Assembly: GCA_963812945.1 (NCBI GenBank)
Contig: CAWEXD010000003.1
Span: forward strand, 62,001-126,000
Origin: DASRDR01 sp963812945 [NCBI: uncultured Candidatus Rokubacteria bacterium]
GTDB lineage: Bacteria > Methylomirabilota > Methylomirabilia > Rokubacteriales
DNA length: 64,000 nucleotides
Direction of reading: 5' to 3'
Each line of letters opens with the position of its first letter. The first letter of the stretch is position 1. Shown here piece by piece: positions 1 to 64,000 of the stretch. Position numbers and translations under genes: made by a program. Below the pieces are notes generated by a model that was given only the letters and a program-made list of their open reading frames with translations, had not been told where the DNA came from and did no database searches.

Positions 1-1040
1 CAACAGGCGGGAATCGAGCGGACTCGTCCCCGACTTCAAGCAACCCTTCCGCGTCAAGACCGGACCGCTCGATCCGCAGATCGCTGCCGGGCAAGGGGTC
101 GAGAGCGCGCAGTCGAAGTAGCCCTGGTACTGGATCCCGTTGGGGCTATCGCAGGTGGCCTTGCTCCGGTCGCCCGTGACCACCAGCCGCGGCGGCGCCG
201 ACCCGCCGGAGCCAGGATTCGGGTACGGGTAGTTCTTGAAGCTCGGGCCCTGGGCTGAACATGTCACCGGCCAACACGGGCTATATTCCCATGCCAGGCA
301 ATTCGCAATGCCCAGGGCCATTGTCGCGCCCGCACCGTGGACCGAAGGATCGATCTCGGAGCACCCCAGCTGGGGCCGAGGCAGGTCGTCGTAGGCGGCG
401 GGGCCGTTCGGGTCGTTGGGATCGGCCGGGGTGATGCTGGGGTTTCCGTTCCGGTTCGCGGGCTCGTTGCAGTAACCCGGGGGATTGTCCTGGCTCGAAT
501 TCGAGCAGACGTGCTTCCAAGGGTTGTCGACCGCCAGAATCGCCCGGACGCGGGCGCGGCCTTGGCCGCCCGCCGCCGTCGCCCATCCGGTGACGACCGC
601 CGTCTCGTTCGTGTCGCGGGCAGGTCCCCCGGCGAGGGCGGGGCCGCCCCAGCATCGCGGGTCCTGGATCGACGCCGGCACGAGGGGGTGCAGTCGTTGT
701 CGATGACCGCGGAGTAGTCCCCCGCCGCCAGCGCGACGCCGTTGAAGAGCAGGTTGGCGAGCCCAGCGCCGCAGCCGGCGTACGAGCCCGAGTTTCCGGG
801 ATCGGTCCACTTGGTGAACCCGCATGGCTCGTTGGCGGCCCCGCGCACGGCGTCCCGCCCGCGCTCGAGGCCGGCCTCGGCCAGGGCCTCGGCCTGCCCC
901 TGGGCCTTGTAGTTGAACCCGGTCATCATCTCGAGCCGCGCCAGGAGCGCGAACGAGAAGCTCAGGATGGCCATGATGAGCATGGCGATGACGGCGATGA
1001 CGAGGACCGATCCCCGCTGGTCACGACGGCTCGCGTTCAT
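1..1040 (-). CDS. pilX: PilX-like minor pilin, 3' truncated by window edge, apparent frameshift
   Basis: Minor type IV pilin thought to sit at or near the pilus tip and to help start assembly. The N-terminus reads QRGSVLVIAVIAMLIMAI: a class III prepilin leader with Gly before the cleavage point and a hydrophobic helix. The Glu usually found at position +5 is absent, as is common in PilX-type proteins. The reading frame is sound from the ATG at 1040 to about residue 117 (DNDCTP), then turns into arginine-rich nonsense. The third frame takes over at the five-C run (plus 690-694) and continues as plausible Cys- and Asn-rich pilin sequence to base 1 without a stop. One extra C in that run would join the two halves. 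It starts 10 bases after the pilW stop. The 3' end lies outside the window. Confidence 0.75.
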
Positions 1041-1050
1041 GGGTCCCCCG

Positions 1051-1887
1051 CTAGGTGCGGTTCCTGAGCGTGACTTCGGTGATGAGCGTGCGGCTCACCG
1101 TCTGCCCCGCGGTCTGCTGCTGCGCCTGGACCGAGATGCGGATGCGTCCGATGTTGTCGGCCTGCGCCTGGCTGGTGAGGGGCAGGGTGAAGGCGTTGTT
1201 GCAGGGGTTGGCCACGCCAGCGCACGGGCCGAAGTTCGGCCGCGGGAAGTACGTGAAGGTGAGGCCGTTGATGTCCACCGCCACCATCGCCACCGGCCCC
1301 GTCCCGTCGTCTCGCGTGATGCACTGGGGCACCCCCGGGGGGCAGTTCGCGGTCGACAAGGCGTAGAGCACGTCCTCCTCGCCCCGGTCCGCCGCGGACG
1401 CCGGTGAGGTGATGGCATTGCCCAGCCCGGCGATCCGACCGTTGTGGTTGCGGTCGGAGCGGATGCGTAGGCGCGTCGCTTGCGCGTCGGCGAACGGGAT
1501 CGCGAAGAGGTTCGTGCAGCCGGCGCCGCCCAGGCCGTTGTTCGTCTGCCAGGTCGGGGTGCCGCTCCCCGCGAGCCGGTTGGTGCACTGGGTCACCTTG
1601 GCCCCGTCGCAGTCCGTCGTCACGGCCGTCGCGTAGTCGAAGGCGCAAGTCGTGGCATCCCGGCCGGTCGACCGGAGCTCCCGGACCATGAAGTCGATGG
1701 CCGCCCGGACGTTCTGCTGGACCTCCGCCGTCTCCGATCCGACGAAGTAGGCCTCCTGGGCCTTGCCCCAGGTGCCGACGACGCCCATCATCACGATCGC
1801 GAAGAGCGCGAGCGTGACGATCAGCTCGGTCAACGTGAGGCCGCGCGCGTCCCGCAGCGGGTGGCCCATGTCGCGCGGGTCCCCCAT
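1051..1887 (-). CDS. pilW: PilW-like minor pilin
   Basis: Minor pilin of 278 residues for the type IV pilus, processed by the PilD encoded three genes upstream. The leader DARGLTLTELIVTLALF has the prepilin peptidase site after Gly with Glu at +5 of the mature protein, then one hydrophobic helix. The rest is a soluble domain with several Cys (around ATTCAF, TTDCDG and PNFGPC) that could form disulfides outside the inner membrane. I chose the ATG at 1887 because it overlaps the pilV stop (TGATG). A second ATG six codons later would also keep the leader. The much longer open frame upstream is low-quality out-of-frame sequence over pilV. Size and position between pilV and pilX fit PilW; the assignment rests on order as much as sequence. 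Confidence 0.8.
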   Translation of the reverse strand: MGDPRDMGHPLRDARGLTLTELIVTLALFAIVMMGVVGTWGKAQEAYFVGSETAEVQQNVRAAIDFMVRELRSTGRDATTCAFDYATAVTTDCDGAKVTQCTNRLAGSGTPTWQTNNGLGGAGCTNLFAIPFADAQATRLRIRSDRNHNGRIAGLGNAITSPASAADRGEEDVLYALSTANCPPGVPQCITRDDGTGPVAMVAVDINGLTFTYFPRPNFGPCAGVANPCNNAFTLPLTSQAQADNIGRIRISVQAQQQTAGQTVSRTLITEVTLRNRT

Positions 1888-2312
1888 CAGTTCGCCCGGA
1901 TCGTCGCGACCGTGGTCCGGTAGATCGGATCCGGCACCGATCCGCTGAACACGACGACCGCGGTGATCGTGGTGGTGGTGCTGGTCGGGGTGCCGACCTG
2001 TACGGCGACGCAGCGCGTGAAGCCAGCGAACGCCGCCACCGGCAGGAGGTTCCCGCTGCCGCTGCAGTCGGCGGGCAGAGTCCCCGAGGAGCCATCGAAG
2101 CTGAGGCTCGCAATGCTCGCGTAGTCGGTGGCCTTCGTCCGTTCGATCGCTTGTTGGGCCAGGAGCGTCGCCGTGGTCTGGAACCCGCTCGCAACCACCC
2201 CGTACATGGCGTACGGGAACGTCGCCGCAAGGGCGAGGAGGGCGATGGCCATGAGGACCATCGCGACCATCAGCTCGACGATCGTGACACCCCGCTGGTC
2301 TCGCCTCCGCAT
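1887..2312 (-). CDS. pilV: PilV-like minor pilin
   Basis: Minor type IV pilin of 141 residues. The leader RRRDQRGVTIVELMVAMV shows the Gly/Val cleavage site and Glu at +5, followed by an Ala/Leu-rich transmembrane helix. The C-terminal part has two Cys (LPADCSG and FTRCVAV) and a Thr-rich strand, as in PilV/GspI-like pilins. The ATG at 2312 gives the expected seven-residue basic leader. Its stop overlaps the pilW start by one base and it begins 14 bases after the stop of the GspH-like gene, so it is part of the same transcript. Confidence 0.82.
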   Translation of the reverse strand: MRRRDQRGVTIVELMVAMVLMAIALLALAATFPYAMYGVVASGFQTTATLLAQQAIERTKATDYASIASLSFDGSSGTLPADCSGSGNLLPVAAFAGFTRCVAVQVGTPTSTTTTITAVVVFSGSVPDPIYRTTVATIRAN

Positions 2313-2326
2313 CGTGCGCGGCTCCG

Positions 2327-2926
2327 TCAGCAGCCGGCGACCCGGACGCCCCCATACAGCGTCACCGTGACGACGCTGAGACAGGCCGGGGGTGAGGTGT
2401 CCACGTTGAACGTCGTGTTCCCGGGCCCGACGGGCGCGATCCGGTTCCCGATCGGGTCGAAGATCAACGTCGGCGCCGTCGTCGAGACGGTGCCGGCGTT
2501 GGAGAAGCCCTGCCAGTCGTAGCCGGAGACGACGGTCCCGTTGCACGCCGGACTGGTGTCCGCCTCCCGGATTCGGTACTGCGTGCGAGGGGGGCCCCCC
2601 GGCCCGAACTCGATGCAATGGTTCGCCCCCTTCGTGATGGCGAGCTGCCGCGCCAGCCGGATCGCGGAGGAGGCTTGCTCGGCAGAGCCCTTCACCAGCA
2701 TGACCTCCCGGACGTTCGACAGATACGGGTACGCCGCGACGGCCAGGAGGGCGGCGGCGGCCAGCACGATCACGAGCTCCACCGCGGTCACGCCGCCCGG
2801 ATGCTCGATGGAACACGCCCACCCGCCGGGCGCGCACCCCGGGACGGTCTGCCCGTGACCCAGCCCGGATGCGGCCGCCGCGCGAGCCCCCGGAGGCCCG
2901 GGGTCCTTCGCGTCAGCCCGCAGCAA
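2327..2926 (-). CDS. fimT: GspH/FimT-family pseudopilin
   Basis: Pseudopilin of the GspH/FimT type. The helix begins at GGVTAVELVIVLAAAALLA, with Gly at the cleavage site and Glu at +5. The C-terminal domain (GYDWQGFSN, TLIFDPIGN, VTVTLYGGVRV) matches the strand pattern of FimT/GspH. With the ATG at 2926 the leader is about 44 residues, unusually long. No ATG, GTG or TTG closer to the cleavage site is in frame, so the start is uncertain. It overlaps the end of the GGDEF gene by 14 bases. It is the first of four consecutive minor pilin genes. Confidence 0.78.
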   Translation of the reverse strand: MLRADAKDPGPPGARAAAASGLGHGQTVPGCAPGGWACSIEHPGGVTAVELVIVLAAAALLAVAAYPYLSNVREVMLVKGSAEQASSAIRLARQLAITKGANHCIEFGPGGPPRTQYRIREADTSPACNGTVVSGYDWQGFSNAGTVSTTAPTLIFDPIGNRIAPVGPGNTTFNVDTSPPACLSVVTVTLYGGVRVAGC

Positions 2927-3806
2927 CCTCGTCGCTCTTCCGCGGGTACGCGGTCACCCGGTTACGGCCCGCCCGCTTCGACTCGTAGAGCGCCTCGTCG
3001 GCCGCCCAGACGATCTCGTCCGGGTTCCGCCCGTCGGCGGGGAACGCCGCCAGCCCGATGCTCACCGTGATCGGATTCAGACTGTCGGGCGCCATGACGC
3101 TCGACTCCACCCGCCGGCGGAACCGCTCGGCGAACACCAGCCCGTCGGCCTTTCCGGTTTCCGGCAGGATGAACGCGAACTCCTCCCCGCCGACCCGGCA
3201 CGGCACGTCGCCCTCGCGGGAGGCCGAGCGCATGAGCGCGCCGAGCGCGCGAAGCACCGAGTCGCCCTTGGGATGGCCGAACTCGTCGTTGAACTTCTTG
3301 AATCCGTCGATGTCGATCATCAGCAGGCTGAACGTGTGCCCGAACCGGCTGGACCGGCTGATCTCCTCCCGGAGACGCAGGTCGAAGCTCCGCCGGTTCC
3401 CGACCTCCGTGAGCTCGTCCGTGTGAGACATCTCGCGGAGGCGGAAGTTCGCCAGCCGGAGCTCCTCCACGATGCCTTCCGCTCGGCCCCCTCTGGCCCG
3501 CGCCCGGTCCAGCTCGTCGTCCAGGCTCCGCTGCATGTTGCCCAGGATGTCGCTGTAGATCACGTAGAAGCCCGCCAACTCGACGAACGCCAGGAACGCC
3601 AGCAGCGCGAAGAAGACGGGCGCCCCCTTCGGGTAGAGGGGGGCCATGACCGTGGTCGGAAGCACCACCGGCAGCCCCAGGTAGACCAGGAGCAAGAGCG
3701 GCATCAGCCCCGCCATGAGGACGGCGAGGAGGAACTTCTTCCGGACGGTGCGGCCGGTCAGGATGCCCTCGCGCCGTCGGCCCGCGGATGTCTCGCGCTC
3801 AGCCAA
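2913..3806 (-). CDS. membrane-bound GGDEF diguanylate cyclase
   Basis: Makes cyclic-di-GMP from two GTP. Of 297 residues, the first about 90 hold two to three hydrophobic segments (residues 24-50 and 62-90), then a short coiled linker, then a GGDEF domain from about 120. The active-site loop is GGEEF at 206-210, an accepted active variant. REGD at 197-200 lies exactly five residues before it, which is the RxxD inhibitory site, so product feedback is expected. The start is a TTG at 3806 that overlaps the end of the peptidase gene by 8 bases; no better start is visible. Lying between pilD and the minor pilins, it probably supplies a local cyclic-di-GMP signal for pilus or PNAG control (inference). 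Confidence 0.88.
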   Translation of the reverse strand: MAERETSAGRRREGILTGRTVRKKFLLAVLMAGLMPLLLLVYLGLPVVLPTTVMAPLYPKGAPVFFALLAFLAFVELAGFYVIYSDILGNMQRSLDDELDRARARGGRAEGIVEELRLANFRLREMSHTDELTEVGNRRSFDLRLREEISRSSRFGHTFSLLMIDIDGFKKFNDEFGHPKGDSVLRALGALMRSASREGDVPCRVGGEEFAFILPETGKADGLVFAERFRRRVESSVMAPDSLNPITVSIGLAAFPADGRNPDEIVWAADEALYESKRAGRNRVTAYPRKSDEVAAG

Positions 3807-4836
3807 GGTACCACTCCAGGATCGGCCGGCCCCAGAGGCTCGCCACGACGCCGCCGAGGGCCAGGAACGGCCCGAAGGGCAGATACTCGCCGAAGTGCCG
3901 GCGGCCCGAGACGAGGAGCGCCGTCGCCGCCACGCCCCCCACCATGATCCCCACGAACGCGGCGACGAGCCCGCCCGTGGCCCCCAACCCTGCTCCGATC
4001 AGTCCGGCCAGCTTGATGTCCCCCCCGCCCAGGCCCGTGCGCCCGAGCGCCACGTGGCTGACCCACGCCACCAGGAAGAACAGCCCGCCCGTCACCAGAC
4101 ACCCGGCCACGACGGCGTCGACCTGGCTCAGCACCCGCCACGCCAGCGGCCAGGCCGCGTTCGTCAGCGTCGCGAGGTCCACGACCGCCAGCTGCCGTCC
4201 GAGCAGCGCGCCCCAGGCCGCCGCCCAGTACACGTCGAGCCGCCGGCGCTCCGCGGGATCGACGTCGTCGTCCGCGTCGGGCGGCGGGGCCGCGTCACCG
4301 CGGGCCGCCGCGCTCCGCGCACGCGCAGCCCGGACCAAGGCGAAGCCGATCGCGCCGAGCGCCGCCCCGGCGCCCCCGCGGGACAGACCCTCGGGAGCGA
4401 GGATGCAGGCGGCGACGACGCCAGGCAGCGTGATCCGGTCCGGGATCCGCCGCGTCTCGAGATCCGTGAACGCCGTCGCGATCATCGCCAAGCATAGCAG
4501 GAACATGCGCAGACCGTCCCAGGTCGGCCCGAGCCGCCAGAGGACCAGCGCGCCCAGCACGATGGCGAGCGCCTCGACGAGCGGATACCGCCACGGGATC
4601 GTCACACCGCACGCCCGGCAGCGCCCGCGGAGGACGAGGTAGGACACGAGCGGGACGTTGTCCACCGCCCGGATGGGAACCCGGCAGCTCGGGCAGTGCG
4701 ACGCAGGGAGCACGATGCTCTCTCCCCGCGGGAGCCGCGAGATGCAGACGTTGAGGAAGCTGCCGAGCACGGCGGCCAGGATCATGCCGAGCGGCCAGGC
4801 CAGGGCGGCCACCGCGGGGGAAAGCGCGCCGGTCAC
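3799..4836 (-). CDS. pilD: prepilin peptidase PilD (A24)
   Basis: Inner-membrane aspartic peptidase that removes the leader from type IV prepilins and methylates the new N-terminus. Residues 1-80 form the N-terminal methylase-type domain with two Cys pairs (CPSC near 48-51, CRAC near 73-76). Catalytic Asp occurs in FTDLETRRIPD (about 125) and in GGGDIKLAG (about 273). The GTG start at 4836 overlaps the upstream stop as GTGA. The two Asp motifs are about 150 residues apart because of an extra charged, Ala/Asp-rich stretch (about 172-200) plus hydrophobic sequence. Usual PilD proteins are about 290 residues; this one is 345. Its substrates are the pilins encoded here. Confidence 0.93.
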   Translation of the reverse strand: MTGALSPAVAALAWPLGMILAAVLGSFLNVCISRLPRGESIVLPASHCPSCRVPIRAVDNVPLVSYLVLRGRCRACGVTIPWRYPLVEALAIVLGALVLWRLGPTWDGLRMFLLCLAMIATAFTDLETRRIPDRITLPGVVAACILAPEGLSRGGAGAALGAIGFALVRAARARSAAARGDAAPPPDADDDVDPAERRRLDVYWAAAWGALLGRQLAVVDLATLTNAAWPLAWRVLSQVDAVVAGCLVTGGLFFLVAWVSHVALGRTGLGGGDIKLAGLIGAGLGATGGLVAAFVGIMVGGVAATALLVSGRRHFGEYLPFGPFLALGGVVASLWGRPILEWYLG

Positions 4837-5141
4837 GGGGCGCCTCCGGCAGCAGCCTCGGCGTAGCGCTGAACGGCGCGCGCGAGAACGTCGGGCCACC
4901 GGCCCGGGTCCTCGAGCGCCCGCCAGCCCTCCGGAGCGAGGAGCCGCTCCACGTCGGCCCGGCTGAGTGTCATCTCCCCGCCGCCCGCGACCAAGACGAA
5001 GTCCCGGAGCGCCGGGAACCGCTCGAAGACGCGAACCGCGCCGGACACGGCGAGGGCGTGGGCGTCGGCCGGTAGCGGCTCCGGCACGCTCACCCGGAGC
5101 GTCGAGCCCGACAGGCCGACGGACCCGATCCACGACCTCAC
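4833..5141 (-). CDS. small conserved-position orphan protein in the pilus operon
   Basis: Encodes 102 residues with no motif I recognise. The middle (VRVFERFPALRDFVLVAGGGEM) looks like a beta-alpha-beta unit, followed by a helical tail (SRADVERLLAPEGW, then DVLARAVQRYAEA). There is no signal peptide or membrane span, so it is probably cytosolic. It is a real gene by context: its GTG start overlaps the HD-GYP stop by 4 bases and its stop overlaps the pilD start by 4 bases, so translation is coupled on both sides. The long open frame reaching further upstream is out-of-frame sequence over the HD-GYP gene. Confidence 0.7.
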   Translation of the reverse strand: MRSWIGSVGLSGSTLRVSVPEPLPADAHALAVSGAVRVFERFPALRDFVLVAGGGEMTLSRADVERLLAPEGWRALEDPGRWPDVLARAVQRYAEAAAGGAP

Positions 5142-6298
5142 GCCAGTACCTTGGCGGGCGTCGTATCCTGCATCAGACGGAGCGTCCGGTCCAGGACCCG
5201 CACCAGCCGCGGATCGAAGGTCCGGCCTGCCTCGTCGCGCACGAACGCGCGCACCTGTTCCACCGGGATCGCCTTCTTGTAGGCGCGACGCGAGGTCATC
5301 GCGTCGAAGACGTCGGCCAGGCACGCGAGACGGCTGACCGGGTGCTGCCGCCAGCCCTCGCGGACGAACGGGTACCCCTTGCCGTCGTACCGCATGTGGT
5401 GCTCGAAGGCCACGATCAGGGGAAGCCGGTTCGACCCTGGCAGGCGAGCCAGGAGATCGGCCCCCAGCACCGGATGCCGGCACATGATCCGCCACTCCTC
5501 GGCGTCGAGGAGGCCCGGCTTCCGGAGCACCTCCAGCGGGATGGCGATCTTGCCCAGGTCGTGGAGCATCCCGGCCATCCCGAGCTCCCGCAGAAGCTCG
5601 GTGGGGAGGCCGAGCGCGAGACCGATTCCCATGGAGATCACCGCGACGTTGACGGAGTGATACAACGTGTACTCATCGTACGACTTGATGCTCGCGAGCC
5701 GTAGCACGAGTCCAGGGGCTTGCAGCATCTGTTCCAGCATCGTGGAGGTGTACACGCGCAGCGCGCCGACCTGCTCGAGGTTGAGCGCCCGCCGGGCGCG
5801 AATCAGCGACTCGATGTCGCGCAAGACCTCGACCGAGCCGTAGTAGGCGCGCCGCGCGACGCCCTCCCCGCTCTGCCGGTCGGGCTGGGTCGGCGGACCC
5901 AGGTGGAGGTGCGAGAGGCGGCGGCGGGCGCACCACTCGCCGATCGACGACCCGACCCCCTGGGTCAGCCCCTCGAGGAGGACGTCGATCTCCCGCGCCT
6001 CCAGTCCGGCCGTGAAACCGACCGACCCGATCCCGTGCTCGTGCTGGCAGGTCTCGAGGAAGTGCCGGTACAGGAGACTCTCGCGCGGCAGGATGCGATC
6101 GTTCGCCACGAGGAGGTCGCCCATGAAACGGTAGGTCAGCCGCCCCTCGACGGCCAGGTAGCCGCTCACGGCCTCGAACAGGGTCCGCTTGGCCCGCTGC
6201 GTCTGGGGGTGGGTCGGCAGATAGAGGCCGGCGGCCCGCAGCATGCCGTGCAGATAGGTGAAGATGAGCTGGGGATCCGGCTGCGGCCCCTCACTCAT
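5138..6298 (-). CDS. HD-GYP domain cyclic-di-GMP phosphodiesterase
   Basis: Predicted to hydrolyse cyclic-di-GMP. Of 386 residues, the first about 115 form a module also present in the neighbouring HEAT protein. The HD-GYP domain spans about 205-375. Visible signature residues are YHSVNV (His 214), GMLHDLGK (His-Asp 246-247), EHHMRYDGKGYP ending near 310, and DVFDAMTSRRAY. All metal-binding positions appear intact, so the enzyme should be active. It lacks a receiver domain and membrane segments. It overlaps the HEAT gene by 8 bases and the small orphan by 4. Together with the GGDEF protein four genes on, the operon can both make and destroy the messenger. Confidence 0.9.
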   Translation of the reverse strand: MSEGPQPDPQLIFTYLHGMLRAAGLYLPTHPQTQRAKRTLFEAVSGYLAVEGRLTYRFMGDLLVANDRILPRESLLYRHFLETCQHEHGIGSVGFTAGLEAREIDVLLEGLTQGVGSSIGEWCARRRLSHLHLGPPTQPDRQSGEGVARRAYYGSVEVLRDIESLIRARRALNLEQVGALRVYTSTMLEQMLQAPGLVLRLASIKSYDEYTLYHSVNVAVISMGIGLALGLPTELLRELGMAGMLHDLGKIAIPLEVLRKPGLLDAEEWRIMCRHPVLGADLLARLPGSNRLPLIVAFEHHMRYDGKGYPFVREGWRQHPVSRLACLADVFDAMTSRRAYKKAIPVEQVRAFVRDEAGRTFDPRLVRVLDRTLRLMQDTTPAKVLA

Positions 6299-8333
6299 CC
6301 TCGGCTTCCTCGGAATCCGGTCGCGCGGCGAGCGCGCTGGCGGCGACCTCGCGCAGCTGGCGCTCGGCCCGTCTCCAGAGCCAGCACCGCCGGGCCAGCC
6401 CCATCAGCGCCGCGCGGGCGCCCGGCGTCACGATCCCCGCCAGCGCCTCGATCGCCTCCCGCCGCAGCGCGAGGTCCGTGGCTCGTGGCGAGGCCCCGCT
6501 CGCGACATCGCGCAGGACCGGAACGGCCTCGTCGCTCCGCAGCCCGCCGAGCGCCCGGACGGCCTCGAGCCGGACCTCGGGGTCCGCGTCCGCCACGAGA
6601 CGCACGAGCGGCGCCACCGCCCGGCGCGGCGCGATCACCGCGACCGCGCGGATCGCCTCGATCCGGACGCGCGGGTGCGCGTGGTCGAGGAGCGACACGG
6701 CCGGCCCGAACGCCGCCTCGTCTCCGATCTTGCCGAGGACGTGGACCAGGTTGCGCACGAGGAACCACCGCGGGTCCTCGAGCAGCTCGAGCAGGACCGG
6801 CACGGCCGGCGGGCCGACCTTGGCCAGCACCTGGCACATCCGGGCTCGGACCTGCCGGTCCGGCTCCTCGGCCAGGAGCGCGGTGAACTCCTGGATCGCC
6901 TCGCGGGCCACCAGGCCGAGGTACTGGGCGCCGAGATCGAGCAGTCGCCCGCTGCTGGCGTGCTGCCGCAGCACGGCCCCCACCTGGGTGACGTGCGCGC
7001 GCCCCGCCAGCCGCTGCTGGAGGGCGGCCAGGTGCTGGGCGTGCTCGCGGCTCCGCGCGCCCCCGGATTCGACGGAGGCCACCATCGTCGAGAGCACGTG
7101 CGTCGCCAGGTCGATGCGCCCTCGGACCAGGGCCTCGCCCACGATCTCCTCGAGGGCGTCCACGGCGGAGGCGCCCTGGTCCTCCCCGTCCACGTTGAGG
7201 ACCAGCGCGAGCAGAACGTCCGCGCTGCGTTCGATCAGGACCTCGGGCTGGCAGGCCGCGAGGATCTCTTCGCGAAGCTCGACGACGAGGGGGTCGTCGG
7301 CGTCGAGCACGAGCGGCGCGTCGCCGAGGAGGCGCGGCGGGTCGTCGTCGTCCCGCACGGCGGAGGTGATCGCCTCGACCAGCCGCTGCCGCTGTATCTC
7401 TTCCCACGGAAACTCGAGGAGCTCGGAGCTCAGCGTCAGAAGGGATTCCTGCGACACGAGGCGCGCCGCCAGGAAACGGAGCTCGTCCTCCGTCATCTGG
7501 CCGAGAAGGTTGAGGGCGAGCACTTCGCGGCCGGCCCCGGGGATGAGGTGCTCGGTCAGGAACGGCCGGAGGAGCTCCTCGGGGAGGCTCAGGAGCGACT
7601 CGACCAAGGTTCGCGTCCGCACCTCGCGATCCGGCGCCTGCTCGGCCAGCCCGTGAAGCATCCGCACTGCCTCGTAGAGACGGCCGGAGTCGCCGCCCGC
7701 GGTCTCCTCGAGCCACGCGGTCAGCGCCGCCCGGTCGTACGTGAGATCGGCGAATCGCGCCTCAACGAGCCCGAGCAGGGTCTCGACGAAGAGATCCACC
7801 GCGTCCCGGCCCGCGTGAAGCTGCCGCCTCGTCGATTCGCTCGGATCGAGATCACTCTCCTCCCCATCGCCAGGCGCCGCGATCCGCACGCGCAGGACTC
7901 CGCGCCGGGACAGGAAGCCGCTTGCCCCGCCGAGCTGCAAGAGCTCCGCGCCGGGCGTGCTCAGGAGCTCGAGGAACGCCTGCAGCTCCCACTCCTCGAC
8001 GGAGGCATCGATCTCGAGCTCTCGGATGCCGCGGCTTTCCAGGTCGAACCGGAAAGCCTCCAGCGTGGGGTCGACGGTGCGGACGTCCGGGCCCGCCCAC
8101 ACGAAGCGGTCCGGGTTTACCCGGATGGGGAAGCACAGGCCCTGCTGGAAGAAGTCACCCAGAGAGCGGTGGAGCCGCCGGACCCAGGTGGAGGCGATCT
8201 CGCTCCCGGCCGGGTACAGGCCGAGTGACTTCCGGGCGGCCATCAGCGCGCGCAGGAACAGCACCAGCACGCGGTCGCCGCCGGCGCTCTCGGACAGGGT
8301 CTGGGCGCGCTCGGCCGCCCCGCGCGCGCTCAT
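6291..8333 (-). CDS. HEAT-repeat protein with N-terminal module shared with the HD-GYP neighbour
   Basis: A 680-residue cytosolic protein of unknown function. Residues about 20-126 resemble the N-terminus of the adjacent HD-GYP protein (see findings). The middle is helical and acidic. The last about 200 residues are HEAT/PBS-type repeats with recurring units such as VPVLLELLEDP, RVRIEAIRAVAVI, PEVRLEAVRALGGL and VPVLRDVAS. HEAT solenoids usually bind proteins, so a scaffolding role for the pilus or cyclic-di-GMP enzymes is plausible but inferred. The start at 8333 overlaps the preceding gene's stop (ATGA). Confidence 0.8.
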   Translation of the reverse strand: MSARGAAERAQTLSESAGGDRVLVLFLRALMAARKSLGLYPAGSEIASTWVRRLHRSLGDFFQQGLCFPIRVNPDRFVWAGPDVRTVDPTLEAFRFDLESRGIRELEIDASVEEWELQAFLELLSTPGAELLQLGGASGFLSRRGVLRVRIAAPGDGEESDLDPSESTRRQLHAGRDAVDLFVETLLGLVEARFADLTYDRAALTAWLEETAGGDSGRLYEAVRMLHGLAEQAPDREVRTRTLVESLLSLPEELLRPFLTEHLIPGAGREVLALNLLGQMTEDELRFLAARLVSQESLLTLSSELLEFPWEEIQRQRLVEAITSAVRDDDDPPRLLGDAPLVLDADDPLVVELREEILAACQPEVLIERSADVLLALVLNVDGEDQGASAVDALEEIVGEALVRGRIDLATHVLSTMVASVESGGARSREHAQHLAALQQRLAGRAHVTQVGAVLRQHASSGRLLDLGAQYLGLVAREAIQEFTALLAEEPDRQVRARMCQVLAKVGPPAVPVLLELLEDPRWFLVRNLVHVLGKIGDEAAFGPAVSLLDHAHPRVRIEAIRAVAVIAPRRAVAPLVRLVADADPEVRLEAVRALGGLRSDEAVPVLRDVASGASPRATDLALRREAIEALAGIVTPGARAALMGLARRCWLWRRAERQLREVAASALAARPDSEEAEDE

Positions 8334-10003
8334 CGGATCGCTCCGGCGCCCGACGGCAGTCCATGGCCCGGCGCCCGCGCGGTGACGCGCGTGTCTCGGA
8401 AGGCTCGCCCGACGCGATGCCCCGACGCGACCGCCCGGCCGCCGGCATCATCGCGAGACAGCCTGGCCAAGCGGTCGAGGAGCGGTCGGTTGGCGTCGGT
8501 CTCCCGGACGAAGACGACCGCCTCCCGCTCGGTGAACACCTGCCGCCAGCCGCCCCGGGCCAGGAGCGTCTCGGTGAGCGGCGAGGGACGCAGGGCGAGG
8601 ATCGTCTGCACCTGCCACTTGTCCAGGACAGCCTGCCAGCGCGGACCGACGTTGGTGACTTCCAGGAAGTCCTTGAGCACGTCGGGGCCGTAGACGTGGG
8701 TGCGGCCGTCCATGAACATCCGGTACTCGGGATACAGTCGCCAGAGCTCGTATCCCGCCCAGGCGTACACGCTGAAGAAGGGCGCGGGCAGCTGGTGCTC
8801 CCGGATGAACATCATGGTCCGTGCCGGGTACCGATCCTCGTGGAGATCCACGCGCAGGGGGTTCGTGGGCGCCCCCGCCATGGCGGCCCAGTATCCCGAG
8901 ACCGCGGCGAGGAGAAGCAGGGCCCCGCCCAGGAGGGGCGCCCCTGGCGCGGTCAGGGTCCGCCCGAGCGAGGGGAGGCGTCGCTCCACCGCTTCGCGGA
9001 CGCGGGCCCACTCGATCCGACGCCCCGTCGCCAGGGCGCCGCCGAGCGCGTCCGCCAACGGTGCCGCGGCCACAATGGCGAACAGCGGCACGTGCCGGAC
9101 CGCGGTCAAGCCGAGATACGCGAACGCGAGGATCAGACCCACGTCCGGAGCGCTCAGTCGCCCCCGGCCCCACGCGAATGCCGGGAACAGCAGGAGCAGC
9201 ATCAGCTCGAGCGGGCGGAAGCCGCCGTGGTGGAAGTTCGGGGGAAACCACTCGATCGTGGAGGTCATGAACGGGACGCTGCTCACCACCTCCAGCGGGA
9301 ACAGGATCGCCCGGACGCCGAAGGGATTGACCAGGCTGGCCGCGGCCGCCAGCATCCCGAGGGCCCCGGTGAGCCAGAGGACGCGCCGGCCGGCGGGACG
9401 CCGCTCACGGTCGAGGAGGAGCGGGAGCGCAGTGCCCAGCCCCATGATCGCGATCAGTACGCCCGCCATCAGAAAGCCGGCGTGGAGGTTCACCCAGACG
9501 ATCACCAGCGCCGGCACCAGCACGAGCGTCCGGCGCCGATCTTCCCAGCCTGGGCGCAGGAGCCACGCCAGGATGGCCACGAAGAGGTACGTGAATGTCT
9601 GGGGCCGCGCATGCCAGAACTCGGCGCCGGTCCAGGCCGCCAGGAGGGTCATCGCGCCGGCCAGGAGCGGATGGACGCCGCGGGCGCGCATCGTCGCCAG
9701 GATCACGGCGAAGGTGGCGGTCACGATCGCGGTCTTCAGCCCGATCAGCGCGAGGCGGCCCCAGCGCTCCCAGAGCACCGTGAACAGCACCTGCGTGGCC
9801 CACATGTGATTGATCCAGGGCCGGCCCTCCGCCGTGTAGGAGAAGGGATCCGTCGTGGGCACCGAGCGCGTCGCGAGAATGCGCTCCCCGGAGGCCAGAT
9901 ACCACCAGAAGTCGAAGACGGTGACGGACGAGACCGCGATCGTCGCCACGGCCAGGAGGGTGGCGCCCCAGAGGGCCCAGCGTACCGCCCGCCCGGCGGT
10001 CAT
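8330..10003 (-). CDS. polytopic GT-C-like membrane protein, paralogue A
   Basis: A 557-residue inner-membrane protein with about ten hydrophobic segments and a soluble C-terminal domain. The first periplasmic loop carries FDFWWYLASGERI and TTDPFSYTAEGRPWINHMW, an acidic/aromatic loop like those of GT-C glycosyltransferases. The C-terminal part contains YPEYRMFMDGRTHVYGP. The next gene encodes a clear paralogue. A role in moving a sugar from a lipid carrier, perhaps onto pilin, fits the location but is inferred; no family assignment is secure. I chose the ATG at 10003 because it overlaps the upstream stop as ATGA; the open frame extending to 10288 is out-of-frame sequence. Confidence 0.72.
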   Translation of the reverse strand: MTAGRAVRWALWGATLLAVATIAVSSVTVFDFWWYLASGERILATRSVPTTDPFSYTAEGRPWINHMWATQVLFTVLWERWGRLALIGLKTAIVTATFAVILATMRARGVHPLLAGAMTLLAAWTGAEFWHARPQTFTYLFVAILAWLLRPGWEDRRRTLVLVPALVIVWVNLHAGFLMAGVLIAIMGLGTALPLLLDRERRPAGRRVLWLTGALGMLAAAASLVNPFGVRAILFPLEVVSSVPFMTSTIEWFPPNFHHGGFRPLELMLLLLFPAFAWGRGRLSAPDVGLILAFAYLGLTAVRHVPLFAIVAAAPLADALGGALATGRRIEWARVREAVERRLPSLGRTLTAPGAPLLGGALLLLAAVSGYWAAMAGAPTNPLRVDLHEDRYPARTMMFIREHQLPAPFFSVYAWAGYELWRLYPEYRMFMDGRTHVYGPDVLKDFLEVTNVGPRWQAVLDKWQVQTILALRPSPLTETLLARGGWRQVFTEREAVVFVRETDANRPLLDRLARLSRDDAGGRAVASGHRVGRAFRDTRVTARAPGHGLPSGAGAIR

Positions 10004-11463
10004 CCGCTCCGCCCGGGAGGGTCGAGCACCGTGGCGATCTTGTCCTCGAAGCGAACCACCCAGCCCGAGGCACGGAGCGCCGACAAAAGGGGAGACCCGC
10101 TGCGCACGATCGCCGCGTCGGGCGCGAGCCGCGCCAGGACGTCCTGCCAGCCGGGTCTGAGCTCGGTCACCGCCAAATGCTCCCCGAACCGCTCGGGGCC
10201 GTAGACGGCCATGCGGCCGTCGATCGACACCCGCAGCTCCGGATAGAGGTGCCAAATCAGGTAGCCGCCCCACACGTACTCGTTCCACAGCCTACCGCGG
10301 CGACCCTCTCGGCGAAGAAAGTCGACAGCGCCGGCCGGAAGGGTCTCGGCCACGCCGAACGCCGGCCGGAACGTCTCCCACACGCGCGCCGGCTGGCGCG
10401 AGCCCGCGACCAGGCTGCAGGACGAGACGACGAGGCCGAGCGCGCCCACCACGACCACCCGCCGAGCCAGGCTCGGGAGCCTTCCCCAGTGCGCCCCGGC
10501 GCAGGACGCGATCGCCCGCCCCAGGATCGGCGTGGCGACGATCACGAGCAGCGGGGTGTTGCGCGTCGCCTGGACCCCCAGGTGAACGAGGGGCACCAGG
10601 ACGGCGAGGTCTCGCCACGGCACGGACCGCGCCGTCCCGAGCGACAGCACCAGCATGAGGCCCAGCATTAGCTCGAGGACGAGGACCTGCGGGTGATTGA
10701 ACGGCGGTGACATCCACTCGAGGATCCAGGCCTGCGAGGGCTGGTCCGCCATGACCCGGAAGGGGAAGAGCAGCGAGTGGTAGTGGAAGGGGTTGGCCAG
10801 CGAGGCCACCACGCACACCACGAACCAGCCGGCGAGCCGGCGGGCGCGGGCGAGGCCACCCGCTCGCCCGGTCTCGTCGCCCAGCACCCAGCCCAGGAAC
10901 TCCCCCCCCGCGCACAGGGCCACGAGCCCGGGCCCGGAGAGAAACCCCGCGTGCATGTTCGCCCAGAGGGCCGTCAGGACCGGCAAGCACCAGAGGCGGT
11001 CCGCGCGCCCCCCCTGGTAGTCGGCCAGGATACGTACGAAGAGGGCGAGGATCAGGAAGGTGACGAGTTGAGGGCGCGGCGACCAGAACCCGTGCGTGGC
11101 CAGGGCCCCGAGGCTCAGGAGCCCGATCGCCCAGCCCAGTCCGACCCCCTCCCGCCGGAGGAGGCCGTACAGCACGCCGAAGGCCAGCACCGCCACGAGG
11201 CCCTGCAGCAGGATGATGCCCGTGGTCCCTGCCAGCGCGTAGATGCCGTAGATGATCAGCTCGAACCCCCAGGCATGATTGAGCCACTCCGATCCCTGCG
11301 CCGTCCCTGAGAATGGGTCCGTGGTCGGGAAGCTCCGGGTCTCCACGATGTAGCGTCCACCTCGTAGAAGCCACCAGAAGTCCGGGTCATCGATCGGCCG
11401 CAACGAAATCAATCCAATCGCCACCAGGAACGCGGCCGGGAGCGCACGGGCGAGCGCGGTCAT
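10000..11463 (-). CDS. polytopic GT-C-like membrane protein, paralogue B
   Basis: A 487-residue multi-spanning membrane protein paralogous to the next gene. Matching blocks include DPDFWWLLRGGRYI, TTDPFSGTAQGSEWLNHAW, WANMHAGFLSG, ASLANPFHYHSLLFPF, ATRNTPLLVIVA and LYPELRVSIDGRMAVYGP. The short loop with Asp-Pro-Asp and Trp residues after the first span resembles the acidic catalytic loop of GT-C enzymes. The ATG at 11463 overlaps the upstream stop (ATGA). It probably works with the GtrB-like and GT39-like proteins encoded just before it, but substrate and acceptor are unknown. Confidence 0.72.
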   Translation of the reverse strand: MTALARALPAAFLVAIGLISLRPIDDPDFWWLLRGGRYIVETRSFPTTDPFSGTAQGSEWLNHAWGFELIIYGIYALAGTTGIILLQGLVAVLAFGVLYGLLRREGVGLGWAIGLLSLGALATHGFWSPRPQLVTFLILALFVRILADYQGGRADRLWCLPVLTALWANMHAGFLSGPGLVALCAGGEFLGWVLGDETGRAGGLARARRLAGWFVVCVVASLANPFHYHSLLFPFRVMADQPSQAWILEWMSPPFNHPQVLVLELMLGLMLVLSLGTARSVPWRDLAVLVPLVHLGVQATRNTPLLVIVATPILGRAIASCAGAHWGRLPSLARRVVVVGALGLVVSSCSLVAGSRQPARVWETFRPAFGVAETLPAGAVDFLRREGRRGRLWNEYVWGGYLIWHLYPELRVSIDGRMAVYGPERFGEHLAVTELRPGWQDVLARLAPDAAIVRSGSPLLSALRASGWVVRFEDKIATVLDPPGRSG

Positions 11464-13127
11464 GCCCGTCCCCGGGCCGGCAGACGGTAGATCCGGATCG
11501 GCGGACCCGGATGCCGGCGCTCGCGGAGCCGCGTGAGGGGCGAGTAGATGTCGCCCACGCGCAGAGCCGCGTCGTCCACGCCCGGCGAGGCGCTGAAGAC
11601 GAGCTCCGCTCGGGCATCCAGATCGGCATAGAAGCGGCACGGTGCGGGATGCCGATCACAGGCCTGGCGGTGACGCTGATAGACGAACCCGGACAGGACG
11701 ACGTACTCCACGCCGTCGCCGACCAGGCGGTCCAGGTCGTAGGTCTCGAGACGCACGAGCCAGTACCCGTCCTCGCGGCCGGACGGGGAAGGCGCGAGAG
11801 CCAGCGGCACGGGCTGCTGGAGCCCGGCCAGCGTCCCGGGCGCCTCGCGAAGCTGCCGCCGGGCGACGGGCAGCGACACGCCGAGGGGCTCGAGCGCGAT
11901 GCGCGTGCCCGGCGGCACCTGGCGCTCGATCCAGCCGGAGCCGAGCTCCCGGGTGTCCGGCCGCCCGAGCAGCCGATGGTACGCGACCACGCGGGCCACG
12001 GCGGGGGCCAAGAGCAGCACCGCCATCGACGCGACGACCGCCGGCGCGATCCTCCGCGGCCGGAGCCACCCGGAACGACTCCCGCGCGCGCCGAGCCAGG
12101 CTCCGATCCGGACCACCGCCACGGCCGCCAGGAGGGTGAGTGTCGGCAAGAGCGGGATCGCGTAGCGCTCGAACCGGGAGCTCCACGTCATGATGACGAC
12201 GAGGTACGGCACGGCGAACGCGAGGAGGACCGCCTCCCGGGCGGCACGCGCCATCACCGCCCACGCGAGCCCCGCCGCCGCGAGAAGGTACACGGGCCAG
12301 CCCATGGCTTCCGGCAGCGAGTAGAGCAGGTGAAAGAGGTAGCCGGGAGCATCCGCCTCGTTGCCGAACTGGACCGTGTGGACCTCGCGGAGCTCGTCGA
12401 ACACGCCTCGAAGGAAGGCGACCGGGGTCAGCAAGGCGAACGGGGTCCCCAGGGCGAAGCCCACGACCGCGAGACCGGCGCCCGCGACCGTGTCCCGGCC
12501 CACGAGGCGGTGCCACGCCGGCCGGCCCGGATGCCGGGCGGCGTGGGCGACCAGGAGGCCCAGGAAGGCGAGGCCGCCGGGATACTTCATGGACGTCGCG
12601 AGCCCGGCCGCGAGCCCGGCCACCCAGGCGTCCCGGGCACGACCGCCACGCCAGTAGCGGAGCGCGCAGAAGGTCGAGAGCGTGACCAGAAAGGTGAGTG
12701 GCACGTCCGTCGTGACCCAGTGCGAGTCCCGAACGTGGAGGAAATCGACGGCCAGCAACCCGGCCGCCAGGATCGCCACCGTCCGGCCGTACGCGAGGCG
12801 CCCGGTGAAGTAAAGGACCGCCAGCGTGGCGGTCCCGAAGAGCGCCGTGAGGACACGGGCCACGAGGTAGAACTGTGCGGGGTTCCGGGCGAACGACCCC
12901 GCCACCCCGTCGGGCGACGGACCGAACACGAGGCCGTAGACGCCCGCCACCACGTACATGTAGAGGCTGGGCCAGTTGAAGAACCGCGGGTTCAGGTCCC
13001 CTTGATGGAAGCGGACCGCCCGTTCCACGATGCGGGGCTCGTCGGGGTGGTACAGGTCGGGCAGGCCATACGAGACGCTCCACGCCCGGAGCGCGAGGCC
13101 GAGTGCGAGAACGAGCGCCAGCCCCAG
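11460..13127 (-). CDS. GT39/ArnT-like membrane glycosyltransferase
   Basis: A GT-C enzyme expected to transfer a sugar from a polyprenyl-phosphate donor on the outer face of the inner membrane. It has about eleven hydrophobic segments. The first loop contains LYHPDEPRIVERAVRF, matching the Asp-Glu catalytic loop of the PMT_2 family, followed by FNWPSLYMYV. A soluble tail follows residue about 430. The start is unclear: the upstream gene stops at 13141, and no ATG, GTG or TTG precedes the first membrane span except at 13322-13331, deep inside the methyltransferase gene. A CTG at 13127 is used here. The end overlaps paralogue B by 4 bases. Confidence 0.8.
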   Translation of the reverse strand: MGLALVLALGLALRAWSVSYGLPDLYHPDEPRIVERAVRFHQGDLNPRFFNWPSLYMYVVAGVYGLVFGPSPDGVAGSFARNPAQFYLVARVLTALFGTATLAVLYFTGRLAYGRTVAILAAGLLAVDFLHVRDSHWVTTDVPLTFLVTLSTFCALRYWRGGRARDAWVAGLAAGLATSMKYPGGLAFLGLLVAHAARHPGRPAWHRLVGRDTVAGAGLAVVGFALGTPFALLTPVAFLRGVFDELREVHTVQFGNEADAPGYLFHLLYSLPEAMGWPVYLLAAAGLAWAVMARAAREAVLLAFAVPYLVVIMTWSSRFERYAIPLLPTLTLLAAVAVVRIGAWLGARGSRSGWLRPRRIAPAVVASMAVLLLAPAVARVVAYHRLLGRPDTRELGSGWIERQVPPGTRIALEPLGVSLPVARRQLREAPGTLAGLQQPVPLALAPSPSGREDGYWLVRLETYDLDRLVGDGVEYVVLSGFVYQRHRQACDRHPAPCRFYADLDARAELVFSASPGVDDAALRVGDIYSPLTRLRERRHPGPPIRIYRLPARGRA

Positions 13128-13140
13128 ACGGACGGTCGAG

Positions 13141-13740
13141 TCAGACCGTCCCGTAGACGATGAGCCAGGGGAAGGCGGTGGTCCGAACGCGGACGGCGAG
13201 CTCGCGCCCGCAGAACGCCGCGAACTCGCGGGCCCCCCAGTGCTGGACGTGGTCCGAGGGATCCCCGAGCCGGGCGAGGTTCTTTCCTCGGAGGAGGTTG
13301 CCAGCCCGGAAGAACGGCTCATGGGGCACACTGATGAGGCAGCCGACGCGAGCCACCCGCCGGAGCTCCCGGAGCGCGCGCAACGGCTCGGGCAGATGCT
13401 CCAGAACCTCGAGGCACACCACGAGGTCGAAGCACTGGTCCCCGAAGGGCAGCTCGCATGCGTCCCCTCTCACGAGCGTAGCGCCCGGGCAGCGCACGCG
13501 CGCCTGCCTGAGCGCCGTCTCATCGAGCTCGAGCCCGTCGAATCGGGTTCCCGGCAGGCGCTCGGCCAGGGTCGCCAAGACGACGCCCTCGCCGCAGCCG
13601 ACTTCCAGCACGCGGCGAGGGCTCTGGGTGGCGGCCAGCTCCGATACCCGCTGCAGGAAGCGCCCGACCAGGTACCGGACGACCGGGTTCTTCGACCGAT
13701 ACTTCCCCTCGTTATCGCTCCGCTGGGCCCCGGCGATCAA
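13141..13740 (-). CDS. class I SAM-dependent methyltransferase
   Basis: A 199-residue cytosolic methyltransferase of the Methyltransf_11/25 type. The SAM-binding motif I is VLEVGCGEGVVLATLAE; the acidic strand-2 end is DGLELDE; the later motif is FDLVVCLEVLEHLPEPL. It probably modifies a sugar or lipid-linked intermediate made by the surrounding glycosyltransferases (inference from position). The start is a TTG at 13740 that overlaps the stop of the GT2 gene as TTGA. An ATG much further upstream lies out of context over the GT2 gene. Confidence 0.85.
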   Translation of the reverse strand: MIAGAQRSDNEGKYRSKNPVVRYLVGRFLQRVSELAATQSPRRVLEVGCGEGVVLATLAERLPGTRFDGLELDETALRQARVRCPGATLVRGDACELPFGDQCFDLVVCLEVLEHLPEPLRALRELRRVARVGCLISVPHEPFFRAGNLLRGKNLARLGDPSDHVQHWGAREFAAFCGRELAVRVRTTAFPWLIVYGTV

Positions 13741-14675
13741 TCCAGTCGGCGCCGGATGGAGACGTCGTCGGAGCTCCGCGCCTGGTAGCTCAGCACCAGC
13801 TCGCTGAGGAGTCCGACGGCGAAGAACTGCACCCCGACCAGCATGCTCAGCACACCGAAGGCCAGGAGCGGCCGCTGGCCGATTGGCTGGGCGCCCGACA
13901 ACCAGATGCCGGTGAGGTAGAGGTTCACGCCGAACCCCACCGTCCATGCGATCAGCCCGAGCCCTCCGAAGAGGTGGAGGGGTCGCCGCGTGTACCGGGT
14001 GAGGAACAGCACCGTCAGGAGGTCCAGGAAACCGCGCCAGAGCCGGGCCGAACCGAACTTCGATCGGCCGTACCGGCGCGGGCGATGGTGCACGGGCACC
14101 TCGGTGACCTGGAAACCGCGCCAGGCGGCGAGGGCCGGAATGAAACGATGGAGCTCTCCGTACAGCCGGAGCTCCTCGACCACCTCTCGCCGGTAGATCT
14201 TGAGGCCCGAGTTGAAGTCGTGGAGCCGGATCCCGGTCAGGAAGCCGGTGACCCAGTTGAACAGCCGGGACGGCCAGGTCTTGGACCGTGGGTCCTGACG
14301 ATCCTGCTTCCAGCCCGATACCAGGTCGAAGCCATCCTCGAGGCGGGCAAGGAGCTTGGGCACCTCGGCAGGATCGTCCTGGAGATCGGCGTCCAGAGTG
14401 ACGATGACGTCTCCCTGCGCCTCGCGGAAGCCCACGGCCAGCGCTGCGGCCTTGCCGAAGTTGCGTCGGAGCTGCAGGCCGCGAACTCGGGGGTCCTCGA
14501 GCCGGAGCTTCTCCACCCGCTCGAAGGACCCGTCGCGGCTGCCGTCGTCGACGAAGAGGATCTCGTACGGACGACCGAGGCGCGTGAGCACCTCGGTCAG
14601 CTCGCGGTGGAGGACGCCCAGGCTCTCGACCTCATCGAGGATCGGCAGGACCACCGACACCTCGATCTGAGCCAA
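13737..14675 (-). CDS. GtrB/ArnC-like polyprenyl-phosphate glycosyltransferase (GT2)
   Basis: Predicted to load a sugar from a nucleotide donor onto undecaprenyl phosphate. The GT-A domain shows VSVVLPILDE, FVDDGSRDGS, LDADLQDDP and KQDRQDP. Two C-terminal hydrophobic segments (GGLGLIAWTVGFGVNLYL and LLAFGVLSMLVGVQFFAV) are typical of GtrB/DPM1-like enzymes. The 312-residue length is normal. The TTG at 14675 is chosen because GGGGGAGG lies 7 bases upstream; the longer frame runs into pilA. A GtrB-like enzyme followed by GT-C proteins is the usual two-step arrangement for glycosylation from lipid-linked sugars. Confidence 0.87.
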   Translation of the reverse strand: MAQIEVSVVLPILDEVESLGVLHRELTEVLTRLGRPYEILFVDDGSRDGSFERVEKLRLEDPRVRGLQLRRNFGKAAALAVGFREAQGDVIVTLDADLQDDPAEVPKLLARLEDGFDLVSGWKQDRQDPRSKTWPSRLFNWVTGFLTGIRLHDFNSGLKIYRREVVEELRLYGELHRFIPALAAWRGFQVTEVPVHHRPRRYGRSKFGSARLWRGFLDLLTVLFLTRYTRRPLHLFGGLGLIAWTVGFGVNLYLTGIWLSGAQPIGQRPLLAFGVLSMLVGVQFFAVGLLSELVLSYQARSSDDVSIRRRLD

Positions 14676-14707
14676 TGGGCGTCCTCCCCCGCTCGCGTTG
14701 CTGATGC

Positions 14708-15046
14708 CTACGGGCAATCGTTCAGAGTCGCGGAGAAGTCGATCTTGCCGTTGTTCTTGTCGTAGGTCCGGGTACCGCCGGTGCACTGCCACGTCGGGGT
14801 CGGGGTCACCAGGCCCTCGACGCTCGCGATCGCCGACGGGAAGCTGCCGTTGTGCTTGCCGTAGTAGATGGCGACACCGGACCGCATGGCGGCCACGTTG
14901 CCCTGGTCGGCGGCAAGCTTGGCCTTCTTCTGGATGTCCTGGAACACGGTGATTGCGACCGCGGCGATGATAGCAATGATCGCCACGACCACCATGAGCT
15001 CGACGAGGGTCAAGCCCTTTTGGCTACGAAGCTGCTGCCTGAACAT
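14708..15046 (-). CDS. pilA: major type IV pilin PilA
   Basis: Structural subunit of the pilus. It is a short 112-residue prepilin with an 11-residue basic leader ending SQKG, then LTLVELMVVVAIIAIIA: Glu at +5 and a perfect pilin helix. The C-terminal domain is compact with two Cys (WQCTGG and LNDCP) that probably close the disulfide loop. The start at 15046 has GAGGAGG 7 bases upstream. It lies immediately downstream of pilR and a sigma-54-type promoter, the classical PilSR-dependent arrangement. It is the first gene after that promoter, so pilin should be the most strongly expressed product of the series. Confidence 0.95.
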   Translation of the reverse strand: MFRQQLRSQKGLTLVELMVVVAIIAIIAAVAITVFQDIQKKAKLAADQGNVAAMRSGVAIYYGKHNGSFPSAIASVEGLVTPTPTWQCTGGTRTYDKNNGKIDFSATLNDCP

Positions 15047-15125
15047 CTGTCTACCTCCTCATACGCTGGGTTGGGGTGAACTGCACCGAAATCCTACGCC
15101 CGCCTACGCACACGGCGGGAGGTAG

Positions 15126-15141
15126 AGCAATTCCGGTGCCG
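15126..15141 (-). promoter_or_regulatory. sigma-54-type promoter of pilA
   Basis: On the minus strand the sequence reads CGGCACCGGAATTGCT. It has GG and GC exactly 10 bases apart and matches the -24/-12 consensus TGGCAC-N5-TTGCW at all but the first base. Transcription would start near 15115, giving a leader of about 70 bases before the pilA ATG. The adjacent pilR encodes a sigma-54 activator with an intact GAFTGA loop, which strongly supports the call. Confidence 0.8.
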
Positions 15142-15157
15142 AGCCCGGATGCCCCCG

Positions 15158-15175
15158 AAAACCCACCTTTGTGGG
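15158..15175 (-). terminator. short intrinsic terminator after pilR
   Basis: On the minus strand CCCAC, loop AAAG, GTGGG is followed directly by TTTT. The stem is only 5 base pairs and the U-tract is 4 bases, so it is weak. It lies between the pilR stop and the pilA promoter, where it would separate pilSR transcription from the pilin operon. Confidence 0.5.
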
Positions 15176-15298
15176 CTCCACGGCACGATCCGGATCTCTC
15201 GCCGGCGACCGGTCTGAGGGACACTACAGACCGTAACATCGCGTCGTATTTGACGAAACACAGTCTGGCAAGATTAGCGGCGCCCCTACCGCAAATTG

Positions 15299-16711
15299 TC
15301 ACTGAGGAGGCTCGTCCTGGCCGCCATCGGACCCCGCGCCGCGATCGATCATCTCGTACTTCTGGAGACGATAGCGAAAGGATCGGAAACCGGTGCCGAG
15401 CAGCTGAGCGGCTCGACTCTGGACGCCGTCGACACGCTCGAGGGCCCGCCGGATGAGATCCCGCTCGATCTGCTCCATGAGCTTGTCCAGATCGATCCCC
15501 TCCGGCGGGAAGTCGACGTGGAAGGCGTCGGGTGCCCGGGGCCGGCGCAGCGACTCCGGCAGGCTCTCGGGCCGGAGGATCGGCCCGGGCTCGAGGGTCA
15601 TGGCCCGCTCGATCACGTTCTCCAGCTCCCGGATGTTCCCGGGCCAGGCGTACGCCTCGAGGCACGCCAGGGCCTCGGGCGAGAGCACCTTGGCGGTCGC
15701 GCCGGCCAGCTCGGTGAACTTCTGCAGGAAGTGGTTGGCCAGGAGCGGGATATCCTCCCGGCGCTCCCGCAAGGACGGGAGGGCGACCGAAATGACGTTC
15801 AGCCGGTAGAAGAGGTCCTCCCGGAAGGTGCCGCGCGCCATCGCCTGGGCGAGGTCCCGGTTCGTCGCGGCGACGATCCTGACCTCCACCCGCAGGGGCT
15901 TCGTCCCCCCGACCGGCCGGATCTCCTTGTCCTCGAGCACCCGGAGGAGCTTCGCCTGAAGGTGCGTGGACATCTCGCTGATCTCGTCCAGCAGGAGCGT
16001 GCCGCCGTCCGCCGTCTCGAACAGCCCCTGCTTGTTGGCGATGGCGCCCGTGAAGGCGCCGCGCACATGTCCGAAGAGCTCCGACTCCATCAGCTCGGAC
16101 GGAATGGCCGCGCAGTTGACGGCCACGAACGGCCCGTTCTTCCGGCCCGAGTTGAAGTGGATGGTCTTGGCCAGGAGCGTCTTCCCGGTGCCGCTCTCGC
16201 CGGTGAGGAGAACCGTGGCACGGGACTCGGCGAGCCGGCTGATGGTCGCGAAGAGCTCCTGCACCTTGACGCTCTTGCCGACCATGTTGCCGAGCGTGTA
16301 GCGGAGCTCGACCTCGCGCCGGAGCCGCTGGTTCTCCCATCGCAGGCGGCGCTCCTCGAGGGCCTTCCGGACGACCAGCTTCAGCTCGTCGATCTTGAAC
16401 GGCTTGATGAGGTAGTCGTAGGCGCCTTCCTTGAGGGCCTGGATCGCGGTCTCGGTCGTGGCGAATGCCGTGACGATCACCACCGCCACGGTCTCGCTGA
16501 GCTCCTTCAGGCGCCGCAGCGTCTCGAGCCCGTCCATCCCGGGCATCTTGAGATCCACCAGGGCGAGGTCGACCGGCGCCTCGGCCATGATCCGGAGCGC
16601 CTCCTGGCCGGACGCCGCCGCCGTGACCTCGAAACCGTCCCGGCCCAGGGTGATGGTCAGGAATTCCCTCAGGCTCTGGTCGTCGTCGACGATGAGCACG
16701 CGCTCGATCAC
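15299..16711 (-). CDS. pilR: PilR, sigma-54-dependent response regulator
   Basis: NtrC-family activator of pilA transcription. The receiver domain spans 1-120 with phospho-acceptor Asp 53 in LALVDLKMPGMDG and Lys in YDYLIKPF. The AAA+ domain has Walker A GESGTGKT (171-178), GAFTGA (218-223) and LLLDEISEM. The C-terminal Fis-type helix-turn-helix is near RAAQLLGTGFRSFRYRL. All key residues for sigma-54 activation are present. The 470-residue length is normal. It follows pilS with a 4-base gap, so kinase and regulator are co-expressed. Confidence 0.93.
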   Translation of the reverse strand: MIERVLIVDDDQSLREFLTITLGRDGFEVTAAASGQEALRIMAEAPVDLALVDLKMPGMDGLETLRRLKELSETVAVVIVTAFATTETAIQALKEGAYDYLIKPFKIDELKLVVRKALEERRLRWENQRLRREVELRYTLGNMVGKSVKVQELFATISRLAESRATVLLTGESGTGKTLLAKTIHFNSGRKNGPFVAVNCAAIPSELMESELFGHVRGAFTGAIANKQGLFETADGGTLLLDEISEMSTHLQAKLLRVLEDKEIRPVGGTKPLRVEVRIVAATNRDLAQAMARGTFREDLFYRLNVISVALPSLRERREDIPLLANHFLQKFTELAGATAKVLSPEALACLEAYAWPGNIRELENVIERAMTLEPGPILRPESLPESLRRPRAPDAFHVDFPPEGIDLDKLMEQIERDLIRRALERVDGVQSRAAQLLGTGFRSFRYRLQKYEMIDRGAGSDGGQDEPPQ

Positions 16712-16715
16712 GGGC

Positions 16716-18377
16716 CTAGGCCTCGCTCACCGGCAGGGAGATCGTAAACCGGGTCCCCCGGTAGGGCTCGCTCTGGACTCGCATCTCGCCCCCGTGGTCC
16801 TCGACGATCCGGTGGGCGATGGCGAGCCCGAGCCCGGTCCCTTGTGGCTTGGTCGTGTAGAAGGGCTCGAAGACCTGGGTCAGCTCCGCCGCCGTGATGC
16901 CGACCCCGGTGTCCTCGACCGTGATCTCGACCACGGGTCGGCCCGACTCCGGCGTCACGGCCTTAACACGCACGCGGAGCTCCCCGCCCTGCGGCATCGC
17001 TTCGACCGCGTTCAGGCACAGGTTCCACAGCGCCTGGCGCATCTGGGACGGGTCGACGTCTGCCTTGACGGTCGGCTCGACCACCTCGCGGCGCATCTGC
17101 ACCCGAGGCGCGTCCGCGCCCTGGAGCCCGCTCTGGTGGCCCAGCATGAGGAGGATCTCGTCGAGCATCCCTCCGACGTCGGTGGGCACGCGCACGAGGT
17201 GCGGCGGCCGGGAGAACTGGAGGAAGTCGCGGATGATCGCGTCCAGGCGGTCCGACTCCCGCAGGACGATGTCCATGAGGCGTCGGTCGTCTCCTTTGGG
17301 GTCGAGGCTCCCGCCCAGGACCTCGACGGACCCCCGGATGGAGCCGATCGGGTTGCGGATCTCGTGGGCGAGGCCCGCGGCCAGGCGCCCGATCGCCGCG
17401 AGCCGGTCCGCCTGGCGCACCTGTTCCTCCATGCGCTTGATGTCGGTGAGGTCCTGGAACGAGCAGATCGCTCCGCGGCCACGCCGGAGGAAGGCGAGAC
17501 TCATCCCGACCGAGATGCGGGACCCGTCCGGCCGGGCGAGCTGGGCCTCGGAGCGCGTCCGCCCGGTGCCGCCGCTCTCGAGGCCCTCCCACACGCTCGC
17601 GAACGGCGGCGCGTCGGGGAAGAGCGTCTCCCAGCTCGCTCCGCGCAGCTCGACCTCGCGCCGCCCGCAGAGCGCCTCGGCGGTGCGGTTCACGGATGTG
17701 ACCGTCCCCCGCCGATCGAAGGTCAAGAGACCGCTCGCGACGCTCTGCACGATGTCCTCGTGGAGTGCCCGGAGGGCGGCGAGGCTGGCCTCGCTGCGGT
17801 GCGCCTGACCACGCGCCTGGCGTAGGCGGTTGGAGAGGTACGTGCCGAGGTACGCCATGATGAACGAGGCACAGAAGTTGGCACTGATGAGAAGGATCGT
17901 GAGGCTGCCCTCCACGCCGACGTTGCGCGCGAGGGCATGGTCGGCCGCGGGGGGCAGCCATCGGTAGAACTGAGCGCCCAGCATGAGACCGTGCAGGAAC
18001 ACCGCCACGGTGGCCACGCCGAAGCTCTCCCGCGGGGCCACGACGATGCTGGCCGTGAGGATCGACACCAAGTAGAGAAACGGAAAGACGCTGTACGGGC
18101 CGCCGGTGAGATAGATCAGGACGGTTTCGAGGATGATGTCCCCGTAGATCTGCACCTCGGCGAGCCGGACGAGGTTCCGGACCCGTGTGGACAGCCCTAG
18201 ATAGATGGCGGAGAGCAGGTAGCTCGCCGCGAACAGCGCCAGGAGCGGGGGGAGCGGGAACAGGGGCCGGCCGCTGAGATGCGCCCCCAGCAGCGCGGCC
18301 GCGAGCACGGTGACGACGCCGGTCCGGCCGAGCGCCAGCCAGCGAACCGCCGCCTGCCCTTCCGGGGGCCCCGTCAT
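16716..18377 (-). CDS. pilS: PilS, membrane sensor histidine kinase
   Basis: Partner kinase of PilR. Of 553 residues, the first about 185 contain around six hydrophobic segments (from VVTVLAAALLGA to FIMAYLGTYL), then a PAS-like domain (about 200-310: GLLTFDRRG, CSFQDLTDIKRMEEQ). The HisKA box is GLAHEIRNPIGSI with His 338. The HATPase domain has NLCLNAVEAM (N box), VEDTGVGI and GTGLGLAI (G boxes). In PilS proteins the membrane domain is thought to sense pilin monomer in the membrane. Gene order pilS-pilR-pilA supports the name. Confidence 0.92.
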   Translation of the reverse strand: MTGPPEGQAAVRWLALGRTGVVTVLAAALLGAHLSGRPLFPLPPLLALFAASYLLSAIYLGLSTRVRNLVRLAEVQIYGDIILETVLIYLTGGPYSVFPFLYLVSILTASIVVAPRESFGVATVAVFLHGLMLGAQFYRWLPPAADHALARNVGVEGSLTILLISANFCASFIMAYLGTYLSNRLRQARGQAHRSEASLAALRALHEDIVQSVASGLLTFDRRGTVTSVNRTAEALCGRREVELRGASWETLFPDAPPFASVWEGLESGGTGRTRSEAQLARPDGSRISVGMSLAFLRRGRGAICSFQDLTDIKRMEEQVRQADRLAAIGRLAAGLAHEIRNPIGSIRGSVEVLGGSLDPKGDDRRLMDIVLRESDRLDAIIRDFLQFSRPPHLVRVPTDVGGMLDEILLMLGHQSGLQGADAPRVQMRREVVEPTVKADVDPSQMRQALWNLCLNAVEAMPQGGELRVRVKAVTPESGRPVVEITVEDTGVGITAAELTQVFEPFYTTKPQGTGLGLAIAHRIVEDHGGEMRVQSEPYRGTRFTISLPVSEA

Positions 18378-18405
18378 CTCGCCCCTTCCCCACCCCCGGC
18401 GGGAC

Positions 18406-19635
18406 CTACTTGACCAGGGTCACCACCTTGAAGATCGGCAGGTAGATCGCGATGACGATGCCACCGATCACCACGCCGAGGAAGACGATGAGCAGCGGCT
18501 CCAGGAGCGACGTCAGTCCCGCGACCGCGACGTCGACCTCGTCCTCGTAGTAGTCGGCGACCTTGGCCAGCATGTTGTCGAGGGCGCCGGTCTGCTCACC
18601 GACGATGACCATCTGGACCACCATCGGGGGGAAGACGCCGCTGTCCTTCAGGCGCTCGCCGAGCGTCTGCCCGGCCATGACCCGCTCGCGCGCCGACATG
18701 ACGGCGTTCTCGACGACTTGGTTGCCCGCGGTCTTGGCGGTAATGCGCAGGGCGTCGATGATCGGCACGCCGCCGCCGAGGAGAGCCGACAGGGTCCGCG
18801 TGAACCGGGCGATGGCGATCTTCCGCACCAGCGGGCCGAAGATCGGCGCCCGGAGGAGGAAGCGATCGACGGCCAGGCGCCCGGCAGTGGTCCGGTACCA
18901 CATTCGGAAGCCGTACATCGCCCCGGCCCACAGGATCAGGATGATGTACCAGTACTTCACCACGCCGTTGCTGGCCATGATCACGATGCGGGTCGGGAGC
19001 GGCAGCGGCACGCCCGCGTTGTTGAAGAACGCCGCGAAGATCGGAATGATGAAGACCATGAGGAAGGCCACGACCAGCACCGCGATGGTCATGACCAGGA
19101 CCGGATAGACGACGGCCATCTGCACCCGGTGCTTCAGCGCCTGGGCCTTCTCCAGGTACGTGGAGAGCCGGGACAGCATGGAGTCCAGGACACCGCCCGT
19201 CTCGCCGACGTGCACGAGGTTGACGTAGAGCTCGTCGAAGACGCGGGGAAAGCGCCCGAGCGCGTCGGAGAGCGTCGATCCCGACTCGACGTCGGACGCC
19301 ACCTTGGCGATGATGTCCTGGAATTTCTTCCGCTCCATCTGCATGCCCAGCGTCTGCAGGCACTGGACGAGCGGTAGGCCCGCCGCGATCATCGTGGCGA
19401 ACTGCCGGCTGAAGACGGAGATGTCCTTGCCGCGGACCCCGCCGAGGAGGGTGCTTAGACCGGGCAGGTCCTCGAACGAGAACTTGGCGCCGACGCCGCG
19501 CTTGACGGCGATGTTCTGGACGACGATCCCCTGCGACCGGAGCTGACGGGCGGCCGACCGCTCGTCCGACGCGGTGATCTCCGCCCGCACCTGGCCTCCG
19601 CCCGCTGTGACGCCGCGATACGTGTAGTTCGGCAT
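18406..19635 (-). CDS. pilC: PilC, type IV pilus inner-membrane platform protein
   Basis: Polytopic platform that couples the PilB and PilT motors to pilin extraction. It is 409 residues with the two characteristic T2SF domains (about 70-195 and 270-395), each with the pattern FSRQFATMIAAGLPLVQCL or FTRTLSALLGGGVPIIDAL. Large hydrophobic segments lie near VVYPVLVMTIAVLVVAFLM and LEPLLIVFLGVVIGGIVIA. The Gly-Glu of VGETGG and VGEQTG is conserved. It starts 22 bases after the pilT stop. Confidence 0.95.
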   Translation of the reverse strand: MPNYTYRGVTAGGGQVRAEITASDERSAARQLRSQGIVVQNIAVKRGVGAKFSFEDLPGLSTLLGGVRGKDISVFSRQFATMIAAGLPLVQCLQTLGMQMERKKFQDIIAKVASDVESGSTLSDALGRFPRVFDELYVNLVHVGETGGVLDSMLSRLSTYLEKAQALKHRVQMAVVYPVLVMTIAVLVVAFLMVFIIPIFAAFFNNAGVPLPLPTRIVIMASNGVVKYWYIILILWAGAMYGFRMWYRTTAGRLAVDRFLLRAPIFGPLVRKIAIARFTRTLSALLGGGVPIIDALRITAKTAGNQVVENAVMSARERVMAGQTLGERLKDSGVFPPMVVQMVIVGEQTGALDNMLAKVADYYEDEVDVAVAGLTSLLEPLLIVFLGVVIGGIVIAIYLPIFKVVTLVK

Positions 19636-19657
19636 GGCTCCCCCCGTGTCGTCCCCG

Positions 19658-20749
19658 TCAGCGGGACGCCGCTGCCACCGGTTGGTCCATCATGCGGAGC
19701 AGCTCGTCCGGATATGAGCTTCGAGAGAGCGCCTCCGGTCGCGAGATGTGGCCGCGGAGGTACAGGTTCGCGAGTGACTGGTTCATCGTCTGCATCCCGA
19801 ACTTCTGGCCCGCCTGCATCGCCGAGTAGATCTGGTGCACCTTCTCCTCGCGGATCATGTTCCGGATCGCCGGCGTGGCGATCAGGATCTCCATGGCGAG
19901 CGAGCGGCCGCGGCCATCGCGTCGCGGCACGAGGAGCTGGTTGAAGACCGCCTCCAGCACGAGCGCCAGCTGGGCCCGGACCTGGGACTGCTGGTGGGGC
20001 GGAAACACGTCGATGATGCGGTCGATCGACTGGGCGCACGAGTTCGTGTGCAGGGTGGCGAAGGTGAGGTGACCGGTCTCCGCGATCGTCAGCGCCGCCT
20101 GGATGGTCTCGAGATCCCGCATCTCGCCGATGAGCACGACGTCCGGGTCCTGGCGCAGGACGTACTTCAGGGCGGCCGGGAAGGAGTGCGTGTCGCTCCC
20201 GACCTCGCGCTGGTTCACCAACGCCTTCTGGTGCTGGAACAGGTACTCCAGCGGGTCCTCGACGGTGACGATGTGGACGTCCCGCTCCCGGTTGATCCGG
20301 TCGAGCATGGCCGCCATCGAGGTCGTTTTCCCGTGTCCGGTCGGGCCGGTCACCAAGATGAGCCCCTTGTGCCGCTGGATCAGCTGGGTGCAGATCTCCG
20401 CCGGCAGCCCGAGCTCCTGGAAGCTCTTGGGCTGGTGGGGAATCGAGCGGATGGCGACGCCCACGGCGCCCCGCTGCCGGTAGACGTTGACGCGATAGCG
20501 CGAGAGCCCGACGACGCCGTAGGAGAAGTCCAGCTCGTGGTTCGACTCGAACCGCTCCCGCTGCTCCGCGTTGATCAGGCTATAGGCGAGGGCCTTCGTC
20601 TGCTCCCCGTCGAGGGGCGCGTAGTCCAGGGCCACCAGGTGGCCGTGGACGCGCAGCGTCGGCGACGCGCCGGCCGTGATGTGCAGATCCGACGCGTTCC
20701 TCTCCGCCATGGCGACGAGAAGATCGCGCATCGACACTGTCTGGTTCAC
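19658..20749 (-). CDS. pilT: PilT, pilus retraction ATPase
   Basis: Hexameric ATPase that depolymerises pili. It is 363 residues with an N-terminal PAS-like domain (SDLHITAGASPTLRVHG). Walker A is GPTGHGKT (135-142), the Asp box is VTVEDPLEY, Walker B is VVLIGEMRD, the His box is ATLHTNS, and the C-terminal retraction motif is AIRNMIREEKVHQI. The usual Ser of GPTGSGKT is His here, an atypical but not disabling change as far as can be judged. It lies between pilB and pilC. Confidence 0.95.
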   Translation of the reverse strand: MNQTVSMRDLLVAMAERNASDLHITAGASPTLRVHGHLVALDYAPLDGEQTKALAYSLINAEQRERFESNHELDFSYGVVGLSRYRVNVYRQRGAVGVAIRSIPHQPKSFQELGLPAEICTQLIQRHKGLILVTGPTGHGKTTSMAAMLDRINRERDVHIVTVEDPLEYLFQHQKALVNQREVGSDTHSFPAALKYVLRQDPDVVLIGEMRDLETIQAALTIAETGHLTFATLHTNSCAQSIDRIIDVFPPHQQSQVRAQLALVLEAVFNQLLVPRRDGRGRSLAMEILIATPAIRNMIREEKVHQIYSAMQAGQKFGMQTMNQSLANLYLRGHISRPEALSRSSYPDELLRMMDQPVAAASR

Positions 20750-20777
20750 GTTGCTCCTCCCTAGCCCTCGGTGGCCC

Positions 20778-22481
20778 TCAGTCGGCGAACGTCACGCGGA
20801 GGACCTCGTCGATCGTGGTCAGCCCGTTTGCCACCTTCCGGAGGCCGGTCTGGCGGAGGGTCCGCATGCCGGCCTTTACGGCGATGTCCTTGAGCTCGTT
20901 GGCGGGCCGCTGCCGCACGATCGCTTCCTGGAGCTCGGGTATCATCCACATGATCTCGTGCACGGAGATACGGCCCTTGTAGCCCGTGTTGGCGCAGTTC
21001 GCGCACCCCTTGCCCGCGTAGATGCGCACGCCCTCGGCCTCCTCGGGACGGAAGCCCACGTCGATCAGGGCGGACACCGGCACCTGGACGGGCTCGCGGC
21101 ACTCCAGGCAGATCCGCCGGACCAGGCGCTGGGCGATGACCAGGAGCAGCGACGAGGAGATGAGGAAGGGCGGGATCCCCATGTCCTGCAAGCGCGTGAC
21201 CGTGCTGGGGGCGTCGTTCGTGTGCAGGGTGGAGAACACCAGGTGGCCCGTCAGGGCGGCGCGGATCGCGATCTGCGCCGTCTCGAGGTCGCGCATCTCT
21301 CCGACCAGGATGACGTCCGGATCCTGCCGGAGGAACGCCCGCAGGGCGGCGGAGAAGTTGTAGCCGATGTCCTCGCGGACGAGCACCTGGTTGACTCCGG
21401 CGATGTTGAACTCGACGGGGTCCTCGGCCGTGATGATGTTGATGTCGGGGTTGTTGATGGTGGCGATCGCGGCGTAGAGCGTCGTGCTCTTGCCGCTGCC
21501 GGTGGGCCCCGTGCACAGGATCATGCCGTAGGGCGTCGTGATGATCTTCTTGAACCGCGCGAGGTCGTCCTCTTCGAACCCCAGGCGGGCGAGGTCCAGG
21601 ACGACGCTGCCCTTGTCCAGGACGCGCATGACGATCTTCTCGCCGTAGATCGTGGGCAAGGACGAGACGCGCAGGTCGATCTCGCGGTTCTGGAACTTCA
21701 CGGAGAGCCGACCGTCCTGGGGGAGGCGCCGCTCCGCGATGTCGAGATTCGCCATGATCTTGACGCGCGACAGGATGGCCGGCTCCATCTGCTTGGGGGG
21801 ATTCATCATGTCGTGGAGCACGCCGTCGATCCGGTAGCGGACGCGGAAGACCTTCTCGTACGGCTCCAGATGGATGTCCGAGGCGCGCTTCCGGATGGCG
21901 TCGGCGATGATCAGGTTCACGAACCGGATCGTCGGAGCTTCCTCGGCTTCCCGTCCCAGCTCCGCGATGTCGACCTTCGACGCCTGGGACACCAGCTCCA
22001 GGCTGGCGTCGACGCCGGTGGACTCCTGGTCGATGAGCTTCTTGATGTCGTCGACGCCCGAGCTGTAGTTGTGGTCGATCGCCGCCCGGATGGCGCTCTC
22101 GGCGGCCAGCACGGGGATGACGTGCAGCCCGGTGGCGAACTGGACGTCGTCGATCGCGAGCACCACGGTCGGGTCCGACAGGGCCAGGGTCAGCGTGTTC
22201 CCGACCTTCCGGACGGGGAACACCTGGTACTTCTGGACGATCTCCTTGCGGACCAGCCGCAGGATGTCGGGGTCGACTTCGACCCGCCCGAGGTTGATCA
22301 CGGGGATGCCGTACTTCCGGCTGAGGAAGTCGAGGAGCTCGTCCTCCGTGATGAAGGCCAGCCGTGTCAGGACCGTCGACAGCCGCTCCCCGGATCGGCG
22401 CTGGTCGACCGTGGCCTTCTGCGCCTGGTCCTGGCTGAGCAGGTTCTCCTTGACGAGCAGTTCGAGCAGACGCGGGTTCAC
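20778..22481 (-). CDS. pilB: PilB, pilus assembly ATPase
   Basis: Extension motor of the pilus. It is 567 residues. An N-terminal MshEN/GspE_N-type region covers about 1-140 (LLVKENLLSQDQA, RKYGIPVINL); such domains can bind cyclic-di-GMP in PilB/MshE, though I did not verify the binding residues. Walker A is GPTGSGKST (325-332), the Asp box is TAEDPVEF, and Walker B is VILVGEMRD. A tetracysteine zinc site is visible (C458, C461, C493, C496). The start is a GTG at 22481. It is followed by pilT and pilC. Confidence 0.95.
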   Translation of the reverse strand: MNPRLLELLVKENLLSQDQAQKATVDQRRSGERLSTVLTRLAFITEDELLDFLSRKYGIPVINLGRVEVDPDILRLVRKEIVQKYQVFPVRKVGNTLTLALSDPTVVLAIDDVQFATGLHVIPVLAAESAIRAAIDHNYSSGVDDIKKLIDQESTGVDASLELVSQASKVDIAELGREAEEAPTIRFVNLIIADAIRKRASDIHLEPYEKVFRVRYRIDGVLHDMMNPPKQMEPAILSRVKIMANLDIAERRLPQDGRLSVKFQNREIDLRVSSLPTIYGEKIVMRVLDKGSVVLDLARLGFEEDDLARFKKIITTPYGMILCTGPTGSGKSTTLYAAIATINNPDINIITAEDPVEFNIAGVNQVLVREDIGYNFSAALRAFLRQDPDVILVGEMRDLETAQIAIRAALTGHLVFSTLHTNDAPSTVTRLQDMGIPPFLISSSLLLVIAQRLVRRICLECREPVQVPVSALIDVGFRPEEAEGVRIYAGKGCANCANTGYKGRISVHEIMWMIPELQEAIVRQRPANELKDIAVKAGMRTLRQTGLRKVANGLTTIDEVLRVTFAD

Positions 22482-22509
22482 GCTTGGACGTCCTGTTCCC
22501 GGGGCGACA

Positions 22510-22881
22510 TCAGGCTTCCGCTTTCCGACCCAGCGTCTCGTTCACCAGTTCGACGAAGCGATCCAGCCCTGAGCCCTTCTCGAAGAATGAAACCCCCTGG
22601 TGGTGCGCGACCTTCTTGGCGAGGGTCTCGCCGACCAGACCGGTGATGAGAATGACGGGCAAGTCCCCTCCGGCGCGCCGGATGGCGTCCAGCACGACGA
22701 GGCCATCCATGTCCGGCATCATGATGTCGAGCACCGCCAGGTCCGGCGCCGTCTCCTCGAACTTCCGGAGCGCCTCCTGGCCGGACGTTGCCCGGATCAC
22801 CTCGTGGCCCTCGAGTGTCAGGATGTCATCCAAGACATCCAGGACTGCCGGGGCGTCATCAGCGACGAGGATGCGTGCCAT
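22510..22881 (-). CDS. stand-alone receiver (CheY-like) protein
   Basis: A 123-residue single-domain response regulator. Acidic pocket residues are in ILVADDAP, the phospho-acceptor is in LAVLDIMMPDMDG, and the conserved Lys is in FFEKGSG, where a Pro usually follows. No output domain is attached. The ATG at 22881 gives a normal receiver start; the extra upstream frame is probably not translated. It lies just upstream of pilB and may act like the PilG/PilH or other CheY-like inputs to pilus motors. No dedicated kinase is next to it. Confidence 0.85.
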   Translation of the reverse strand: MARILVADDAPAVLDVLDDILTLEGHEVIRATSGQEALRKFEETAPDLAVLDIMMPDMDGLVVLDAIRRAGGDLPVILITGLVGETLAKKVAHHQGVSFFEKGSGLDRFVELVNETLGRKAEA

Positions 22882-22991
22882 CTCAGCCTTGAGCGGGTGA
22901 ATTCTGGCAGCCTCGGAGCCGGAACGGACCAAAATTTGTCATCGCGGAGGCAGGAAGGAGCAAGGGTCGTACCAGCGCCGGTTAGGCGTCG

Positions 22992-23534
22992 TCAGCCGGC
23001 CCGGGCCTTCGCCAGTCCCAGAAAGGCGCCAAACGCCTGATAAGCGTCGTCGTGAAACAGCACGAGATGGATCCGGCGGAGGCTCGACTCGGGGGTCGCC
23101 GCGAAATGGGCCCGCAAGCCGCCGATCATCGCCTCTGCCGAATCCTTGGGATCCATCCGACCGGCGCCCGTCCCGAAGGCCGGCAAGGCGACCGTGTGCA
23201 GCCGGAGCTCCTCGGCGCGCCGCAGGGAGTTGACGGTGGCGCGCTGGACGAGGTCGGGGGTGGGCCGGATATCCGATCCCATGACCGCGGCATGAATCAC
23301 GTAGTTGGCGGCGAGGTTGCCGGCCGTCGTCACCACCGCGTCGCCGCCCTCGACGGGACCCTGTTGCATGGCCTCTTCCTCGACGATCGTGCCGCCCTTC
23401 CGCTTGATCGTCGAGGCGACGCCCGTGCTCATGGAGAACTCGCAGTTCGCGGCGTTCACGATGGCATCGACCTCGTATTCGGTGATGTCACCGCGCTCGA
23501 GGTAGACGTCCACGGGGCCCACCCGCACTTTCAT
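22992..23534 (-). CDS. macro-domain protein (ADP-ribose or O-acetyl-ADP-ribose binding/hydrolase)
   Basis: Single macro domain of 180 residues. Signature sequence: GDITEYEVDAIVNAANCEF, then GGDAVVTTAGNL, YVIHAAVMG, and VALPAFGTGAGRMDP. The conserved Asn-Ala-Ala-Asn and the Gly-rich phosphate loop of ADP-ribose-binding macro domains are intact. The ATG at 23534 is preferred over the GTG at 23546 because GGAG lies 6 bases upstream of it. It sits between mazG and the pilus genes; a functional link to pili is not evident. Confidence 0.88.
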   Translation of the reverse strand: MKVRVGPVDVYLERGDITEYEVDAIVNAANCEFSMSTGVASTIKRKGGTIVEEEAMQQGPVEGGDAVVTTAGNLAANYVIHAAVMGSDIRPTPDLVQRATVNSLRRAEELRLHTVALPAFGTGAGRMDPKDSAEAMIGGLRAHFAATPESSLRRIHLVLFHDDAYQAFGAFLGLAKARAG

Positions 23535-23558
23535 CGGCTTCTCCACGCTCCTCTCCCC

Positions 23559-24368
23559 TCAGGGCTTTTTTTCCTGGGATTTCGCCTGTGTCCAGAGCCG
23601 TTCCAGCTCGTCGAGTGGCCGGCCCGCCAGTCCCCGGCCCTCGCCGCGCACCGCGTCCTCCATCGACTCGAATCGCCGCCCGAACCGCTTGACCGCCGCC
23701 TGCAGCGCACCTTCGGGCTCCACGCTCGCCAGCCGGGCGACGTTGACGACGGCGAACAGGAGATCTCCGATCTCGGCCCGAAGCTCTTCGCCGCCTCCCC
23801 GCCGGAGCGCTTCGGCGACCTCGTCCACCTCCTCGCGGACCTTCTCGAGGGCCCCGGTCGCGTCAGGCCAATCGAAACCCACGCGCGATGCCTTCTGCTG
23901 GACGCGCTCTGCGTGGTGCAGGGCCGGCAGCCCGCGGGGGACACCCGCGAGGGCCGACCGCGCCGGACCGTTTCCCTCGGACGCCTTGATCGCCTCCCAC
24001 TGGGCCAAGGCCTCGGCCGCCGACCCGACCGCCCGCTCTCCGAAGACGTGCGGGTGCCGCCGGGTCATCTTGGCGATCAGCGTTTCCAGGAGCTCGGCCA
24101 TCGAGAACTCACCGCGCTCCTGCGCCAGATGAGAGTGGAAGACGACCTGGAACAGGAGATCGCCTAGCTCCTCGCGGATGCTCGTGGCGTCGCCAGTGTC
24201 GAGGGCGTCGAGGACCTCGTACGTCTCCTCGACGAGATACGGGCGGAGGGAGTCACGCGTCTGCTCTCGGTCCCAGGGACAGCCGCCCTCACCGCGCAGG
24301 CGGGCCATCATCGTCAGCAACTCGAGGAAACGCTGACCGGCGTCTGCGCTCGACATCGGGGCCACCAT
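23559..24368 (-). CDS. mazG: MazG nucleoside triphosphate pyrophosphohydrolase
   Basis: House-cleaning enzyme that hydrolyses NTPs to NMP and pyrophosphate. It is 269 residues with two MazG domains. The first has GGCPWDREQTRDSLRPYL, EETYEVLDAL and REELGDLLFQVVFHS. The second has KVREEVDEVAEAL and EIGDLLFAVVNVARL. The metal-binding Glu/Asp patterns are intact in both. Start is the ATG at 24368 or the ATG four codons later; no clear ribosome site separates them. It is the first gene of the minus-strand cluster. Confidence 0.92.
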   Translation of the reverse strand: MVAPMSSADAGQRFLELLTMMARLRGEGGCPWDREQTRDSLRPYLVEETYEVLDALDTGDATSIREELGDLLFQVVFHSHLAQERGEFSMAELLETLIAKMTRRHPHVFGERAVGSAAEALAQWEAIKASEGNGPARSALAGVPRGLPALHHAERVQQKASRVGFDWPDATGALEKVREEVDEVAEALRRGGGEELRAEIGDLLFAVVNVARLASVEPEGALQAAVKRFGRRFESMEDAVRGEGRGLAGRPLDELERLWTQAKSQEKKP

Positions 24369-24418
24369 CGTGGGCGCTCTGCGTGGGCGATGACACGCAA
24401 CCCCCGCAGGGCGCGGCC

Positions 24419-24427
24419 AGTATAGCA
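24419..24427 (-). promoter_or_regulatory. extended -10 promoter upstream of mazG
   Basis: The minus strand reads TGCTATACT, an extended -10 element (TGn followed by five of six TATAAT bases). Transcription would begin about 44 bases before the mazG start. No recognisable -35 hexamer is present, as is allowed for extended -10 promoters. Confidence 0.5.
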
Positions 24428-24520
24428 TGGGCCCAAGAACGGCTGCGGTGGCTTGTCGGGGGCCGAACGGTATGTTAGCGTCGGGTCGCTTCCGGGGGCT
24501 CGGCCCCGAGCCCCGTACCC

Positions 24521-24529
24521 GAGGAGGAG
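24521..24529 (+). promoter_or_regulatory. ribosome-binding site deciding the DUF1844 start
   Basis: GAGGAGGAG lies 5 bases before the GTG at 24535. It identifies that GTG as the true start rather than the upstream ATG at 24427 of the same open frame. Confidence 0.7.
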
Positions 24530-24534
24530 CATCC

Positions 24535-24999
24535 GTGTCGGAGCGCGAACCCGAGCCCGGCTTCACGGTGGTAGACCGCCGACGGCGGGGAGAGGACGAG
24601 ACCCCGTCGGATCCGGCGCCCCCGCCGATCGTCGGGCCATCTCGCCCGGCGCCCGCGCCTCCGCGGGAGTCGCCGGTCAACCCACCCCCTGGCCCAGCCA
24701 TGGCGGGACCCAGCGGCCCGCCGCGGGCCGATCTCACCTCGCTGCTGGTCATGCTCTACGGGGACGCCATGGCGAACCTTGGCCAGGCGCCCGATCCGGT
24801 CAGTGGGCGGCCGCACGTCGACCTCGATCAGGCCCGGTTCGCCATCGACCTCCTCGCGATGCTCCAGGAGAAGACGCAAGGGAATCGCACCCCGGACGAG
24901 AGCGCCGTCCTCGAGGAGATGCTCGCGGGCCTTCGGATGGGGTTCGTCCGGATCAGCCAGGGCCGGCGCGGAGGCCCCGAGCCCCGCCCGCGCGCCTAG
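24535..24999 (+). CDS. DUF1844 domain protein
   Basis: A 154-residue protein of unknown function. Residues 1-60 are charged and Pro-rich, probably disordered. The C-terminal about 75 residues match DUF1844: DLTSLLVMLYGDAMANLG, DLDQARFAIDLLAMLQ, and a helical end at LEEMLAGLRMGFV. No catalytic residues are known for this family. It is divergent from mazG, and its stop shares the four bases CTAG with the stop of the convergent neighbour. Confidence 0.8.
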   Translation: MSEREPEPGFTVVDRRRRGEDETPSDPAPPPIVGPSRPAPAPPRESPVNPPPGPAMAGPSGPPRADLTSLLVMLYGDAMANLGQAPDPVSGRPHVDLDQARFAIDLLAMLQEKTQGNRTPDESAVLEEMLAGLRMGFVRISQGRRGGPEPRPRA

Positions 25000-25664
25000 C
25001 CCGGGGAGCCCGCCCCGGGGCCGGACCGCCGCCTGGTGTGGATGACGAGTCGCCCGGGCTCGACGTCCACACGCTCGACGACGCGCGGCATCCGCCAGAT
25101 CAGGGCCGACGGTCGCCCCCCCAGGAGGCGCCAGAGCACGGCCACCGGCACCGGCTGACGCCCGATCCACGCCTTCCGCGCCACGAACTCCGCACGCCCC
25201 TCGCGGACCACGATCTCGCCGCTCGCCGCGACCCATAGTGGGCAGTCTTCCACGAACGCGGGGAGGACCCGGCCCAGCCCGGCGCTGACCCCGGCCGCCA
25301 CGAGCCGCCCCAGGGTCGTGACGCCCCCCGCCCCGATCCCGTCGGCGTCGATCCAGACCTGGACCGGCCAGACTGGCGGGTCCCTGACCTCCACGTGGCC
25401 AGCCAGAAAGGCATTGACGTCTGCCGCGGTCAGGAGGAGGGGGTCCCGGCGGGAGCTGAGGCCGGCATCCCGGAGGAGGAGCTGAGCGAGGACGCCCTGG
25501 AAGCGCCGGCCGGCGGCAGCATCGGGGGCGGCGCGCTGAGCCTGGTCCGGCCAGCCCAGGGCCATCACGGCCAGCCAGGTCCCGGCGGCGGCAACCCCGA
25601 GGGTTACCAGGGCCAGAGCCAGGAGACCGCGGCGGACCTGTGGGCGAGCCATCGGAGGCACCAT
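24996..25664 (-). CDS. membrane-anchored protein of unknown function
   Basis: Encodes 222 residues. An N-terminal hydrophobic helix (GLLALALVTLGVAAAGTWLAV) follows a short basic stretch, giving a signal anchor. The rest is a soluble domain, probably outside the membrane, with a strand-rich pattern (VWPVQVWIDADGIGAGG, GEIVVREGRAEFV, RVDVEPGRLVIHTRR). I do not recognise the family; the layout resembles proteins with a lipid-transport or AsmA-like strand repeat but the evidence is thin. The start could be the ATG at 25664 or 25652. It ends against the DUF1844 gene with overlapping stops. Confidence 0.6.
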   Translation of the reverse strand: MVPPMARPQVRRGLLALALVTLGVAAAGTWLAVMALGWPDQAQRAAPDAAAGRRFQGVLAQLLLRDAGLSSRRDPLLLTAADVNAFLAGHVEVRDPPVWPVQVWIDADGIGAGGVTTLGRLVAAGVSAGLGRVLPAFVEDCPLWVAASGEIVVREGRAEFVARKAWIGRQPVPVAVLWRLLGGRPSALIWRMPRVVERVDVEPGRLVIHTRRRSGPGAGSPG

Positions 25665-25691
25665 ACGGCGGGCCAGGGTTCGGAGGCAACC

Positions 25692-25720
25692 TTGACAGCG
25701 CTCATATCAGCTTGTATACC
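25692..25720 (+). promoter_or_regulatory. sigma-70 promoter of the hsp20-dnaK operon
   Basis: TTGACA (25692-25697), a 17-base spacer and TATACC (25715-25720). The -35 is perfect and the -10 matches four of six. CTTG-N5-CAAG (25711-25723) overlaps the -10 and could be an operator half, but it does not match the HspR HAIR element. Confidence 0.7.
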
Positions 25721-25756
25721 AAGTATCGACTCAGATCACTCAGGAGGGCCGGCCTC

Positions 25757-26209
25757 ATGGATCGGTGGCGGCTTCATCGGTTCGACCCCTTCCGCGACCT
25801 CTCGGATATCCAGGCCGAGATCAGCCGGGCATTCGACTCCTACTTCGGGCCTCGACCCCGGACGGCCGCGGCGGACCGGACCTGGGCGCCCGCGATCGAC
25901 GTCTACGAGACCCGCGACGATCTCGTCGTGGCGGTCGAGCTGCCCGGGGTGCAGGAGAAGGACATCCGCGTCACGATGACCGGCGACGTCCTCTTACTGT
26001 GCGGGCAGCGCGGGATCGCGGCCGAGGCCCGCGAGGAGAACTACCACCGCATCGAGCGCTGGTCCGGCACCTTCGAGCGCGCCGTCAAGCTGCCCATCCC
26101 GGTCCAGGCGGACCGGATCCGGGCCAGCTACAAGGACGGCGTCCTCGAGGTCCGGCTCCCGAAGCTCCCGGCCCCCCGGCCGCGCGAGATCAAGGTCGAG
26201 GTCGGCTAG
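25757..26209 (+). CDS. Hsp20 small heat-shock protein
   Basis: ATP-independent chaperone that holds unfolding proteins for DnaK. It is 150 residues with an alpha-crystallin domain from about 45 to 140: APAIDVYETRDDLVVAVELPG, then SGTFERAVKLP and YKDGVLEVRLPK, ending before a short tail with the usual Pro-rich run. The ATG at 25757 is preceded by CAGGAGG with a 9-base gap; the longer open frame crosses the promoter and is excluded. It is the first gene of the heat-shock operon, 56 bases before dnaK. Confidence 0.92.
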   Translation: MDRWRLHRFDPFRDLSDIQAEISRAFDSYFGPRPRTAAADRTWAPAIDVYETRDDLVVAVELPGVQEKDIRVTMTGDVLLLCGQRGIAAEAREENYHRIERWSGTFERAVKLPIPVQADRIRASYKDGVLEVRLPKLPAPRPREIKVEVG

Positions 26210-26265
26210 GAAGAACCCGGCGGCCCGCGCGGGCGCGCCTGAAATAGACAAGGAGAGACTCAGAC

Positions 26266-28179
<1,914 letters not shown>

Positions 28180-28215
28180 CGCCGCGCGGAGCCAGGGGGC
28201 GACGGAGAGCCTCGG

Positions 28216-29253
28216 GTGGTGAAGCGGGACTACTACGAGCTCCTCGGGGTCTCGCGGCAGAGCCCGGTGGAGGAGATCCGCCGGGCGTACCGCCGACTCG
28301 CCCGGCGCTACTCGCCGGACGTGAACCTGTGGGACGCGCGGGCCGAGGGGCTGTTCGAGGAGATCCGCGAGGCGTATCGCGTCGTCGGGGATCCGGCGGC
28401 GCGGGCTCTCTACGATCGGCTCGGGCACCAGGCCTTCGAGCCGGCGCGGGACGGTGACGCCGCGCCGGTCGGGCGCGGCGACGACATCCACTACGCGATC
28501 GAGCTCGAGATGGGCGAGGCGCTGCGCGGCGGCCGGGCCGAGATCGACCTGACGCGGCTGGAACCCTGTGAGGTCTGCGGGGGCGGCGGCGGCGCCGGCG
28601 GCCAGCTGGCCGGACCGTGCCCGGCGTGCCATGGCCGGCCCCTCCGCATCGCCGTGGATCGGGATCGCCCGGTCGCGGCCCGGTGCGGGACCTGCCGCGG
28701 CCGAGGCTGGCTCCTGCCGCCACCCTGCGCGGAGTGCGGCGGCCGCGGGACGCGCGCCCGGTCGCGACGGATCGAGGTCATGATTCCCGCCGGTGTCGAC
28801 ACGGGCGCCCAGGTGCGCGTCCTGGGCGAGGGCCACGCCGCGCCCGCGCCCGGTCGTCGGGGCGATCTGATCGTCATCACGCGAGTGCGGCCTCACGCCT
28901 TCTTCAGCCGCAAGGGGGATCACCTGCACTGCGAGGTGCCCGTGACGGTGCCCGAGGCGGCGCTGGGCGCGCGGATCCAGATCCCCACTCCCGACGGACC
29001 GGTGACGCTGACGATTCCCGGCGGGACGCAGTCGGGCCAGACGCTCCGGGTGCGCGGGAAGGGCTGTCCCCGTCTGGATCGCGACGGGCGGGGCGACCTG
29101 CTCGTCCAGATCCAGGTCGTGGTCCCGCGGAATCCCGACCCCGCGCTCCAGGAGGTGCTGCAGGCGCTGAGACGGCTCCTCCCGGGCGACCCGAGGGCCG
29201 AGCTCTGGGGGGCGCGGGACGGGGCCGAGCGTCGGGCGGGAGGCGGCCGGTGA
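28216..29253 (+). CDS. dnaJ: DnaJ-family co-chaperone with SPD instead of HPD
   Basis: 345-residue Hsp40 next to dnaK. The J domain covers residues 1-70 (RDYYELLGVSRQSPVEEIRRAYRRLARRY), but the loop reads YSPDVN, with Ser 33 (TCG) in place of the His of the HPD motif that normally stimulates DnaK ATPase. The G/F region is very short. The zinc domain keeps four Cys pairs (CEVC, CPAC, CGTC, CAEC), the second repeat being degenerate. C-terminal substrate domains follow (VMIPAGVDTGAQVRVLGEG). Starts GTG 28216 or GTG 28219. Its stop overlaps hspR by 4 bases (GTGA). Whether it can still activate DnaK is doubtful. Confidence 0.9.
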   Translation: MVKRDYYELLGVSRQSPVEEIRRAYRRLARRYSPDVNLWDARAEGLFEEIREAYRVVGDPAARALYDRLGHQAFEPARDGDAAPVGRGDDIHYAIELEMGEALRGGRAEIDLTRLEPCEVCGGGGGAGGQLAGPCPACHGRPLRIAVDRDRPVAARCGTCRGRGWLLPPPCAECGGRGTRARSRRIEVMIPAGVDTGAQVRVLGEGHAAPAPGRRGDLIVITRVRPHAFFSRKGDHLHCEVPVTVPEAALGARIQIPTPDGPVTLTIPGGTQSGQTLRVRGKGCPRLDRDGRGDLLVQIQVVVPRNPDPALQEVLQALRRLLPGDPRAELWGARDGAERRAGGGR

Positions 29254-29633
29254 GCGACCGGGGCCGCCCGCTCTACCGCATCAGCGTGGTGGCCGAGATG
29301 CTGGCGCTGCATCCCCAGACGCTCCGGCTCTACGAGAAGAAGGGTCTGATCCGGCCCAGCCGGACGACGGGGCGGACCCGCGTCTACTCCGCGGAAGACG
29401 TCGAGGAGATCCGGCTGATCCTCAGGCTGGGCCGGGAGCTCGGAGTGAATCTCGCGGGGATCGAGATCATCTTAAAGATGCGACGCCAGATGCAGGCGAT
29501 GCAGCAGGAGCTGGAGGCGGTGGCCTCCCACGGTCGTCACGAGCCCGGCGGGCCCGCTCCTGATGGGGCCGTCGTGCAGCAGGGCGGGCTGGTCCGAGTC
29601 CCGGACCGGCAGCTCCGCAAACTCGAGGTCTAG
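29250..29633 (+). CDS. hspR: HspR-like MerR-family heat-shock repressor
   Basis: 127-residue MerR-type regulator. The DNA-binding domain reads YRISVVAEMLALHPQTLRLY, then KKGLIRPSRTTGRTRVYS and a helical part LGRELGVNLAGIEIIL, which is the HspR pattern. HspR proteins repress dnaK operons and use DnaK as co-repressor. The position directly after dnaJ with a GTGA overlap matches the dnaK-grpE-dnaJ-hspR operons of actinobacteria, here without grpE. No convincing HAIR box was found at the operon promoter. Confidence 0.88.
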   Translation: MSDRGRPLYRISVVAEMLALHPQTLRLYEKKGLIRPSRTTGRTRVYSAEDVEEIRLILRLGRELGVNLAGIEIILKMRRQMQAMQQELEAVASHGRHEPGGPAPDGAVVQQGGLVRVPDRQLRKLEV

Positions 29634-29645
29634 ACGGGAGCGAGA

Positions 29646-30086
29646 ATGGCACGTTCACGATCGAGCAAGCGACCCGCCAACGCCCAGGCGGAGATGAAGG
29701 CGCTGCTGCTCAGCAAGCGGGCCGAGCTCGTGGCCAAGCTCCGCGAAGAGCGCGAGGGTCGCATCGAGGCGACCGCGCGGCGCGAGAAGATCGAGGGCAC
29801 GCCGTTCGGAGACCGCCCGGCGCTGTCGCCCGACGACGAGCTGGGCTTTGCGGTCGCCGACCGGCGGGCAGGGATGCTCGCCCAGGTCGATCTGGCCCTC
29901 AAGAAGATGGAGGAAGGGACCTACGGTCGTTGCGAGGTATGCGAGGAAGAGATTGCGCCGGCACGGCTTCGCGCCCAGCCCTTTTCGATCCGCTGCACAC
30001 GGTGCCAGGAGGCTTGGGAGCGGGACCAGTTGCGCGCTGAGGCCGGGGGCGCCCGCAGCCGGGCAGTCCCCGAAGAGACGGCATGA
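29646..30086 (+). CDS. TraR/DksA-family zinc-finger protein
   Basis: 146-residue protein of the DksA/TraR family, which bind the RNA polymerase secondary channel and alter transcription, often with ppGpp. An N-terminal coiled coil (AEMKALLLSKRAELVAKLRE) leads to a C4 zinc finger: CEVC (96-99) and CTRC (117-120), with the family sequence YGRCEVCEEEIAPARL between helices. Its stop overlaps the lon start as ATGA, so it is translationally coupled to the protease. Whether it is a true DksA or a shorter TraR/YocK-like relative cannot be decided here. Confidence 0.87.
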   Translation: MARSRSSKRPANAQAEMKALLLSKRAELVAKLREEREGRIEATARREKIEGTPFGDRPALSPDDELGFAVADRRAGMLAQVDLALKKMEEGTYGRCEVCEEEIAPARLRAQPFSIRCTRCQEAWERDQLRAEAGGARSRAVPEETA

Positions 30087-32548
30087 ACGATCTCGAGATC
30101 CGAGTCGAGACGAGCCCGACCACGTCCCAGGACGCCCGCAGCGCGGGCCCTGATCGGGGCGCGACGGACGAGCTCGCCATCCTGCCGGTCCGGGAAACCG
30201 TTCTGTTCCCGCAGGCGGTCGTCCCGCTGGCGGTCGCGCGGCCGTCGTCCGTCCGTGCGGTGGACGAGGCGGTGCTGGGGGGTCGGCTGGTCGGCGTCCT
30301 GACCCAGCGCGACGCGGAGCAGGAGACCCCGGCACCCCAGGATCTCCACCGGACGGGCACCATCGCGACGATTCACCGGATGCTCAAGCAGCCCGACGGC
30401 ACGATCCGGCTGGTCATCCAGGGCATCGAGCGGTTCCGGGTGGTGGAGTTCACCCAGACCACGCCGCACCTCCGGGCCCGGATCGAGCGGGTGGCGGACA
30501 TCATGCCGGCGGCCGACGACGTCGAGGCTCAGGCGCTCGGGCGCCAGACGCTCACGCTCTTCCAGCGGATCGTCGAGCTGTCTCCGACGTTGTCCGACGA
30601 CCTGCTGGCGCTCGTCGCCGGCGCCGGCGATGCGGGGCGGACGATCGACCTGATCGCGGCGATGCTGCCCTCCTTGACCACCGTCGAGCGCCAGACGCTC
30701 CTCGAGACCCCTGACGTGAAGACGCGCCTGAAGGCGCTCGTGGTGTCGCTCACGAAGGAAGCCGAGGTCCTGGAGCTCGGGTCGAAGATCCACTCGCAGG
30801 TTCAGAGCGAGATGACAAAGACGCAGCGGGAGTACTACCTGCGCGAGCAGCTCAAGGCGATCCAGAAGGAGCTGGGCGAAGGCGACGAGCGCACCAACGA
30901 GCTGGCCGACCTGCGGGAGAAGATCGAGGCGGCCGGCATGTCGGAGGAGGCGCACCGCGAAGCGCTGCGTGAGCTGGGCCGCCTCGAGAAGATGCCGCCG
31001 GCTGCGGCCGAGTACTCGGTCGCCCGCACGTATCTCGAGTGGCTCGTTGCCCTCCCGTGGCGCAAGGAGACCGCCGACGACATCGATCTCGGTCGGGCCC
31101 GCGAGGTGCTCGACGAGGACCACTGGGGCCTGACCAAGATCAAGGAGCGCCTCCTGGAGCACCTGGCGGTGCGGAAGCTCCGGCCCGAGGGCAAGGCCCC
31201 GATTCTCTGCTTCGTGGGCCCGCCCGGCGTCGGCAAGACGTCGCTCGGCCGGTCGATCGCGCGGGCGCTGGGGCGGAAGTTCCACCGGATCGCGGTCGGC
31301 GGGATCCGCGACGAGGCCGAGATCCGCGGTCACCGGCGAACGTACATCGGCGCCCTGCCCGGTCAGATCATCCAGGGGCTCCGGCGGTGCGAGTCGAAGA
31401 ACCCGGTCTTCATGCTGGACGAGGTCGACAAGCTCGGGTACGACTTCCGGGGCGACCCGGCGTCGGCGCTGCTCGAGGTGCTCGACCCGGAGCAGAACGC
31501 GACGTTCCGGGACCACTACCTGGACGTGCCCTTCGACCTGTCGCGGGTGCTCTTCGTCACCACGGCGAACCTCTTGGATCCGATCCCGGCGCCGCTGCGC
31601 GACCGGATGGAGATCATCGAGCTGCCGGGGTACACGGAGGACGAGAAGGTCGGGATCGCCCGGCGCCACCTCTGCCCCAAGCAAGCGGTCGAGCACGGTC
31701 TCGCGCTCGACCAGGACATCGTGTTCACCGAGGCAGCGCTCCGGCTCCTCGTCCGGAGCTACACGCGCGAGGCCGGGGTGCGGAGCCTCGAGCGCGAGAT
31801 CGCCGCCCTCTGCCGGAAGACCGCCCGGCGCCGGGCCGAGGGCGACCTCGCGCCGGTCACGGTGGACCCGGCCCGGGTGATGGCGCTCCTCGGATCGCCC
31901 CGCTTCCTCCCGGAGGAGGAGATCGCCGACCGGACCCGCGCCCCCGGCGTGGCCGTGGGACTCGCGTGGACTCCGGCCGGCGGGGACGTGCTCTTCGTGG
32001 AGGCGTCGCGGATGCCCGGCGGCAAGTCGCTCACGCTGACCGGGCAACTCGGTGACGTGATGAAGGAGTCCGCCCAGGCGGCCGTCTCGTGGGTGCGGGC
32101 CCATGCCGCCGAGCTCGGCATTGCGCCGGATTTCTGGATGCGCTCCGACGTGCATCTCCACGTCCCGGCCGGTGCGATCCCGAAGGATGGCCCGTCGGCC
32201 GGGGTGACCCTGGCCACCGCGCTCGTGTCGCTCCTCCGCGGTCAGCCGATCCGCCCGGGGCTCGCGATGACGGGAGAGATCACGCTCTCCGGTCGGGTGC
32301 TGCCGGTCGGGGGCATCAAGGAGAAGGTCCTGGCGGCCCACCGGGTGGGCCTCACGACCGTGGTCCTTCCGCGGCAGAACGAGCGCCAGCTCCTCGAGGA
32401 CGTCCCGCCCGAGGTGAGAGGGCAGCTCGAGATCCATCTGGTGGGGAACGTGGCCGAGGTTTTGCAAATTGCTCTGCCCGATGCGTCGCGGTGGGACCCG
32501 CTGGGAGCGGAACTCGAACCCGAGCTGGTCGGGAAAGGTCTGTCCTGA
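30083..32548 (+). CDS. lon: Lon ATP-dependent protease
   Basis: 821-residue cytosolic quality-control protease. The N-terminal substrate-binding domain (LPVRETVLFPQAVVPLAV) is followed by a coiled region (REYYLREQLKAIQKELGEG), an AAA+ module with Walker A GPPGVGKTSLG (from about 379) and Walker B VFMLDEVDK, and the protease domain. The catalytic Ser is in KDGPSAGVTLATAL (about 705) and the Lys in GGIKEKVLAAHR (about 746). Full length and intact. It closes the heat-shock operon. Confidence 0.97.
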   Translation: MNDLEIRVETSPTTSQDARSAGPDRGATDELAILPVRETVLFPQAVVPLAVARPSSVRAVDEAVLGGRLVGVLTQRDAEQETPAPQDLHRTGTIATIHRMLKQPDGTIRLVIQGIERFRVVEFTQTTPHLRARIERVADIMPAADDVEAQALGRQTLTLFQRIVELSPTLSDDLLALVAGAGDAGRTIDLIAAMLPSLTTVERQTLLETPDVKTRLKALVVSLTKEAEVLELGSKIHSQVQSEMTKTQREYYLREQLKAIQKELGEGDERTNELADLREKIEAAGMSEEAHREALRELGRLEKMPPAAAEYSVARTYLEWLVALPWRKETADDIDLGRAREVLDEDHWGLTKIKERLLEHLAVRKLRPEGKAPILCFVGPPGVGKTSLGRSIARALGRKFHRIAVGGIRDEAEIRGHRRTYIGALPGQIIQGLRRCESKNPVFMLDEVDKLGYDFRGDPASALLEVLDPEQNATFRDHYLDVPFDLSRVLFVTTANLLDPIPAPLRDRMEIIELPGYTEDEKVGIARRHLCPKQAVEHGLALDQDIVFTEAALRLLVRSYTREAGVRSLEREIAALCRKTARRRAEGDLAPVTVDPARVMALLGSPRFLPEEEIADRTRAPGVAVGLAWTPAGGDVLFVEASRMPGGKSLTLTGQLGDVMKESAQAAVSWVRAHAAELGIAPDFWMRSDVHLHVPAGAIPKDGPSAGVTLATALVSLLRGQPIRPGLAMTGEITLSGRVLPVGGIKEKVLAAHRVGLTTVVLPRQNERQLLEDVPPEVRGQLEIHLVGNVAEVLQIALPDASRWDPLGAELEPELVGKGLS

Positions 32549-32567
32549 TCAGGAGATAGGCCCTGGA

Positions 32568-32596
32568 TTGACACGTCTGTGGGGGCTTCGTAGACT
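32568..32596 (+). promoter_or_regulatory. sigma-70 promoter of the lytic transglycosylase gene
   Basis: TTGACA (32568-32573), a 17-base spacer and TAGACT (32591-32596). The predicted start lies about 13 bases before the ATG at 32616, leaving almost no leader. This may mean the gene is also read from the lon transcript. Confidence 0.6.
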
Positions 32597-32615
32597 GGCC
32601 CCTGGTCACCCAATC

Positions 32616-33347
32616 ATGGCTCACACAAGGGCAATCTGCGTCGTCGCTCTGTCACTGGCGGCCTTTGCCACGCCCGCCGGGGCCGGCGGGACCTACCAGT
32701 TCCAGGACGACCAGGGCGTCGTCCACTACACGAACGTGCCGTCGGATCCCCGATACAGCTTTGTCCGTCGCGACCCGGAGCCCGACCGGGGCAAGCCGGC
32801 GGCGGCCGAGGGCAGCGGGACCTTGTCGCGGGGAACTCGCGCCTTCGCCCACATCATCCGCTCCGCCGCCGAGCGCTACGGGGTGGACACGCGGCTGGTA
32901 GAGGCGATCGTCCAGACGGAGTCGGCCGGTAACCCCACCGCGGTCTCGCCGAAGGGCGCCCGGGGGCTGATGCAGCTCATGCCGGAGCGCGCCGCCGAGC
33001 TCGGCGTCCGCGACTCCTTCGATCCTACGCAGAACGTGGACGGCGGGGTCCGCCACATGCGAGATCTGCTCCAGCGATTCGGCGGCGACGTGACGCTGGC
33101 CCTCGCGGCATACAATGCGGGCGAGGCTGCGGTCCGCGCCCACGGCGGCGTTCCGCCCTACGCCGAGACGCGGGAGTACGTCAAACGCGTGCGCGCGCTC
33201 TACAACGGGGCAGGACAGCTCATGTCCGGAGCGGTCGCCCTCGTCACGACGCCCCAGCGCATCTACCGCGACGTCGCCGAGGACGGCACGCTCACCTTCA
33301 CGAACCTGCCACCGCGCGCCGGCGGAGGCCCCTCCCGGCGCTTCTAG
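32616..33347 (+). CDS. secreted lytic transglycosylase (SLT family) with DUF4124-like ends
   Basis: Cleaves peptidoglycan glycan strands in the periplasm. It is 243 residues: signal peptide (AICVVALSLAAFATPAGAG), a DUF4124-like strand unit (YQFQDDQGVVHYTNVP), then the SLT domain with catalytic Glu in VEAIVQTESAGNPTAVS, GARGLMQLMP, and the AYNAGEAAV motif. A second unit similar to the N-terminal one appears at the C-terminus (RIYRDVAEDGTLTFTNLP). Such enzymes often open the wall for pilus or secretion machines; a link to the pilus locus is only suggested. Confidence 0.9.
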   Translation: MAHTRAICVVALSLAAFATPAGAGGTYQFQDDQGVVHYTNVPSDPRYSFVRRDPEPDRGKPAAAEGSGTLSRGTRAFAHIIRSAAERYGVDTRLVEAIVQTESAGNPTAVSPKGARGLMQLMPERAAELGVRDSFDPTQNVDGGVRHMRDLLQRFGGDVTLALAAYNAGEAAVRAHGGVPPYAETREYVKRVRALYNGAGQLMSGAVALVTTPQRIYRDVAEDGTLTFTNLPPRAGGGPSRRF

Positions 33348-33361
33348 CCCCGACCGCCCAA

Positions 33362-33379
33362 GACCGCCCTGCGGCGGTC
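33362..33379 (+). terminator. GC-rich stem-loop after the transglycosylase gene
   Basis: GACCGCC, loop CTGC, GGCGGTC: a perfect 7-base-pair stem 14 bases after the stop codon. There is no U-tract behind it, so it is at best an incomplete intrinsic terminator or an mRNA 3' end stabiliser between convergent genes. Confidence 0.35.
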
Positions 33380-33601
33380 CGCGGCCATGTCGTCTCCGTC
33401 GCTCCGACTGCTCATCACCGCCGAGAGCCCGCTCACCCGCCGGCTCCGCGGTCTGTCCTTCCGGGCGCGGCTCACGAGCTTTGCTTCGCCCGCTGACGGC
33501 ATCGCGCTGCGCTGTTCGGCGCAGAGATCGCCCGGCCCGCCGCCCGCGCGACATGAGGTTTCCCCTTCGGATCTGCCAGCATCACATGATCTGTCCACCG
33601 G

Positions 33602-34402
33602 CTAGGGTGGAGAACCGGCCCGCCGCCCCCCGACCTCCCGGAGGAGTTGGCGCGTGATCAGCGCGACGAACAGAGGATTGTAGAGGAGATAGCGTCGCCA
33701 GAGGCGCCGGGGTTCCGTCATCAACCGGAAGAGCCATTCCAGACCGACGGCCATGAGCCACCGCGGACACTGCCCCACTCGTCCGGCGTGAAAGTCGAAC
33801 GCTGCCCCGACACCGAGGAGTACGGGAGCGGTCAGGGCAGCTCGATGCTCGGCCATCCAACGCTCCTGCTTCGGGCAGCCGAGGCCGACCCAGACGATGT
33901 CAGCACCAGTGCCGTTGATGCGGGCGACCATCGCGCTATCCTCCTCCGCGGTGAGCGGTCGAAAGGGCGGGGACTCGACCCCGACGACTCGCAATCCCGG
34001 GAAGCGAACGGCCAGCCGGTCGGCCAGCGTCTTCGCCACCCCGGGCACGCCACCGTAGAAGAAGACCCGGTAGCCGCGGGCAGCCGCACGCTCCGTCAGG
34101 AGGAGCATGAAATCCGGACCATAGACCCGATGGACCGCGTGCTGCCCGCGGAGACGGCCGACCCAGACCAAGGGCATCCCGTCCGCCACGATCAGATCCG
34201 CCCGCGCGTAGGCCGCTCGGAGAGCGGCGTCATGGCGGGCTTCCATGACGCCGTGGACGTTAGCATGACACACGTAGCCGCGCTCGCCGCGGCCGATCCA
34301 GCCCTGGACCACCGTCAGACATTGGAGGGGGTTGAGGGCCGCGACGCGGACGCCGAGGACGTCGAAATGGGGGGGGTGAGAGGACGTGGGGGAAACCGTC
34401 AG
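33602..34402 (-). CDS. WecG/TagA/CpsF-family glycosyltransferase (GT26)
   Basis: Adds a UDP-linked aminosugar to a lipid-linked intermediate in surface polysaccharide synthesis. Conserved family blocks: FDVLGVRVAALN, HANVHGVMEA, ADLIVADGMPLVW, VYGPDFM, FYGGVPGVA, WVGLGCPKQERW and GVGAAFDFHAG. The first block lies upstream of the only GTG start (34312), so the gene must begin earlier. A CTG at 34402 with AGGAGG 8 bases before it restores a normal 266-residue protein; CTG initiation is an inference. It is the only minus-strand gene in this part of the region. Confidence 0.85.
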   Translation of the reverse strand: MTVSPTSSHPPHFDVLGVRVAALNPLQCLTVVQGWIGRGERGYVCHANVHGVMEARHDAALRAAYARADLIVADGMPLVWVGRLRGQHAVHRVYGPDFMLLLTERAAARGYRVFFYGGVPGVAKTLADRLAVRFPGLRVVGVESPPFRPLTAEEDSAMVARINGTGADIVWVGLGCPKQERWMAEHRAALTAPVLLGVGAAFDFHAGRVGQCPRWLMAVGLEWLFRLMTEPRRLWRRYLLYNPLFVALITRQLLREVGGRRAGSPP

Positions 34403-34410
34403 GGACAGGG

Positions 34411-34416
34411 CCTCCT
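34411..34416 (-). promoter_or_regulatory. strong Shine-Dalgarno for the WecG-like gene
   Basis: AGGAGG on the minus strand, 8 bases before the CTG at 34402. It has no ATG, GTG or TTG at a suitable distance in the correct frame, which is why a CTG start is proposed. Confidence 0.5.
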
Positions 34417-34801
34417 GTGGGCCGGATGTTAGCAGCAGGCCTCGCGGGGCGACAGGAATCTAGTGTGTTCCGGGGGTCACCCTTTCTGCCTGGAAATCGG
34501 GCACTTGGCCGGGTCCTGGGGGCGGGCGTGGTGACGAAAAGAAGCCCTGCGGTACCGGGGATTGTCAGGGTTCCGGGTCGCCTCGGTCGCGGGTTTCGGG
34601 GACCCTCAGGGCCGGAGGCGGGAAATCGCCGGTCGCAGATGGACTTATACTCTCGGGCCACGGGGATTGCGCCTGGCCCGGTGATTGCTCCTGTCGACCG
34701 GGGGGCGGGATGGGCGCCTCGGCTGATCCGGCCGACTCCTCCGTGTCGGTCGGCGACCCCGTTGCGCGCCGCCTAAACGCAGTGGCTCCGGAGGGAGGCT
34801 C
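34417..34801. other. intergenic region between divergent wecG-like and prcB-like genes
   Basis: 385 bases with no convincing gene. It is less G+C-rich in patches than its surroundings and contains the sigma-54-type element at 34674-34689. The open frames here lack codon bias and conserved motifs. Confidence 0.5.
34674..34689 (+). promoter_or_regulatory. possible sigma-54-type promoter of the prcB-like/subtilisin pair
   Basis: TGGCCCGGTGATTGCT: GG and GC separated by exactly 10 bases, differing from TGGCAC-N5-TTGCW at one base. Transcription would start near 34700, about 100 bases before the ATG at 34802. Chance matches are possible in such G+C-rich sequence, but the TTGCT block is the same as in the pilA promoter. 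Confidence 0.45.
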
Positions 34802-35359
34802 ATGGCCCTGGCCGAAGCCCTCGAGTGGACGGGAGACCGTCTCCCGAACCACGGCCGTGGTCCGGCTGGAGCCGTGGGTCCGGGACCGTACCGGGCGCCA
34901 TGCGGCTTCGTCTCGTGGGTCGCTCGAGTCGCGCTGGTTCTGTCGTGCGCGGGGATGGTCGGGGGAGTGGCAAGCGCGGGGACTGGCCTCCCGTTGAGAA
35001 CAATCGCCTTGGGTTCGCGCAGCCGGGTGTTGGAGCCTCTGGAGATCGTCGCCCGGGCGCCGGCCGAATGGGCGGCGCTTTGGGCCCGCCATTCAGAGCC
35101 GGGAGTCCCGTTACCGCCCGTCGATTTCGCCCAAGAGATGGTCGTGGCTGTGTTCCTGGGCCGCCGGTCGACCTCGGACTACCAGGTCCGGATCACGAGC
35201 GCGGATGAGGTCGGGACTGGTCCGGATCTCGAGGTCACCTACCGGGAGTTCGACGCGGCCGCCGGCACCGTGCGGCGGCCGGTCATCACGATGCCGTTCC
35301 ACATCGTTGCCTTACCACGTTCAGCGATGTCGGTTCGATTCCGTCGGTTACCTGCCTAG
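34802..35359 (+). CDS. PrcB_C-domain exported protein
   Basis: 185-residue protein with a long basic N-terminus, a hydrophobic export segment (WVARVALVLSCAGMVGGV) and a C-terminal PrcB-like domain: FAQEMVVAVFLGRRSTSDY, YQVRITSADEV, then a strand pair ending TMPFHIVALPRSA. In Treponema, PrcB belongs to the dentilisin complex with a subtilisin-family protease. Here the next gene, 25 bases downstream, also encodes a subtilisin. The ATG has GGAGG about 6 bases upstream. A role as protease partner is inferred from this pairing. Confidence 0.72.
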   Translation: MALAEALEWTGDRLPNHGRGPAGAVGPGPYRAPCGFVSWVARVALVLSCAGMVGGVASAGTGLPLRTIALGSRSRVLEPLEIVARAPAEWAALWARHSEPGVPLPPVDFAQEMVVAVFLGRRSTSDYQVRITSADEVGTGPDLEVTYREFDAAAGTVRRPVITMPFHIVALPRSAMSVRFRRLPA

Positions 35360-35384
35360 TGTGTTCAATGAGAGGAGAACCACG

Positions 35385-38300
35385 ATGATCAGGAAGCTGG
35401 CCGGGATGCTAACCACGCTCATCGTCCTGGCTAGCGTCCCAGCGTGGGCCGGGCGCCTTCACCCGGAGGTCGAGCACTCGCTCAGTGCCCTCCCCACGGG
35501 AGGTCGGGTCTCGGTCATCGTCGAGATGACGGACCAGGCCAACCCGGCAGTGGCCGCCGCGCAGGCAGCCGGACGCGGGCGGGCGGCCCGGAAGCGGGCC
35601 GTCCGTGACGCGCTGCTCGATCACGCCAACCGCCATCAAGGGCCGATCCGCGCCCAGCTTGCCCAGGGCCAGGCTGTCGGCCGGGTGAGCCGGGTCGTTC
35701 CGCTCTGGATTTTCAACGGTCTCGTCGTGACGGGAAACGAGGCCGCGATCCGCCAGCTCGCGGCGCGGTCGGACGTCAAGGAGGTCCGCCTGAACCGCCG
35801 CATTCCGAAGCCGGAGCCGATGCCGTCAGCCGCGTCGGCCTCCGTCGGTGCGAGCGAGTGGAACATCGCCCAGATCCGGGCGCCCCAAGTCTGGGAACTC
35901 GCCCCAGGCTATGACGGCACGGGGAGCGTAGTCGGGAGCTTCGACACGGGAGTTGACGGGACCCACCCGGATCTCGCGCCGAGCTACCGCGGAAACGACG
36001 CGATCAGCTGGTTCGACCCGTACGGTGAGCATGCCACGCCATACGACAACCATGGTCACGGCACCCACACCACGGGCATCGCCGTCGGCGGCAACGCCGG
36101 TGGCACCAGCATCGGTGTCGCTCCGGGAGCAAAGTGGATCGCGGCCAAGGCGTGGAACGACGCCGATTTCGCCGACGTGGGAGCGTTCCACCAGATCTTC
36201 CAGTGGTTCCTGGCGCCCGGCGGTGACCCGGACAATGCACCCGACGTGGTGAACGGCTCCTGGGTCGACGATCCCGCGTGCACCTCCGAGTGGCGTGCCG
36301 ACGTGCAGGCGCTGCGGGCGGCCGGGATATTCCCGTCTTTTGCCTCGGGCAACAGCGGTCCCTTCAGGGGAAGCGCCCAGGTGCCCGGCATCTACCCGGA
36401 GGCCTTCGCCGTCGGCGCCACCGATGAGACGGATTCGGTCGCCTTCTTCAGCGGTCGCGGACCGTCTGACTGCGACAACTCGATCAAGCCTGACATCAGC
36501 GCGCCCGGGGTGAGCATCGTGTCCACCTTCCCCGGGGGCTTCTACATCGCTCTCGACGGGACGTCGATGGCCACACCGCACGTGACCGGAGCGGTGGCAG
36601 TGCTGCGGTCCATCAACCAGGGGCTGACGGTCGACGAGCTCGAGGCGGTCCTGAGGCAGGGCGCGGTCGACCTGGGCGCGGGCGGTCCGGACAACGCCTA
36701 CGGCGCCGGCCGGCTCGACCTCTTCCTGTCGGCCCAGCTGGCCCTGGATCCGAACCGGCCCTTCGTGACAATCACCGCCACCCAGTCCACCGCCCAGGAA
36801 GTCGGGCTCGTGCCGGGCGTGTTCACGGTGACCCGGACGGGGAGCACCGACGCCGATCTCGTGGTGCCCTACACCGTGGGCGGTACCGCCACTGCCGACC
36901 AGGACTACGCGGCCCTTTCCGGGACGCTGACCATCCCGACGGGGTCGGCCACGGCCACGATCACGGTCACGCCGATCGACGACACTGAAATCGAGCCGAA
37001 CGAGACGGTGATCGTGTCGCTGGCGGCCGATGCCGCCTACATCGTGGGATCCGGGGGCCAGGGGACCGTTACGATCGTCAACGACGACCTACCGGGCGAC
37101 CTAGTGGTCTCGGCCCTCACGACGCCCCCCAGCGTTTCGGTGGGCGCCACAGTCTCGGCGACGGACACGACACTGAACCAGGGCGGCGGCGGCGTGACCG
37201 TGTCCACCTTCACCCGGTTCTACCTTTCCACGACGCCGTCCTGGACGCCGTCGTCTGTGTTCTTGGCGACCCGGACCGTGCCGCCTCTGGGGGCGGGGGC
37301 CGGCAGCAGCGGGACGACGCCGGTGGTGATCCCGGCCGGGACGGCGCCGGGAAGCTACTTCCTGCTGGCGTTCGCCGATGCGTCGAATGCGGCGGCCGAG
37401 GGCAACGAGAGCAACAACTCGGTGGCCAATTCGATCCAGGTGGTCGCGAGCGCGCCGGACCTGATCGTTTCCGCACTGGGCTCTCCAGCGACCGCCGCCG
37501 CCGGCGCGACGATCTCGGTGGACGACACGACGAAGAATCAGGGGGCGGCGAGTGTGACGGTCTCGACGTGGACGCGCTTCTACCTGTCGGCCACGCCGTT
37601 CTGGACGTCGGCGTCGACGCTGCTGGCGAGCCGCAGCGTGGGGCCGCTGGGCGCCGGCACGGCCAGTAGCGGGACGACGGCGGCGACGATCTCGTCGGGG
37701 ACGGCGGCGGGGACGTACTACATCGTGGGATACGCCGACGCCGCCGGCGTGGTGGCGGAGGGGAACGAGAACAACAACCAGGCGGCCAGCCCGATCCAGG
37801 TCTCGGCGGCGGAGGTGCCGGACCTGGTGGTGACGGGGCTGACAGTACCGGGCACGGCGGGGGCGGGGGCGACGATCAACGTGACCGAGACGACACGGAA
37901 CCAGGGCACCGGGGCCGTGACGGTCTCGACGTGGACGCGCTTCTACCTGTCGACGGTCCCGTACTGGACGGGGACGGCGACGTATCTGGCGAGCCGCAGC
38001 GTGGGGCCGCTGGGCGCCGGCACGGCCAGTAGCGGGACGACGGCGGCGACGATCCCGTCGGGGACGGCGGCGGGGACGTACTACATCGTGGCATACGCCG
38101 ACGCCGCCGGCGTGGTGGCGGAGGGGAACGAGAACAACAACCAGGCGGCCAGCCCGATCCAGGTCTCGGCGGCGGGGGTGCCAGACCTGGTGGTGACGGG
38201 GCTGACAGTACCGGGCACGGCGGGAGCGGGGGCGTCGATCAACGTGACGGAGACGACACGGAACCAGGGCACCGGGGCCGTGACGGTCTCGACGTGGACG

Positions 38301-38906
38301 CGTTTCTACCTGTCGACGGTCCCGTACTGGACGGGGACGGCGACGTATCTGGTGAGCCGCAGCGTGGGGCCGCTGGGCGCCGGCACGGCCAGTAGCGGGA
38401 CGACGGCGGCGACGATCCCGTCGGGGACGGCGGCGGGGACGTACTACATCGTGGCATACGCCGACGCCGCCGGCGTGGTGGCGGAGGGGAACGAGAACAA
38501 CAACCAGGCGGCCAGCCCGATCCAGGTCTCGGCGGCGGGGGTGCCAGACCTGGTGGTGACGGGGCTGACAGTACCGGGCACGGCGGGAGCGGGGGCGTCG
38601 ATCAACGTGACGGAGACGACACGGAACCAGGGCACCGGGGCCGTGACGGTCTCGACGTGGACGCGTTTCTACCTGTCGACGGTCCCGTACTGGACGGGGA
38701 CGGCGACGTATCTGGCGAGCCGCAGCGTGGGGCCGCTGGGCGCCGGCACGGCCAGTAGCGGGACGACGGCGGCGACGATCCCGTCGGGGACGGCGGCGGG
38801 GACGTACTACATCGTGGCATACGCCGACGCCGCCGGCGTGGTGGCGGAGGGGAACGAGAACAACAACCAGGCGGCCAGCCCGATCCAGGTCATGGCTTCC
38901 CCGTAG
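35385..38906 (+). CDS. secreted S8 subtilisin-like protease with Calx-beta and five CARDB repeats
   Basis: 1173-residue exported protease. Order: signal peptide (1-22), inhibitor I9-like propeptide (about 40-140), S8 catalytic domain with Asp 187 (GSFDTGVDGTHPD), His 225 (HGTHTTG) and Ser 394 (GTSMATPHVTGA), a Calx-beta domain (about 460-565, YTVGGTATADQDY), then five CARDB-type modules of about 120 residues to the end. All catalytic residues are present. No C-terminal sorting signal is visible after the last CARDB. The repeats probably anchor or space the protease on the cell surface. The ATG at 35385 has GAGGAG 7 bases upstream. Confidence 0.92.
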   Translation: MIRKLAGMLTTLIVLASVPAWAGRLHPEVEHSLSALPTGGRVSVIVEMTDQANPAVAAAQAAGRGRAARKRAVRDALLDHANRHQGPIRAQLAQGQAVGRVSRVVPLWIFNGLVVTGNEAAIRQLAARSDVKEVRLNRRIPKPEPMPSAASASVGASEWNIAQIRAPQVWELAPGYDGTGSVVGSFDTGVDGTHPDLAPSYRGNDAISWFDPYGEHATPYDNHGHGTHTTGIAVGGNAGGTSIGVAPGAKWIAAKAWNDADFADVGAFHQIFQWFLAPGGDPDNAPDVVNGSWVDDPACTSEWRADVQALRAAGIFPSFASGNSGPFRGSAQVPGIYPEAFAVGATDETDSVAFFSGRGPSDCDNSIKPDISAPGVSIVSTFPGGFYIALDGTSMATPHVTGAVAVLRSINQGLTVDELEAVLRQGAVDLGAGGPDNAYGAGRLDLFLSAQLALDPNRPFVTITATQSTAQEVGLVPGVFTVTRTGSTDADLVVPYTVGGTATADQDYAALSGTLTIPTGSATATITVTPIDDTEIEPNETVIVSLAADAAYIVGSGGQGTVTIVNDDLPGDLVVSALTTPPSVSVGATVSATDTTLNQGGGGVTVSTFTRFYLSTTPSWTPSSVFLATRTVPPLGAGAGSSGTTPVVIPAGTAPGSYFLLAFADASNAAAEGNESNNSVANSIQVVASAPDLIVSALGSPATAAAGATISVDDTTKNQGAASVTVSTWTRFYLSATPFWTSASTLLASRSVGPLGAGTASSGTTAATISSGTAAGTYYIVGYADAAGVVAEGNENNNQAASPIQVSAAEVPDLVVTGLTVPGTAGAGATINVTETTRNQGTGAVTVSTWTRFYLSTVPYWTGTATYLASRSVGPLGAGTASSGTTAATIPSGTAAGTYYIVAYADAAGVVAEGNENNNQAASPIQVSAAGVPDLVVTGLTVPGTAGAGASINVTETTRNQGTGAVTVSTWTRFYLSTVPYWTGTATYLVSRSVGPLGAGTASSGTTAATIPSGTAAGTYYIVAYADAAGVVAEGNENNNQAASPIQVSAAGVPDLVVTGLTVPGTAGAGASINVTETTRNQGTGAVTVSTWTRFYLSTVPYWTGTATYLASRSVGPLGAGTASSGTTAATIPSGTAAGTYYIVAYADAAGVVAEGNENNNQAASPIQVMASP
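37815..38903 (+). repeat. three near-identical 363-bp tandem repeats encoding CARDB modules
   Basis: Units begin at 37815, 38178 and 38541, each at a codon for Val in VPDLVVTGLTVPG, with an exact 363-base period. They differ at only a few positions (for example GAG/GGG and CTG-GCG/CTG-GTG). The two preceding CARDB modules keep about the same length but are diverged. This indicates recent expansion or gene conversion within the protease gene. Confidence 0.9.
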
Positions 38907-39093
38907 CCTCACCTCGGGACATCGGCGACACACCGGATCCTACCTGGGGCGCTCGCTGGCTTCTCACCCGGCCCGGTTTTTGTCGTGATCGTCCCTGTCA
39001 CCGAGGGTGCGACGACAAAAAGGTGCCGTGGGCACCACGGAATTCGTAGGATTGGCACGTGAACCCGACACGCGCGGGAGGCCTGGGGGGCCA

Positions 39094-40602
39094 GTGAAGC
39101 CGGAGTTCACGGGCCACAACGGCTCGCTCCCCGATTCCGCTCCCGGGACTCCTGCCGCCTCGCGTCTCGTTAGATCCTTCAAGTGGTCGGTCTTGATCGA
39201 GATCGTCTCGCGAGCCGCTCCCGCGAGCCTGACCTTGGTCCTGGCCCAGATGCTCCAGCCGGCCGACTTCGGGGTCGTGGCGACGGCGATGATCGCCATC
39301 GGATTGGGGCAGATCCTCTGTGAGGCGGGCCTCGGCGCAGCCCTGGTCCAGACTCGCGAGGCGCCGGAGCACGCCGCCGACGTCGTGTTCTGGACGAATC
39401 TGGCCCTGGGCCTGGCGATCTACGCGGGACTGTTTCTTGTAGCCCCGGTGGTCGCCACGTTCTTCGGGAACGAGCTCTCCCGGCCAGTGCTCCGCGTGTT
39501 GGGCCTGCAAGTCGTGATGGGATCGCTCACGTCGGTTCACCAGGCCCTGCTGACGCGCCAGCTCGAGTTCAAGCGGCTGTTCTGGATTCGGGCCGCCCAC
39601 GCCCTGGTTCCCCTTTGTGTGGCCGTGCCCCTGGCCACCCTCGGCGCGGGAGTGTGGGCCCTCGTGGGGGCCGCCCTGTCCGGGTCGCTCGTCAACCTGC
39701 TGGCGACGTGGTGTCTCAATCCCTGGCGGCCCCGGGCGCGGTACGACTGGGCCGTGGCGCGTCGTCTTGGTGGATTCGGGGGCTGGGTGATCGGAGAAGG
39801 ACTCAGCGCGTGGTTCTTCGCCTGGGGCGACAACTTGCTGATCGGGAAGTTCCTGGGGATGGACGCCCTGGGGACGTACCGCGTGGGCTGGAGCCTCCTG
39901 ACGCTCGTCTTCGGGCTCCTGATCGCGCCGTGGGGACCGATTCTCTACGCGACGCTCTCGGAGCTGCAGGGTGACATGGCAGCGGTGCGCGCCCTGTTCC
40001 ATCAAGCCGTGCGGGCCATGGGCGCCCTGTCGCTGCCGCTCGGCGCGTACTTCTTCGCCTGCGGGGCCCCGCTCGCCGCTGCACTGTTCGGAGTACAGTG
40101 GAAGGGCCTGGAGACGATCCTCAGCGTGATCGGATTCATGCACGGGTTTTCGGGACTGCTCGCGGTGAACACCGAAGCCTACCGGGCGCTGGGCCGCCCG
40201 GACGTGAATGCCAAGCTGCAGTGGCTTTTCGTTTTGATCTATCTGCCCGTGTACCTCGTCGTGGGCCCACTGGGGATCGAGCCGTTCACGTGGGCTAGGG
40301 CGGGGCTCGGCCTTTTGACCCTCATCATTCACGTGGCCGTGTGCGTTCGGGTGCTCGGGCTGGCGCGGGGGTATCTATGGCACGACTGCTGGGCGGCGTT
40401 CGCGGCCACCGCCGGCATGGGGGTGGCGCTAGCCGCCGTGGTCGGTGGCCTCCCCGAGGGACTCTACCGGGGTCCAGCGCTGGCGCTGCTGGCAGGGCTG
40501 GGCGTCCTGGGGGGACTCGTCTACGTGGTCCTCTTGTGGGTCCTGGACCCGGCCTTCGTGGTCCGCGCCCGGCGCTTGCTGGTAGAGATGGTATCGGCCT
40601 GA
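39094..40602 (+). CDS. Wzx-type polysaccharide flippase (PST/MOP family)
   Basis: Moves lipid-linked repeat units across the inner membrane. It has about 502 residues and twelve to fourteen hydrophobic segments, starting with FKWSVLIEIVSRAAPASLTL. Family features: LQPADFGVVATAMIAIGLGQIL, EAGLGAALVQ, and the later GDNLLIGKFLGMDALGTY block. The GTG at 39094 gives a normal start; an upstream GTG at 39007 would add 29 unconvincing residues. Its stop overlaps the next ATG by one base. It opens a run of methyltransferases and glycosyltransferases. Confidence 0.88.
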   Translation: MKPEFTGHNGSLPDSAPGTPAASRLVRSFKWSVLIEIVSRAAPASLTLVLAQMLQPADFGVVATAMIAIGLGQILCEAGLGAALVQTREAPEHAADVVFWTNLALGLAIYAGLFLVAPVVATFFGNELSRPVLRVLGLQVVMGSLTSVHQALLTRQLEFKRLFWIRAAHALVPLCVAVPLATLGAGVWALVGAALSGSLVNLLATWCLNPWRPRARYDWAVARRLGGFGGWVIGEGLSAWFFAWGDNLLIGKFLGMDALGTYRVGWSLLTLVFGLLIAPWGPILYATLSELQGDMAAVRALFHQAVRAMGALSLPLGAYFFACGAPLAAALFGVQWKGLETILSVIGFMHGFSGLLAVNTEAYRALGRPDVNAKLQWLFVLIYLPVYLVVGPLGIEPFTWARAGLGLLTLIIHVAVCVRVLGLARGYLWHDCWAAFAATAGMGVALAAVVGGLPEGLYRGPALALLAGLGVLGGLVYVVLLWVLDPAFVVRARRLLVEMVSA

Positions 40603-41504
40603 TGAGGGAGATCCGGCGCGGGCCGTGGGAGACCGTGCGCCGCGCGTGGGCCACGTGGGGTCCGTCGCGAGCGTCGGAAGCGGCCACGCCCGGAGAGGAC
40701 TCGGAAGAGATCCGCCTGGTCTCGGGACTCCTCGATGCGACCTTCCAGGCGCGGCTGGCCCCGGTGACGAGGGAGATCGAAGAGTTCCATCCGGATCTCG
40801 CTCAGATGCTGTGCGCAAACCAGGGAATCCGGCGGTGGGAGTACGGGATGATGCTGCGAGGCCTGCCCTCGCTGCATGGGCGGACGATCCTCGACGTGGG
40901 CGCCGGGCCCAGCTGGCTGCCGGTTTACGTCGCCCGGCGCCTCGGTGGCCGGGTGACGGTCCTGGACCTGGCGCAGCCGTACACTATCGAGGGCCGGGTG
41001 CTGCTCGAGCGGCTTCGGGAGGCGGGGGTCCGATTCCAGGTCGGTGACATGCGAGCGATCCCCTTCAGCGACGCCGGGTTCGACGTCGTCGTGTCCATCT
41101 CGGCGATCGAGCACCTGAGCCATGCGGCGGATCATCGGTCGTTCCCGACACACGAGCGCTTTCTCGAGGATACGGTGGAGGCTTTGCGGGAGATGTACCG
41201 GGTCCTGCGCCCCGGTGGATGGCTCTACGTCACGTCCGAGGCCTACCTGCCGGGACGCGTGAAGCGAGACCGGTGGGCCGGGCGATTGCTGGACGGGCGG
41301 CCGTATGGCGCCTACGCGTTCGACGAGATCGGGACGGTGTTCGTCGAGACCCTTCGAAAGCTCGGCGCGGCGTTTCCCTACCCGCTCCACCTGGAATCGG
41401 AGCGGCTGCTCCGCGACCGCCGGTACGCCTCCTACCGAGACCGCTTCATGACGGGCTTCAACCTGTTTGCGCGGAAGGGCGGGGACCGTCACCGAGATGT
41501 ATGA
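40602..41504 (+). CDS. class I SAM-dependent methyltransferase
   Basis: 300 residues with a Methyltransf_11 core: TILDVGAGPSWLPVYVA (motif I), VTVLDLAQP (acidic strand 2), GDMRAIPFSDAGFDVVVSIS, and MYRVLRPGGWLYVTSEA. The N-terminal about 90 residues are helical and may bind the acceptor. Located between the flippase and another methyltransferase, it probably methylates a sugar or terminal residue of the polysaccharide. The start overlaps the flippase stop (TGATG). Confidence 0.85.
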   Translation: MREIRRGPWETVRRAWATWGPSRASEAATPGEDSEEIRLVSGLLDATFQARLAPVTREIEEFHPDLAQMLCANQGIRRWEYGMMLRGLPSLHGRTILDVGAGPSWLPVYVARRLGGRVTVLDLAQPYTIEGRVLLERLREAGVRFQVGDMRAIPFSDAGFDVVVSISAIEHLSHAADHRSFPTHERFLEDTVEALREMYRVLRPGGWLYVTSEAYLPGRVKRDRWAGRLLDGRPYGAYAFDEIGTVFVETLRKLGAAFPYPLHLESERLLRDRRYASYRDRFMTGFNLFARKGGDRHRDV

Positions 41505-42186
41505 CGTGCGCGGACGGACGTCTTGCGAGGACTACCGGGGACGAGGGACGCAGTCCGAGCGACTGGCGGCCGCCCGTCGATACGTGGACCCGACCGCACG
41601 GGTGCTCGACGTGGGGGCGGGGGAAGGGGCGTACGTCGAGGCACTGGGCGGACGGTCACCGCGTCCGATCGGCATCGATACGAGCCGATTTCCGGAGTGG
41701 GGGGATCGCCGGGGAGCGTGGTTCGTCCAGGCGACGGCGGAGGCCTTGCCGTTCCAGTCTGGCAGCTTCGAGACCGCACTCTGCTTCGAGGTGCTCGAGC
41801 ACTGTACGGATGCTCGACGCGTGCTGGAGGAGATCGCGCGCTGCGTGTCGGGGCACCTGGTGCTGACCGTGCCCAACTGCGACCTCGAGAACGCGCTGCG
41901 CCAGCACGACCTGGCGCTGGCCCACTGGACGGACGTCACCCACTGCAACTTCTTCACGAAGGTGAGCATTCAGGCGCTGCTACGGGAGTGCGGGTACCGG
42001 GTGGTGGAGGTGTCGGACTGCTACCGAATCTGCCCGAGCGACTACTTCTGGGAGACGATCCGGATTCCACGGCTCTTCGCGAAGTCCCTGAAGCGCCTGT
42101 GCCGGAGCCTGAGGCTGGTCGAGACCTACTGGAGCTCGATCCTCGTGGTGGCGGAGACACCGCCCCGGCCAGCCGGTGAGCGGTGA
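41497..42186 (+). CDS. class I SAM-dependent methyltransferase
   Basis: 229-residue methyltransferase: RVLDVGAGEGAYVEALG, PIGIDTSRF, AEALPFQSGSFETALCFEVLEH and VSGHLVLTVPNCD. The C-terminal segment (HWTDVTHCNFFTKVSIQALL) is typical of enzymes acting on glycan substrates. The ATG at 41497 overlaps the preceding gene by 8 bases. The two adjacent methyltransferases are diverged from each other, so they are unlikely to be a recent duplication. Confidence 0.83.
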   Translation: MYDVRGRTSCEDYRGRGTQSERLAAARRYVDPTARVLDVGAGEGAYVEALGGRSPRPIGIDTSRFPEWGDRRGAWFVQATAEALPFQSGSFETALCFEVLEHCTDARRVLEEIARCVSGHLVLTVPNCDLENALRQHDLALAHWTDVTHCNFFTKVSIQALLRECGYRVVEVSDCYRICPSDYFWETIRIPRLFAKSLKRLCRSLRLVETYWSSILVVAETPPRPAGER

Positions 42187-42187
42187 C

Positions 42188-43324
42188 ATGAGGGTCGTCC
42201 TCGTCGCCGATCTCGCCGAGTGGGTTCTCGGCGACGTGGCGGCCCAGCTGGCCCGCCGGCTGGCGGGCAAGCTCCAGATCGAGCTCCTGTACTCCCGGGC
42301 CCAGGGGTTTCCGCAGGCCCTGGCCGAGGCCCAAGCGCGGAGCGACGTCGTGCACTTCCTGTCCTCCACGGACAGCGCCGACTTCGGGAAGCTCGTGTAC
42401 CTCCCGTGCGTAGCCACGCTGTGGCACATGGTGGATTGGACGGCGTTCGACCGCGGCGCGAGTCGGATCGACGCGCTGTTCGTGGGATCGGCGCAGTGGC
42501 AGGAGCGGGTGGCGGCGCACGTCGACCCCCGCATCGGTGTCGCGCGCTTGGGCTACGGTGTCGACACACGGCGGTTCGCAAGGGGTAGGGACGACGGGCC
42601 GGATGGCCAGCGGTCGACCGACCCGGCAGCGGGGACCCTGACATTCGGGTTCGCGGGCAGCGGATGGTCGAACGAGGGGAACCGCAAAGGCCTCGATCGA
42701 CTGTGGCCGTCCCTGCGGCGCCTGCGCGAGGCGGGGATCGGGCCCTGCCGGCTGCGAATCGTCGGGCCGCACTGGCCCGAGACCACCGTGCCCCCGGACC
42801 TGCGCGTGATCACGCGTCTGGAGTGGCTCCGAGCGGAGGAGCTGCCGGCCTTCTACTCGGGCCTCGACTACTACTTGTGTACGAGCCGGGAAGAGGGGGT
42901 CCCGTATCCGGTCCTGGAGGCCATGGCCTGCGAGTCGGTGGTGGTGTCGACGCCGGTGGGAGTCGTCCCCGAGATCGTGCAAAGCGGGGAGAACGGCTTC
43001 ATCTGTCGGCAGGAGGCCGTGGTGGAGGACGTGCTGGCGGCGGTGGCGCGAACCGCGCACGATCTCGAGGAGCGGCGGGCTCTCGGTCGACGCGCTCGCC
43101 AAAGCGTGGTGAGCGGCTGGTCGTGGGACCGGGCGGTGGATCCCACCGTGCACCTGGCCACATACGAATCGGCGATTCGGTTTTTCGGCGGCCGACCGGC
43201 TGATCAGCGGCGGCGGCTGGCGAGGACGGCTCGCTGGTCGACGCGCTACCTGACCCTGGCAAGACGGCTGCGAGTGCGGCAGAGACTCAGGAGCGCCCGC
43301 GCGCGGCTCCGCCAGGCCGGCTGA
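42188..43324 (+). CDS. GT4-family glycosyltransferase
   Basis: 378 residues with a GT-B fold. The C-terminal half contains LTFGFAGSGW, LRVITRLEWLRAEELPAFYS, and YYLCTSREEGVPYPVLEAMAC with the ExFG-like EEGVPYPVLE motif of retaining GT4 enzymes. The ATG at 42188 follows the previous stop by one base; a GTG four codons earlier is also possible. It adds a sugar to a lipid-linked chain in the cytoplasm; donor unknown. Confidence 0.84.
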   Translation: MRVVLVADLAEWVLGDVAAQLARRLAGKLQIELLYSRAQGFPQALAEAQARSDVVHFLSSTDSADFGKLVYLPCVATLWHMVDWTAFDRGASRIDALFVGSAQWQERVAAHVDPRIGVARLGYGVDTRRFARGRDDGPDGQRSTDPAAGTLTFGFAGSGWSNEGNRKGLDRLWPSLRRLREAGIGPCRLRIVGPHWPETTVPPDLRVITRLEWLRAEELPAFYSGLDYYLCTSREEGVPYPVLEAMACESVVVSTPVGVVPEIVQSGENGFICRQEAVVEDVLAAVARTAHDLEERRALGRRARQSVVSGWSWDRAVDPTVHLATYESAIRFFGGRPADQRRRLARTARWSTRYLTLARRLRVRQRLRSARARLRQAG

Positions 43325-43333
43325 AGCGCAACT

Positions 43334-44332
43334 GTGCGCGTCTCGGTGGTGATCCCGACGCATGGACGCCCGGACGATCTGGAGATCGCCCTGGACAGCG
43401 TGGTGCGGCAGACCTTCGATCCCGGAGCCTTCGAGGTGGTCGTGGTGGACAACGCGGCGAGCGAGGCGTGCGCCACGCAGGTCGCCGGCTGGCGCAAGAA
43501 AGCCGCCTGCGCGGTGCACTACGTGGCGGAGCCCCGGATCGGCCTCCACAACGCCCGACACACCGGCGCCCGCCGGGCCGATGGGGAGATCCTTGCCTAC
43601 ATCGACGACGACTGCCAGGCGACGCCCGACTGGCTGACCGCCCTTTGTGAGGGCTTCGTGGCCTCCGAGGTGGCGGTGGTCGGAGGGGCGGTAGAGCCCA
43701 TCTGGGCGGCGCCGCCGCCGCCGTGGGTTGCCGATCTGCCGCCGGGCTACCTGAGCCTGCTCGACTTGGGCCCGACCGCGCGCGACCTCACGTGGCCGGA
43801 GGATGTATTCGGCTGCAACCTTGCGGTACGCCGTCGCGTGCTGTTCGAAGTCGGGGGATTCAACCCGGACGGCTATGCGACCCCGTCGATGCGGTGGTAT
43901 CGGGGAGATGGGGAGACAGGGCTCCTCCGGAAGGTCTATGGGGCGGGCCATCGAGTTCGATATGTGCCGACGGCGCGGGTCTACCACCGGATCCCCGCCG
44001 AGCGACTGACGGAGCGGTACTTCGTGCGGCGGGCGTGGTCGAGCGGGGTGAGCGACGCCTTCGCCGCCTACCGATCTCGCAGACTCGGGCTATCGCGAGC
44101 GCCGGGGGCCCACGCCTCCGGAGCCGCCCCGGAGGCCGGGTGGCAAGGGTCGCGCCTGGGCCGGGCGATCCGTGCACTCCGGCAGGCCTCTGCCCCGCGT
44201 CGGAGCTTGCGGATCCGCCTGGCCTACTACAGGGGCGTGGCTGGTTTTCTCGTCCGACTGGCTCTGAGCGGGAACCTTCGACGCCATGTCCGGCGGGCGA
44301 GCTACCTGGACGACCGGCCGAGGGGCGAGTAA
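43334..44332 (+). CDS. GT2-family glycosyltransferase
   Basis: 332 residues with a GT-A domain: VSVVIPTHGRPDDLEIALDS, VVVVDNAASE, ILAYIDDDCQATPDWL (Asp-x-Asp region) and DVFGCNLAVRRRVLFEVGGF. The C-terminal about 100 residues are basic and helical and may contact the membrane. The start is a GTG at 43334, 9 bases after the GT4 stop. It belongs to the same polysaccharide operon. Confidence 0.86.
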   Translation: MRVSVVIPTHGRPDDLEIALDSVVRQTFDPGAFEVVVVDNAASEACATQVAGWRKKAACAVHYVAEPRIGLHNARHTGARRADGEILAYIDDDCQATPDWLTALCEGFVASEVAVVGGAVEPIWAAPPPPWVADLPPGYLSLLDLGPTARDLTWPEDVFGCNLAVRRRVLFEVGGFNPDGYATPSMRWYRGDGETGLLRKVYGAGHRVRYVPTARVYHRIPAERLTERYFVRRAWSSGVSDAFAAYRSRRLGLSRAPGAHASGAAPEAGWQGSRLGRAIRALRQASAPRRSLRIRLAYYRGVAGFLVRLALSGNLRRHVRRASYLDDRPRGE

Positions 44333-45247
44333 GTGAGCACGTGGACGGCGCGACTGAAGGGGGCGCTGAGAGCGATGGGGGTCGAGGTGACTCGACCGCC
44401 GGCGGTGCGGAGGCTCAACGCCCTCCGCTACGCCGCCGGCGTCCGGATCCCCTGGAGCCGAGGGTATGGCGACTTTAAGACCCGCTACGTCACGGGCGTT
44501 CTGGCGGATGCCGGTCTGATGGGCCGCTTCCGGTCGGCCGGGCCCCTCCCGGCGGGGTACGGTGTCGGACTCGACGAGCGTTGCGTCGAATGGCCGTGGT
44601 TCTTCTCCCGGGCGGCCGAGTCAGCCCGGAACTACCTCGATGCCGGGGCCGCCTTGAACCACGCCCACGTGCTCCATCAGCCGTACTGGGGCGGCCGGCG
44701 GCTCACGATCGTCACGCTGGCCCCGGAGGCCCAGTGCTTTTGGCGACTCGGGGTCTCCTACCAGTACGCCGATCTGCGTGCGCTCCCGTTCCGTGATGGG
44801 TGGTTCGACGAGATCGCGTGCCTCTCCACGCTCGAACACGTCGGGATGGACAACAGCTTCTATGCCAGCACCGAGGCGGCGAAGCTGGGCATGGCGCGGG
44901 ACTTCGAGGTGGCTCTGGTCGAGCTGCGCCGAGTCCTCAAGCGGGGAGGCCGGCTGCTGCTCTCGGTGCCGTTCGGTTGCTACCAGAACTTGCGCGCGTT
45001 CCAGCAATTCGACGCGGGTCTGCTCGACCGGGCGGCGGAGGTCTTCGAGTCGGCGCGTCGAGAGGACACCTTCTACCGGTATGGACGAGGAGGCTGGCAA
45101 CGCGCGGCGCGCGACGAGTGCGCAGAGGACGAGTTTTCGGCCTACATGGTGAGCCGCTGGATCCCGGGTCTGCCGCCCCGCCCACCGGAGGCCGATGGCG
45201 CGGCCGCGGCGCGCGCGGTCGCCTGCTGTGTGTGGGCGCGAGGATGA
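44333..45247 (+). CDS. SAM-dependent methyltransferase-like protein
   Basis: 304 residues. The core shows ARNYLDAGAALNHAHVL, a diverged motif I, then ALPFRDGWFDEIACLSTLEHVGMD and LRRVLKRGGRLLLSVPFGCYQ. The Gly-rich SAM loop is weaker than in the two upstream methyltransferases, so the activity is less certain. It begins with GTG immediately after the GT2 stop. Downstream the collinear operon is broken by the stub at 45299. Confidence 0.72.
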   Translation: MSTWTARLKGALRAMGVEVTRPPAVRRLNALRYAAGVRIPWSRGYGDFKTRYVTGVLADAGLMGRFRSAGPLPAGYGVGLDERCVEWPWFFSRAAESARNYLDAGAALNHAHVLHQPYWGGRRLTIVTLAPEAQCFWRLGVSYQYADLRALPFRDGWFDEIACLSTLEHVGMDNSFYASTEAAKLGMARDFEVALVELRRVLKRGGRLLLSVPFGCYQNLRAFQQFDAGLLDRAAEVFESARREDTFYRYGRGGWQRAARDECAEDEFSAYMVSRWIPGLPPRPPEADGAAAARAVACCVWARG

Positions 45248-45298
45248 CGGTTCACACCGGACGGGAGACACGGGCGGGAGTCTACGAGGCGCTGCGCG

Positions 45299-45354
45299 AT
45301 GGTGGGCGTCATCGTCCCGTACGGTAGCTCGCCGTTCTGCCCAGCGTCGTCAAA
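45299..45354 (+). pseudogene. 5' stub of a glycosyltransferase gene, frameshifted and cut off
   Basis: The plus strand encodes MVGVIVPYG, then in the next frame LAVLPSVVK. Together they match the N-terminus IGLVVPYGEFAVLPSVVN of the convergent glycosyltransferase at 45355-46587. Restoring one base in the GGTAG-CTC region rejoins the frames. After about 18 codons the similarity stops exactly where the 3' end of the inverted neighbour begins. It looks like the remains of a paralogous gene that once followed the methyltransferase. Confidence 0.6.
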
Positions 45355-46587
45355 TTAGAGGCGGGCGATGCGGGCCAGCACGTGGGCGAAGTGGCCGGCG
45401 AAATCGTAATGATCGCGGAAGCAGCGACGCGCCGCGGCCGCCCAAGCTTTCGGATTCTCGAGGATACGACCGGCCGCCGTCAGCACTCCGGTCTCGTCGG
45501 GCACGCAGATCCCACATTGATGATCATGGAGAATCCGGCGCAGATTGGGCAAGTCAGTGGCGATGACAGGTAGGCCGCACTTGAGATACTCAAGGAGCTT
45601 GCCGGAGGCCATGTGGATGTAGTTGAGATCGATGCCGCGGTAGAGAGTTAGGCCGATGTCGGCAGAAGCCACGAGATCATCGAGATCGGCGTAGGGTACG
45701 AGGTCGGTTGAGACGATGACCCGGTGCCCGTCGGCCACCTCGCGTAGCTGGAGCAGATAGTGCGGGTCGAAGGCGAAGCCATGGAGGATGAGTGTCCAGG
45801 TCGCAGGCCAGGATCGGGCAGCTTGGGCGAGCTCGAGAGAGCGAGCAACATCGCTGATCGCTCCGATCTGGAGCAGGAGCGTGCGGTCGGCGGGCAGGTT
45901 GTACTTTCGACGGAGATACTGACGGTCCGGCTCCCGACGGAGAGCGCGTGGTGCCGTGGGCAAGATCAGGACCTCGGCATCCGGTAGCCCGTTGTCGGCC
46001 AGCAAGGCGGCGGCGCGAACGTCGTCGAGGGCTACCGTGAACACCGCCCGACGGTGCGCCCATCGCTCGAGGGGCTTTTTGAGCAAGGCGCTCAGACGGT
46101 TCTTGGCGAATCGGCGCAGCAGGACCGGGAGCGGGCTGTTCCGCTGCCGCAAGCTTTGGAGGAACACCCGCAGCTCCCCGGCAACCAGCTCCATCTCGAG
46201 GGAGTGGTAGACGACGGGAACGTGGAGCTGTCGTCCGGCCCAGGTCGCGGCTATGAGGCCTTCGGCGTCCACGCCGAACAGGCAGAGGTATCGCTCCTGA
46301 CGGCCCAGCTCCATGACGGAGGTGCTGAGGCGACGCGTGGCGGGCAACCAGCCAATGGCCCGGATCTGACCCAGTGATCCAGGATCGGACCAGGTCACGC
46401 GAACGGCGGGGTGGGCGAAGCGATGCGGGGGAACGGAGAAGCGGAGCCGCCGCGTCGCGATCACGTCGACTCCGTAGCCGGCCTCTGCCAGGAGTTCGGC
46501 GCTGTTGACCACACTAGGGAGTACTGCGAATTCGCCGTAGGGTACAACGAGGCCAATCCGACCAGCTCGCTCGATGGGCGGAATCAT
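45355..46587 (-). CDS. GT4-family glycosyltransferase
   Basis: 410-residue GT-B enzyme: IGLVVPYGEFAVLPSVVN at the N-terminus; in the C-terminal half TLLLQIGAISDVARSLELAQ, VIVSTDLVPYADLDDLVASADIG, and MASGKLLEYLKCGLPVIATDL (nucleotide-sugar binding). It is inverted relative to the methyltransferases and glycosyltransferases before it and in line with the phosphoglycosyltransferase after it. Its 3' end abuts the stub on the other strand. Donor and acceptor are unknown. Confidence 0.84.
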   Translation of the reverse strand: MIPPIERAGRIGLVVPYGEFAVLPSVVNSAELLAEAGYGVDVIATRRLRFSVPPHRFAHPAVRVTWSDPGSLGQIRAIGWLPATRRLSTSVMELGRQERYLCLFGVDAEGLIAATWAGRQLHVPVVYHSLEMELVAGELRVFLQSLRQRNSPLPVLLRRFAKNRLSALLKKPLERWAHRRAVFTVALDDVRAAALLADNGLPDAEVLILPTAPRALRREPDRQYLRRKYNLPADRTLLLQIGAISDVARSLELAQAARSWPATWTLILHGFAFDPHYLLQLREVADGHRVIVSTDLVPYADLDDLVASADIGLTLYRGIDLNYIHMASGKLLEYLKCGLPVIATDLPNLRRILHDHQCGICVPDETGVLTAAGRILENPKAWAAAARRCFRDHYDFAGHFAHVLARIARL

Positions 46588-46623
46588 TGGCGATGAGGGA
46601 TAGGAGGCGCGCCCGTGGGGGAA

Positions 46624-46642
46624 TTCCGGCTACGTACCGGAA
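46624..46642. repeat. inverted repeat between glycosyltransferase genes
   Basis: TTCCGG, 7-base spacer, CCGGAA. It lies about 37 bases upstream of the GT4 start at 46587. It may be an operator or a small mRNA hairpin; no T-tract follows on either strand. Confidence 0.3.
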
Positions 46643-46709
46643 GACGTTGACGTGGCAGACAGCGCGCGCTCCTGGGCCGGCCCCGACACGACGATAGTCA
46701 CGCTGCGGT

Positions 46710-48065
46710 TCAACGGGCGCCCCGGGCGAGCAGAAGCGCGGGCAGGGTCCGGAGCAGGATGGCGAGATCCAGCCCCAAGCTCCAGTTGTCGATGTATTGG
46801 AGGTCGAGGACCATCCAGTCCTGGAACGTCAGGTTGCTGCGGCCGCTGACCTGCCAGAGGCCCGTGATACCAGGCTTGAAGCTCAGTCGCCTCCGGTGAA
46901 CGCCCGTCAGGGCCCGGGACTCTATGAGAGGCAGCGGTCGCGGGCCGATGAGGCTCATCTGCCCGGCGAGGACATTGAGCAGCTGCGGCAGCTCGTCGAG
47001 GCTCCACCCGCGGAGCACATGGCCGACCGGCGTGACCCGCGGATCGCGGCTGATCTTGAACACAGGGCCATCCATCTCGTTGGCCCCCAGCAATCTGGCG
47101 CGCTCCGCTTCGGCGCCCACCCGCATGGACCGGAACTTGAGCATCGGGAACGGCCGCCCGTGAAGCCCGGCGCGCTGCTGGATGAAGAGGACCGGACCTG
47201 GCGAGGTCACCTTGACCAGCACGGCGAGAATGGCCATGAGCGGGAGGACGAGCAGCAAGCCCAGGGCACCCAGGACCCGGTCCAGTAACGCCTTCACGAA
47301 CAACCCGGGGCGATCCGGCTCGTACGTCTGGTAGGCAAGGTAGAGCGCAGGCCCCACGAGCTCCGCCCGTGGCCGCGCCAGCGCAAGATGGATGCGCTCG
47401 ACGCGGACCAGGGCGGTCACGCCGACCTCCTCGCATATCTCAAGGAGCTGGCGGAGCTCGTCGGTCGGCAGGGCACCCGGCAGGACCACCTCGTCGACCC
47501 CGCCGGTCCAGAGGCGCCGCCGCAGCACGGAGGGATCGGCCATCTCGAGTCGCTCGATTCGGCGTCCGCGGAAGCGCTCGAGCTCGCCGACGATGTCCGC
47601 GTCGCTTTCCGCGAACGGCTCATCGACCACGAGCGTCAACGCGGTGACGCGGTGGCGATGGAGCCACGTCGCTTGAGCCGGTTTCGCCAGCGCCAGGAGC
47701 GTCGTCGAGAGGACCAGAAAGAGCGCAATGAACGAGCGGTTCAGGCTGACCTGAGCCACGGTCAAAATGAGGGCGAGCGCGACGGTCCCCCACGCCTGGG
47801 TCAGGACGAGGGGACGGAGATAGTCGAGGACCGGGCCGAGGACCGTCCTGGCGCGGTGGAGTCCGAGCCGTTCGGCGCCCCAGGCCCACGCGGGGGTGAA
47901 CACCGCCAGGGCGAGCAGCTCATGCTGGAGGGGAACGGTAGGCTTGAGCCCGGGGACGAAGGTGGCGAGGTACCCGCGCAGGACGTGCGCGAGGGCGAGC
48001 GAGGCGAGGACCAGGCCGAGGTCGAGGATAAGGAGCGCGCGCTCCAGTTGTCGGTCGTGTGCCAC
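46710..48065 (-). CDS. WbaP/WcaJ-type undecaprenyl-phosphate sugar phosphotransferase
   Basis: Initiating enzyme of polysaccharide synthesis: transfers a sugar-1-phosphate to undecaprenyl phosphate. It is 451 residues with about four N-terminal membrane spans (1-130), a soluble CoA-binding-like domain, a further hydrophobic hairpin (LGALGLLLVLPLMAILAVLVK) and the catalytic sugar-transferase domain: SPGPVLFIQQRAG, FPMLKFRSMRVGAE, SLDELPQLLNVLAGQMSLIGPRP and GITGLWQVSGR. All conserved blocks are present. Located with glycosyltransferases and a flippase, it indicates a Wzx/Wzy-type pathway, though no clear Wzy or Wza is in view. Confidence 0.93.
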   Translation of the reverse strand: MAHDRQLERALLILDLGLVLASLALAHVLRGYLATFVPGLKPTVPLQHELLALAVFTPAWAWGAERLGLHRARTVLGPVLDYLRPLVLTQAWGTVALALILTVAQVSLNRSFIALFLVLSTTLLALAKPAQATWLHRHRVTALTLVVDEPFAESDADIVGELERFRGRRIERLEMADPSVLRRRLWTGGVDEVVLPGALPTDELRQLLEICEEVGVTALVRVERIHLALARPRAELVGPALYLAYQTYEPDRPGLFVKALLDRVLGALGLLLVLPLMAILAVLVKVTSPGPVLFIQQRAGLHGRPFPMLKFRSMRVGAEAERARLLGANEMDGPVFKISRDPRVTPVGHVLRGWSLDELPQLLNVLAGQMSLIGPRPLPLIESRALTGVHRRRLSFKPGITGLWQVSGRSNLTFQDWMVLDLQYIDNWSLGLDLAILLRTLPALLLARGAR

Positions 48066-48084
48066 AGGCTATTCGCTTGCGTCC

Positions 48085-49935
48085 CTACCGGGGCGGGCCA
48101 CCAGCCGAAGCGGGAGTACCGCGCCAGGCGTGCACGAACGTCTCCAGCGGCACAAGCTGCGGGACGCGGCCCTGATAGGCGAAGAGCCACGCCGGGCGGT
48201 CCGGGTAGCGGCGTCGCCAGAACTCGAGATTGCGCTCGACCCGGTCCTGGCTCCCGCCAAGGAGGCGGACGTAGAGAACGTCGTCGTCCAGGCGGGGCGA
48301 GTTGGCCGGCGGGTAGTACGCCCAGCTTAGCCCGAGCCAAGGCGGCACGGCGAACTGCTGGAAGACGAGCGCGCGCCGCTGACCAGCTTCGCGGAGCATG
48401 CGCGGAAGGACCAGCTGCGCGTCGGCCATCCGACGGGCGTTGGCCAGCAGCACTGGCAGGAACATGGCGGCGCTGACCAGCGTGGCACTCAGAACGAGTG
48501 CGCATGCCCATCCCGCGGCGGCATCTCCGAAGCGACCACGGGCGCGTGCCACGAGCTGGCCCAGACCATCCGCGCTCAGAAGGCACAGGGCGGGCACGAT
48601 CTCGAAGAGGTAGATCGGCCCCGTCGGCGCGGTGCCGGCCTTCGGCACCAGCAGCCGGTACGCGCCGGCAGCTGCGACCATGGCCCAGAGCAGGGTGGTG
48701 TGGCGCGTTCGCCGGGCGAACAGGCACAGGGCGAGCGAGACCGGCCAGCCGAGGAGCCAGAAGTCGAGCCGCAGCGCATTTCCGAAGAGCGACATCGCCC
48801 GGGTGGGCAGGTCGCTATGGAACGCCACCAGAAGACCCGCAGCTCCCTCGTCGGGCACGTGGAGCGTGTGGTAGCCCGAGCGGCCGGCGTACCCCGATTG
48901 CAGGCGATTGACCAGGAGGATCAAGCTGGTCACGGCCCCGAGCGGGACGCCAAACGCGACACCCCGAGCCATCCCAACCCAGCTTGGTCGACACCACGTC
49001 AGCAAGACGTACCCCGCGGCCACGAGGGCGAAGAGGATGCCTGGAAGGGGCCGGATGAGGATCCCGTAGCCGAGGGCCAGCCCGGCGAGGGCGAGCCACG
49101 TTGCGGGTCTTCGCGACCGTTCCGCCGCGACGAGGGCACCAAGGCTGCCGATCAGCGCCAGGGCCGCCGCAGGCTGCGAGAGGAAAGTCGCGCCGGTCAG
49201 AACCACCTGGGGTGACAACACGTACAGCAGGGCAGCCAGGATGGCGATCCTGCGCCCGGCGATCAGGGTGCCCAGACCGTAGAGCGCGAGGGTGCCCAGC
49301 GCGGTGACGACTGGCACCACGAGGGCCTCGGCCCCCAGGGCTTGGCCCATTGCCAGGAGGACCGGATGCCCGATCGGATACTTCCCGTACCGGACGGTGT
49401 CCGTCAGGACGATGAACTGCTCGCGGTAGAAATCGAGGTCGGCACCCGGCGAGGGCGCGGTGAGAGACCCGGTCCCGAGCGTCTGGGCGATGAACCGGTA
49501 AGTGTGCTCGTCGTCGGTGAGCACGGCGTGCTCGAGGACGTATCGCGCGACGAGGAACGTCGTCGTCCCCACGAAGGCTGCCAGCCCGATGGCGGTGAGC
49601 ACCCCTCGGTCGGCGCATGCGCGAAGCCAGCGGAGGTCGCGCTCCCGCCAGGATACGGAGGTGAGCGTCAACAGCAGGGCGAGCATGGCCACGAGCCCGA
49701 AGACCCCGTAGAGACCGAGGAACACGAGCTCCCCGGGGGGCAGGTGGTACATCGCGTTCCCCTGAGGGATCCAGAACCCGTCGTAGAATCGGGCGCCGAC
49801 CGCGTGGAAGCCTAGGACGGTCAGCAGGGTCACGCCGAGCCCGACCAGGAGCCGGAGGACGACCGCGACGGGGAACGACGCGCGGGACGGCACCTGGCTC
49901 GCAGATTCGGCCGGAGACGCTGACACGTCAGGCAC
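48085..49935 (-). CDS. GT-C/GT39-like membrane glycosyltransferase
   Basis: 616-residue polytopic protein with about eleven spans. The first large loop contains LTDDEHTYRFIAQTL, the Asp-Asp-Glu loop of PMT_2/GT39 enzymes, and YGKYPIGHPVLLAMGQAL. A soluble C-terminal tail begins near 530. Expected to transfer sugars from a lipid carrier outside the membrane. Start is GTG at 49935 (VPDVSASP). The promoter and first codons of this gene are duplicated upstream, in front of the GT4 gene at 50075-51301. Confidence 0.82.
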   Translation of the reverse strand: MPDVSASPAESASQVPSRASFPVAVVLRLLVGLGVTLLTVLGFHAVGARFYDGFWIPQGNAMYHLPPGELVFLGLYGVFGLVAMLALLLTLTSVSWRERDLRWLRACADRGVLTAIGLAAFVGTTTFLVARYVLEHAVLTDDEHTYRFIAQTLGTGSLTAPSPGADLDFYREQFIVLTDTVRYGKYPIGHPVLLAMGQALGAEALVVPVVTALGTLALYGLGTLIAGRRIAILAALLYVLSPQVVLTGATFLSQPAAALALIGSLGALVAAERSRRPATWLALAGLALGYGILIRPLPGILFALVAAGYVLLTWCRPSWVGMARGVAFGVPLGAVTSLILLVNRLQSGYAGRSGYHTLHVPDEGAAGLLVAFHSDLPTRAMSLFGNALRLDFWLLGWPVSLALCLFARRTRHTTLLWAMVAAAGAYRLLVPKAGTAPTGPIYLFEIVPALCLLSADGLGQLVARARGRFGDAAAGWACALVLSATLVSAAMFLPVLLANARRMADAQLVLPRMLREAGQRRALVFQQFAVPPWLGLSWAYYPPANSPRLDDDVLYVRLLGGSQDRVERNLEFWRRRYPDRPAWLFAYQGRVPQLVPLETFVHAWRGTPASAGGPPR

Positions 49936-50002
49936 CCGTCGGTCCCTCCCATACCCGGAAATCCCGTCTGGTGCGCACGCTGCGCGCAGCCATTCTACGG
50001 GA
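49906..50002 (-). repeat. leader repeat, copy A
   Basis: Contains the first codons and upstream region of the GT-C gene. Two blocks (49906-49950 and 49992-50002) match copy B at 51358-51454; the ATTCTACGGGA block is 57 bases from the start codon in both copies. Confidence 0.75.
49992..49997 (-). promoter_or_regulatory. candidate -10 element, copy A
   Basis: Minus strand TAGAAT, five of six matches to TATAAT, conserved in both leader copies at the same distance from the GTG. No good -35 hexamer is evident at 16-18 bases. Confidence 0.4.
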
Positions 50003-50074
50003 ACCGCGCTCCAGGGCGAAAAATCGGCGATCGAGACGCGGAGTGGACTGTCCGGAGATGGAGGTGACGACCGT

Positions 50075-51301
50075 TCAGCGGACCAGGTCGGCGATCCGGT
50101 CCATTGCCTGGACCGCTAGGCGCGGATGATGATTGCGCTCCAAGAGTTGCTTGCCGGCGGCAGACAGAGCCGCGCGTTGCGAGGTGTCACCTAGCAGCTT
50201 GCGAACATGATCCGCAAACCCCGTCGCGTCATCGGCCACCAGGACGTCGCGCCCCACCTCGGCCTCGATGCCCGCATACCCGACGGTCGTCGACACGACG
50301 GGCAGGCAATGGTTCATGGCATCCAGTATCTTGAGGCGGATTCCCGAGCCCGAAAAGAGTGGCACGACAAAGACCGAGGCCGCAGCATACATCATGGACA
50401 AGTCTTCGACGTAGCTGTGAACCTTGACGGTCGGATCGCTGGTGCGCAACTGCTCGCCACCTCTGCCAACGACGTCGAAGTGCGCTTTCGGAAATGCTCG
50501 CCGCACTCGCGGCCAGCACTCTCCAACAAACCATTTCAGTCCCAGCAGATTGGGCGGATAGTGAACGGTGCCGACGTACAGGACACGGAGGTCTTGGCCT
50601 TCTCCGCCCGGTTTGCAGGGCCAAGGCTCGATGGTTACGGGAAAGTAGCCGACTCTCTCGCTCAGAGCGGGTCTTCTCGCCACCATGGCTTCGCCCATGC
50701 GCCGAGTGACGTTCAGGATGAGGTCGGCGCGCGACCAGAGACGCTCCTCGTAGCGCCTCGTGATGGCGGCATCCAAACGCGCGGCGAGACCGGTGGGCCC
50801 AAGTCCCAACTCGCTGGCATAGCTAGCGATGGTCTCGTAGAAGAGATCGTAGGCGCGGTAGATCACTTTCAGAGAAGCGGCCTTGACTCGAATGGCTTCC
50901 AACACGCTGGCGGGGGCGAGGCCTTCGATGAAGAGCGCTTGGGGCTGTCGCTCCTCAACGAGCTGGCGCGCCAGCTTCAAGTAGTCGCGTGACCAGTATT
51001 TGCGGACCACGTACGGCTCTTGCCGAACAAAGCTTTGCGCAACCAGCCTAGCTCTGGTGCTGGGCGCGTCGCTCAGCAAGATGGGGTGCACAAACGGTGG
51101 GTGAAAGTATACGTGCGGGAGGCGCTGCCTAAGGGCCGACAGTAACACATCTGCGCGGCTGGCCTGCGAGGTATCCAGAAACGAAATGACCTCGACCTCG
51201 AAACGCTTCGAGAGATGGGACAAGTCGCTAAACAGAACGATCTTGCCACCATTGTCCAGAGGCCAAGGCAGCTGCATACACGAGTAGAGAGCGCGTTTCA
51301 T
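50075..51301 (-). CDS. GT4-family glycosyltransferase, lower G+C, probable insertion
   Basis: 408-residue GT-B glycosyltransferase: MQLPWPLDNGGKIVLFSDL at the N-terminus, then VLYVGTVHYPPNLLGLKWFV, VVGRGGEQL, HSYVEDLSMMYAAASVFVVP and FSGSGIRLKILDAMNHCLPVV. Composition differs from its neighbours: bases 50821-50880 are 32 of 60 G+C, against 43 of 60 for 48541-48600. The ATG at 51301 overlaps the stop of a short leader frame (ATGA). Flanking duplicated leader sequence suggests it was added to an existing operon. Confidence 0.86.
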   Translation of the reverse strand: MKRALYSCMQLPWPLDNGGKIVLFSDLSHLSKRFEVEVISFLDTSQASRADVLLSALRQRLPHVYFHPPFVHPILLSDAPSTRARLVAQSFVRQEPYVVRKYWSRDYLKLARQLVEERQPQALFIEGLAPASVLEAIRVKAASLKVIYRAYDLFYETIASYASELGLGPTGLAARLDAAITRRYEERLWSRADLILNVTRRMGEAMVARRPALSERVGYFPVTIEPWPCKPGGEGQDLRVLYVGTVHYPPNLLGLKWFVGECWPRVRRAFPKAHFDVVGRGGEQLRTSDPTVKVHSYVEDLSMMYAAASVFVVPLFSGSGIRLKILDAMNHCLPVVSTTVGYAGIEAEVGRDVLVADDATGFADHVRKLLGDTSQRAALSAAGKQLLERNHHPRLAVQAMDRIADLVR

Positions 51302-51387
51302 GGCCACGCTAAAGAGTGGCCGGTGGGCGATTCGCGGAAGGCGATCTCGCCGGCAGGTTCGGTCGGAGACGCTGACACATCAGTCAC
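51298..51387 (-). pseudogene. 29-codon remnant of the GT-C gene start, now a leader reading frame
   Basis: Starts GTG and reads VTDVSASPTEPAGEIAF, matching VPDVSASPAESASQVPS of the GT-C gene at 49935. It ends in a TGA that overlaps the ATG of the GT4 gene by four bases (ATGA). It appears to be the truncated first exon-like piece of a duplicated gene, now placed to couple translation of the inserted glycosyltransferase. Confidence 0.6.
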
Positions 51388-51454
51388 TGTCGGTCCTCCC
51401 GATGCGCGAGATAACCTCCGGGTTCACCACACCCGCGCACTCGATTCTACGGGA
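51358..51454 (-). repeat. leader repeat, copy B
   Basis: Second copy of the GT-C leader: blocks 51358-51400 and 51444-51454 match copy A with about 38 of 45 bases identical in the first block (hand alignment) and conserved spacing. Confidence 0.75.
51444..51449 (-). promoter_or_regulatory. candidate -10 element, copy B
   Basis: Minus strand TAGAAT, the same hexamer and context (CCCGTAGAAT) as copy A, 57 bases from the GTG of the leader remnant. Would drive the inserted GT4 gene. Confidence 0.4.
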
Positions 51455-51554
51455 CCGAACCTAGCGCCAATCCGACAATCGGTGCTCCTCGGGTAGCCGG
51501 ACACGGACACCGAGAGCGTTCAGTACGCGGTAGCGAGAGGCCCCCGCGCGCGGG

Positions 51555-53369
51555 TCACGATGGTCCGATCCCGGCTTCCACGAGGCCCGCGAGATCGGGA
51601 TTCAGCCGACGCAGCGCCTCGAGCTCGGCACGGGCGCGCTCGGGCTCTCCGAGGGCGCGCCAGGCGTGCACGAGCCCAAGCCTCGCCACGGACGCCTCTG
51701 GCCTGTGGCGCGCCATGTCCTCGAAGTAGCGCGCGAGCACTGCCGGTGCGTAGAATCGGCTCGCCCCGTCGACCACGCCGATCGCCTCGTTGAGGCGCCC
51801 CGCCGACAGGAGTGCAGCGGCGAGCGAGAGCCGCACGGCGAGGTTCCGGGGCGCGAGCGCGAGGCCCCCCCGGTAGGCGTCGATTGCCTCGTCGCGGCGT
51901 CCCAGGGCCTCCAAAGCGAGCCCCAGGCTTCGGTAGGTCTCGGCGCGGTCGGGCTTGAGCACCAGCGCCTGGCGGAACTGCTCGAGCGCCGCATCCGGCG
52001 CGTTCGACTCCAGGCGCTGATGCCCGAGATTCACGTGGCAGATCACGCAGTCCGGGGTTGCACGCACCGCGTGCCCCCACAGACTCGCCGTATCGTGCCA
52101 GACGCGAGCTTGCCGCGAGGTGAGCACGCCGAGCCCGAGGACCACGATCCCCGTCACACCAAGCACCACCGGGGGAAGCCAGCGCCGGGCGGGCGCATCG
52201 AGCGCGAGCGCGACGCCGCCCCCCGCCAGGATCGCGAAGCCGAGGCAGGACAGATAGCTGTACCGGTCGGCCGTGAGGTGGTAGCCGAGGGACACGATGC
52301 CCGAGACCGGGGCGAGCATGACGATGTAGGCCGCCCATGTCGTGGCGACGCCGGGCCAGCGGCGGCGGGCGAGCCACGCGAGCGCCGTGACCAGGAGGAC
52401 TCCCATCGCGGCCCGGAGCACCCGAGGATCGCTCAAGCCGGGGCTCAGGGGCGCCTCGTAGAGGGGCGAGAGGTCGAGCGGGACCAGTGTCTTCACCGGG
52501 TAGAACCAGAGGCCAAGGAGGACACGGGCGAGACTCTCGCGCCACGAGACGAGCTGTGCCGTGGCAGGGAGATCCGCTCGGAAGAACCGGTAGGTCACGA
52601 GTGCCAGCGCTCCGCTCAGCGCCAGGTGGGGAAGCTTCTCGCCCAGGATCCGCGCCGTCGCCCCGGACACCCAACGGCCCCCGGGCGTCGGAAGCCGTCG
52701 AAGCGGGTAGACGTCCAGGAGGACCAGCACGAGTGGAGCCGTGACCACGATGGACTTGGACAGGAGCGCTGCCAGGTGCGCGGCGGCTGACGCGCCCAGC
52801 AGCCAGCCGCGCCGGGCTCCCACGGCGACGGTGGAGTAGACGTAGAGCAGCACGGTCAGGAGGAAGAACAGGCCGGAGAGGACATCGCGGCGCTCGGTCG
52901 CCCAGGCGACGGACTCGACCCGCAATGGGTGGAGCCCGAAGAGCAGCGCGGCCGCCGCCGCCCCGGTCGTCGCCGCGACCACGCTCACGGACCGCGCGCG
53001 GCGTATCAGCGCGCGCGCAACGAGGTAGAGGACGGCCGTCGCCGCCGCATGGATCAGGAGACTGGTCAGGTGGTAGCCCGCTGGGTTCATCCCCCAGACG
53101 ACGTAGTCGAGCGCGAGGGTGACCCACGCCAGCGGGACGAAATGGCCGTAGTGGCTCTGGGTCGCCATCCAGCGGAGCTGGGTCCAACCGAAGCCGCGGT
53201 AATTTGGATTGCGGAGGAAGTTCCGCGTGTCGTCCCAGTCGACGAAGCCGTTCCCAAGGATCGGCAGGAAGGCCAGCAAGACGGTTGCGGCGAGCGCCAC
53301 CGGGATCAGCCGAGCCGCCCCGACCCCGGGGCGCGCGGCAACGAAGGGCGGAGCCACGGCCTTCGGCAT
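51555..53369 (-). CDS. TMTC-like membrane protein with C-terminal TPRs
   Basis: 604 residues. N-terminal two thirds: about ten membrane spans with a GT-C-like first loop (NGFVDWDDTRNFLRNPNY) and GMNPAGYHLTSLLIH, as in bacterial relatives of TMTC O-mannosyltransferases. The block HLTADRYSYLSCLG is also typical. The last about 150 residues are TPRs (AALEQFRQALVLKPDRAETY, then DEAIDAYRGGLALAPRN). Probably glycosylates exported proteins or glycans; the acceptor is unknown. Located upstream of the GT4 gene on the same strand, with about 170 bases between. Confidence 0.82.
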   Translation of the reverse strand: MPKAVAPPFVAARPGVGAARLIPVALAATVLLAFLPILGNGFVDWDDTRNFLRNPNYRGFGWTQLRWMATQSHYGHFVPLAWVTLALDYVVWGMNPAGYHLTSLLIHAAATAVLYLVARALIRRARSVSVVAATTGAAAAALLFGLHPLRVESVAWATERRDVLSGLFFLLTVLLYVYSTVAVGARRGWLLGASAAAHLAALLSKSIVVTAPLVLVLLDVYPLRRLPTPGGRWVSGATARILGEKLPHLALSGALALVTYRFFRADLPATAQLVSWRESLARVLLGLWFYPVKTLVPLDLSPLYEAPLSPGLSDPRVLRAAMGVLLVTALAWLARRRWPGVATTWAAYIVMLAPVSGIVSLGYHLTADRYSYLSCLGFAILAGGGVALALDAPARRWLPPVVLGVTGIVVLGLGVLTSRQARVWHDTASLWGHAVRATPDCVICHVNLGHQRLESNAPDAALEQFRQALVLKPDRAETYRSLGLALEALGRRDEAIDAYRGGLALAPRNLAVRLSLAAALLSAGRLNEAIGVVDGASRFYAPAVLARYFEDMARHRPEASVARLGLVHAWRALGEPERARAELEALRRLNPDLAGLVEAGIGPS

Positions 53370-53642
53370 GCGCGGGCCACTCTACCGCCGATGGCCCGCG
53401 CGCGGGAAACTTCGCGTGAGACGGCTCCCGCCCGCGCGGGGCACCGTCGGTCAGCGCGGATACCGGTGCGAGACGGGCCCCCGGCGTCGCTCGGCGCGAC
53501 GCGGTAGCGGTCAACAATGGCCGACGGCCCGGTGTTCGAGGTGATCACGACCGGAACCCGGTTCGCGACGGCGCGGAGGATGGACACGAGGTTGTGCTGG
53601 CGGGGCGCCTTCCCCCTGGCTGCACCGTGGCGCCGGCCGGAA

Positions 53643-55173
53643 TCAGTACATCCCCCCGCGGTCGAGCGTGCGGTAGGCGAGCGCCTCGGCGAGGTGCTCG
53701 ACGGTGATCGCCTCGGCGCCCCCGAGGTCCGCGATCGTCCGGGCCACCTTGAGGACGCGGTCGTGGCCGCGGGCCGAGAGCCCGAGCCGCCCCGCCGCCC
53801 GGGTCAGGAGGTCCCGCCCTGCCGGTGTCAGCGCGCAGTGCCGCCCGAGCTGCCGCGGCGTCATCCGCGCGTTGAGGCGCTGAGGGCCGCGTCCCAGGCG
53901 CGCCCGCTGGCGCTCGCGGGCTCGGGTGACCCGCTGCCGGACCGTCGCCGACTCGGACTCGGCCCCGTTCCCCGGCAGGGCTAGGTCCGGGCTGACCGGC
54001 CCCACCTCGACGTGGACATCGATCCGGTCCAGCAGCGGCGCCGACAGCCGGCCCAGATAGCGCGCCCGCTCGCCCGGCGTGCACACGCAGCCGTCGACGC
54101 TCCGGCATCCGCGCCGACACGGGTTCATGGCCCCTACCAGCTGAACCTCGGCCGGGAGCCTCACCGTTCCCCCGGCGCGCGCGACGCTCACCATGCCGTC
54201 CTCGAGCGGCTGCCGGAGGGTGTCGAGGGCGTGGGGCGCGAACTCCGGCAGCTCGTCCAGGAAGAGCACACCGTGGTGCGCCAGGCTCACCTCGCCGGGA
54301 TGCGGCGGCCGGCCCCCGCCCACGAGCCCCGCGGGCGAGACGGTGTGGTGAGGAGCCCGAAACGGCCGCCGTGTCACGAGGCCCTCTGGCGGGAGCAGCC
54401 CGGCCACGCTCCAGATCCGGCTCACCTCGATCGCCTCGGCCAGCGTGAGCGGCGGCAGGATCGTCGGCAGCCGCCGGGCGAGCAGCGTCTTGCCGGTCCC
54501 CGGCGGCCCGACGAGCAGCACATTGTGGCCGCCCGCCGCCGCGATCTCGAGCGCCCGCTTGGCGTGCGCCTGCCCGCGCACGTCCCCGAAGTCGACATCG
54601 TCGGGTGGGGCGACGGCGAGAAGATCGCGTGGGATCCGCCCGGGCGCTCGGGATCGTGCGGGCCTCGTTGAGGAACGCGGCCGCCTCGGCGAGTGAAGCC
54701 ACGGGGTAGACGGCCAGCGCCTCGAGGATCGCCGCCTCCGCCGTGTTGCCGGGAGCGAGCAGGCACCCATCGAGCCCCGCGTGGCTCGCCCGGAGCGCCA
54801 TGGGGAGCACGCCGCGCACCGGATGAATCGCCCCGTCGAGGGCAAGCTCCCCGACGACGAGGAGGCGCGCGAGCCGGTCGGGCTTCACCGCCCCCATCGC
54901 CGCCAGCAGGCCGAGCGCGATCGGCAGATCGAAGCTGACGCCTTCCTTCCGGACGTCGGCGGGCGCGAGATTGACCGTGACCCGCTCGAGCGGGACCGCG
55001 AAGCCGGAGTTCCGGATCGCCGTCCGCACGCGCTCTCGGCTCTCGCGCACGGCGGTGTCCGGGAGGCCGACCGTGGCGTACGCGGGCAGCCCCTGGCTCA
55101 CGTCGACCTCGACGCGGACCAGCGCCGCCTCGACACCCGTGAGGCAGGCGGACAGCACCCGCGCCAGCATCAC
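53643..55173 (-). CDS. comM: ComM/YifB-family Mg-chelatase-like ATPase with apparent frameshift
   Basis: AAA+ protein; ComM relatives are helicases that promote branch migration in natural transformation. N-terminal half in one frame: MMLARVLSACLTGVEAALVR, VGLPDTAVRESRERVR, NLAPADVRKEGVSFDLP. C-terminal half in the next frame: DFGDVRGQAHAKRALEIAA, Walker A VGPPGTGKTLLAR, FRAPHHTVSPAGLVGG, VLFLDELPEF and the terminal SARGHDRVLKVARTIADL. The switch lies between about 54620 and 54680, after NEARTIPSAR, and needs one base removed. Both halves are otherwise full length (about 510 residues joined), so a sequencing error or a very recent mutation is likely. Start GTG 55173 or ATG 55170. Confidence 0.85.
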
Positions 55174-55224
55174 GCGCTTCGCGGCGATGCCACTGGTGGC
55201 CGTGATCCCATGCCGGCCACTCCC

Positions 55225-55629
55225 TCAGAACACCCCGCCCTCGAAGTCGAAGGCGTGTCGGAGGTGCCGGACGCCCGTCACACGACCGCTCTCGTCCAGC
55301 GAGACCCCGACCACGTCGAAGCGGCAGGGCCGCTCACCCAACCGCCGCGCCGCCAGATAGCCCAGCGCGAGCCGCACGAGACGCATCCGCTTCCGGTGGT
55401 CCACTCCGGCCTCGGGGGGAACGCCCGACGTCCCCCGGCGTGCTTTCACCTCCACGAACACCAGCGTGGCCCCGTCGCGCGCGAGAAGGTCGATCTCGCC
55501 GAGCCGGGACCGGAGGTTGCGCGCGAGGATCACCAATCCGCGCCGCGCGAGGAACCGGGCGGCCGCTCGTTCCCCTGCCTGCCCGAGGGCGCGGGTGGCT
55601 GTCGGAGACGACTCGTGCCGGCGCGCCAT
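55225..55629 (-). CDS. yraN: YraN/UPF0102 family endonuclease-like protein
   Basis: 134 residues with the UPF0102 nuclease-like fold: LGQAGERAAARFLARRGLVI, NLRSRLGEIDLLARDGATLVFVEVKARRG. The Glu-Ile-Asp and Glu-Val-Lys pattern corresponds to a restriction-endonuclease-like core. The cellular role is unknown. The ATG at 55629 gives the normal family start; the open frame continues further upstream but without family sequence. It is often found next to comM/yifB, as here (51-base gap). Confidence 0.88.
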   Translation of the reverse strand: MARRHESSPTATRALGQAGERAAARFLARRGLVILARNLRSRLGEIDLLARDGATLVFVEVKARRGTSGVPPEAGVDHRKRMRLVRLALGYLAARRLGERPCRFDVVGVSLDESGRVTGVRHLRHAFDFEGGVF

Positions 55630-55957
55630 GCCGAGTGGCTTGTGCAAGGAGCCGACCAGCGCGCGTGCCGCGCAACTGCAGGCCCGAGAGCACGCCGGCC
55701 ACGTGCGACGACGACTGCCGACCGCTGGTGGATACGCCCCCGGCTCGAAACGTCGCACCCAGGCCCTTCGGACCCTCCCCGTGGCGCGGGCGGGGCGGGT
55801 TCGGCTCGGATGCGCCCGCCGGAGAGCCGGAGCCGGAGATGCCCGTGAAACTTGCCGGAGTCCGGGCCGTTGCGGGGTGCGGGCTTCGACGATTGCGTTA
55901 GGGTGTCCCCTGACGTGGCGCGACGGGAACTCCCGGCCCACTGCTACCCGCGGCGAC
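55630..55957. other. intergenic stretch without recognisable gene
   Basis: 328 bases between yraN and pgaD. Open frames on both strands exist because of the high G+C content but show no conserved motif. No clear promoter or terminator is seen. Confidence 0.5.
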
Positions 55958-56455
55958 TCATGGCGGGGGCCTTCCCCTCGGCGGCGGACCGCGTGTCGTG
56001 TGGGCCCAGTCCCACCCCCGTAGCCTGCCGAGCGTCCCGAGCGTCAGGACCGTCGGCGACATCGCGCACCCGGCTGGTACGAGCGCCACGACGGGGGACG
56101 GAGGCCTCCCGATGGCGATCTTCGGCCTCCGCACGGGCGAGATGGGGCCAAGCCGGACGCCGTCAGGCTGGACGTTCCGCGCCCCATGGTCCGCGCCGCG
56201 CGGCAGTCGACGCCAGCGGTCGTAGCTTCCCCACCCCACGACCAGCAGGACGGCCGTTGCGGCCACGCCGAGCACCCCGGTCAGATCGGCCACGAACACG
56301 TCCCAGCGGAAGCCCTCGCTGGCGATGAGATACCGGAGCGTGTCGAAGGGCTGCCACCAGAGGCCCCACAGGGCCACCGTCAGGCATCGGTCTCGCCAGC
56401 GACACGCCACCGGCCGGCGCTCACGGTGCTCGATGACCGGGGAGCGCCTCGTCAT
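55958..56455 (-). CDS. pgaD: PgaD-like subunit of poly-N-acetylglucosamine synthase
   Basis: 165-residue protein with two membrane spans: CLTVALWGLWWQPFDTLRYL and FVADLTGVLGVAATAVLLVV, followed by GWGSYDRWRRL. This two-span plan after pgaC is that of PgaD, which forms the cyclic-di-GMP-responsive synthase with PgaC. The C-terminal tail is basic and Pro-rich and longer than usual. The ATG at 56455 overlaps the pgaC stop (ATGA). It was easily missed because the same frame is open far upstream of the true start. Confidence 0.82.
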   Translation of the reverse strand: MTRRSPVIEHRERRPVACRWRDRCLTVALWGLWWQPFDTLRYLIASEGFRWDVFVADLTGVLGVAATAVLLVVGWGSYDRWRRLPRGADHGARNVQPDGVRLGPISPVRRPKIAIGRPPSPVVALVPAGCAMSPTVLTLGTLGRLRGWDWAHTTRGPPPRGRPPP

Positions 56456-57720
56456 GCCGGAAGCTCCAGCCCTCGGTCCGGGCTCACCCAAGTGCCCGGG
56501 CGGCCTCGCGCGCGCAGGAGCGCTCTCGGAAGGCCCACGATGACGGTGAGCAGGATGACGAGCCAGAAGAGGACGGGATAGGCGATGACCGACGGAAGGT
56601 ATCGCCCGATTCCAGGCTCGTAGCGCAGGTCGAGGGCCATTCCCACCGCAACCTGGAGGAGGAACATCAGCGCGAGCGTCACGCCCCAGGCGCCGGGGAC
56701 GAGCCCGCCGACGGTCACGGGCAACGAGACGCCCGGCAGCAGGCCCACGAGCCACCAGACCGACAGGGTGAACGTCACCACGGCCCACGCGACGCTCGTC
56801 AGGTAGTCCGCCGCGATGATCCACATCCCGTGCGACCGGCCGCTCACGAGCTGGGGCAGGCACCGGAGAAAGACCTGCACCGCGCCGGTGGCCCAGCGGA
56901 GCCGTTGCCGCCAGAGTCCGCGCAGGGTCTCGGGCATCAGGATCCAGCAGAGCGCCCGCGGCTCGAACCGGATCCCCCACCCGCCGAGCTGGAGCCGCCA
57001 GCTGATGTCCACGTCGTCGGTCAGCGCGTCCGGGCTCCAGTACCCCACCTCGGCGAGCGCACTCTTTCGAAATCCGCACACGACCCCGGAGACCGTGAAG
57101 AGCCGACCCCAAACCATCTGCGCCCGCTTGATCAGGCCGACCAGGGACGAGAACTCGCCCAGCTGGAGGCGGCCGAGGGTCGTGGACCGGGTGCGAATCC
57201 TCGGATTGCCCGTCACGCCTCCCACCCGCGGCCCGAGCGCGAGGGCGCGCACCATCCAGGTGAGCGCGTGCGCGTCCAGGAGCGCGTCCCCGTCCACGCA
57301 GACGAGGAACTCGGCATCAGTCGCCTCGGCCCCGGCCCGGAGGGCTGTCGCCTTCCCCCGGTTCGTGGCCAGCCGGACGACGCGGAGCCGGGACTCCGTG
57401 GCCGCGAGCGTCCCGAGGATCTCCCCCGTGTCGTCGGTGCTGCCGTCGTCCACTGCCACGATCTCGTAGTTCGGATAGGACAGCCGTCTCAGAGCGTCGA
57501 TCGTCTCGACGATCTGCCGCGCCTCGTTGTGGCACGGGACGATCACCGCCGCCTTCGGGTAGCGCGCCAGACGCGGGGGTCGATCGTGGTCGGGCCCGGA
57601 GCGCTCCTCGAACCACCAGAAGAAGACCCCGCCCGCGATCCAGACCGCGGCCATGACGAAGGGGTAGCCGAACTCGAACTTCTGGAGCGCGTCGACGACG
57701 GCCTGCGCGTGGTCGATCAT
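56452..57720 (-). CDS. pgaC: PgaC-like poly-beta-1,6-N-acetylglucosamine synthase (GT2)
   Basis: 422 residues. One N-terminal span (FVMAAVWIAGGVFFWWF), then the GT2 domain with AAVIVPCHNEARQIVETI, VAVDDGSTDDTG, CVDGDALLD, the acceptor Asp region DALTDDVDISWRLQ, and the QRLRWATGA motif (QxxRW), then three or four C-terminal spans. These are the processive-GT features of PgaC/IcaA. It polymerises UDP-GlcNAc and exports the chain. Six bases after the pgaB stop. Confidence 0.93.
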   Translation of the reverse strand: MIDHAQAVVDALQKFEFGYPFVMAAVWIAGGVFFWWFEERSGPDHDRPPRLARYPKAAVIVPCHNEARQIVETIDALRRLSYPNYEIVAVDDGSTDDTGEILGTLAATESRLRVVRLATNRGKATALRAGAEATDAEFLVCVDGDALLDAHALTWMVRALALGPRVGGVTGNPRIRTRSTTLGRLQLGEFSSLVGLIKRAQMVWGRLFTVSGVVCGFRKSALAEVGYWSPDALTDDVDISWRLQLGGWGIRFEPRALCWILMPETLRGLWRQRLRWATGAVQVFLRCLPQLVSGRSHGMWIIAADYLTSVAWAVVTFTLSVWWLVGLLPGVSLPVTVGGLVPGAWGVTLALMFLLQVAVGMALDLRYEPGIGRYLPSVIAYPVLFWLVILLTVIVGLPRALLRARGRPGTWVSPDRGLELPA

Positions 57721-57726
57721 TCCCGT

Positions 57727-59598
57727 CTACGGGCGGAACGGGAACGACGAGGCCCCGACCACCTGGCTCATGGCGGCCAGCTCGCCGGGTCGGTCCAGCA
57801 GCCGGTCGGGACAGTAGATGCCGTTCAAGAGACCGGTGCGCTGGACGCGGCGCCACTCCGCCGGCACCCCGCGCGCGCTGATGTACACCAGCCGGCCCCA
57901 GTGGTCTCCCTCGAGCCAGCCGAGGTCCCTGAGCTTCTGGATGACCTCGTCCGGCCGCCCGTCCCAGCGGAACGCCACGTAGTCGGCCGCATCCGTGGCC
58001 ATGTCGGTCGGGCGCCGCAGTCGCGCCAGGTCCACGACGTCGAGCACCTTGGCGGAGGGCTGGTACTGGGTCACGGACTCGACCACGCGCAGCGCAAACC
58101 GGCCCTCCTCCGACAGGCGGGCTCGGTCCTGCCCCTCCCGGACCCACCGCGGGGTCCGGGGGTCCCAGCGACTGACTCCCGGCCGCAGGCCTCCGGGAGG
58201 CAGCTGGGCCGCGAGGGAGATCGGTCCCAGCCCCACGCCGTGGAACGGCACCGACCGTGACAGCGCCGTGTGGACCGCGAGAATCGTGTCGGCATCCCGC
58301 CCGGCCTGCTCCGTGGGTAGCCAGGCATACACTCCCGCGCCTGCCCGGCTTTGAATCTGCCAGGCCGACCGGCTGAAGAGATCCGCCCGGACCGGGAGCC
58401 GGTCGGTGGGGAAGTACACCCCGCCGCCAGGAGCCGACGAGGCCGCCGCCAGCAGGACCACGTTCGGCTTGAAGACCAGGATCTGGTCGAGAACTCGGCC
58501 GAGCCGGACATTCTGCTCCTCCTCCGTCGGCGCAAACACCTCGTCCAGGTTGACGCAGAGGCCCCGCAGCAACGCGGGCTCGGGCGGTTGCGTGAGGGCG
58601 TCGGACACGAATGTCACACCCGGGTTCTGCGCGGCGTAGAACCGCCCGATGCGTCCCAGCTCGCGGATGCTCGCGCGCTCGGGATCGAGCGTCAGGCTGA
58701 TGGGCATGCCCGCCTCCCGGGCGGCCGTCACGGTCACCTCGCTCCAGCGCCCGTACGGCCACGTGATCACCCGTGGCCGCACGCCGAGATGGGCGGCGAG
58801 GAGGTCGGAGTTTCGCTCGAGGTCGGCACGCACCCGCCGCCGGTACTCCTCGTCCGTCTCGTACCGGCCCGTCTGGGGATCGTAGGCGTAGTCGATGGCC
58901 GCCTGCGCCAGCGCGATCGCGACCCTGAGGAACGGCCTGAACGTCAAGCCCAGGACGGACCGGGCGTCCTCGAAGCGGGGCCGGGTCAGCTGGAGCGGAA
59001 TCCGCTCGGTGATCCGCAGCCCCGGCCGCCGGCGAATGAACCCATGCCCGATCGCGGCCGGGACCTCGCCTCCCTGGGGATTCGTGAAGACGGTGGTGTG
59101 CAGGCCATAGGTGTGCGACCCGATCTCCACGAGCCCGGAGCGCCGCATCTCGCGCAGCTGCTCCCAGCTCACGAAGTCTTCCCGGTCGGCCAGGCTCGTC
59201 CCGAAGCGGACCTGTGCCCGAAGAGGCACGTCGAGGAAGCTCCCGACCACGGACAGCACGGCCGGGTAGTTGAAGGCCTTGAGGAGCGGGAACACGTGGG
59301 TGTAGAAGCTCCGGTAGCCGTCATCGAACGTCAGGAGGACCGCCTTGGGCGGGAGCGGTCGCTGGCCGTGCTGCGCGGCGACGATGTCGTCGACGGACAC
59401 GACGCGATGGCCGTGCTGGCGCAGCCAGTCCAGCTGGATGGCCAGGTTGCGCAGGGTGATCCCGTCGTAGGTCAGCGCGCTGGCGCTGTCGACGACGTCG
59501 TGATACGCGAGCACCGTGAAGTCCGTGTCGGCCGCCCAGGTCTCGGTCCCGCCGCCGATCACGGCCAGGAGCACGAGGGCAGACACGATGGGCCGCAT
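57727..59598 (-). CDS. pgaB: PgaB-like poly-N-acetylglucosamine deacetylase
   Basis: 623 residues. A signal peptide (VSALVLLAVIGGGTETWA) lacks a lipobox Cys, so it may be periplasmic rather than a lipoprotein. The polysaccharide deacetylase domain has LAYHDVV, LLTFDDGYRSF (catalytic Asp-Asp) and IGSHTYGLH (metal-binding His pair). The C-terminal hydrolase-like domain characteristic of PgaB follows from about 320 (LCVNLDEVFAPTEEEQNVRL and later QRTGLLNGIYCPDRLLDRPG). Deacetylates PNAG to allow export through PgaA. Confidence 0.93.
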   Translation of the reverse strand: MRPIVSALVLLAVIGGGTETWAADTDFTVLAYHDVVDSASALTYDGITLRNLAIQLDWLRQHGHRVVSVDDIVAAQHGQRPLPPKAVLLTFDDGYRSFYTHVFPLLKAFNYPAVLSVVGSFLDVPLRAQVRFGTSLADREDFVSWEQLREMRRSGLVEIGSHTYGLHTTVFTNPQGGEVPAAIGHGFIRRRPGLRITERIPLQLTRPRFEDARSVLGLTFRPFLRVAIALAQAAIDYAYDPQTGRYETDEEYRRRVRADLERNSDLLAAHLGVRPRVITWPYGRWSEVTVTAAREAGMPISLTLDPERASIRELGRIGRFYAAQNPGVTFVSDALTQPPEPALLRGLCVNLDEVFAPTEEEQNVRLGRVLDQILVFKPNVVLLAAASSAPGGGVYFPTDRLPVRADLFSRSAWQIQSRAGAGVYAWLPTEQAGRDADTILAVHTALSRSVPFHGVGLGPISLAAQLPPGGLRPGVSRWDPRTPRWVREGQDRARLSEEGRFALRVVESVTQYQPSAKVLDVVDLARLRRPTDMATDAADYVAFRWDGRPDEVIQKLRDLGWLEGDHWGRLVYISARGVPAEWRRVQRTGLLNGIYCPDRLLDRPGELAAMSQVVGASSFPFRP

Positions 59599-59601
59599 CG
59601 T

Positions 59602-62055
59602 TCAGAACCTCACGTTGAGCTGAAGGAAGCCGGAGACCTCGTCCTCGCGGTCGCCGTCGAACACCCGGCTTGCGAAGAGGATGCCATAGGAGAGCGCGAC
59701 CTGGCGTCCGAACTGCCACCGGTGCTCGTAGGCGATGGTGCCGATGGGCTCACCGTCGAACCCGGCCTGGAAGGCTCCGCCGACGGTGCCGGTGAGCGCG
59801 TGCACGAACGACTGGCGGTACCGCCGCCACGCGACGTGCTCGGCGACCAGAGCGACGGTGGGTGTGAACCCCCACTCGGGGCTGAAGTAGGCGACGTCCG
59901 TGCGGGAATTCGTCGAGTAGTAGAGCTCCACGATCCCCGTCAGCGTGAAGAGGGGCCGCTCGAGGACTCGCTGCGCGAAGCGCGGGAACAGCTCGTTCCG
60001 CACGTTCCCGTCGCTGAAGTCCATCAACCGCCACATGAGCGCCAGCCCGCGGCTCTCGTGGAATCGATAGCCGGCGCCCAGCTCCACCGCGTCAGCCGTG
60101 GTTCCGTTCTTCAGCGCGCGGATCGGGGTTTCCCGGGAGAAGATCTCCCCGGCCGCGGACAGGCTCACGTGGTCGGTCGGCGTCCAGTCGATCTCTGCCC
60201 GCCCGCCGAGCCCGTCTTCGGTGCTCTCGTTGTACGTGAGCTCGGCGAACGCCCGCAGCGAGGGGCCCCGGTACTCCAGGCCGGCCGCCGCGCGGTGCCA
60301 CGTCTCCCGTCCCTCCGGGAGATCCTCCGTCACGTAGCGATAGGCGCCGGTGGCGCGCCAGTAGTCCCAAAGGGGCGGCGACCAGAGACGCGTCGTGAGC
60401 GCGATCCCCACGCCCGGCGCCGTCGGCTCGGCGCCGTAGCTCGGCTCGACGCGGGTGACCCACTCCCACATCCGGTGGACGTCCCAGTCCTTCCTCAGAT
60501 CCTGCACGCTCTTGTTCTCGGGGAAGCCGGTGTAGAGCCGGTCGATCTCGGCGCCGGCCTCCGGATAGCGCCGGAGGTCGAGCAAGGTCGCGGCATGGCC
60601 GAGATGGAGACCGACGTCGTTGGGCGCCGACCGCAGCCACGGCTCGATCAGGCTCAGCGACCGGCGCGGCCAGCCCCGCGCCCGGGCCACGCTGGCGAGG
60701 TCCGTCTGGATCCAGGTCGCCGCCGGGGCCGCGGCCGCCAGCGGTGACAGCCGGTCCCAGGCCTCGCTCACTTGGCCGCCGTAGTAGCGGGCGAGGGCGG
60801 CCGTCACGGCGGCGGTACCCCTGAGCTCGTTCTCGACGGTCGCCCCGGTGTCGAGGAATCGCACGAACGGCGGCTGCTCCCGCTCGAGCGCGTCGATCAC
60901 GGCGAAGGCGCGGTCGTAGCGCTCGAGCTCGACCCACGCGTAGAAGAGGCCGAGGCGCGCCTCGAAGCGCGTCTCGGCCTCCCGTGGATTCTCGTCCACG
61001 ACCGATTGGTAGAGGTCCCGGGCAGCGGCGGGGTCCTCGAGATGAAGGTACGCGGACGCCGCGCTCAGCCGGGCGAAGGCTGGCACGGTCACGCCCTCCT
61101 GACGCAGGCGCTCGTAGACGACCACCGCGTCCCGCATCCGGACCCGATCGCGATAGGCGACGAGGAGATCGAACCGGGCCCGCTGGAGGATCGCGCTCGC
61201 CGCGTCCGGCCGCGCCTCCAACTCCGCGATCCTCCGCTCGATGGCGGCGATGCCGCGGTCGGTCGCGTCGAACCCGTGAGCGGGATCGACGACCGACAGC
61301 CGACCCCAGCGCAACAGCATCGCCCCCTGGGTCTCGACGAGACGGTCACGCTCAGCCTGGCCGAGCAGATCGGCCGGCTCTCGGGCGAGCTCCTGGGCCC
61401 GGAAGGGAGCCCCGAGCGCCTCCAGCGCCATGACGCGCCCGGCGAGCGCCTCGCGGTTCTCGGGCCTCAGCTTCAGCACTTCCGTGTAGTAGCGGAGGGC
61501 CGCCGGCAGGTCCCGGGATTGCGCGGAGAGGTAAGCCCACACGAGCAATGCCTCGGGGTCCGACGGATCAGTCCCGTGCGAGACCGTCAGGACGTCCCGC
61601 GCTTCCTCGAAACGGCCGGTGTCCACGTAGACCAGCGCCCGAAGGATCGACCACCGCTGCTCCTCGGGAAAGCGCTCGGCCCCGCGTTGAAGATAGCGAT
61701 CCGCGCGGTCGAACTCTCCCACGGCGCGCGCCGACCGGGCGGCGGCGAAGAGCGCGTAATCGGGGGCCGCCTCGGGACCGATCGTCTCGAAGACCTCTAG
61801 CGCCTCGCGATCGCGGCTCGCCCACCCGAGGACGACCGCCAGGTCCGAGGCGATCGGGATGTCCCCCGGGTACGCGACCCGAAGCTCTTGCAGACGGGTG
61901 ATCGCCGGGGCAAGGTCGCCCGATCGGGCCAACTCCACGGCCTCCACGCGCTCGGCGTTCTGCGCCTGCGCGGGGAGCGTCCAGAAGAACGCCACCAGCG
62001 CAACGGCGAACGGGACCCGGAACGCACCGGCTCTCCTTGCGGATACCGTGCTCAT
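59602..62055 (-). CDS. pgaA: PgaA-like outer-membrane PNAG porin
   Basis: 817 residues. Signal peptide (FAVALVAFFWTLPAQAQ), then TPR-type helical repeats (about 30-510: AFFAAARSARAVGEFDRAD-like units, LRYYTEVLKLRPENREALAG), then a C-terminal beta-barrel region (about 530-817) of alternating strands ending in LNVRF, a terminal Phe suited to outer-membrane insertion. This TPR-plus-barrel plan matches PgaA. First gene of the pga operon; pgaB follows after 3 bases. Confidence 0.9.
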   Translation of the reverse strand: MSTVSARRAGAFRVPFAVALVAFFWTLPAQAQNAERVEAVELARSGDLAPAITRLQELRVAYPGDIPIASDLAVVLGWASRDREALEVFETIGPEAAPDYALFAAARSARAVGEFDRADRYLQRGAERFPEEQRWSILRALVYVDTGRFEEARDVLTVSHGTDPSDPEALLVWAYLSAQSRDLPAALRYYTEVLKLRPENREALAGRVMALEALGAPFRAQELAREPADLLGQAERDRLVETQGAMLLRWGRLSVVDPAHGFDATDRGIAAIERRIAELEARPDAASAILQRARFDLLVAYRDRVRMRDAVVVYERLRQEGVTVPAFARLSAASAYLHLEDPAAARDLYQSVVDENPREAETRFEARLGLFYAWVELERYDRAFAVIDALEREQPPFVRFLDTGATVENELRGTAAVTAALARYYGGQVSEAWDRLSPLAAAAPAATWIQTDLASVARARGWPRRSLSLIEPWLRSAPNDVGLHLGHAATLLDLRRYPEAGAEIDRLYTGFPENKSVQDLRKDWDVHRMWEWVTRVEPSYGAEPTAPGVGIALTTRLWSPPLWDYWRATGAYRYVTEDLPEGRETWHRAAAGLEYRGPSLRAFAELTYNESTEDGLGGRAEIDWTPTDHVSLSAAGEIFSRETPIRALKNGTTADAVELGAGYRFHESRGLALMWRLMDFSDGNVRNELFPRFAQRVLERPLFTLTGIVELYYSTNSRTDVAYFSPEWGFTPTVALVAEHVAWRRYRQSFVHALTGTVGGAFQAGFDGEPIGTIAYEHRWQFGRQVALSYGILFASRVFDGDREDEVSGFLQLNVRF

Positions 62056-62146
62056 GCGCGACCGGCGCGTGCCGGACGGAGCTTCTGCGGGGCGTGCGCA
62101 TGTCCAGGACGAAGGCCCGCCGACAGGTCTCGACGCACGATCGCGA

Positions 62147-63118
62147 TCAGCGGTACGCCTGCGTGACGCAGGGGCTGACCCGCGGATCGGCCAGGACGTC
62201 CGCAGGGCCGCGTTCGAGCTCCTTCCACTTCGGATGACCGTGCTGCCGGAGCCAGGGTACGTTGTCAGCCACGAGACGGAACAGTCGCCCGATCGCGTCG
62301 CAGGCGGCCGAGCCGACGGGCGCGCCGGCCGTCACCATGGCAGTCCGGATCTTCACGGTTTCCACCGGGCGATCCAGCCACGGATAGGCGTGAGCCTTGA
62401 TCACGGTCGGCGTGTAGTGCTGCGCCAGCGGCGCGTCTTCGGTCTTGGGATTCAGCCGGATCGGCACCAGGACGAAGCCATAGGACGCCGAGATACTCTC
62501 CCTCAGGTACTCTGCCGGAGTGCCGGCCACGCGGAAGAAGGCGTCGATCCGGCCCGCGCGGAGCGCCGTGATCACCTGTCGGGTCTCGAAGAGGTTCACC
62601 ACCTCGCGCGGCTCCACCCCCGCGAGGTGCAGCAGGACGAGGGCGGTCACCGTCGTCCCGCTCCCCGGCGGACCGATGTCGACGCGCTTGCCGCTGAGAT
62701 CGGCAAGCCCGTTGATGCCGGGCCGGGCGAAGAGGTAGACGTCCTCGTCGTACAGGCCGCCCGCGATCTGGAGCTCGCCGATGACTCTCCGCGCGTCCGG
62801 GTCGCCGCGCGCGTAGATCTGGAGGTAGCTCAGCACGTCGCTCTGCGTGACGCCGAGCTGGACCGACTTGTAGCGGAACACGTCGATGACGTTCTGCAGG
62901 GCGCCCTGCGAGGGCAGGATGGCCAGCTCGATGCCCACCTCCGGCGCGACCTCGTCCACGAGCCGCTTGATGTCGCGCCCCATCGCGAAGTACGCCCCCG
63001 ACTCGCCGCCGGTGATCATCATCAGCTCCGTGCGAGACGCGGCGCGGGGCGCCACCTGAGCGTCGGCGACGATCGCCACGCTCGCAACGGCCAGGACGAC
63101 CGACTGGAACCACTTCAT
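62147..63118 (-). CDS. TAXI-type TRAP solute-binding protein
   Basis: 323-residue periplasmic binding protein. Signal peptide (VVLAVASVAIVADAQ), then MMITGGESGAYFAMGRDI, LPSQGALQNVIDV, LGVTQSDVL, KRVDIGPPGSGTTVTA and later RVAGTPAEYLRE: the TAXI family pattern. Such proteins feed TRAP transporters, but no TRAP membrane subunit is visible nearby. CAGGAGGAGG precedes the ATG at 63118. It lies 91 bases before pgaA on the same strand and might be read with it. Confidence 0.85.
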   Translation of the reverse strand: MKWFQSVVLAVASVAIVADAQVAPRAASRTELMMITGGESGAYFAMGRDIKRLVDEVAPEVGIELAILPSQGALQNVIDVFRYKSVQLGVTQSDVLSYLQIYARGDPDARRVIGELQIAGGLYDEDVYLFARPGINGLADLSGKRVDIGPPGSGTTVTALVLLHLAGVEPREVVNLFETRQVITALRAGRIDAFFRVAGTPAEYLRESISASYGFVLVPIRLNPKTEDAPLAQHYTPTVIKAHAYPWLDRPVETVKIRTAMVTAGAPVGSAACDAIGRLFRLVADNVPWLRQHGHPKWKELERGPADVLADPRVSPCVTQAYR

Positions 63119-63404
63119 CTTTCGCTGCCTCCTCCTGGCTCATTCCCGGAGCGAGCCAATGGCACGCCGCAGCCCAATCTCGACCCTCCGCGATGACTGC
63201 CCGCGCCCACCTTCCTCCGCTCCGCGGTTGCGCTGGATACGGACAGGGCGCCGCGATCACCGCCACCTCGGATTGTGGACCGCCCGTTACGGTACCATCG
63301 ACCGCGAGCCCGGCAGTATGGGACCTTCGTCCAATCACTCGGATAGACGACCCGCAGCCGACGCGAAGCGCCGGACCTGGGGTCGGGGCTAGGCCGCATC
63401 CGCG

Positions 63405-64000
63405 TCACTCGGAGGCGACGGATGGCAGCTCGACCCCCTCGAGCGGGTCCGACTCCGGGTGGTAGTACATCCACTCGGCGGCCGCCTCGGCGACCGTGCG
63501 GTTCAGCGCGCGCGCGTGACGCTCGCCGAGATCGCGCGCGATCTCCCCCGCCGGCGCGTGGCGCGCGACGATGAGGGCGTGCCGGGGATCGAGCGGAACC
63601 CGGACCTCGGCCGAGGTCCCGAGGCCCACCTGGTACGGCTTCGCGGCATCCGACGGCGCCCAGAGCACGACGGGCGTGTCGGTCGTGAGGAGCACGCGGG
63701 CCGGGAAGCGGACCAGCTGCCACGTTCGGGCCGCGAGCTGACGCGCCAGCGCGGGGACCGGCGCCAGCGAGCGCGGAACCGGTGGCTGGCCCGGAAGGAT
63801 CACCGCCGGGCCAGCCAGGCCCGACGGCGGCCCCGGCGGCTCGTCGGCCGGCAGCCTGGAGTCCGCTTCGGCCGGGTCGCCCGGTTCCGCCTCCTCGGAC
63901 TCCTCGCTCGCCGCCGCCTCCCGCTCCTCGATCGTCGAGATGATCAGCTGACCCGCGAGGGCCGCCGCGCGCACGGCCGCCCCCCGGTGGAACCGCCCGA
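63405..64000 (-). CDS. DUF4238-like protein, 5' end beyond window
   Basis: C-terminal about 198 codons. Acidic Pro-rich segment (about 20-70 of the visible part), then LLTTDTPVVLWAPS, VRVPLDPRHALIVARH, ALNRTVAEAAAEWMYYHP, which fit the end of DUF4238 proteins (a TSDxPV-like strand, PLTPRHAL-like strand and a final helix with YYHP). The frame is still open at base 64000 (FHRGAAVRAAALAG), so the start is outside. Function unknown. Confidence 0.6.
   Translation of the reverse strand, partial: GRFHRGAAVRAAALAGQLIISTIEEREAAASEESEEAEPGDPAEADSRLPADEPPGPPSGLAGPAVILPGQPPVPRSLAPVPALARQLAARTWQLVRFPARVLLTTDTPVVLWAPSDAAKPYQVGLGTSAEVRVPLDPRHALIVARHAPAGEIARDLGERHARALNRTVAEAAAEWMYYHPESDPLEGVELPSVASE

Follow-up and report, generated by a model that had tools for sequence, protein, structure and literature searches.

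On balance, the sugar genes that follow pilA in the present window (the whole 64,000-nucleotide stretch analysed) are likely to form a pilin-decorating cassette inside a type IVa pilus operon. The GtrB-like protein would charge polyprenyl phosphate with a sugar, to which the methyltransferase probably adds a methyl group. Outside the inner membrane, this lipid-linked sugar would serve a GT39-like protein and two paralogous membrane proteins, GTC1 and GTC2, as the substrate from which a short glycan is built on or transferred to PilA, the minor pilins, or both before the pilus is assembled. The HD-GYP/HEAT proteins and the GGDEF protein would be co-expressed c-di-GMP enzymes with a looser tie to the pilus. 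More tentatively, GTC1 and GTC2 could represent an undescribed enzyme family that glycosylates type IVa and Tad/Flp subunits across phyla and is often accompanied by a methyltransferase; the pair in the window would then be diverged and work with GtrB and the GT39-like enzyme.

Layout of the pilus operon

All features described here lie on the minus strand. Directly upstream of pilA (22481-15299) are pilB, which encodes the assembly ATPase with a degenerate MshEN domain (20778-22481; Pfam T2SSE, E 2.5e-142; MshEN, E 1.2e-21), pilT (19658-20749; T2SSE, E 1.4e-42; 53-64% to PilT pieces in pil loci of Acidobacteriota, a name used here for the phylum group to which the genome of locus L001 belongs), pilC (18406-19635; T2SSF, E 1.7e-66), the sensor kinase gene pilS (16716-18377; HATPase_c, HisKA and 6TM_PilS), and the sigma-54 activator gene pilR (15299-16711; Sigma54_activat, E 2.1e-70; HTH_8). 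The major pilin gene pilA (14708-15046; 112 residues; N_methyl, E 9.4e-9) is followed by 14 genes (window 1-15046, from ORF calls and Pfam) in the order gtrB, methyltransferase, GT39-like, GTC1, GTC2, HEAT, HD-GYP, orphan, the prepilin peptidase pilD, GGDEF, and four minor pilins. The presence of pilB, pilT, pilC, pilS, pilR, pilA, pilD, and minor pilins together identifies a type IVa pilus operon, over which Pfam confirmed the GT2, methyltransferase, PMT, HEAT, HD, prepilin peptidase, and GGDEF assignments.

With starts that we chose among ATG, GTG, and TTG, ten of the 14 junctions overlap (by 4, 4, 4, 4, 8, 4, 4, 8, 14, and 1 nt) and three are gapped, by 14 nt, 10 nt, and the 32 nt between pilA and gtrB, an adjacency like that of TfpO/TfpW; the length of the methyltransferase–GT39 junction is not assignable because the GT39 start codon is ambiguous. 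The gene order, single strand, and tight spacing given in the initial annotation are thus borne out.

N-methylation motifs score above the Pfam cut-off in pilA, in mp2 (1887-2312; N_methyl, E 4.2e-8), and in mp3 (1051-1887; E 8.8e-6), the last two being called PilV-like and PilW-like from their position, while the GspH/FimT-like mp1 (2327-2926) has a GspH match instead (E 1.4e-5). The PilX-like mp4 (1-1040; PilX_N, E 0.025, below cut-off) extends past the window edge and contains a frame change between about 560 and 700 that had gone unmentioned in the initial annotation, with a third-position GC of 0.94 in the start frame (700-1040) and of 0.82-0.86 in another frame (1-560).

A pattern scan with the -24/-12 consensus, as we assume it to be, places a sigma-54-like site with one mismatch at 15126-15141, ~80 bases ahead of pilA. 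At up to two mismatches, the pattern has 14 matches in the window against 14.7 expected, so that what backs the site is its place and strand. PilS/PilR and sigma-54 probably turn on pilA and the sugar block together, and the two may form one transcript. In the window scan, sigma-70 promoters and terminators were not above the counts of shuffled sequence, and no RNA families or tRNAs were found in the window.

Sugar genes and known glycosylation systems

The gtrB, methyltransferase, and GT39/PMT-like genes have solid family assignments by sequence comparison. The GT2 match of gtrB (13737-14675, TTG start chosen; Glycos_transf_2, E 4.3e-29) is over the cut-off and its matches to lipid-phosphate synthase models are below theirs, so that the GtrB name rests on similarity. 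A PilZ-like pattern matched once, in the part of the gtrB ORF upstream of and around the chosen start, and was rejected. The SAM methyltransferase gene (13141-13740) matches Methyltransf_11 (E 1.2e-20). The GT39-like gene is set at 11460-13139, with 13139 an arbitrary limit; its frame has no ATG, GTG, or TTG between 13322 and 13028, a point absent from the initial annotation. On 11460-13322 it matches Pfam PMT (E 3.8e-14; 53.3 bits, cut-off 22.7), and the protein also matches a PMT chain in the PDB (E 7.8e-5).

Gtr systems consist of GtrA, GtrB, and a type-specific transferase. The window resembles them in having a GtrB-like synthase and polytopic proteins of the size expected for the transferase, and the version on plasmid pSTJ1 described below also has GtrA. 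The window block differs in its added methyltransferase and GT39 genes, in its likely target, the pilin, and in its lack of GtrA, for which no Pfam match was found in the ten block proteins scanned. Of the “complete” route of donor loading, modification, and transfer proposed initially, the GtrB, methyltransferase, and GT39 families therefore stand, but not the completeness.

Among NCBIfam models, gtrB scores best with that of undecaprenyl-phosphate Ara4FN transferase (E 3.1e-55), which we take to be ArnC. ArnC and ArnT modify lipid A by a GT2 synthase and a GT39-like transferase, and some GT39/PMT-like enzymes are lipid A transferases. The same pairing is present in the window, and the sugar block might in this manner decorate an envelope lipid or polysaccharide, being merely co-transcribed with the pilus genes. 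We consider this unlikely, because gtrB scores 187 bits, far under the cut-off of 529, and because the context is that of a pilus and the family of GTC1 and GTC2 has links to two pilus classes and to Flp pilin ORFs.

Pilin decoration by genes at this place has counterparts. In Acidobacteriota, Wzy_C ligase genes, which may be PglL/TfpO-like, are found beside pilA at nine of 40 surveyed loci and at six type A loci with pilA in view (Pfam Wzy_C was confirmed at one locus). They too are sugar genes that vary between loci and occupy this position in the pil operon, but no Wzy_C match was found in the ten window block proteins scanned. TfpO and TfpW are described, in the accessible part of PMC11841053, as Pseudomonas aeruginosa pilin glycosyltransferases whose genes go with the major pilin gene, and a title cited there names TfpW a GT-C arabinosyltransferase. 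The window is alike in that glycosyltransferase genes accompany the major pilin gene, but as far as that part of the source extends TfpO and TfpW are single accessory genes, whereas in the window gtrB, the methyltransferase gene, and GT39 are grouped with the genes of two membrane proteins of no assigned class, and pilD and the minor pilins come after them.

The GTC1/GTC2 family and its neighbourhoods

GTC1 (10000-11463) and GTC2 (8330-10003) are 34% identical over 496 aligned positions (E 7e-75), which confirms the paralogy noticed initially; together with the family alignment, and for GTC1 the topology, this comparison defines them as first and second members of an uncatalogued family linked to type IV filaments. 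Their earlier label, “GT-C-like”, did not hold at the level of homology. Pfam gives no family for either protein, no NCBIfam or PDB assignment was found for the family (PDB searched with a 29-member profile), the family profile reaches E 0.086 against the window GT39 profile, and the GT-C matches among the 29 members are single weak ones, one to PMT_2 (E 0.0019) and one to LA_3751 (E 0.0078). Family members cross the membrane several times and carry a D-x-D-x-W-W motif past the first transmembrane segment. GT-C enzymes are likewise polytopic and have a comparable motif after that segment, and from topology and motif a GT-C nature may be proposed. A structure model of GTC1 based on the two window paralogues only has a pLDDT of 37.5 and was set aside. 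A His invariant in the 27 other aligned members is Leu in GTC1 and Tyr in GTC2, and a frequent Glu (18 of 27) is replaced by Ala and Met, so that the activity of the window pair could be altered.

The family is widespread, and its linkage to pilin and pilus loci in other lineages is supported by several sets of neighbourhoods. In 12 of 44 Acidobacteriota genomes, a member lies within 10 kb downstream of pilC (at 5.5-8.6 kb, same strand), against 0.107 places expected; the 44 are the 76 family-positive genomes less 32 without pilC among the matches listed, split matches of one gene were merged by hand, and G220 (L074), seen separately, was left out. At least two Tad/Flp genes, checked with Pfam, occur in 19 of 60 family neighbourhoods and in 0 of 49 control windows, the latter being pil loci and not random DNA; because L053, L055, and L056 were the sources of the Tad profiles, the matches of L055 and L056 follow by construction. 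The 60 neighbourhoods were hand-picked from the family match list (L060 and L064 are pil loci, other pil-linked places having been fetched separately); 39 are neither Tad nor type IVa loci by the rule used, and 12 are under 15 kb. In the Chitinilyticum order, which here means the group that includes L002 (Betaproteobacteria, Neisseriales at NCBI), the member has Flp pilin ORFs on its flanks and a methyltransferase after it at two loci. Plasmid pSTJ1 has the order GT2–methyltransferase–GtrA–family–family. In the Acidobacteriota type B loci, pilR is followed by gtrB and a member, with no pilin gene between pilR and gtrB; this gtrB is 39-41% identical to that of the window in four loci. No pilus gene was found at two PVC-phylum family loci (~4 kb each) or in the Azospira plasmid neighbourhood of a member. 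Plasmid searches with GTC2 and with PilT gave matches all below 60%, and viral contigs gave no further family members, no PilT match, and one distant locus for gtrB.

In the careful tree, 11 pil-locus members form one clade (99/95) with the window pair outside. In a larger quick tree, the pil-locus members split in two and the window pair is not joined to them, both window rows falling in a branch (SH-aLRT 90, not starred) that also holds eight rows of type A and 22 others. The window pair is thus not firmly grouped with the pil-locus members in either tree, and the linkage may have arisen more than once.

The lack of clear homology to glycosyltransferases would also suit membrane proteins that help to assemble type IV filaments or act as their chaperones, beside which the neighbouring glycosyltransferases act separately, as would the fact that the linkage tracks pilus genes and that 17 of 19 Tad neighbourhoods have no gtrB match in view (the exceptions are L230 and L240). 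We find such a role improbable, because gtrB, a methyltransferase, or GtrA adjoins members in the window, the type B loci, pSTJ1, and the Chitinilyticum order, and because of the DxD-like motif. The interpretation of GTC1 and GTC2 as glycosyltransferases with pilin as acceptor, suggested in the initial annotation, accordingly draws on the neighbouring gtrB, methyltransferase, and GT39 families and on the linkage to pilus loci, but not on GT-C homology or on a complete route.

Cyclic-di-GMP genes and conservation of the operon

The HEAT-repeat protein (6291-8333; HEAT_2, E 7.5e-26) has an N-terminal domain related to that of HD-GYP proteins, its N-part matching HD-GYP N-parts in L137 and L161. 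The HD-GYP phosphodiesterase (5138-6298; HD_5, E 6.4e-22) is followed by the 102-residue orphan (4833-5141; no family match), for which a single-sequence model has a pLDDT of 86.5 and gives no convincing fold match (best Foldseek E 0.11; best VIA Z 6.2 over 53 residues), by pilD (3799-4836; A24_N_bact, E 7.9e-33; Peptidase_A24), and by the membrane GGDEF diguanylate cyclase (2913-3806; GGDEF, E 5.8e-43). Judged by what we take to be the RxxD and catalytic motifs, both HD-GYP and GGDEF look intact, and the inhibitory site reported earlier is indeed present, RxxD lying five residues ahead of GGEEF.

The nearest receptor candidate is PilB. According to the accessible part of PMC5013675, the MshEN receptor motif of pilus ATPases is RLGxx(L/V/I)(L/V/I)xxG...LxxxLxxQ, present twice. 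The domain is present in PilB of the window, as two units of 24 residues with a linker of five, but relative to the motif given there all four glycines are replaced (both units), as are two Leu in unit 1 and the Gln in unit 2, and PilB does not show the receptor motif. Of the c-di-GMP circuit put forward initially, the cyclase and phosphodiesterase motifs stand, whereas the PilB glycines are lost and HEAT, HD-GYP, and GGDEF are rare at other pilus loci; c-di-GMP might still control the pilus.

The full gene order, whose conservation the initial annotation had put forward as a check, was not found in any of 62 other pilus loci over the lengths read (40 surveyed, four of them under 12 kb, and 22 others, five under 12 kb). 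To the same extent, HEAT occurs in 0, HD-GYP in two, and GGDEF in one, with the proviso that profiles from single sequences (GGDEF, HEAT, pilD) may overlook relatives. An HD-GYP relative adjoins ten of 30 HEAT-matching loci in Acidobacteriota. Although the missing order and this HEAT–HD-GYP pairing away from pil loci would suit a chance fusion of functionally uncoupled pilus, sugar, and c-di-GMP genes, the ten overlapping junctions and the recurrent association of the family with pilus loci make it very unlikely.

The initial annotation had named relatives with pilus genes and no sugar block as evidence against it, and these were found in part. The block is missing from many of the other pilus loci, and no family member was found in nine loci picked for lacking one near pilC (L126-L134) or in the 40 surveyed loci (L165-L204), from which family-linked loci already fetched had been left out. 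Such loci fit a variable decoration cassette and do not imply absence of function. The closest PilC has 53% among the matches listed from 396 genomes of the L001 phylum and 45% among 50 genomes from the phylum of a MAG labelled Deferribacterales, and neither sample held a close relative of the host. Of two scans of genome contigs, one gave 15 loci (best PilC 47%) and the other none.

Most of what is known of pilin glycosylation comes from a few model genera, and among the papers listed by our literature search none dealt, by title or abstract start, with glycosylation of Tad/Flp pilins. Standing beside pilin genes of two pilus types, the family may be a little-known route of pilus decoration. 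If this is true, a common but uncatalogued membrane family beside the pilins of two filament classes would be a testable sequence handle in little-studied phyla, and it could account for one group of the “hypothetical protein” genes at pilus loci.

The pilin operon and its enzymes

On the minus strand of the window, pilB, pilT, pilC, pilS, and pilR (22481-15299) are followed by a 252-base gap and then by pilA, after which fourteen genes run in the same orientation to the window edge. The initial annotation had described this region (1-15046) as a pilin operon apparently with its own glycosylation pathway and c-di-GMP circuit. Its gene list is found to be correct, and the tight packing that it claimed is seen in the overlaps of 1-14 bases at 10 of the 14 junctions, with the start codons chosen here. 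The operon is real, and it has two features that had been missed. In the last minor pilin gene (PilX-like, 1-1040), the frame with high third-position GC switches between ~560 and 700, a frame change that could come from a sequencing fault or from biology, such as a broken gene. The GT39-like gene (11460-13139, start arbitrary) has no ATG, GTG, or TTG in 13322-13028, close to where the methyltransferase gene (13141-13740) ends, which could be due either to a rare start codon or other biology, or to a fault in the sequence.

According to Pfam, gtrB belongs to GT2 (E 4.3e-29), the gene after it to Methyltransf_11 (E 1.2e-20), and the third block gene, GT39, to PMT (E 3.8e-14). The GT39 protein also matches three protein O-mannosyltransferases in the PDB (E 7.8e-5 to 0.0014). 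The block further contains HEAT_2, HD_5, prepilin peptidase, and GGDEF families, while the Pfam and NCBIfam search found no family for the orphan gene. To speak of a complete pathway, as had been done, exceeds the evidence.

PilR is a sigma-54 activator by Pfam, and a candidate -24/-12 sigma-54 site with one mismatch lies ~80 bases before pilA. A second sigma-54-like site precedes an ORF directly upstream of pilB (22510-22974), which reads from its sequence as a single-domain response regulator. Because the window holds no more matches to the -24/-12 pattern than chance predicts (14 against 14.7), what backs the site before pilA is just its place and strand.

Other sugar-related genes are present on the same contig, namely a poly-N-acetylglucosamine-type cluster (56452-62055; PgaA above the NCBIfam cut-off, polysaccharide deacetylase, and GT2 genes) and a second region (40341-51307) with a methyltransferase, GT2 and GT4 enzymes, a PMT_2 protein, and one protein that resembles, below cut-off, XrtA-associated glycosyltransferases. 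The Pfam 'NAD-GH' match at 26260-28929 (E 1.6e-181) is a case of a misleading family model, being antisense to an ORF (26266-28179, plus strand) that we take to be dnaK.

The paralogous membrane proteins

GTC1 (10000-11463) and GTC2 (8330-10003), both on the minus strand, are paralogues (34% identity, E 7e-75), and the Pfam scan gave no family for either. With GTC2 as the query, matches at E 1e-3 or better were obtained in 76 of 247 Acidobacteriota genomes, some having five or six. At E 1e-8, the Chitinilyticum order has matches in 5 of its 300 genomes searched, and the phylum to which a genome titled 'PVC group' belongs has them in 17 of 194. The conserved core of a 29-member family alignment reads DxDxWWHL...IPxxDxFSxT...EW...WVNLHGGF...NPxG...EWxxP...FxDGRxDxYG. 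The motif His is kept in all 27 other members and is absent from both GTC1 and GTC2.

In the GT-C topology, the motif is placed directly behind the first membrane segment. The motif of the present family sits immediately after that segment, and the GT-C class is therefore likely. Comparison with known families does not support the initial label of "GT-C-like": with E values allowed up to 10, the alignment matched nothing in the PDB, only one of the 29 members touches PMT_2 and one LA_3751 (the other hits being mainly to TPR-type models), and the profile comparison with GT39 gives E 0.086, a score hardly better than those for a YfhO protein (0.16), a Wzy_C protein (0.19), and PilC (0.5). A plain BLAST match between GTC1 and GT39 (27% over 145 residues, E 0.001), obtained by comparing just the two sequences with no composition correction, was not counted as homology.

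Linkage to pilus loci

Among the 44 Acidobacteriota genomes with both a family place and a pilC place among the matches listed, a same-strand family member lies 5.5-8.6 kb downstream of pilC in 12, versus 0.107 places expected from random placement. The family-linked loci adopt two layouts. In type A (genomes G158, G220, G024, G133, G174, and G206; G076 and G097 in part), pilS-pilR are followed by a YfhO-like gene, the family member, in six genomes immediately pilA, and then a Wzy_C ligase-like gene; the contig of G220 stops short of pilC, and YfhO is not labelled in G076. In type B (G007, G023, G050, G063, and G114), the order is pilC-pilS-pilR, gtrB, an asparagine synthase-like gene, and the family member, which in both G023 and G114 is cut short where the contig stops. 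The type B gtrB shares 39-41% identity with that of the window in the four measured loci, G050 and G063 additionally carry methyltransferases, and the interval from pilR to gtrB showed no pilin gene.

In a careful tree of 41 rows, the 11 pil-locus members form a single clade (99/95). The window pair falls outside it, as sisters of each other (80/89), and the rows closest to them by path, after each other, come from Tad loci (L019 and L020). In a quick tree of 76 rows, the pil-locus members fall in two groups, the window pair is not joined, and both window rows share an unstarred branch (90) with the eight members from type A loci and a further 22 rows.

Tad/Flp loci are also linked to the family. 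At least two of cpaF, cpaB, cpaC, tadB, and tadC occur in 19 of 60 family neighbourhoods, a rule passed by none of 49 control windows taken from pil loci. Two neighbourhoods are pil loci. Against the link, 39 are neither by the rule used, including L053 (cpaF alone). For two of the loci, L055 and L056, Pfam backs the assignment of Tad/Flp pilus genes, and at L053 it identifies a T2SSE ATPase. In the Chitinilyticum order (five genomes matched), both loci examined, L247 and L248, have two opposite-strand Flp pilin-like ORFs adjoining the family member and a methyltransferase behind it; the single such ORF tested is Flp_Fap (Pfam E 1e-11). Plasmid pSTJ1 of Sulfuricystis multivorans (L206:4081-9419) carries GT2 (30% to the window gtrB, E 1e-40), a methyltransferase, GtrA, and two tandem family members, adjoining the conjugation genes TraF/TraH/TraG. 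Also against the link, the two PVC-phylum loci read, ~4 kb each, contain no pilus locus, and one has an opposite-strand gtrB-like gene.

The c-di-GMP genes and the reading of the operon

The HD-GYP protein has the catalytic HD, HH, and GYP motifs, and the GGDEF protein has GGEEF and RxxD; the RxxD agrees with the intact inhibitory site previously noted. PilB has an MshEN domain (Pfam). Relative to the motif published in PMC5013675, unit 1 has the replacements G->L, G->N, L->A, and L->T, and unit 2 G->S, G->A, and Q->K, which makes c-di-GMP binding by PilB doubtful.

The N-terminal part of the HEAT protein matches those of HD-GYP proteins in L137 (E 3e-7) and L161 (E 4e-5), and these proteins therefore have an N-terminal domain in common. 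An HD-GYP relative lies within ~4 kb in 10 of the 30 HEAT-matching Acidobacteriota loci read, so the pair recurs; these stretches are too short to reveal what lies further out. Overlapping HEAT-repeat and HD-GYP gene pairs occur in this phylum at L142:13-3554, L135:36-3507, and L137:91-3905.

As far as the stretches reach, none of 62 pil loci has the HEAT gene or the full gene order of the window, and one (L133) has GGDEF. HD-GYP is present in 2 and pilD in 11 of 40 surveyed loci. Together with the PilB replacements, these counts leave the proposed "c-di-GMP circuit" beyond the evidence.

Neither this membrane family nor this operon layout was described in the literature searched by title and abstract start, mainly outside subscription journals. 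PMC11841053 treats TfpO and TfpW, and the passages of PMC7762298 consulted place a protein for pilin glycosylation at a different locus and mention no comparable block.

Pilin decoration is the best reading of the operon, and it rests more on the linkage with pilin genes than on enzyme annotation. On the basis of the pil-locus survey, the sugar genes are a recurrent, variable component of pil loci, whereas the c-di-GMP genes appear to have been added locally.
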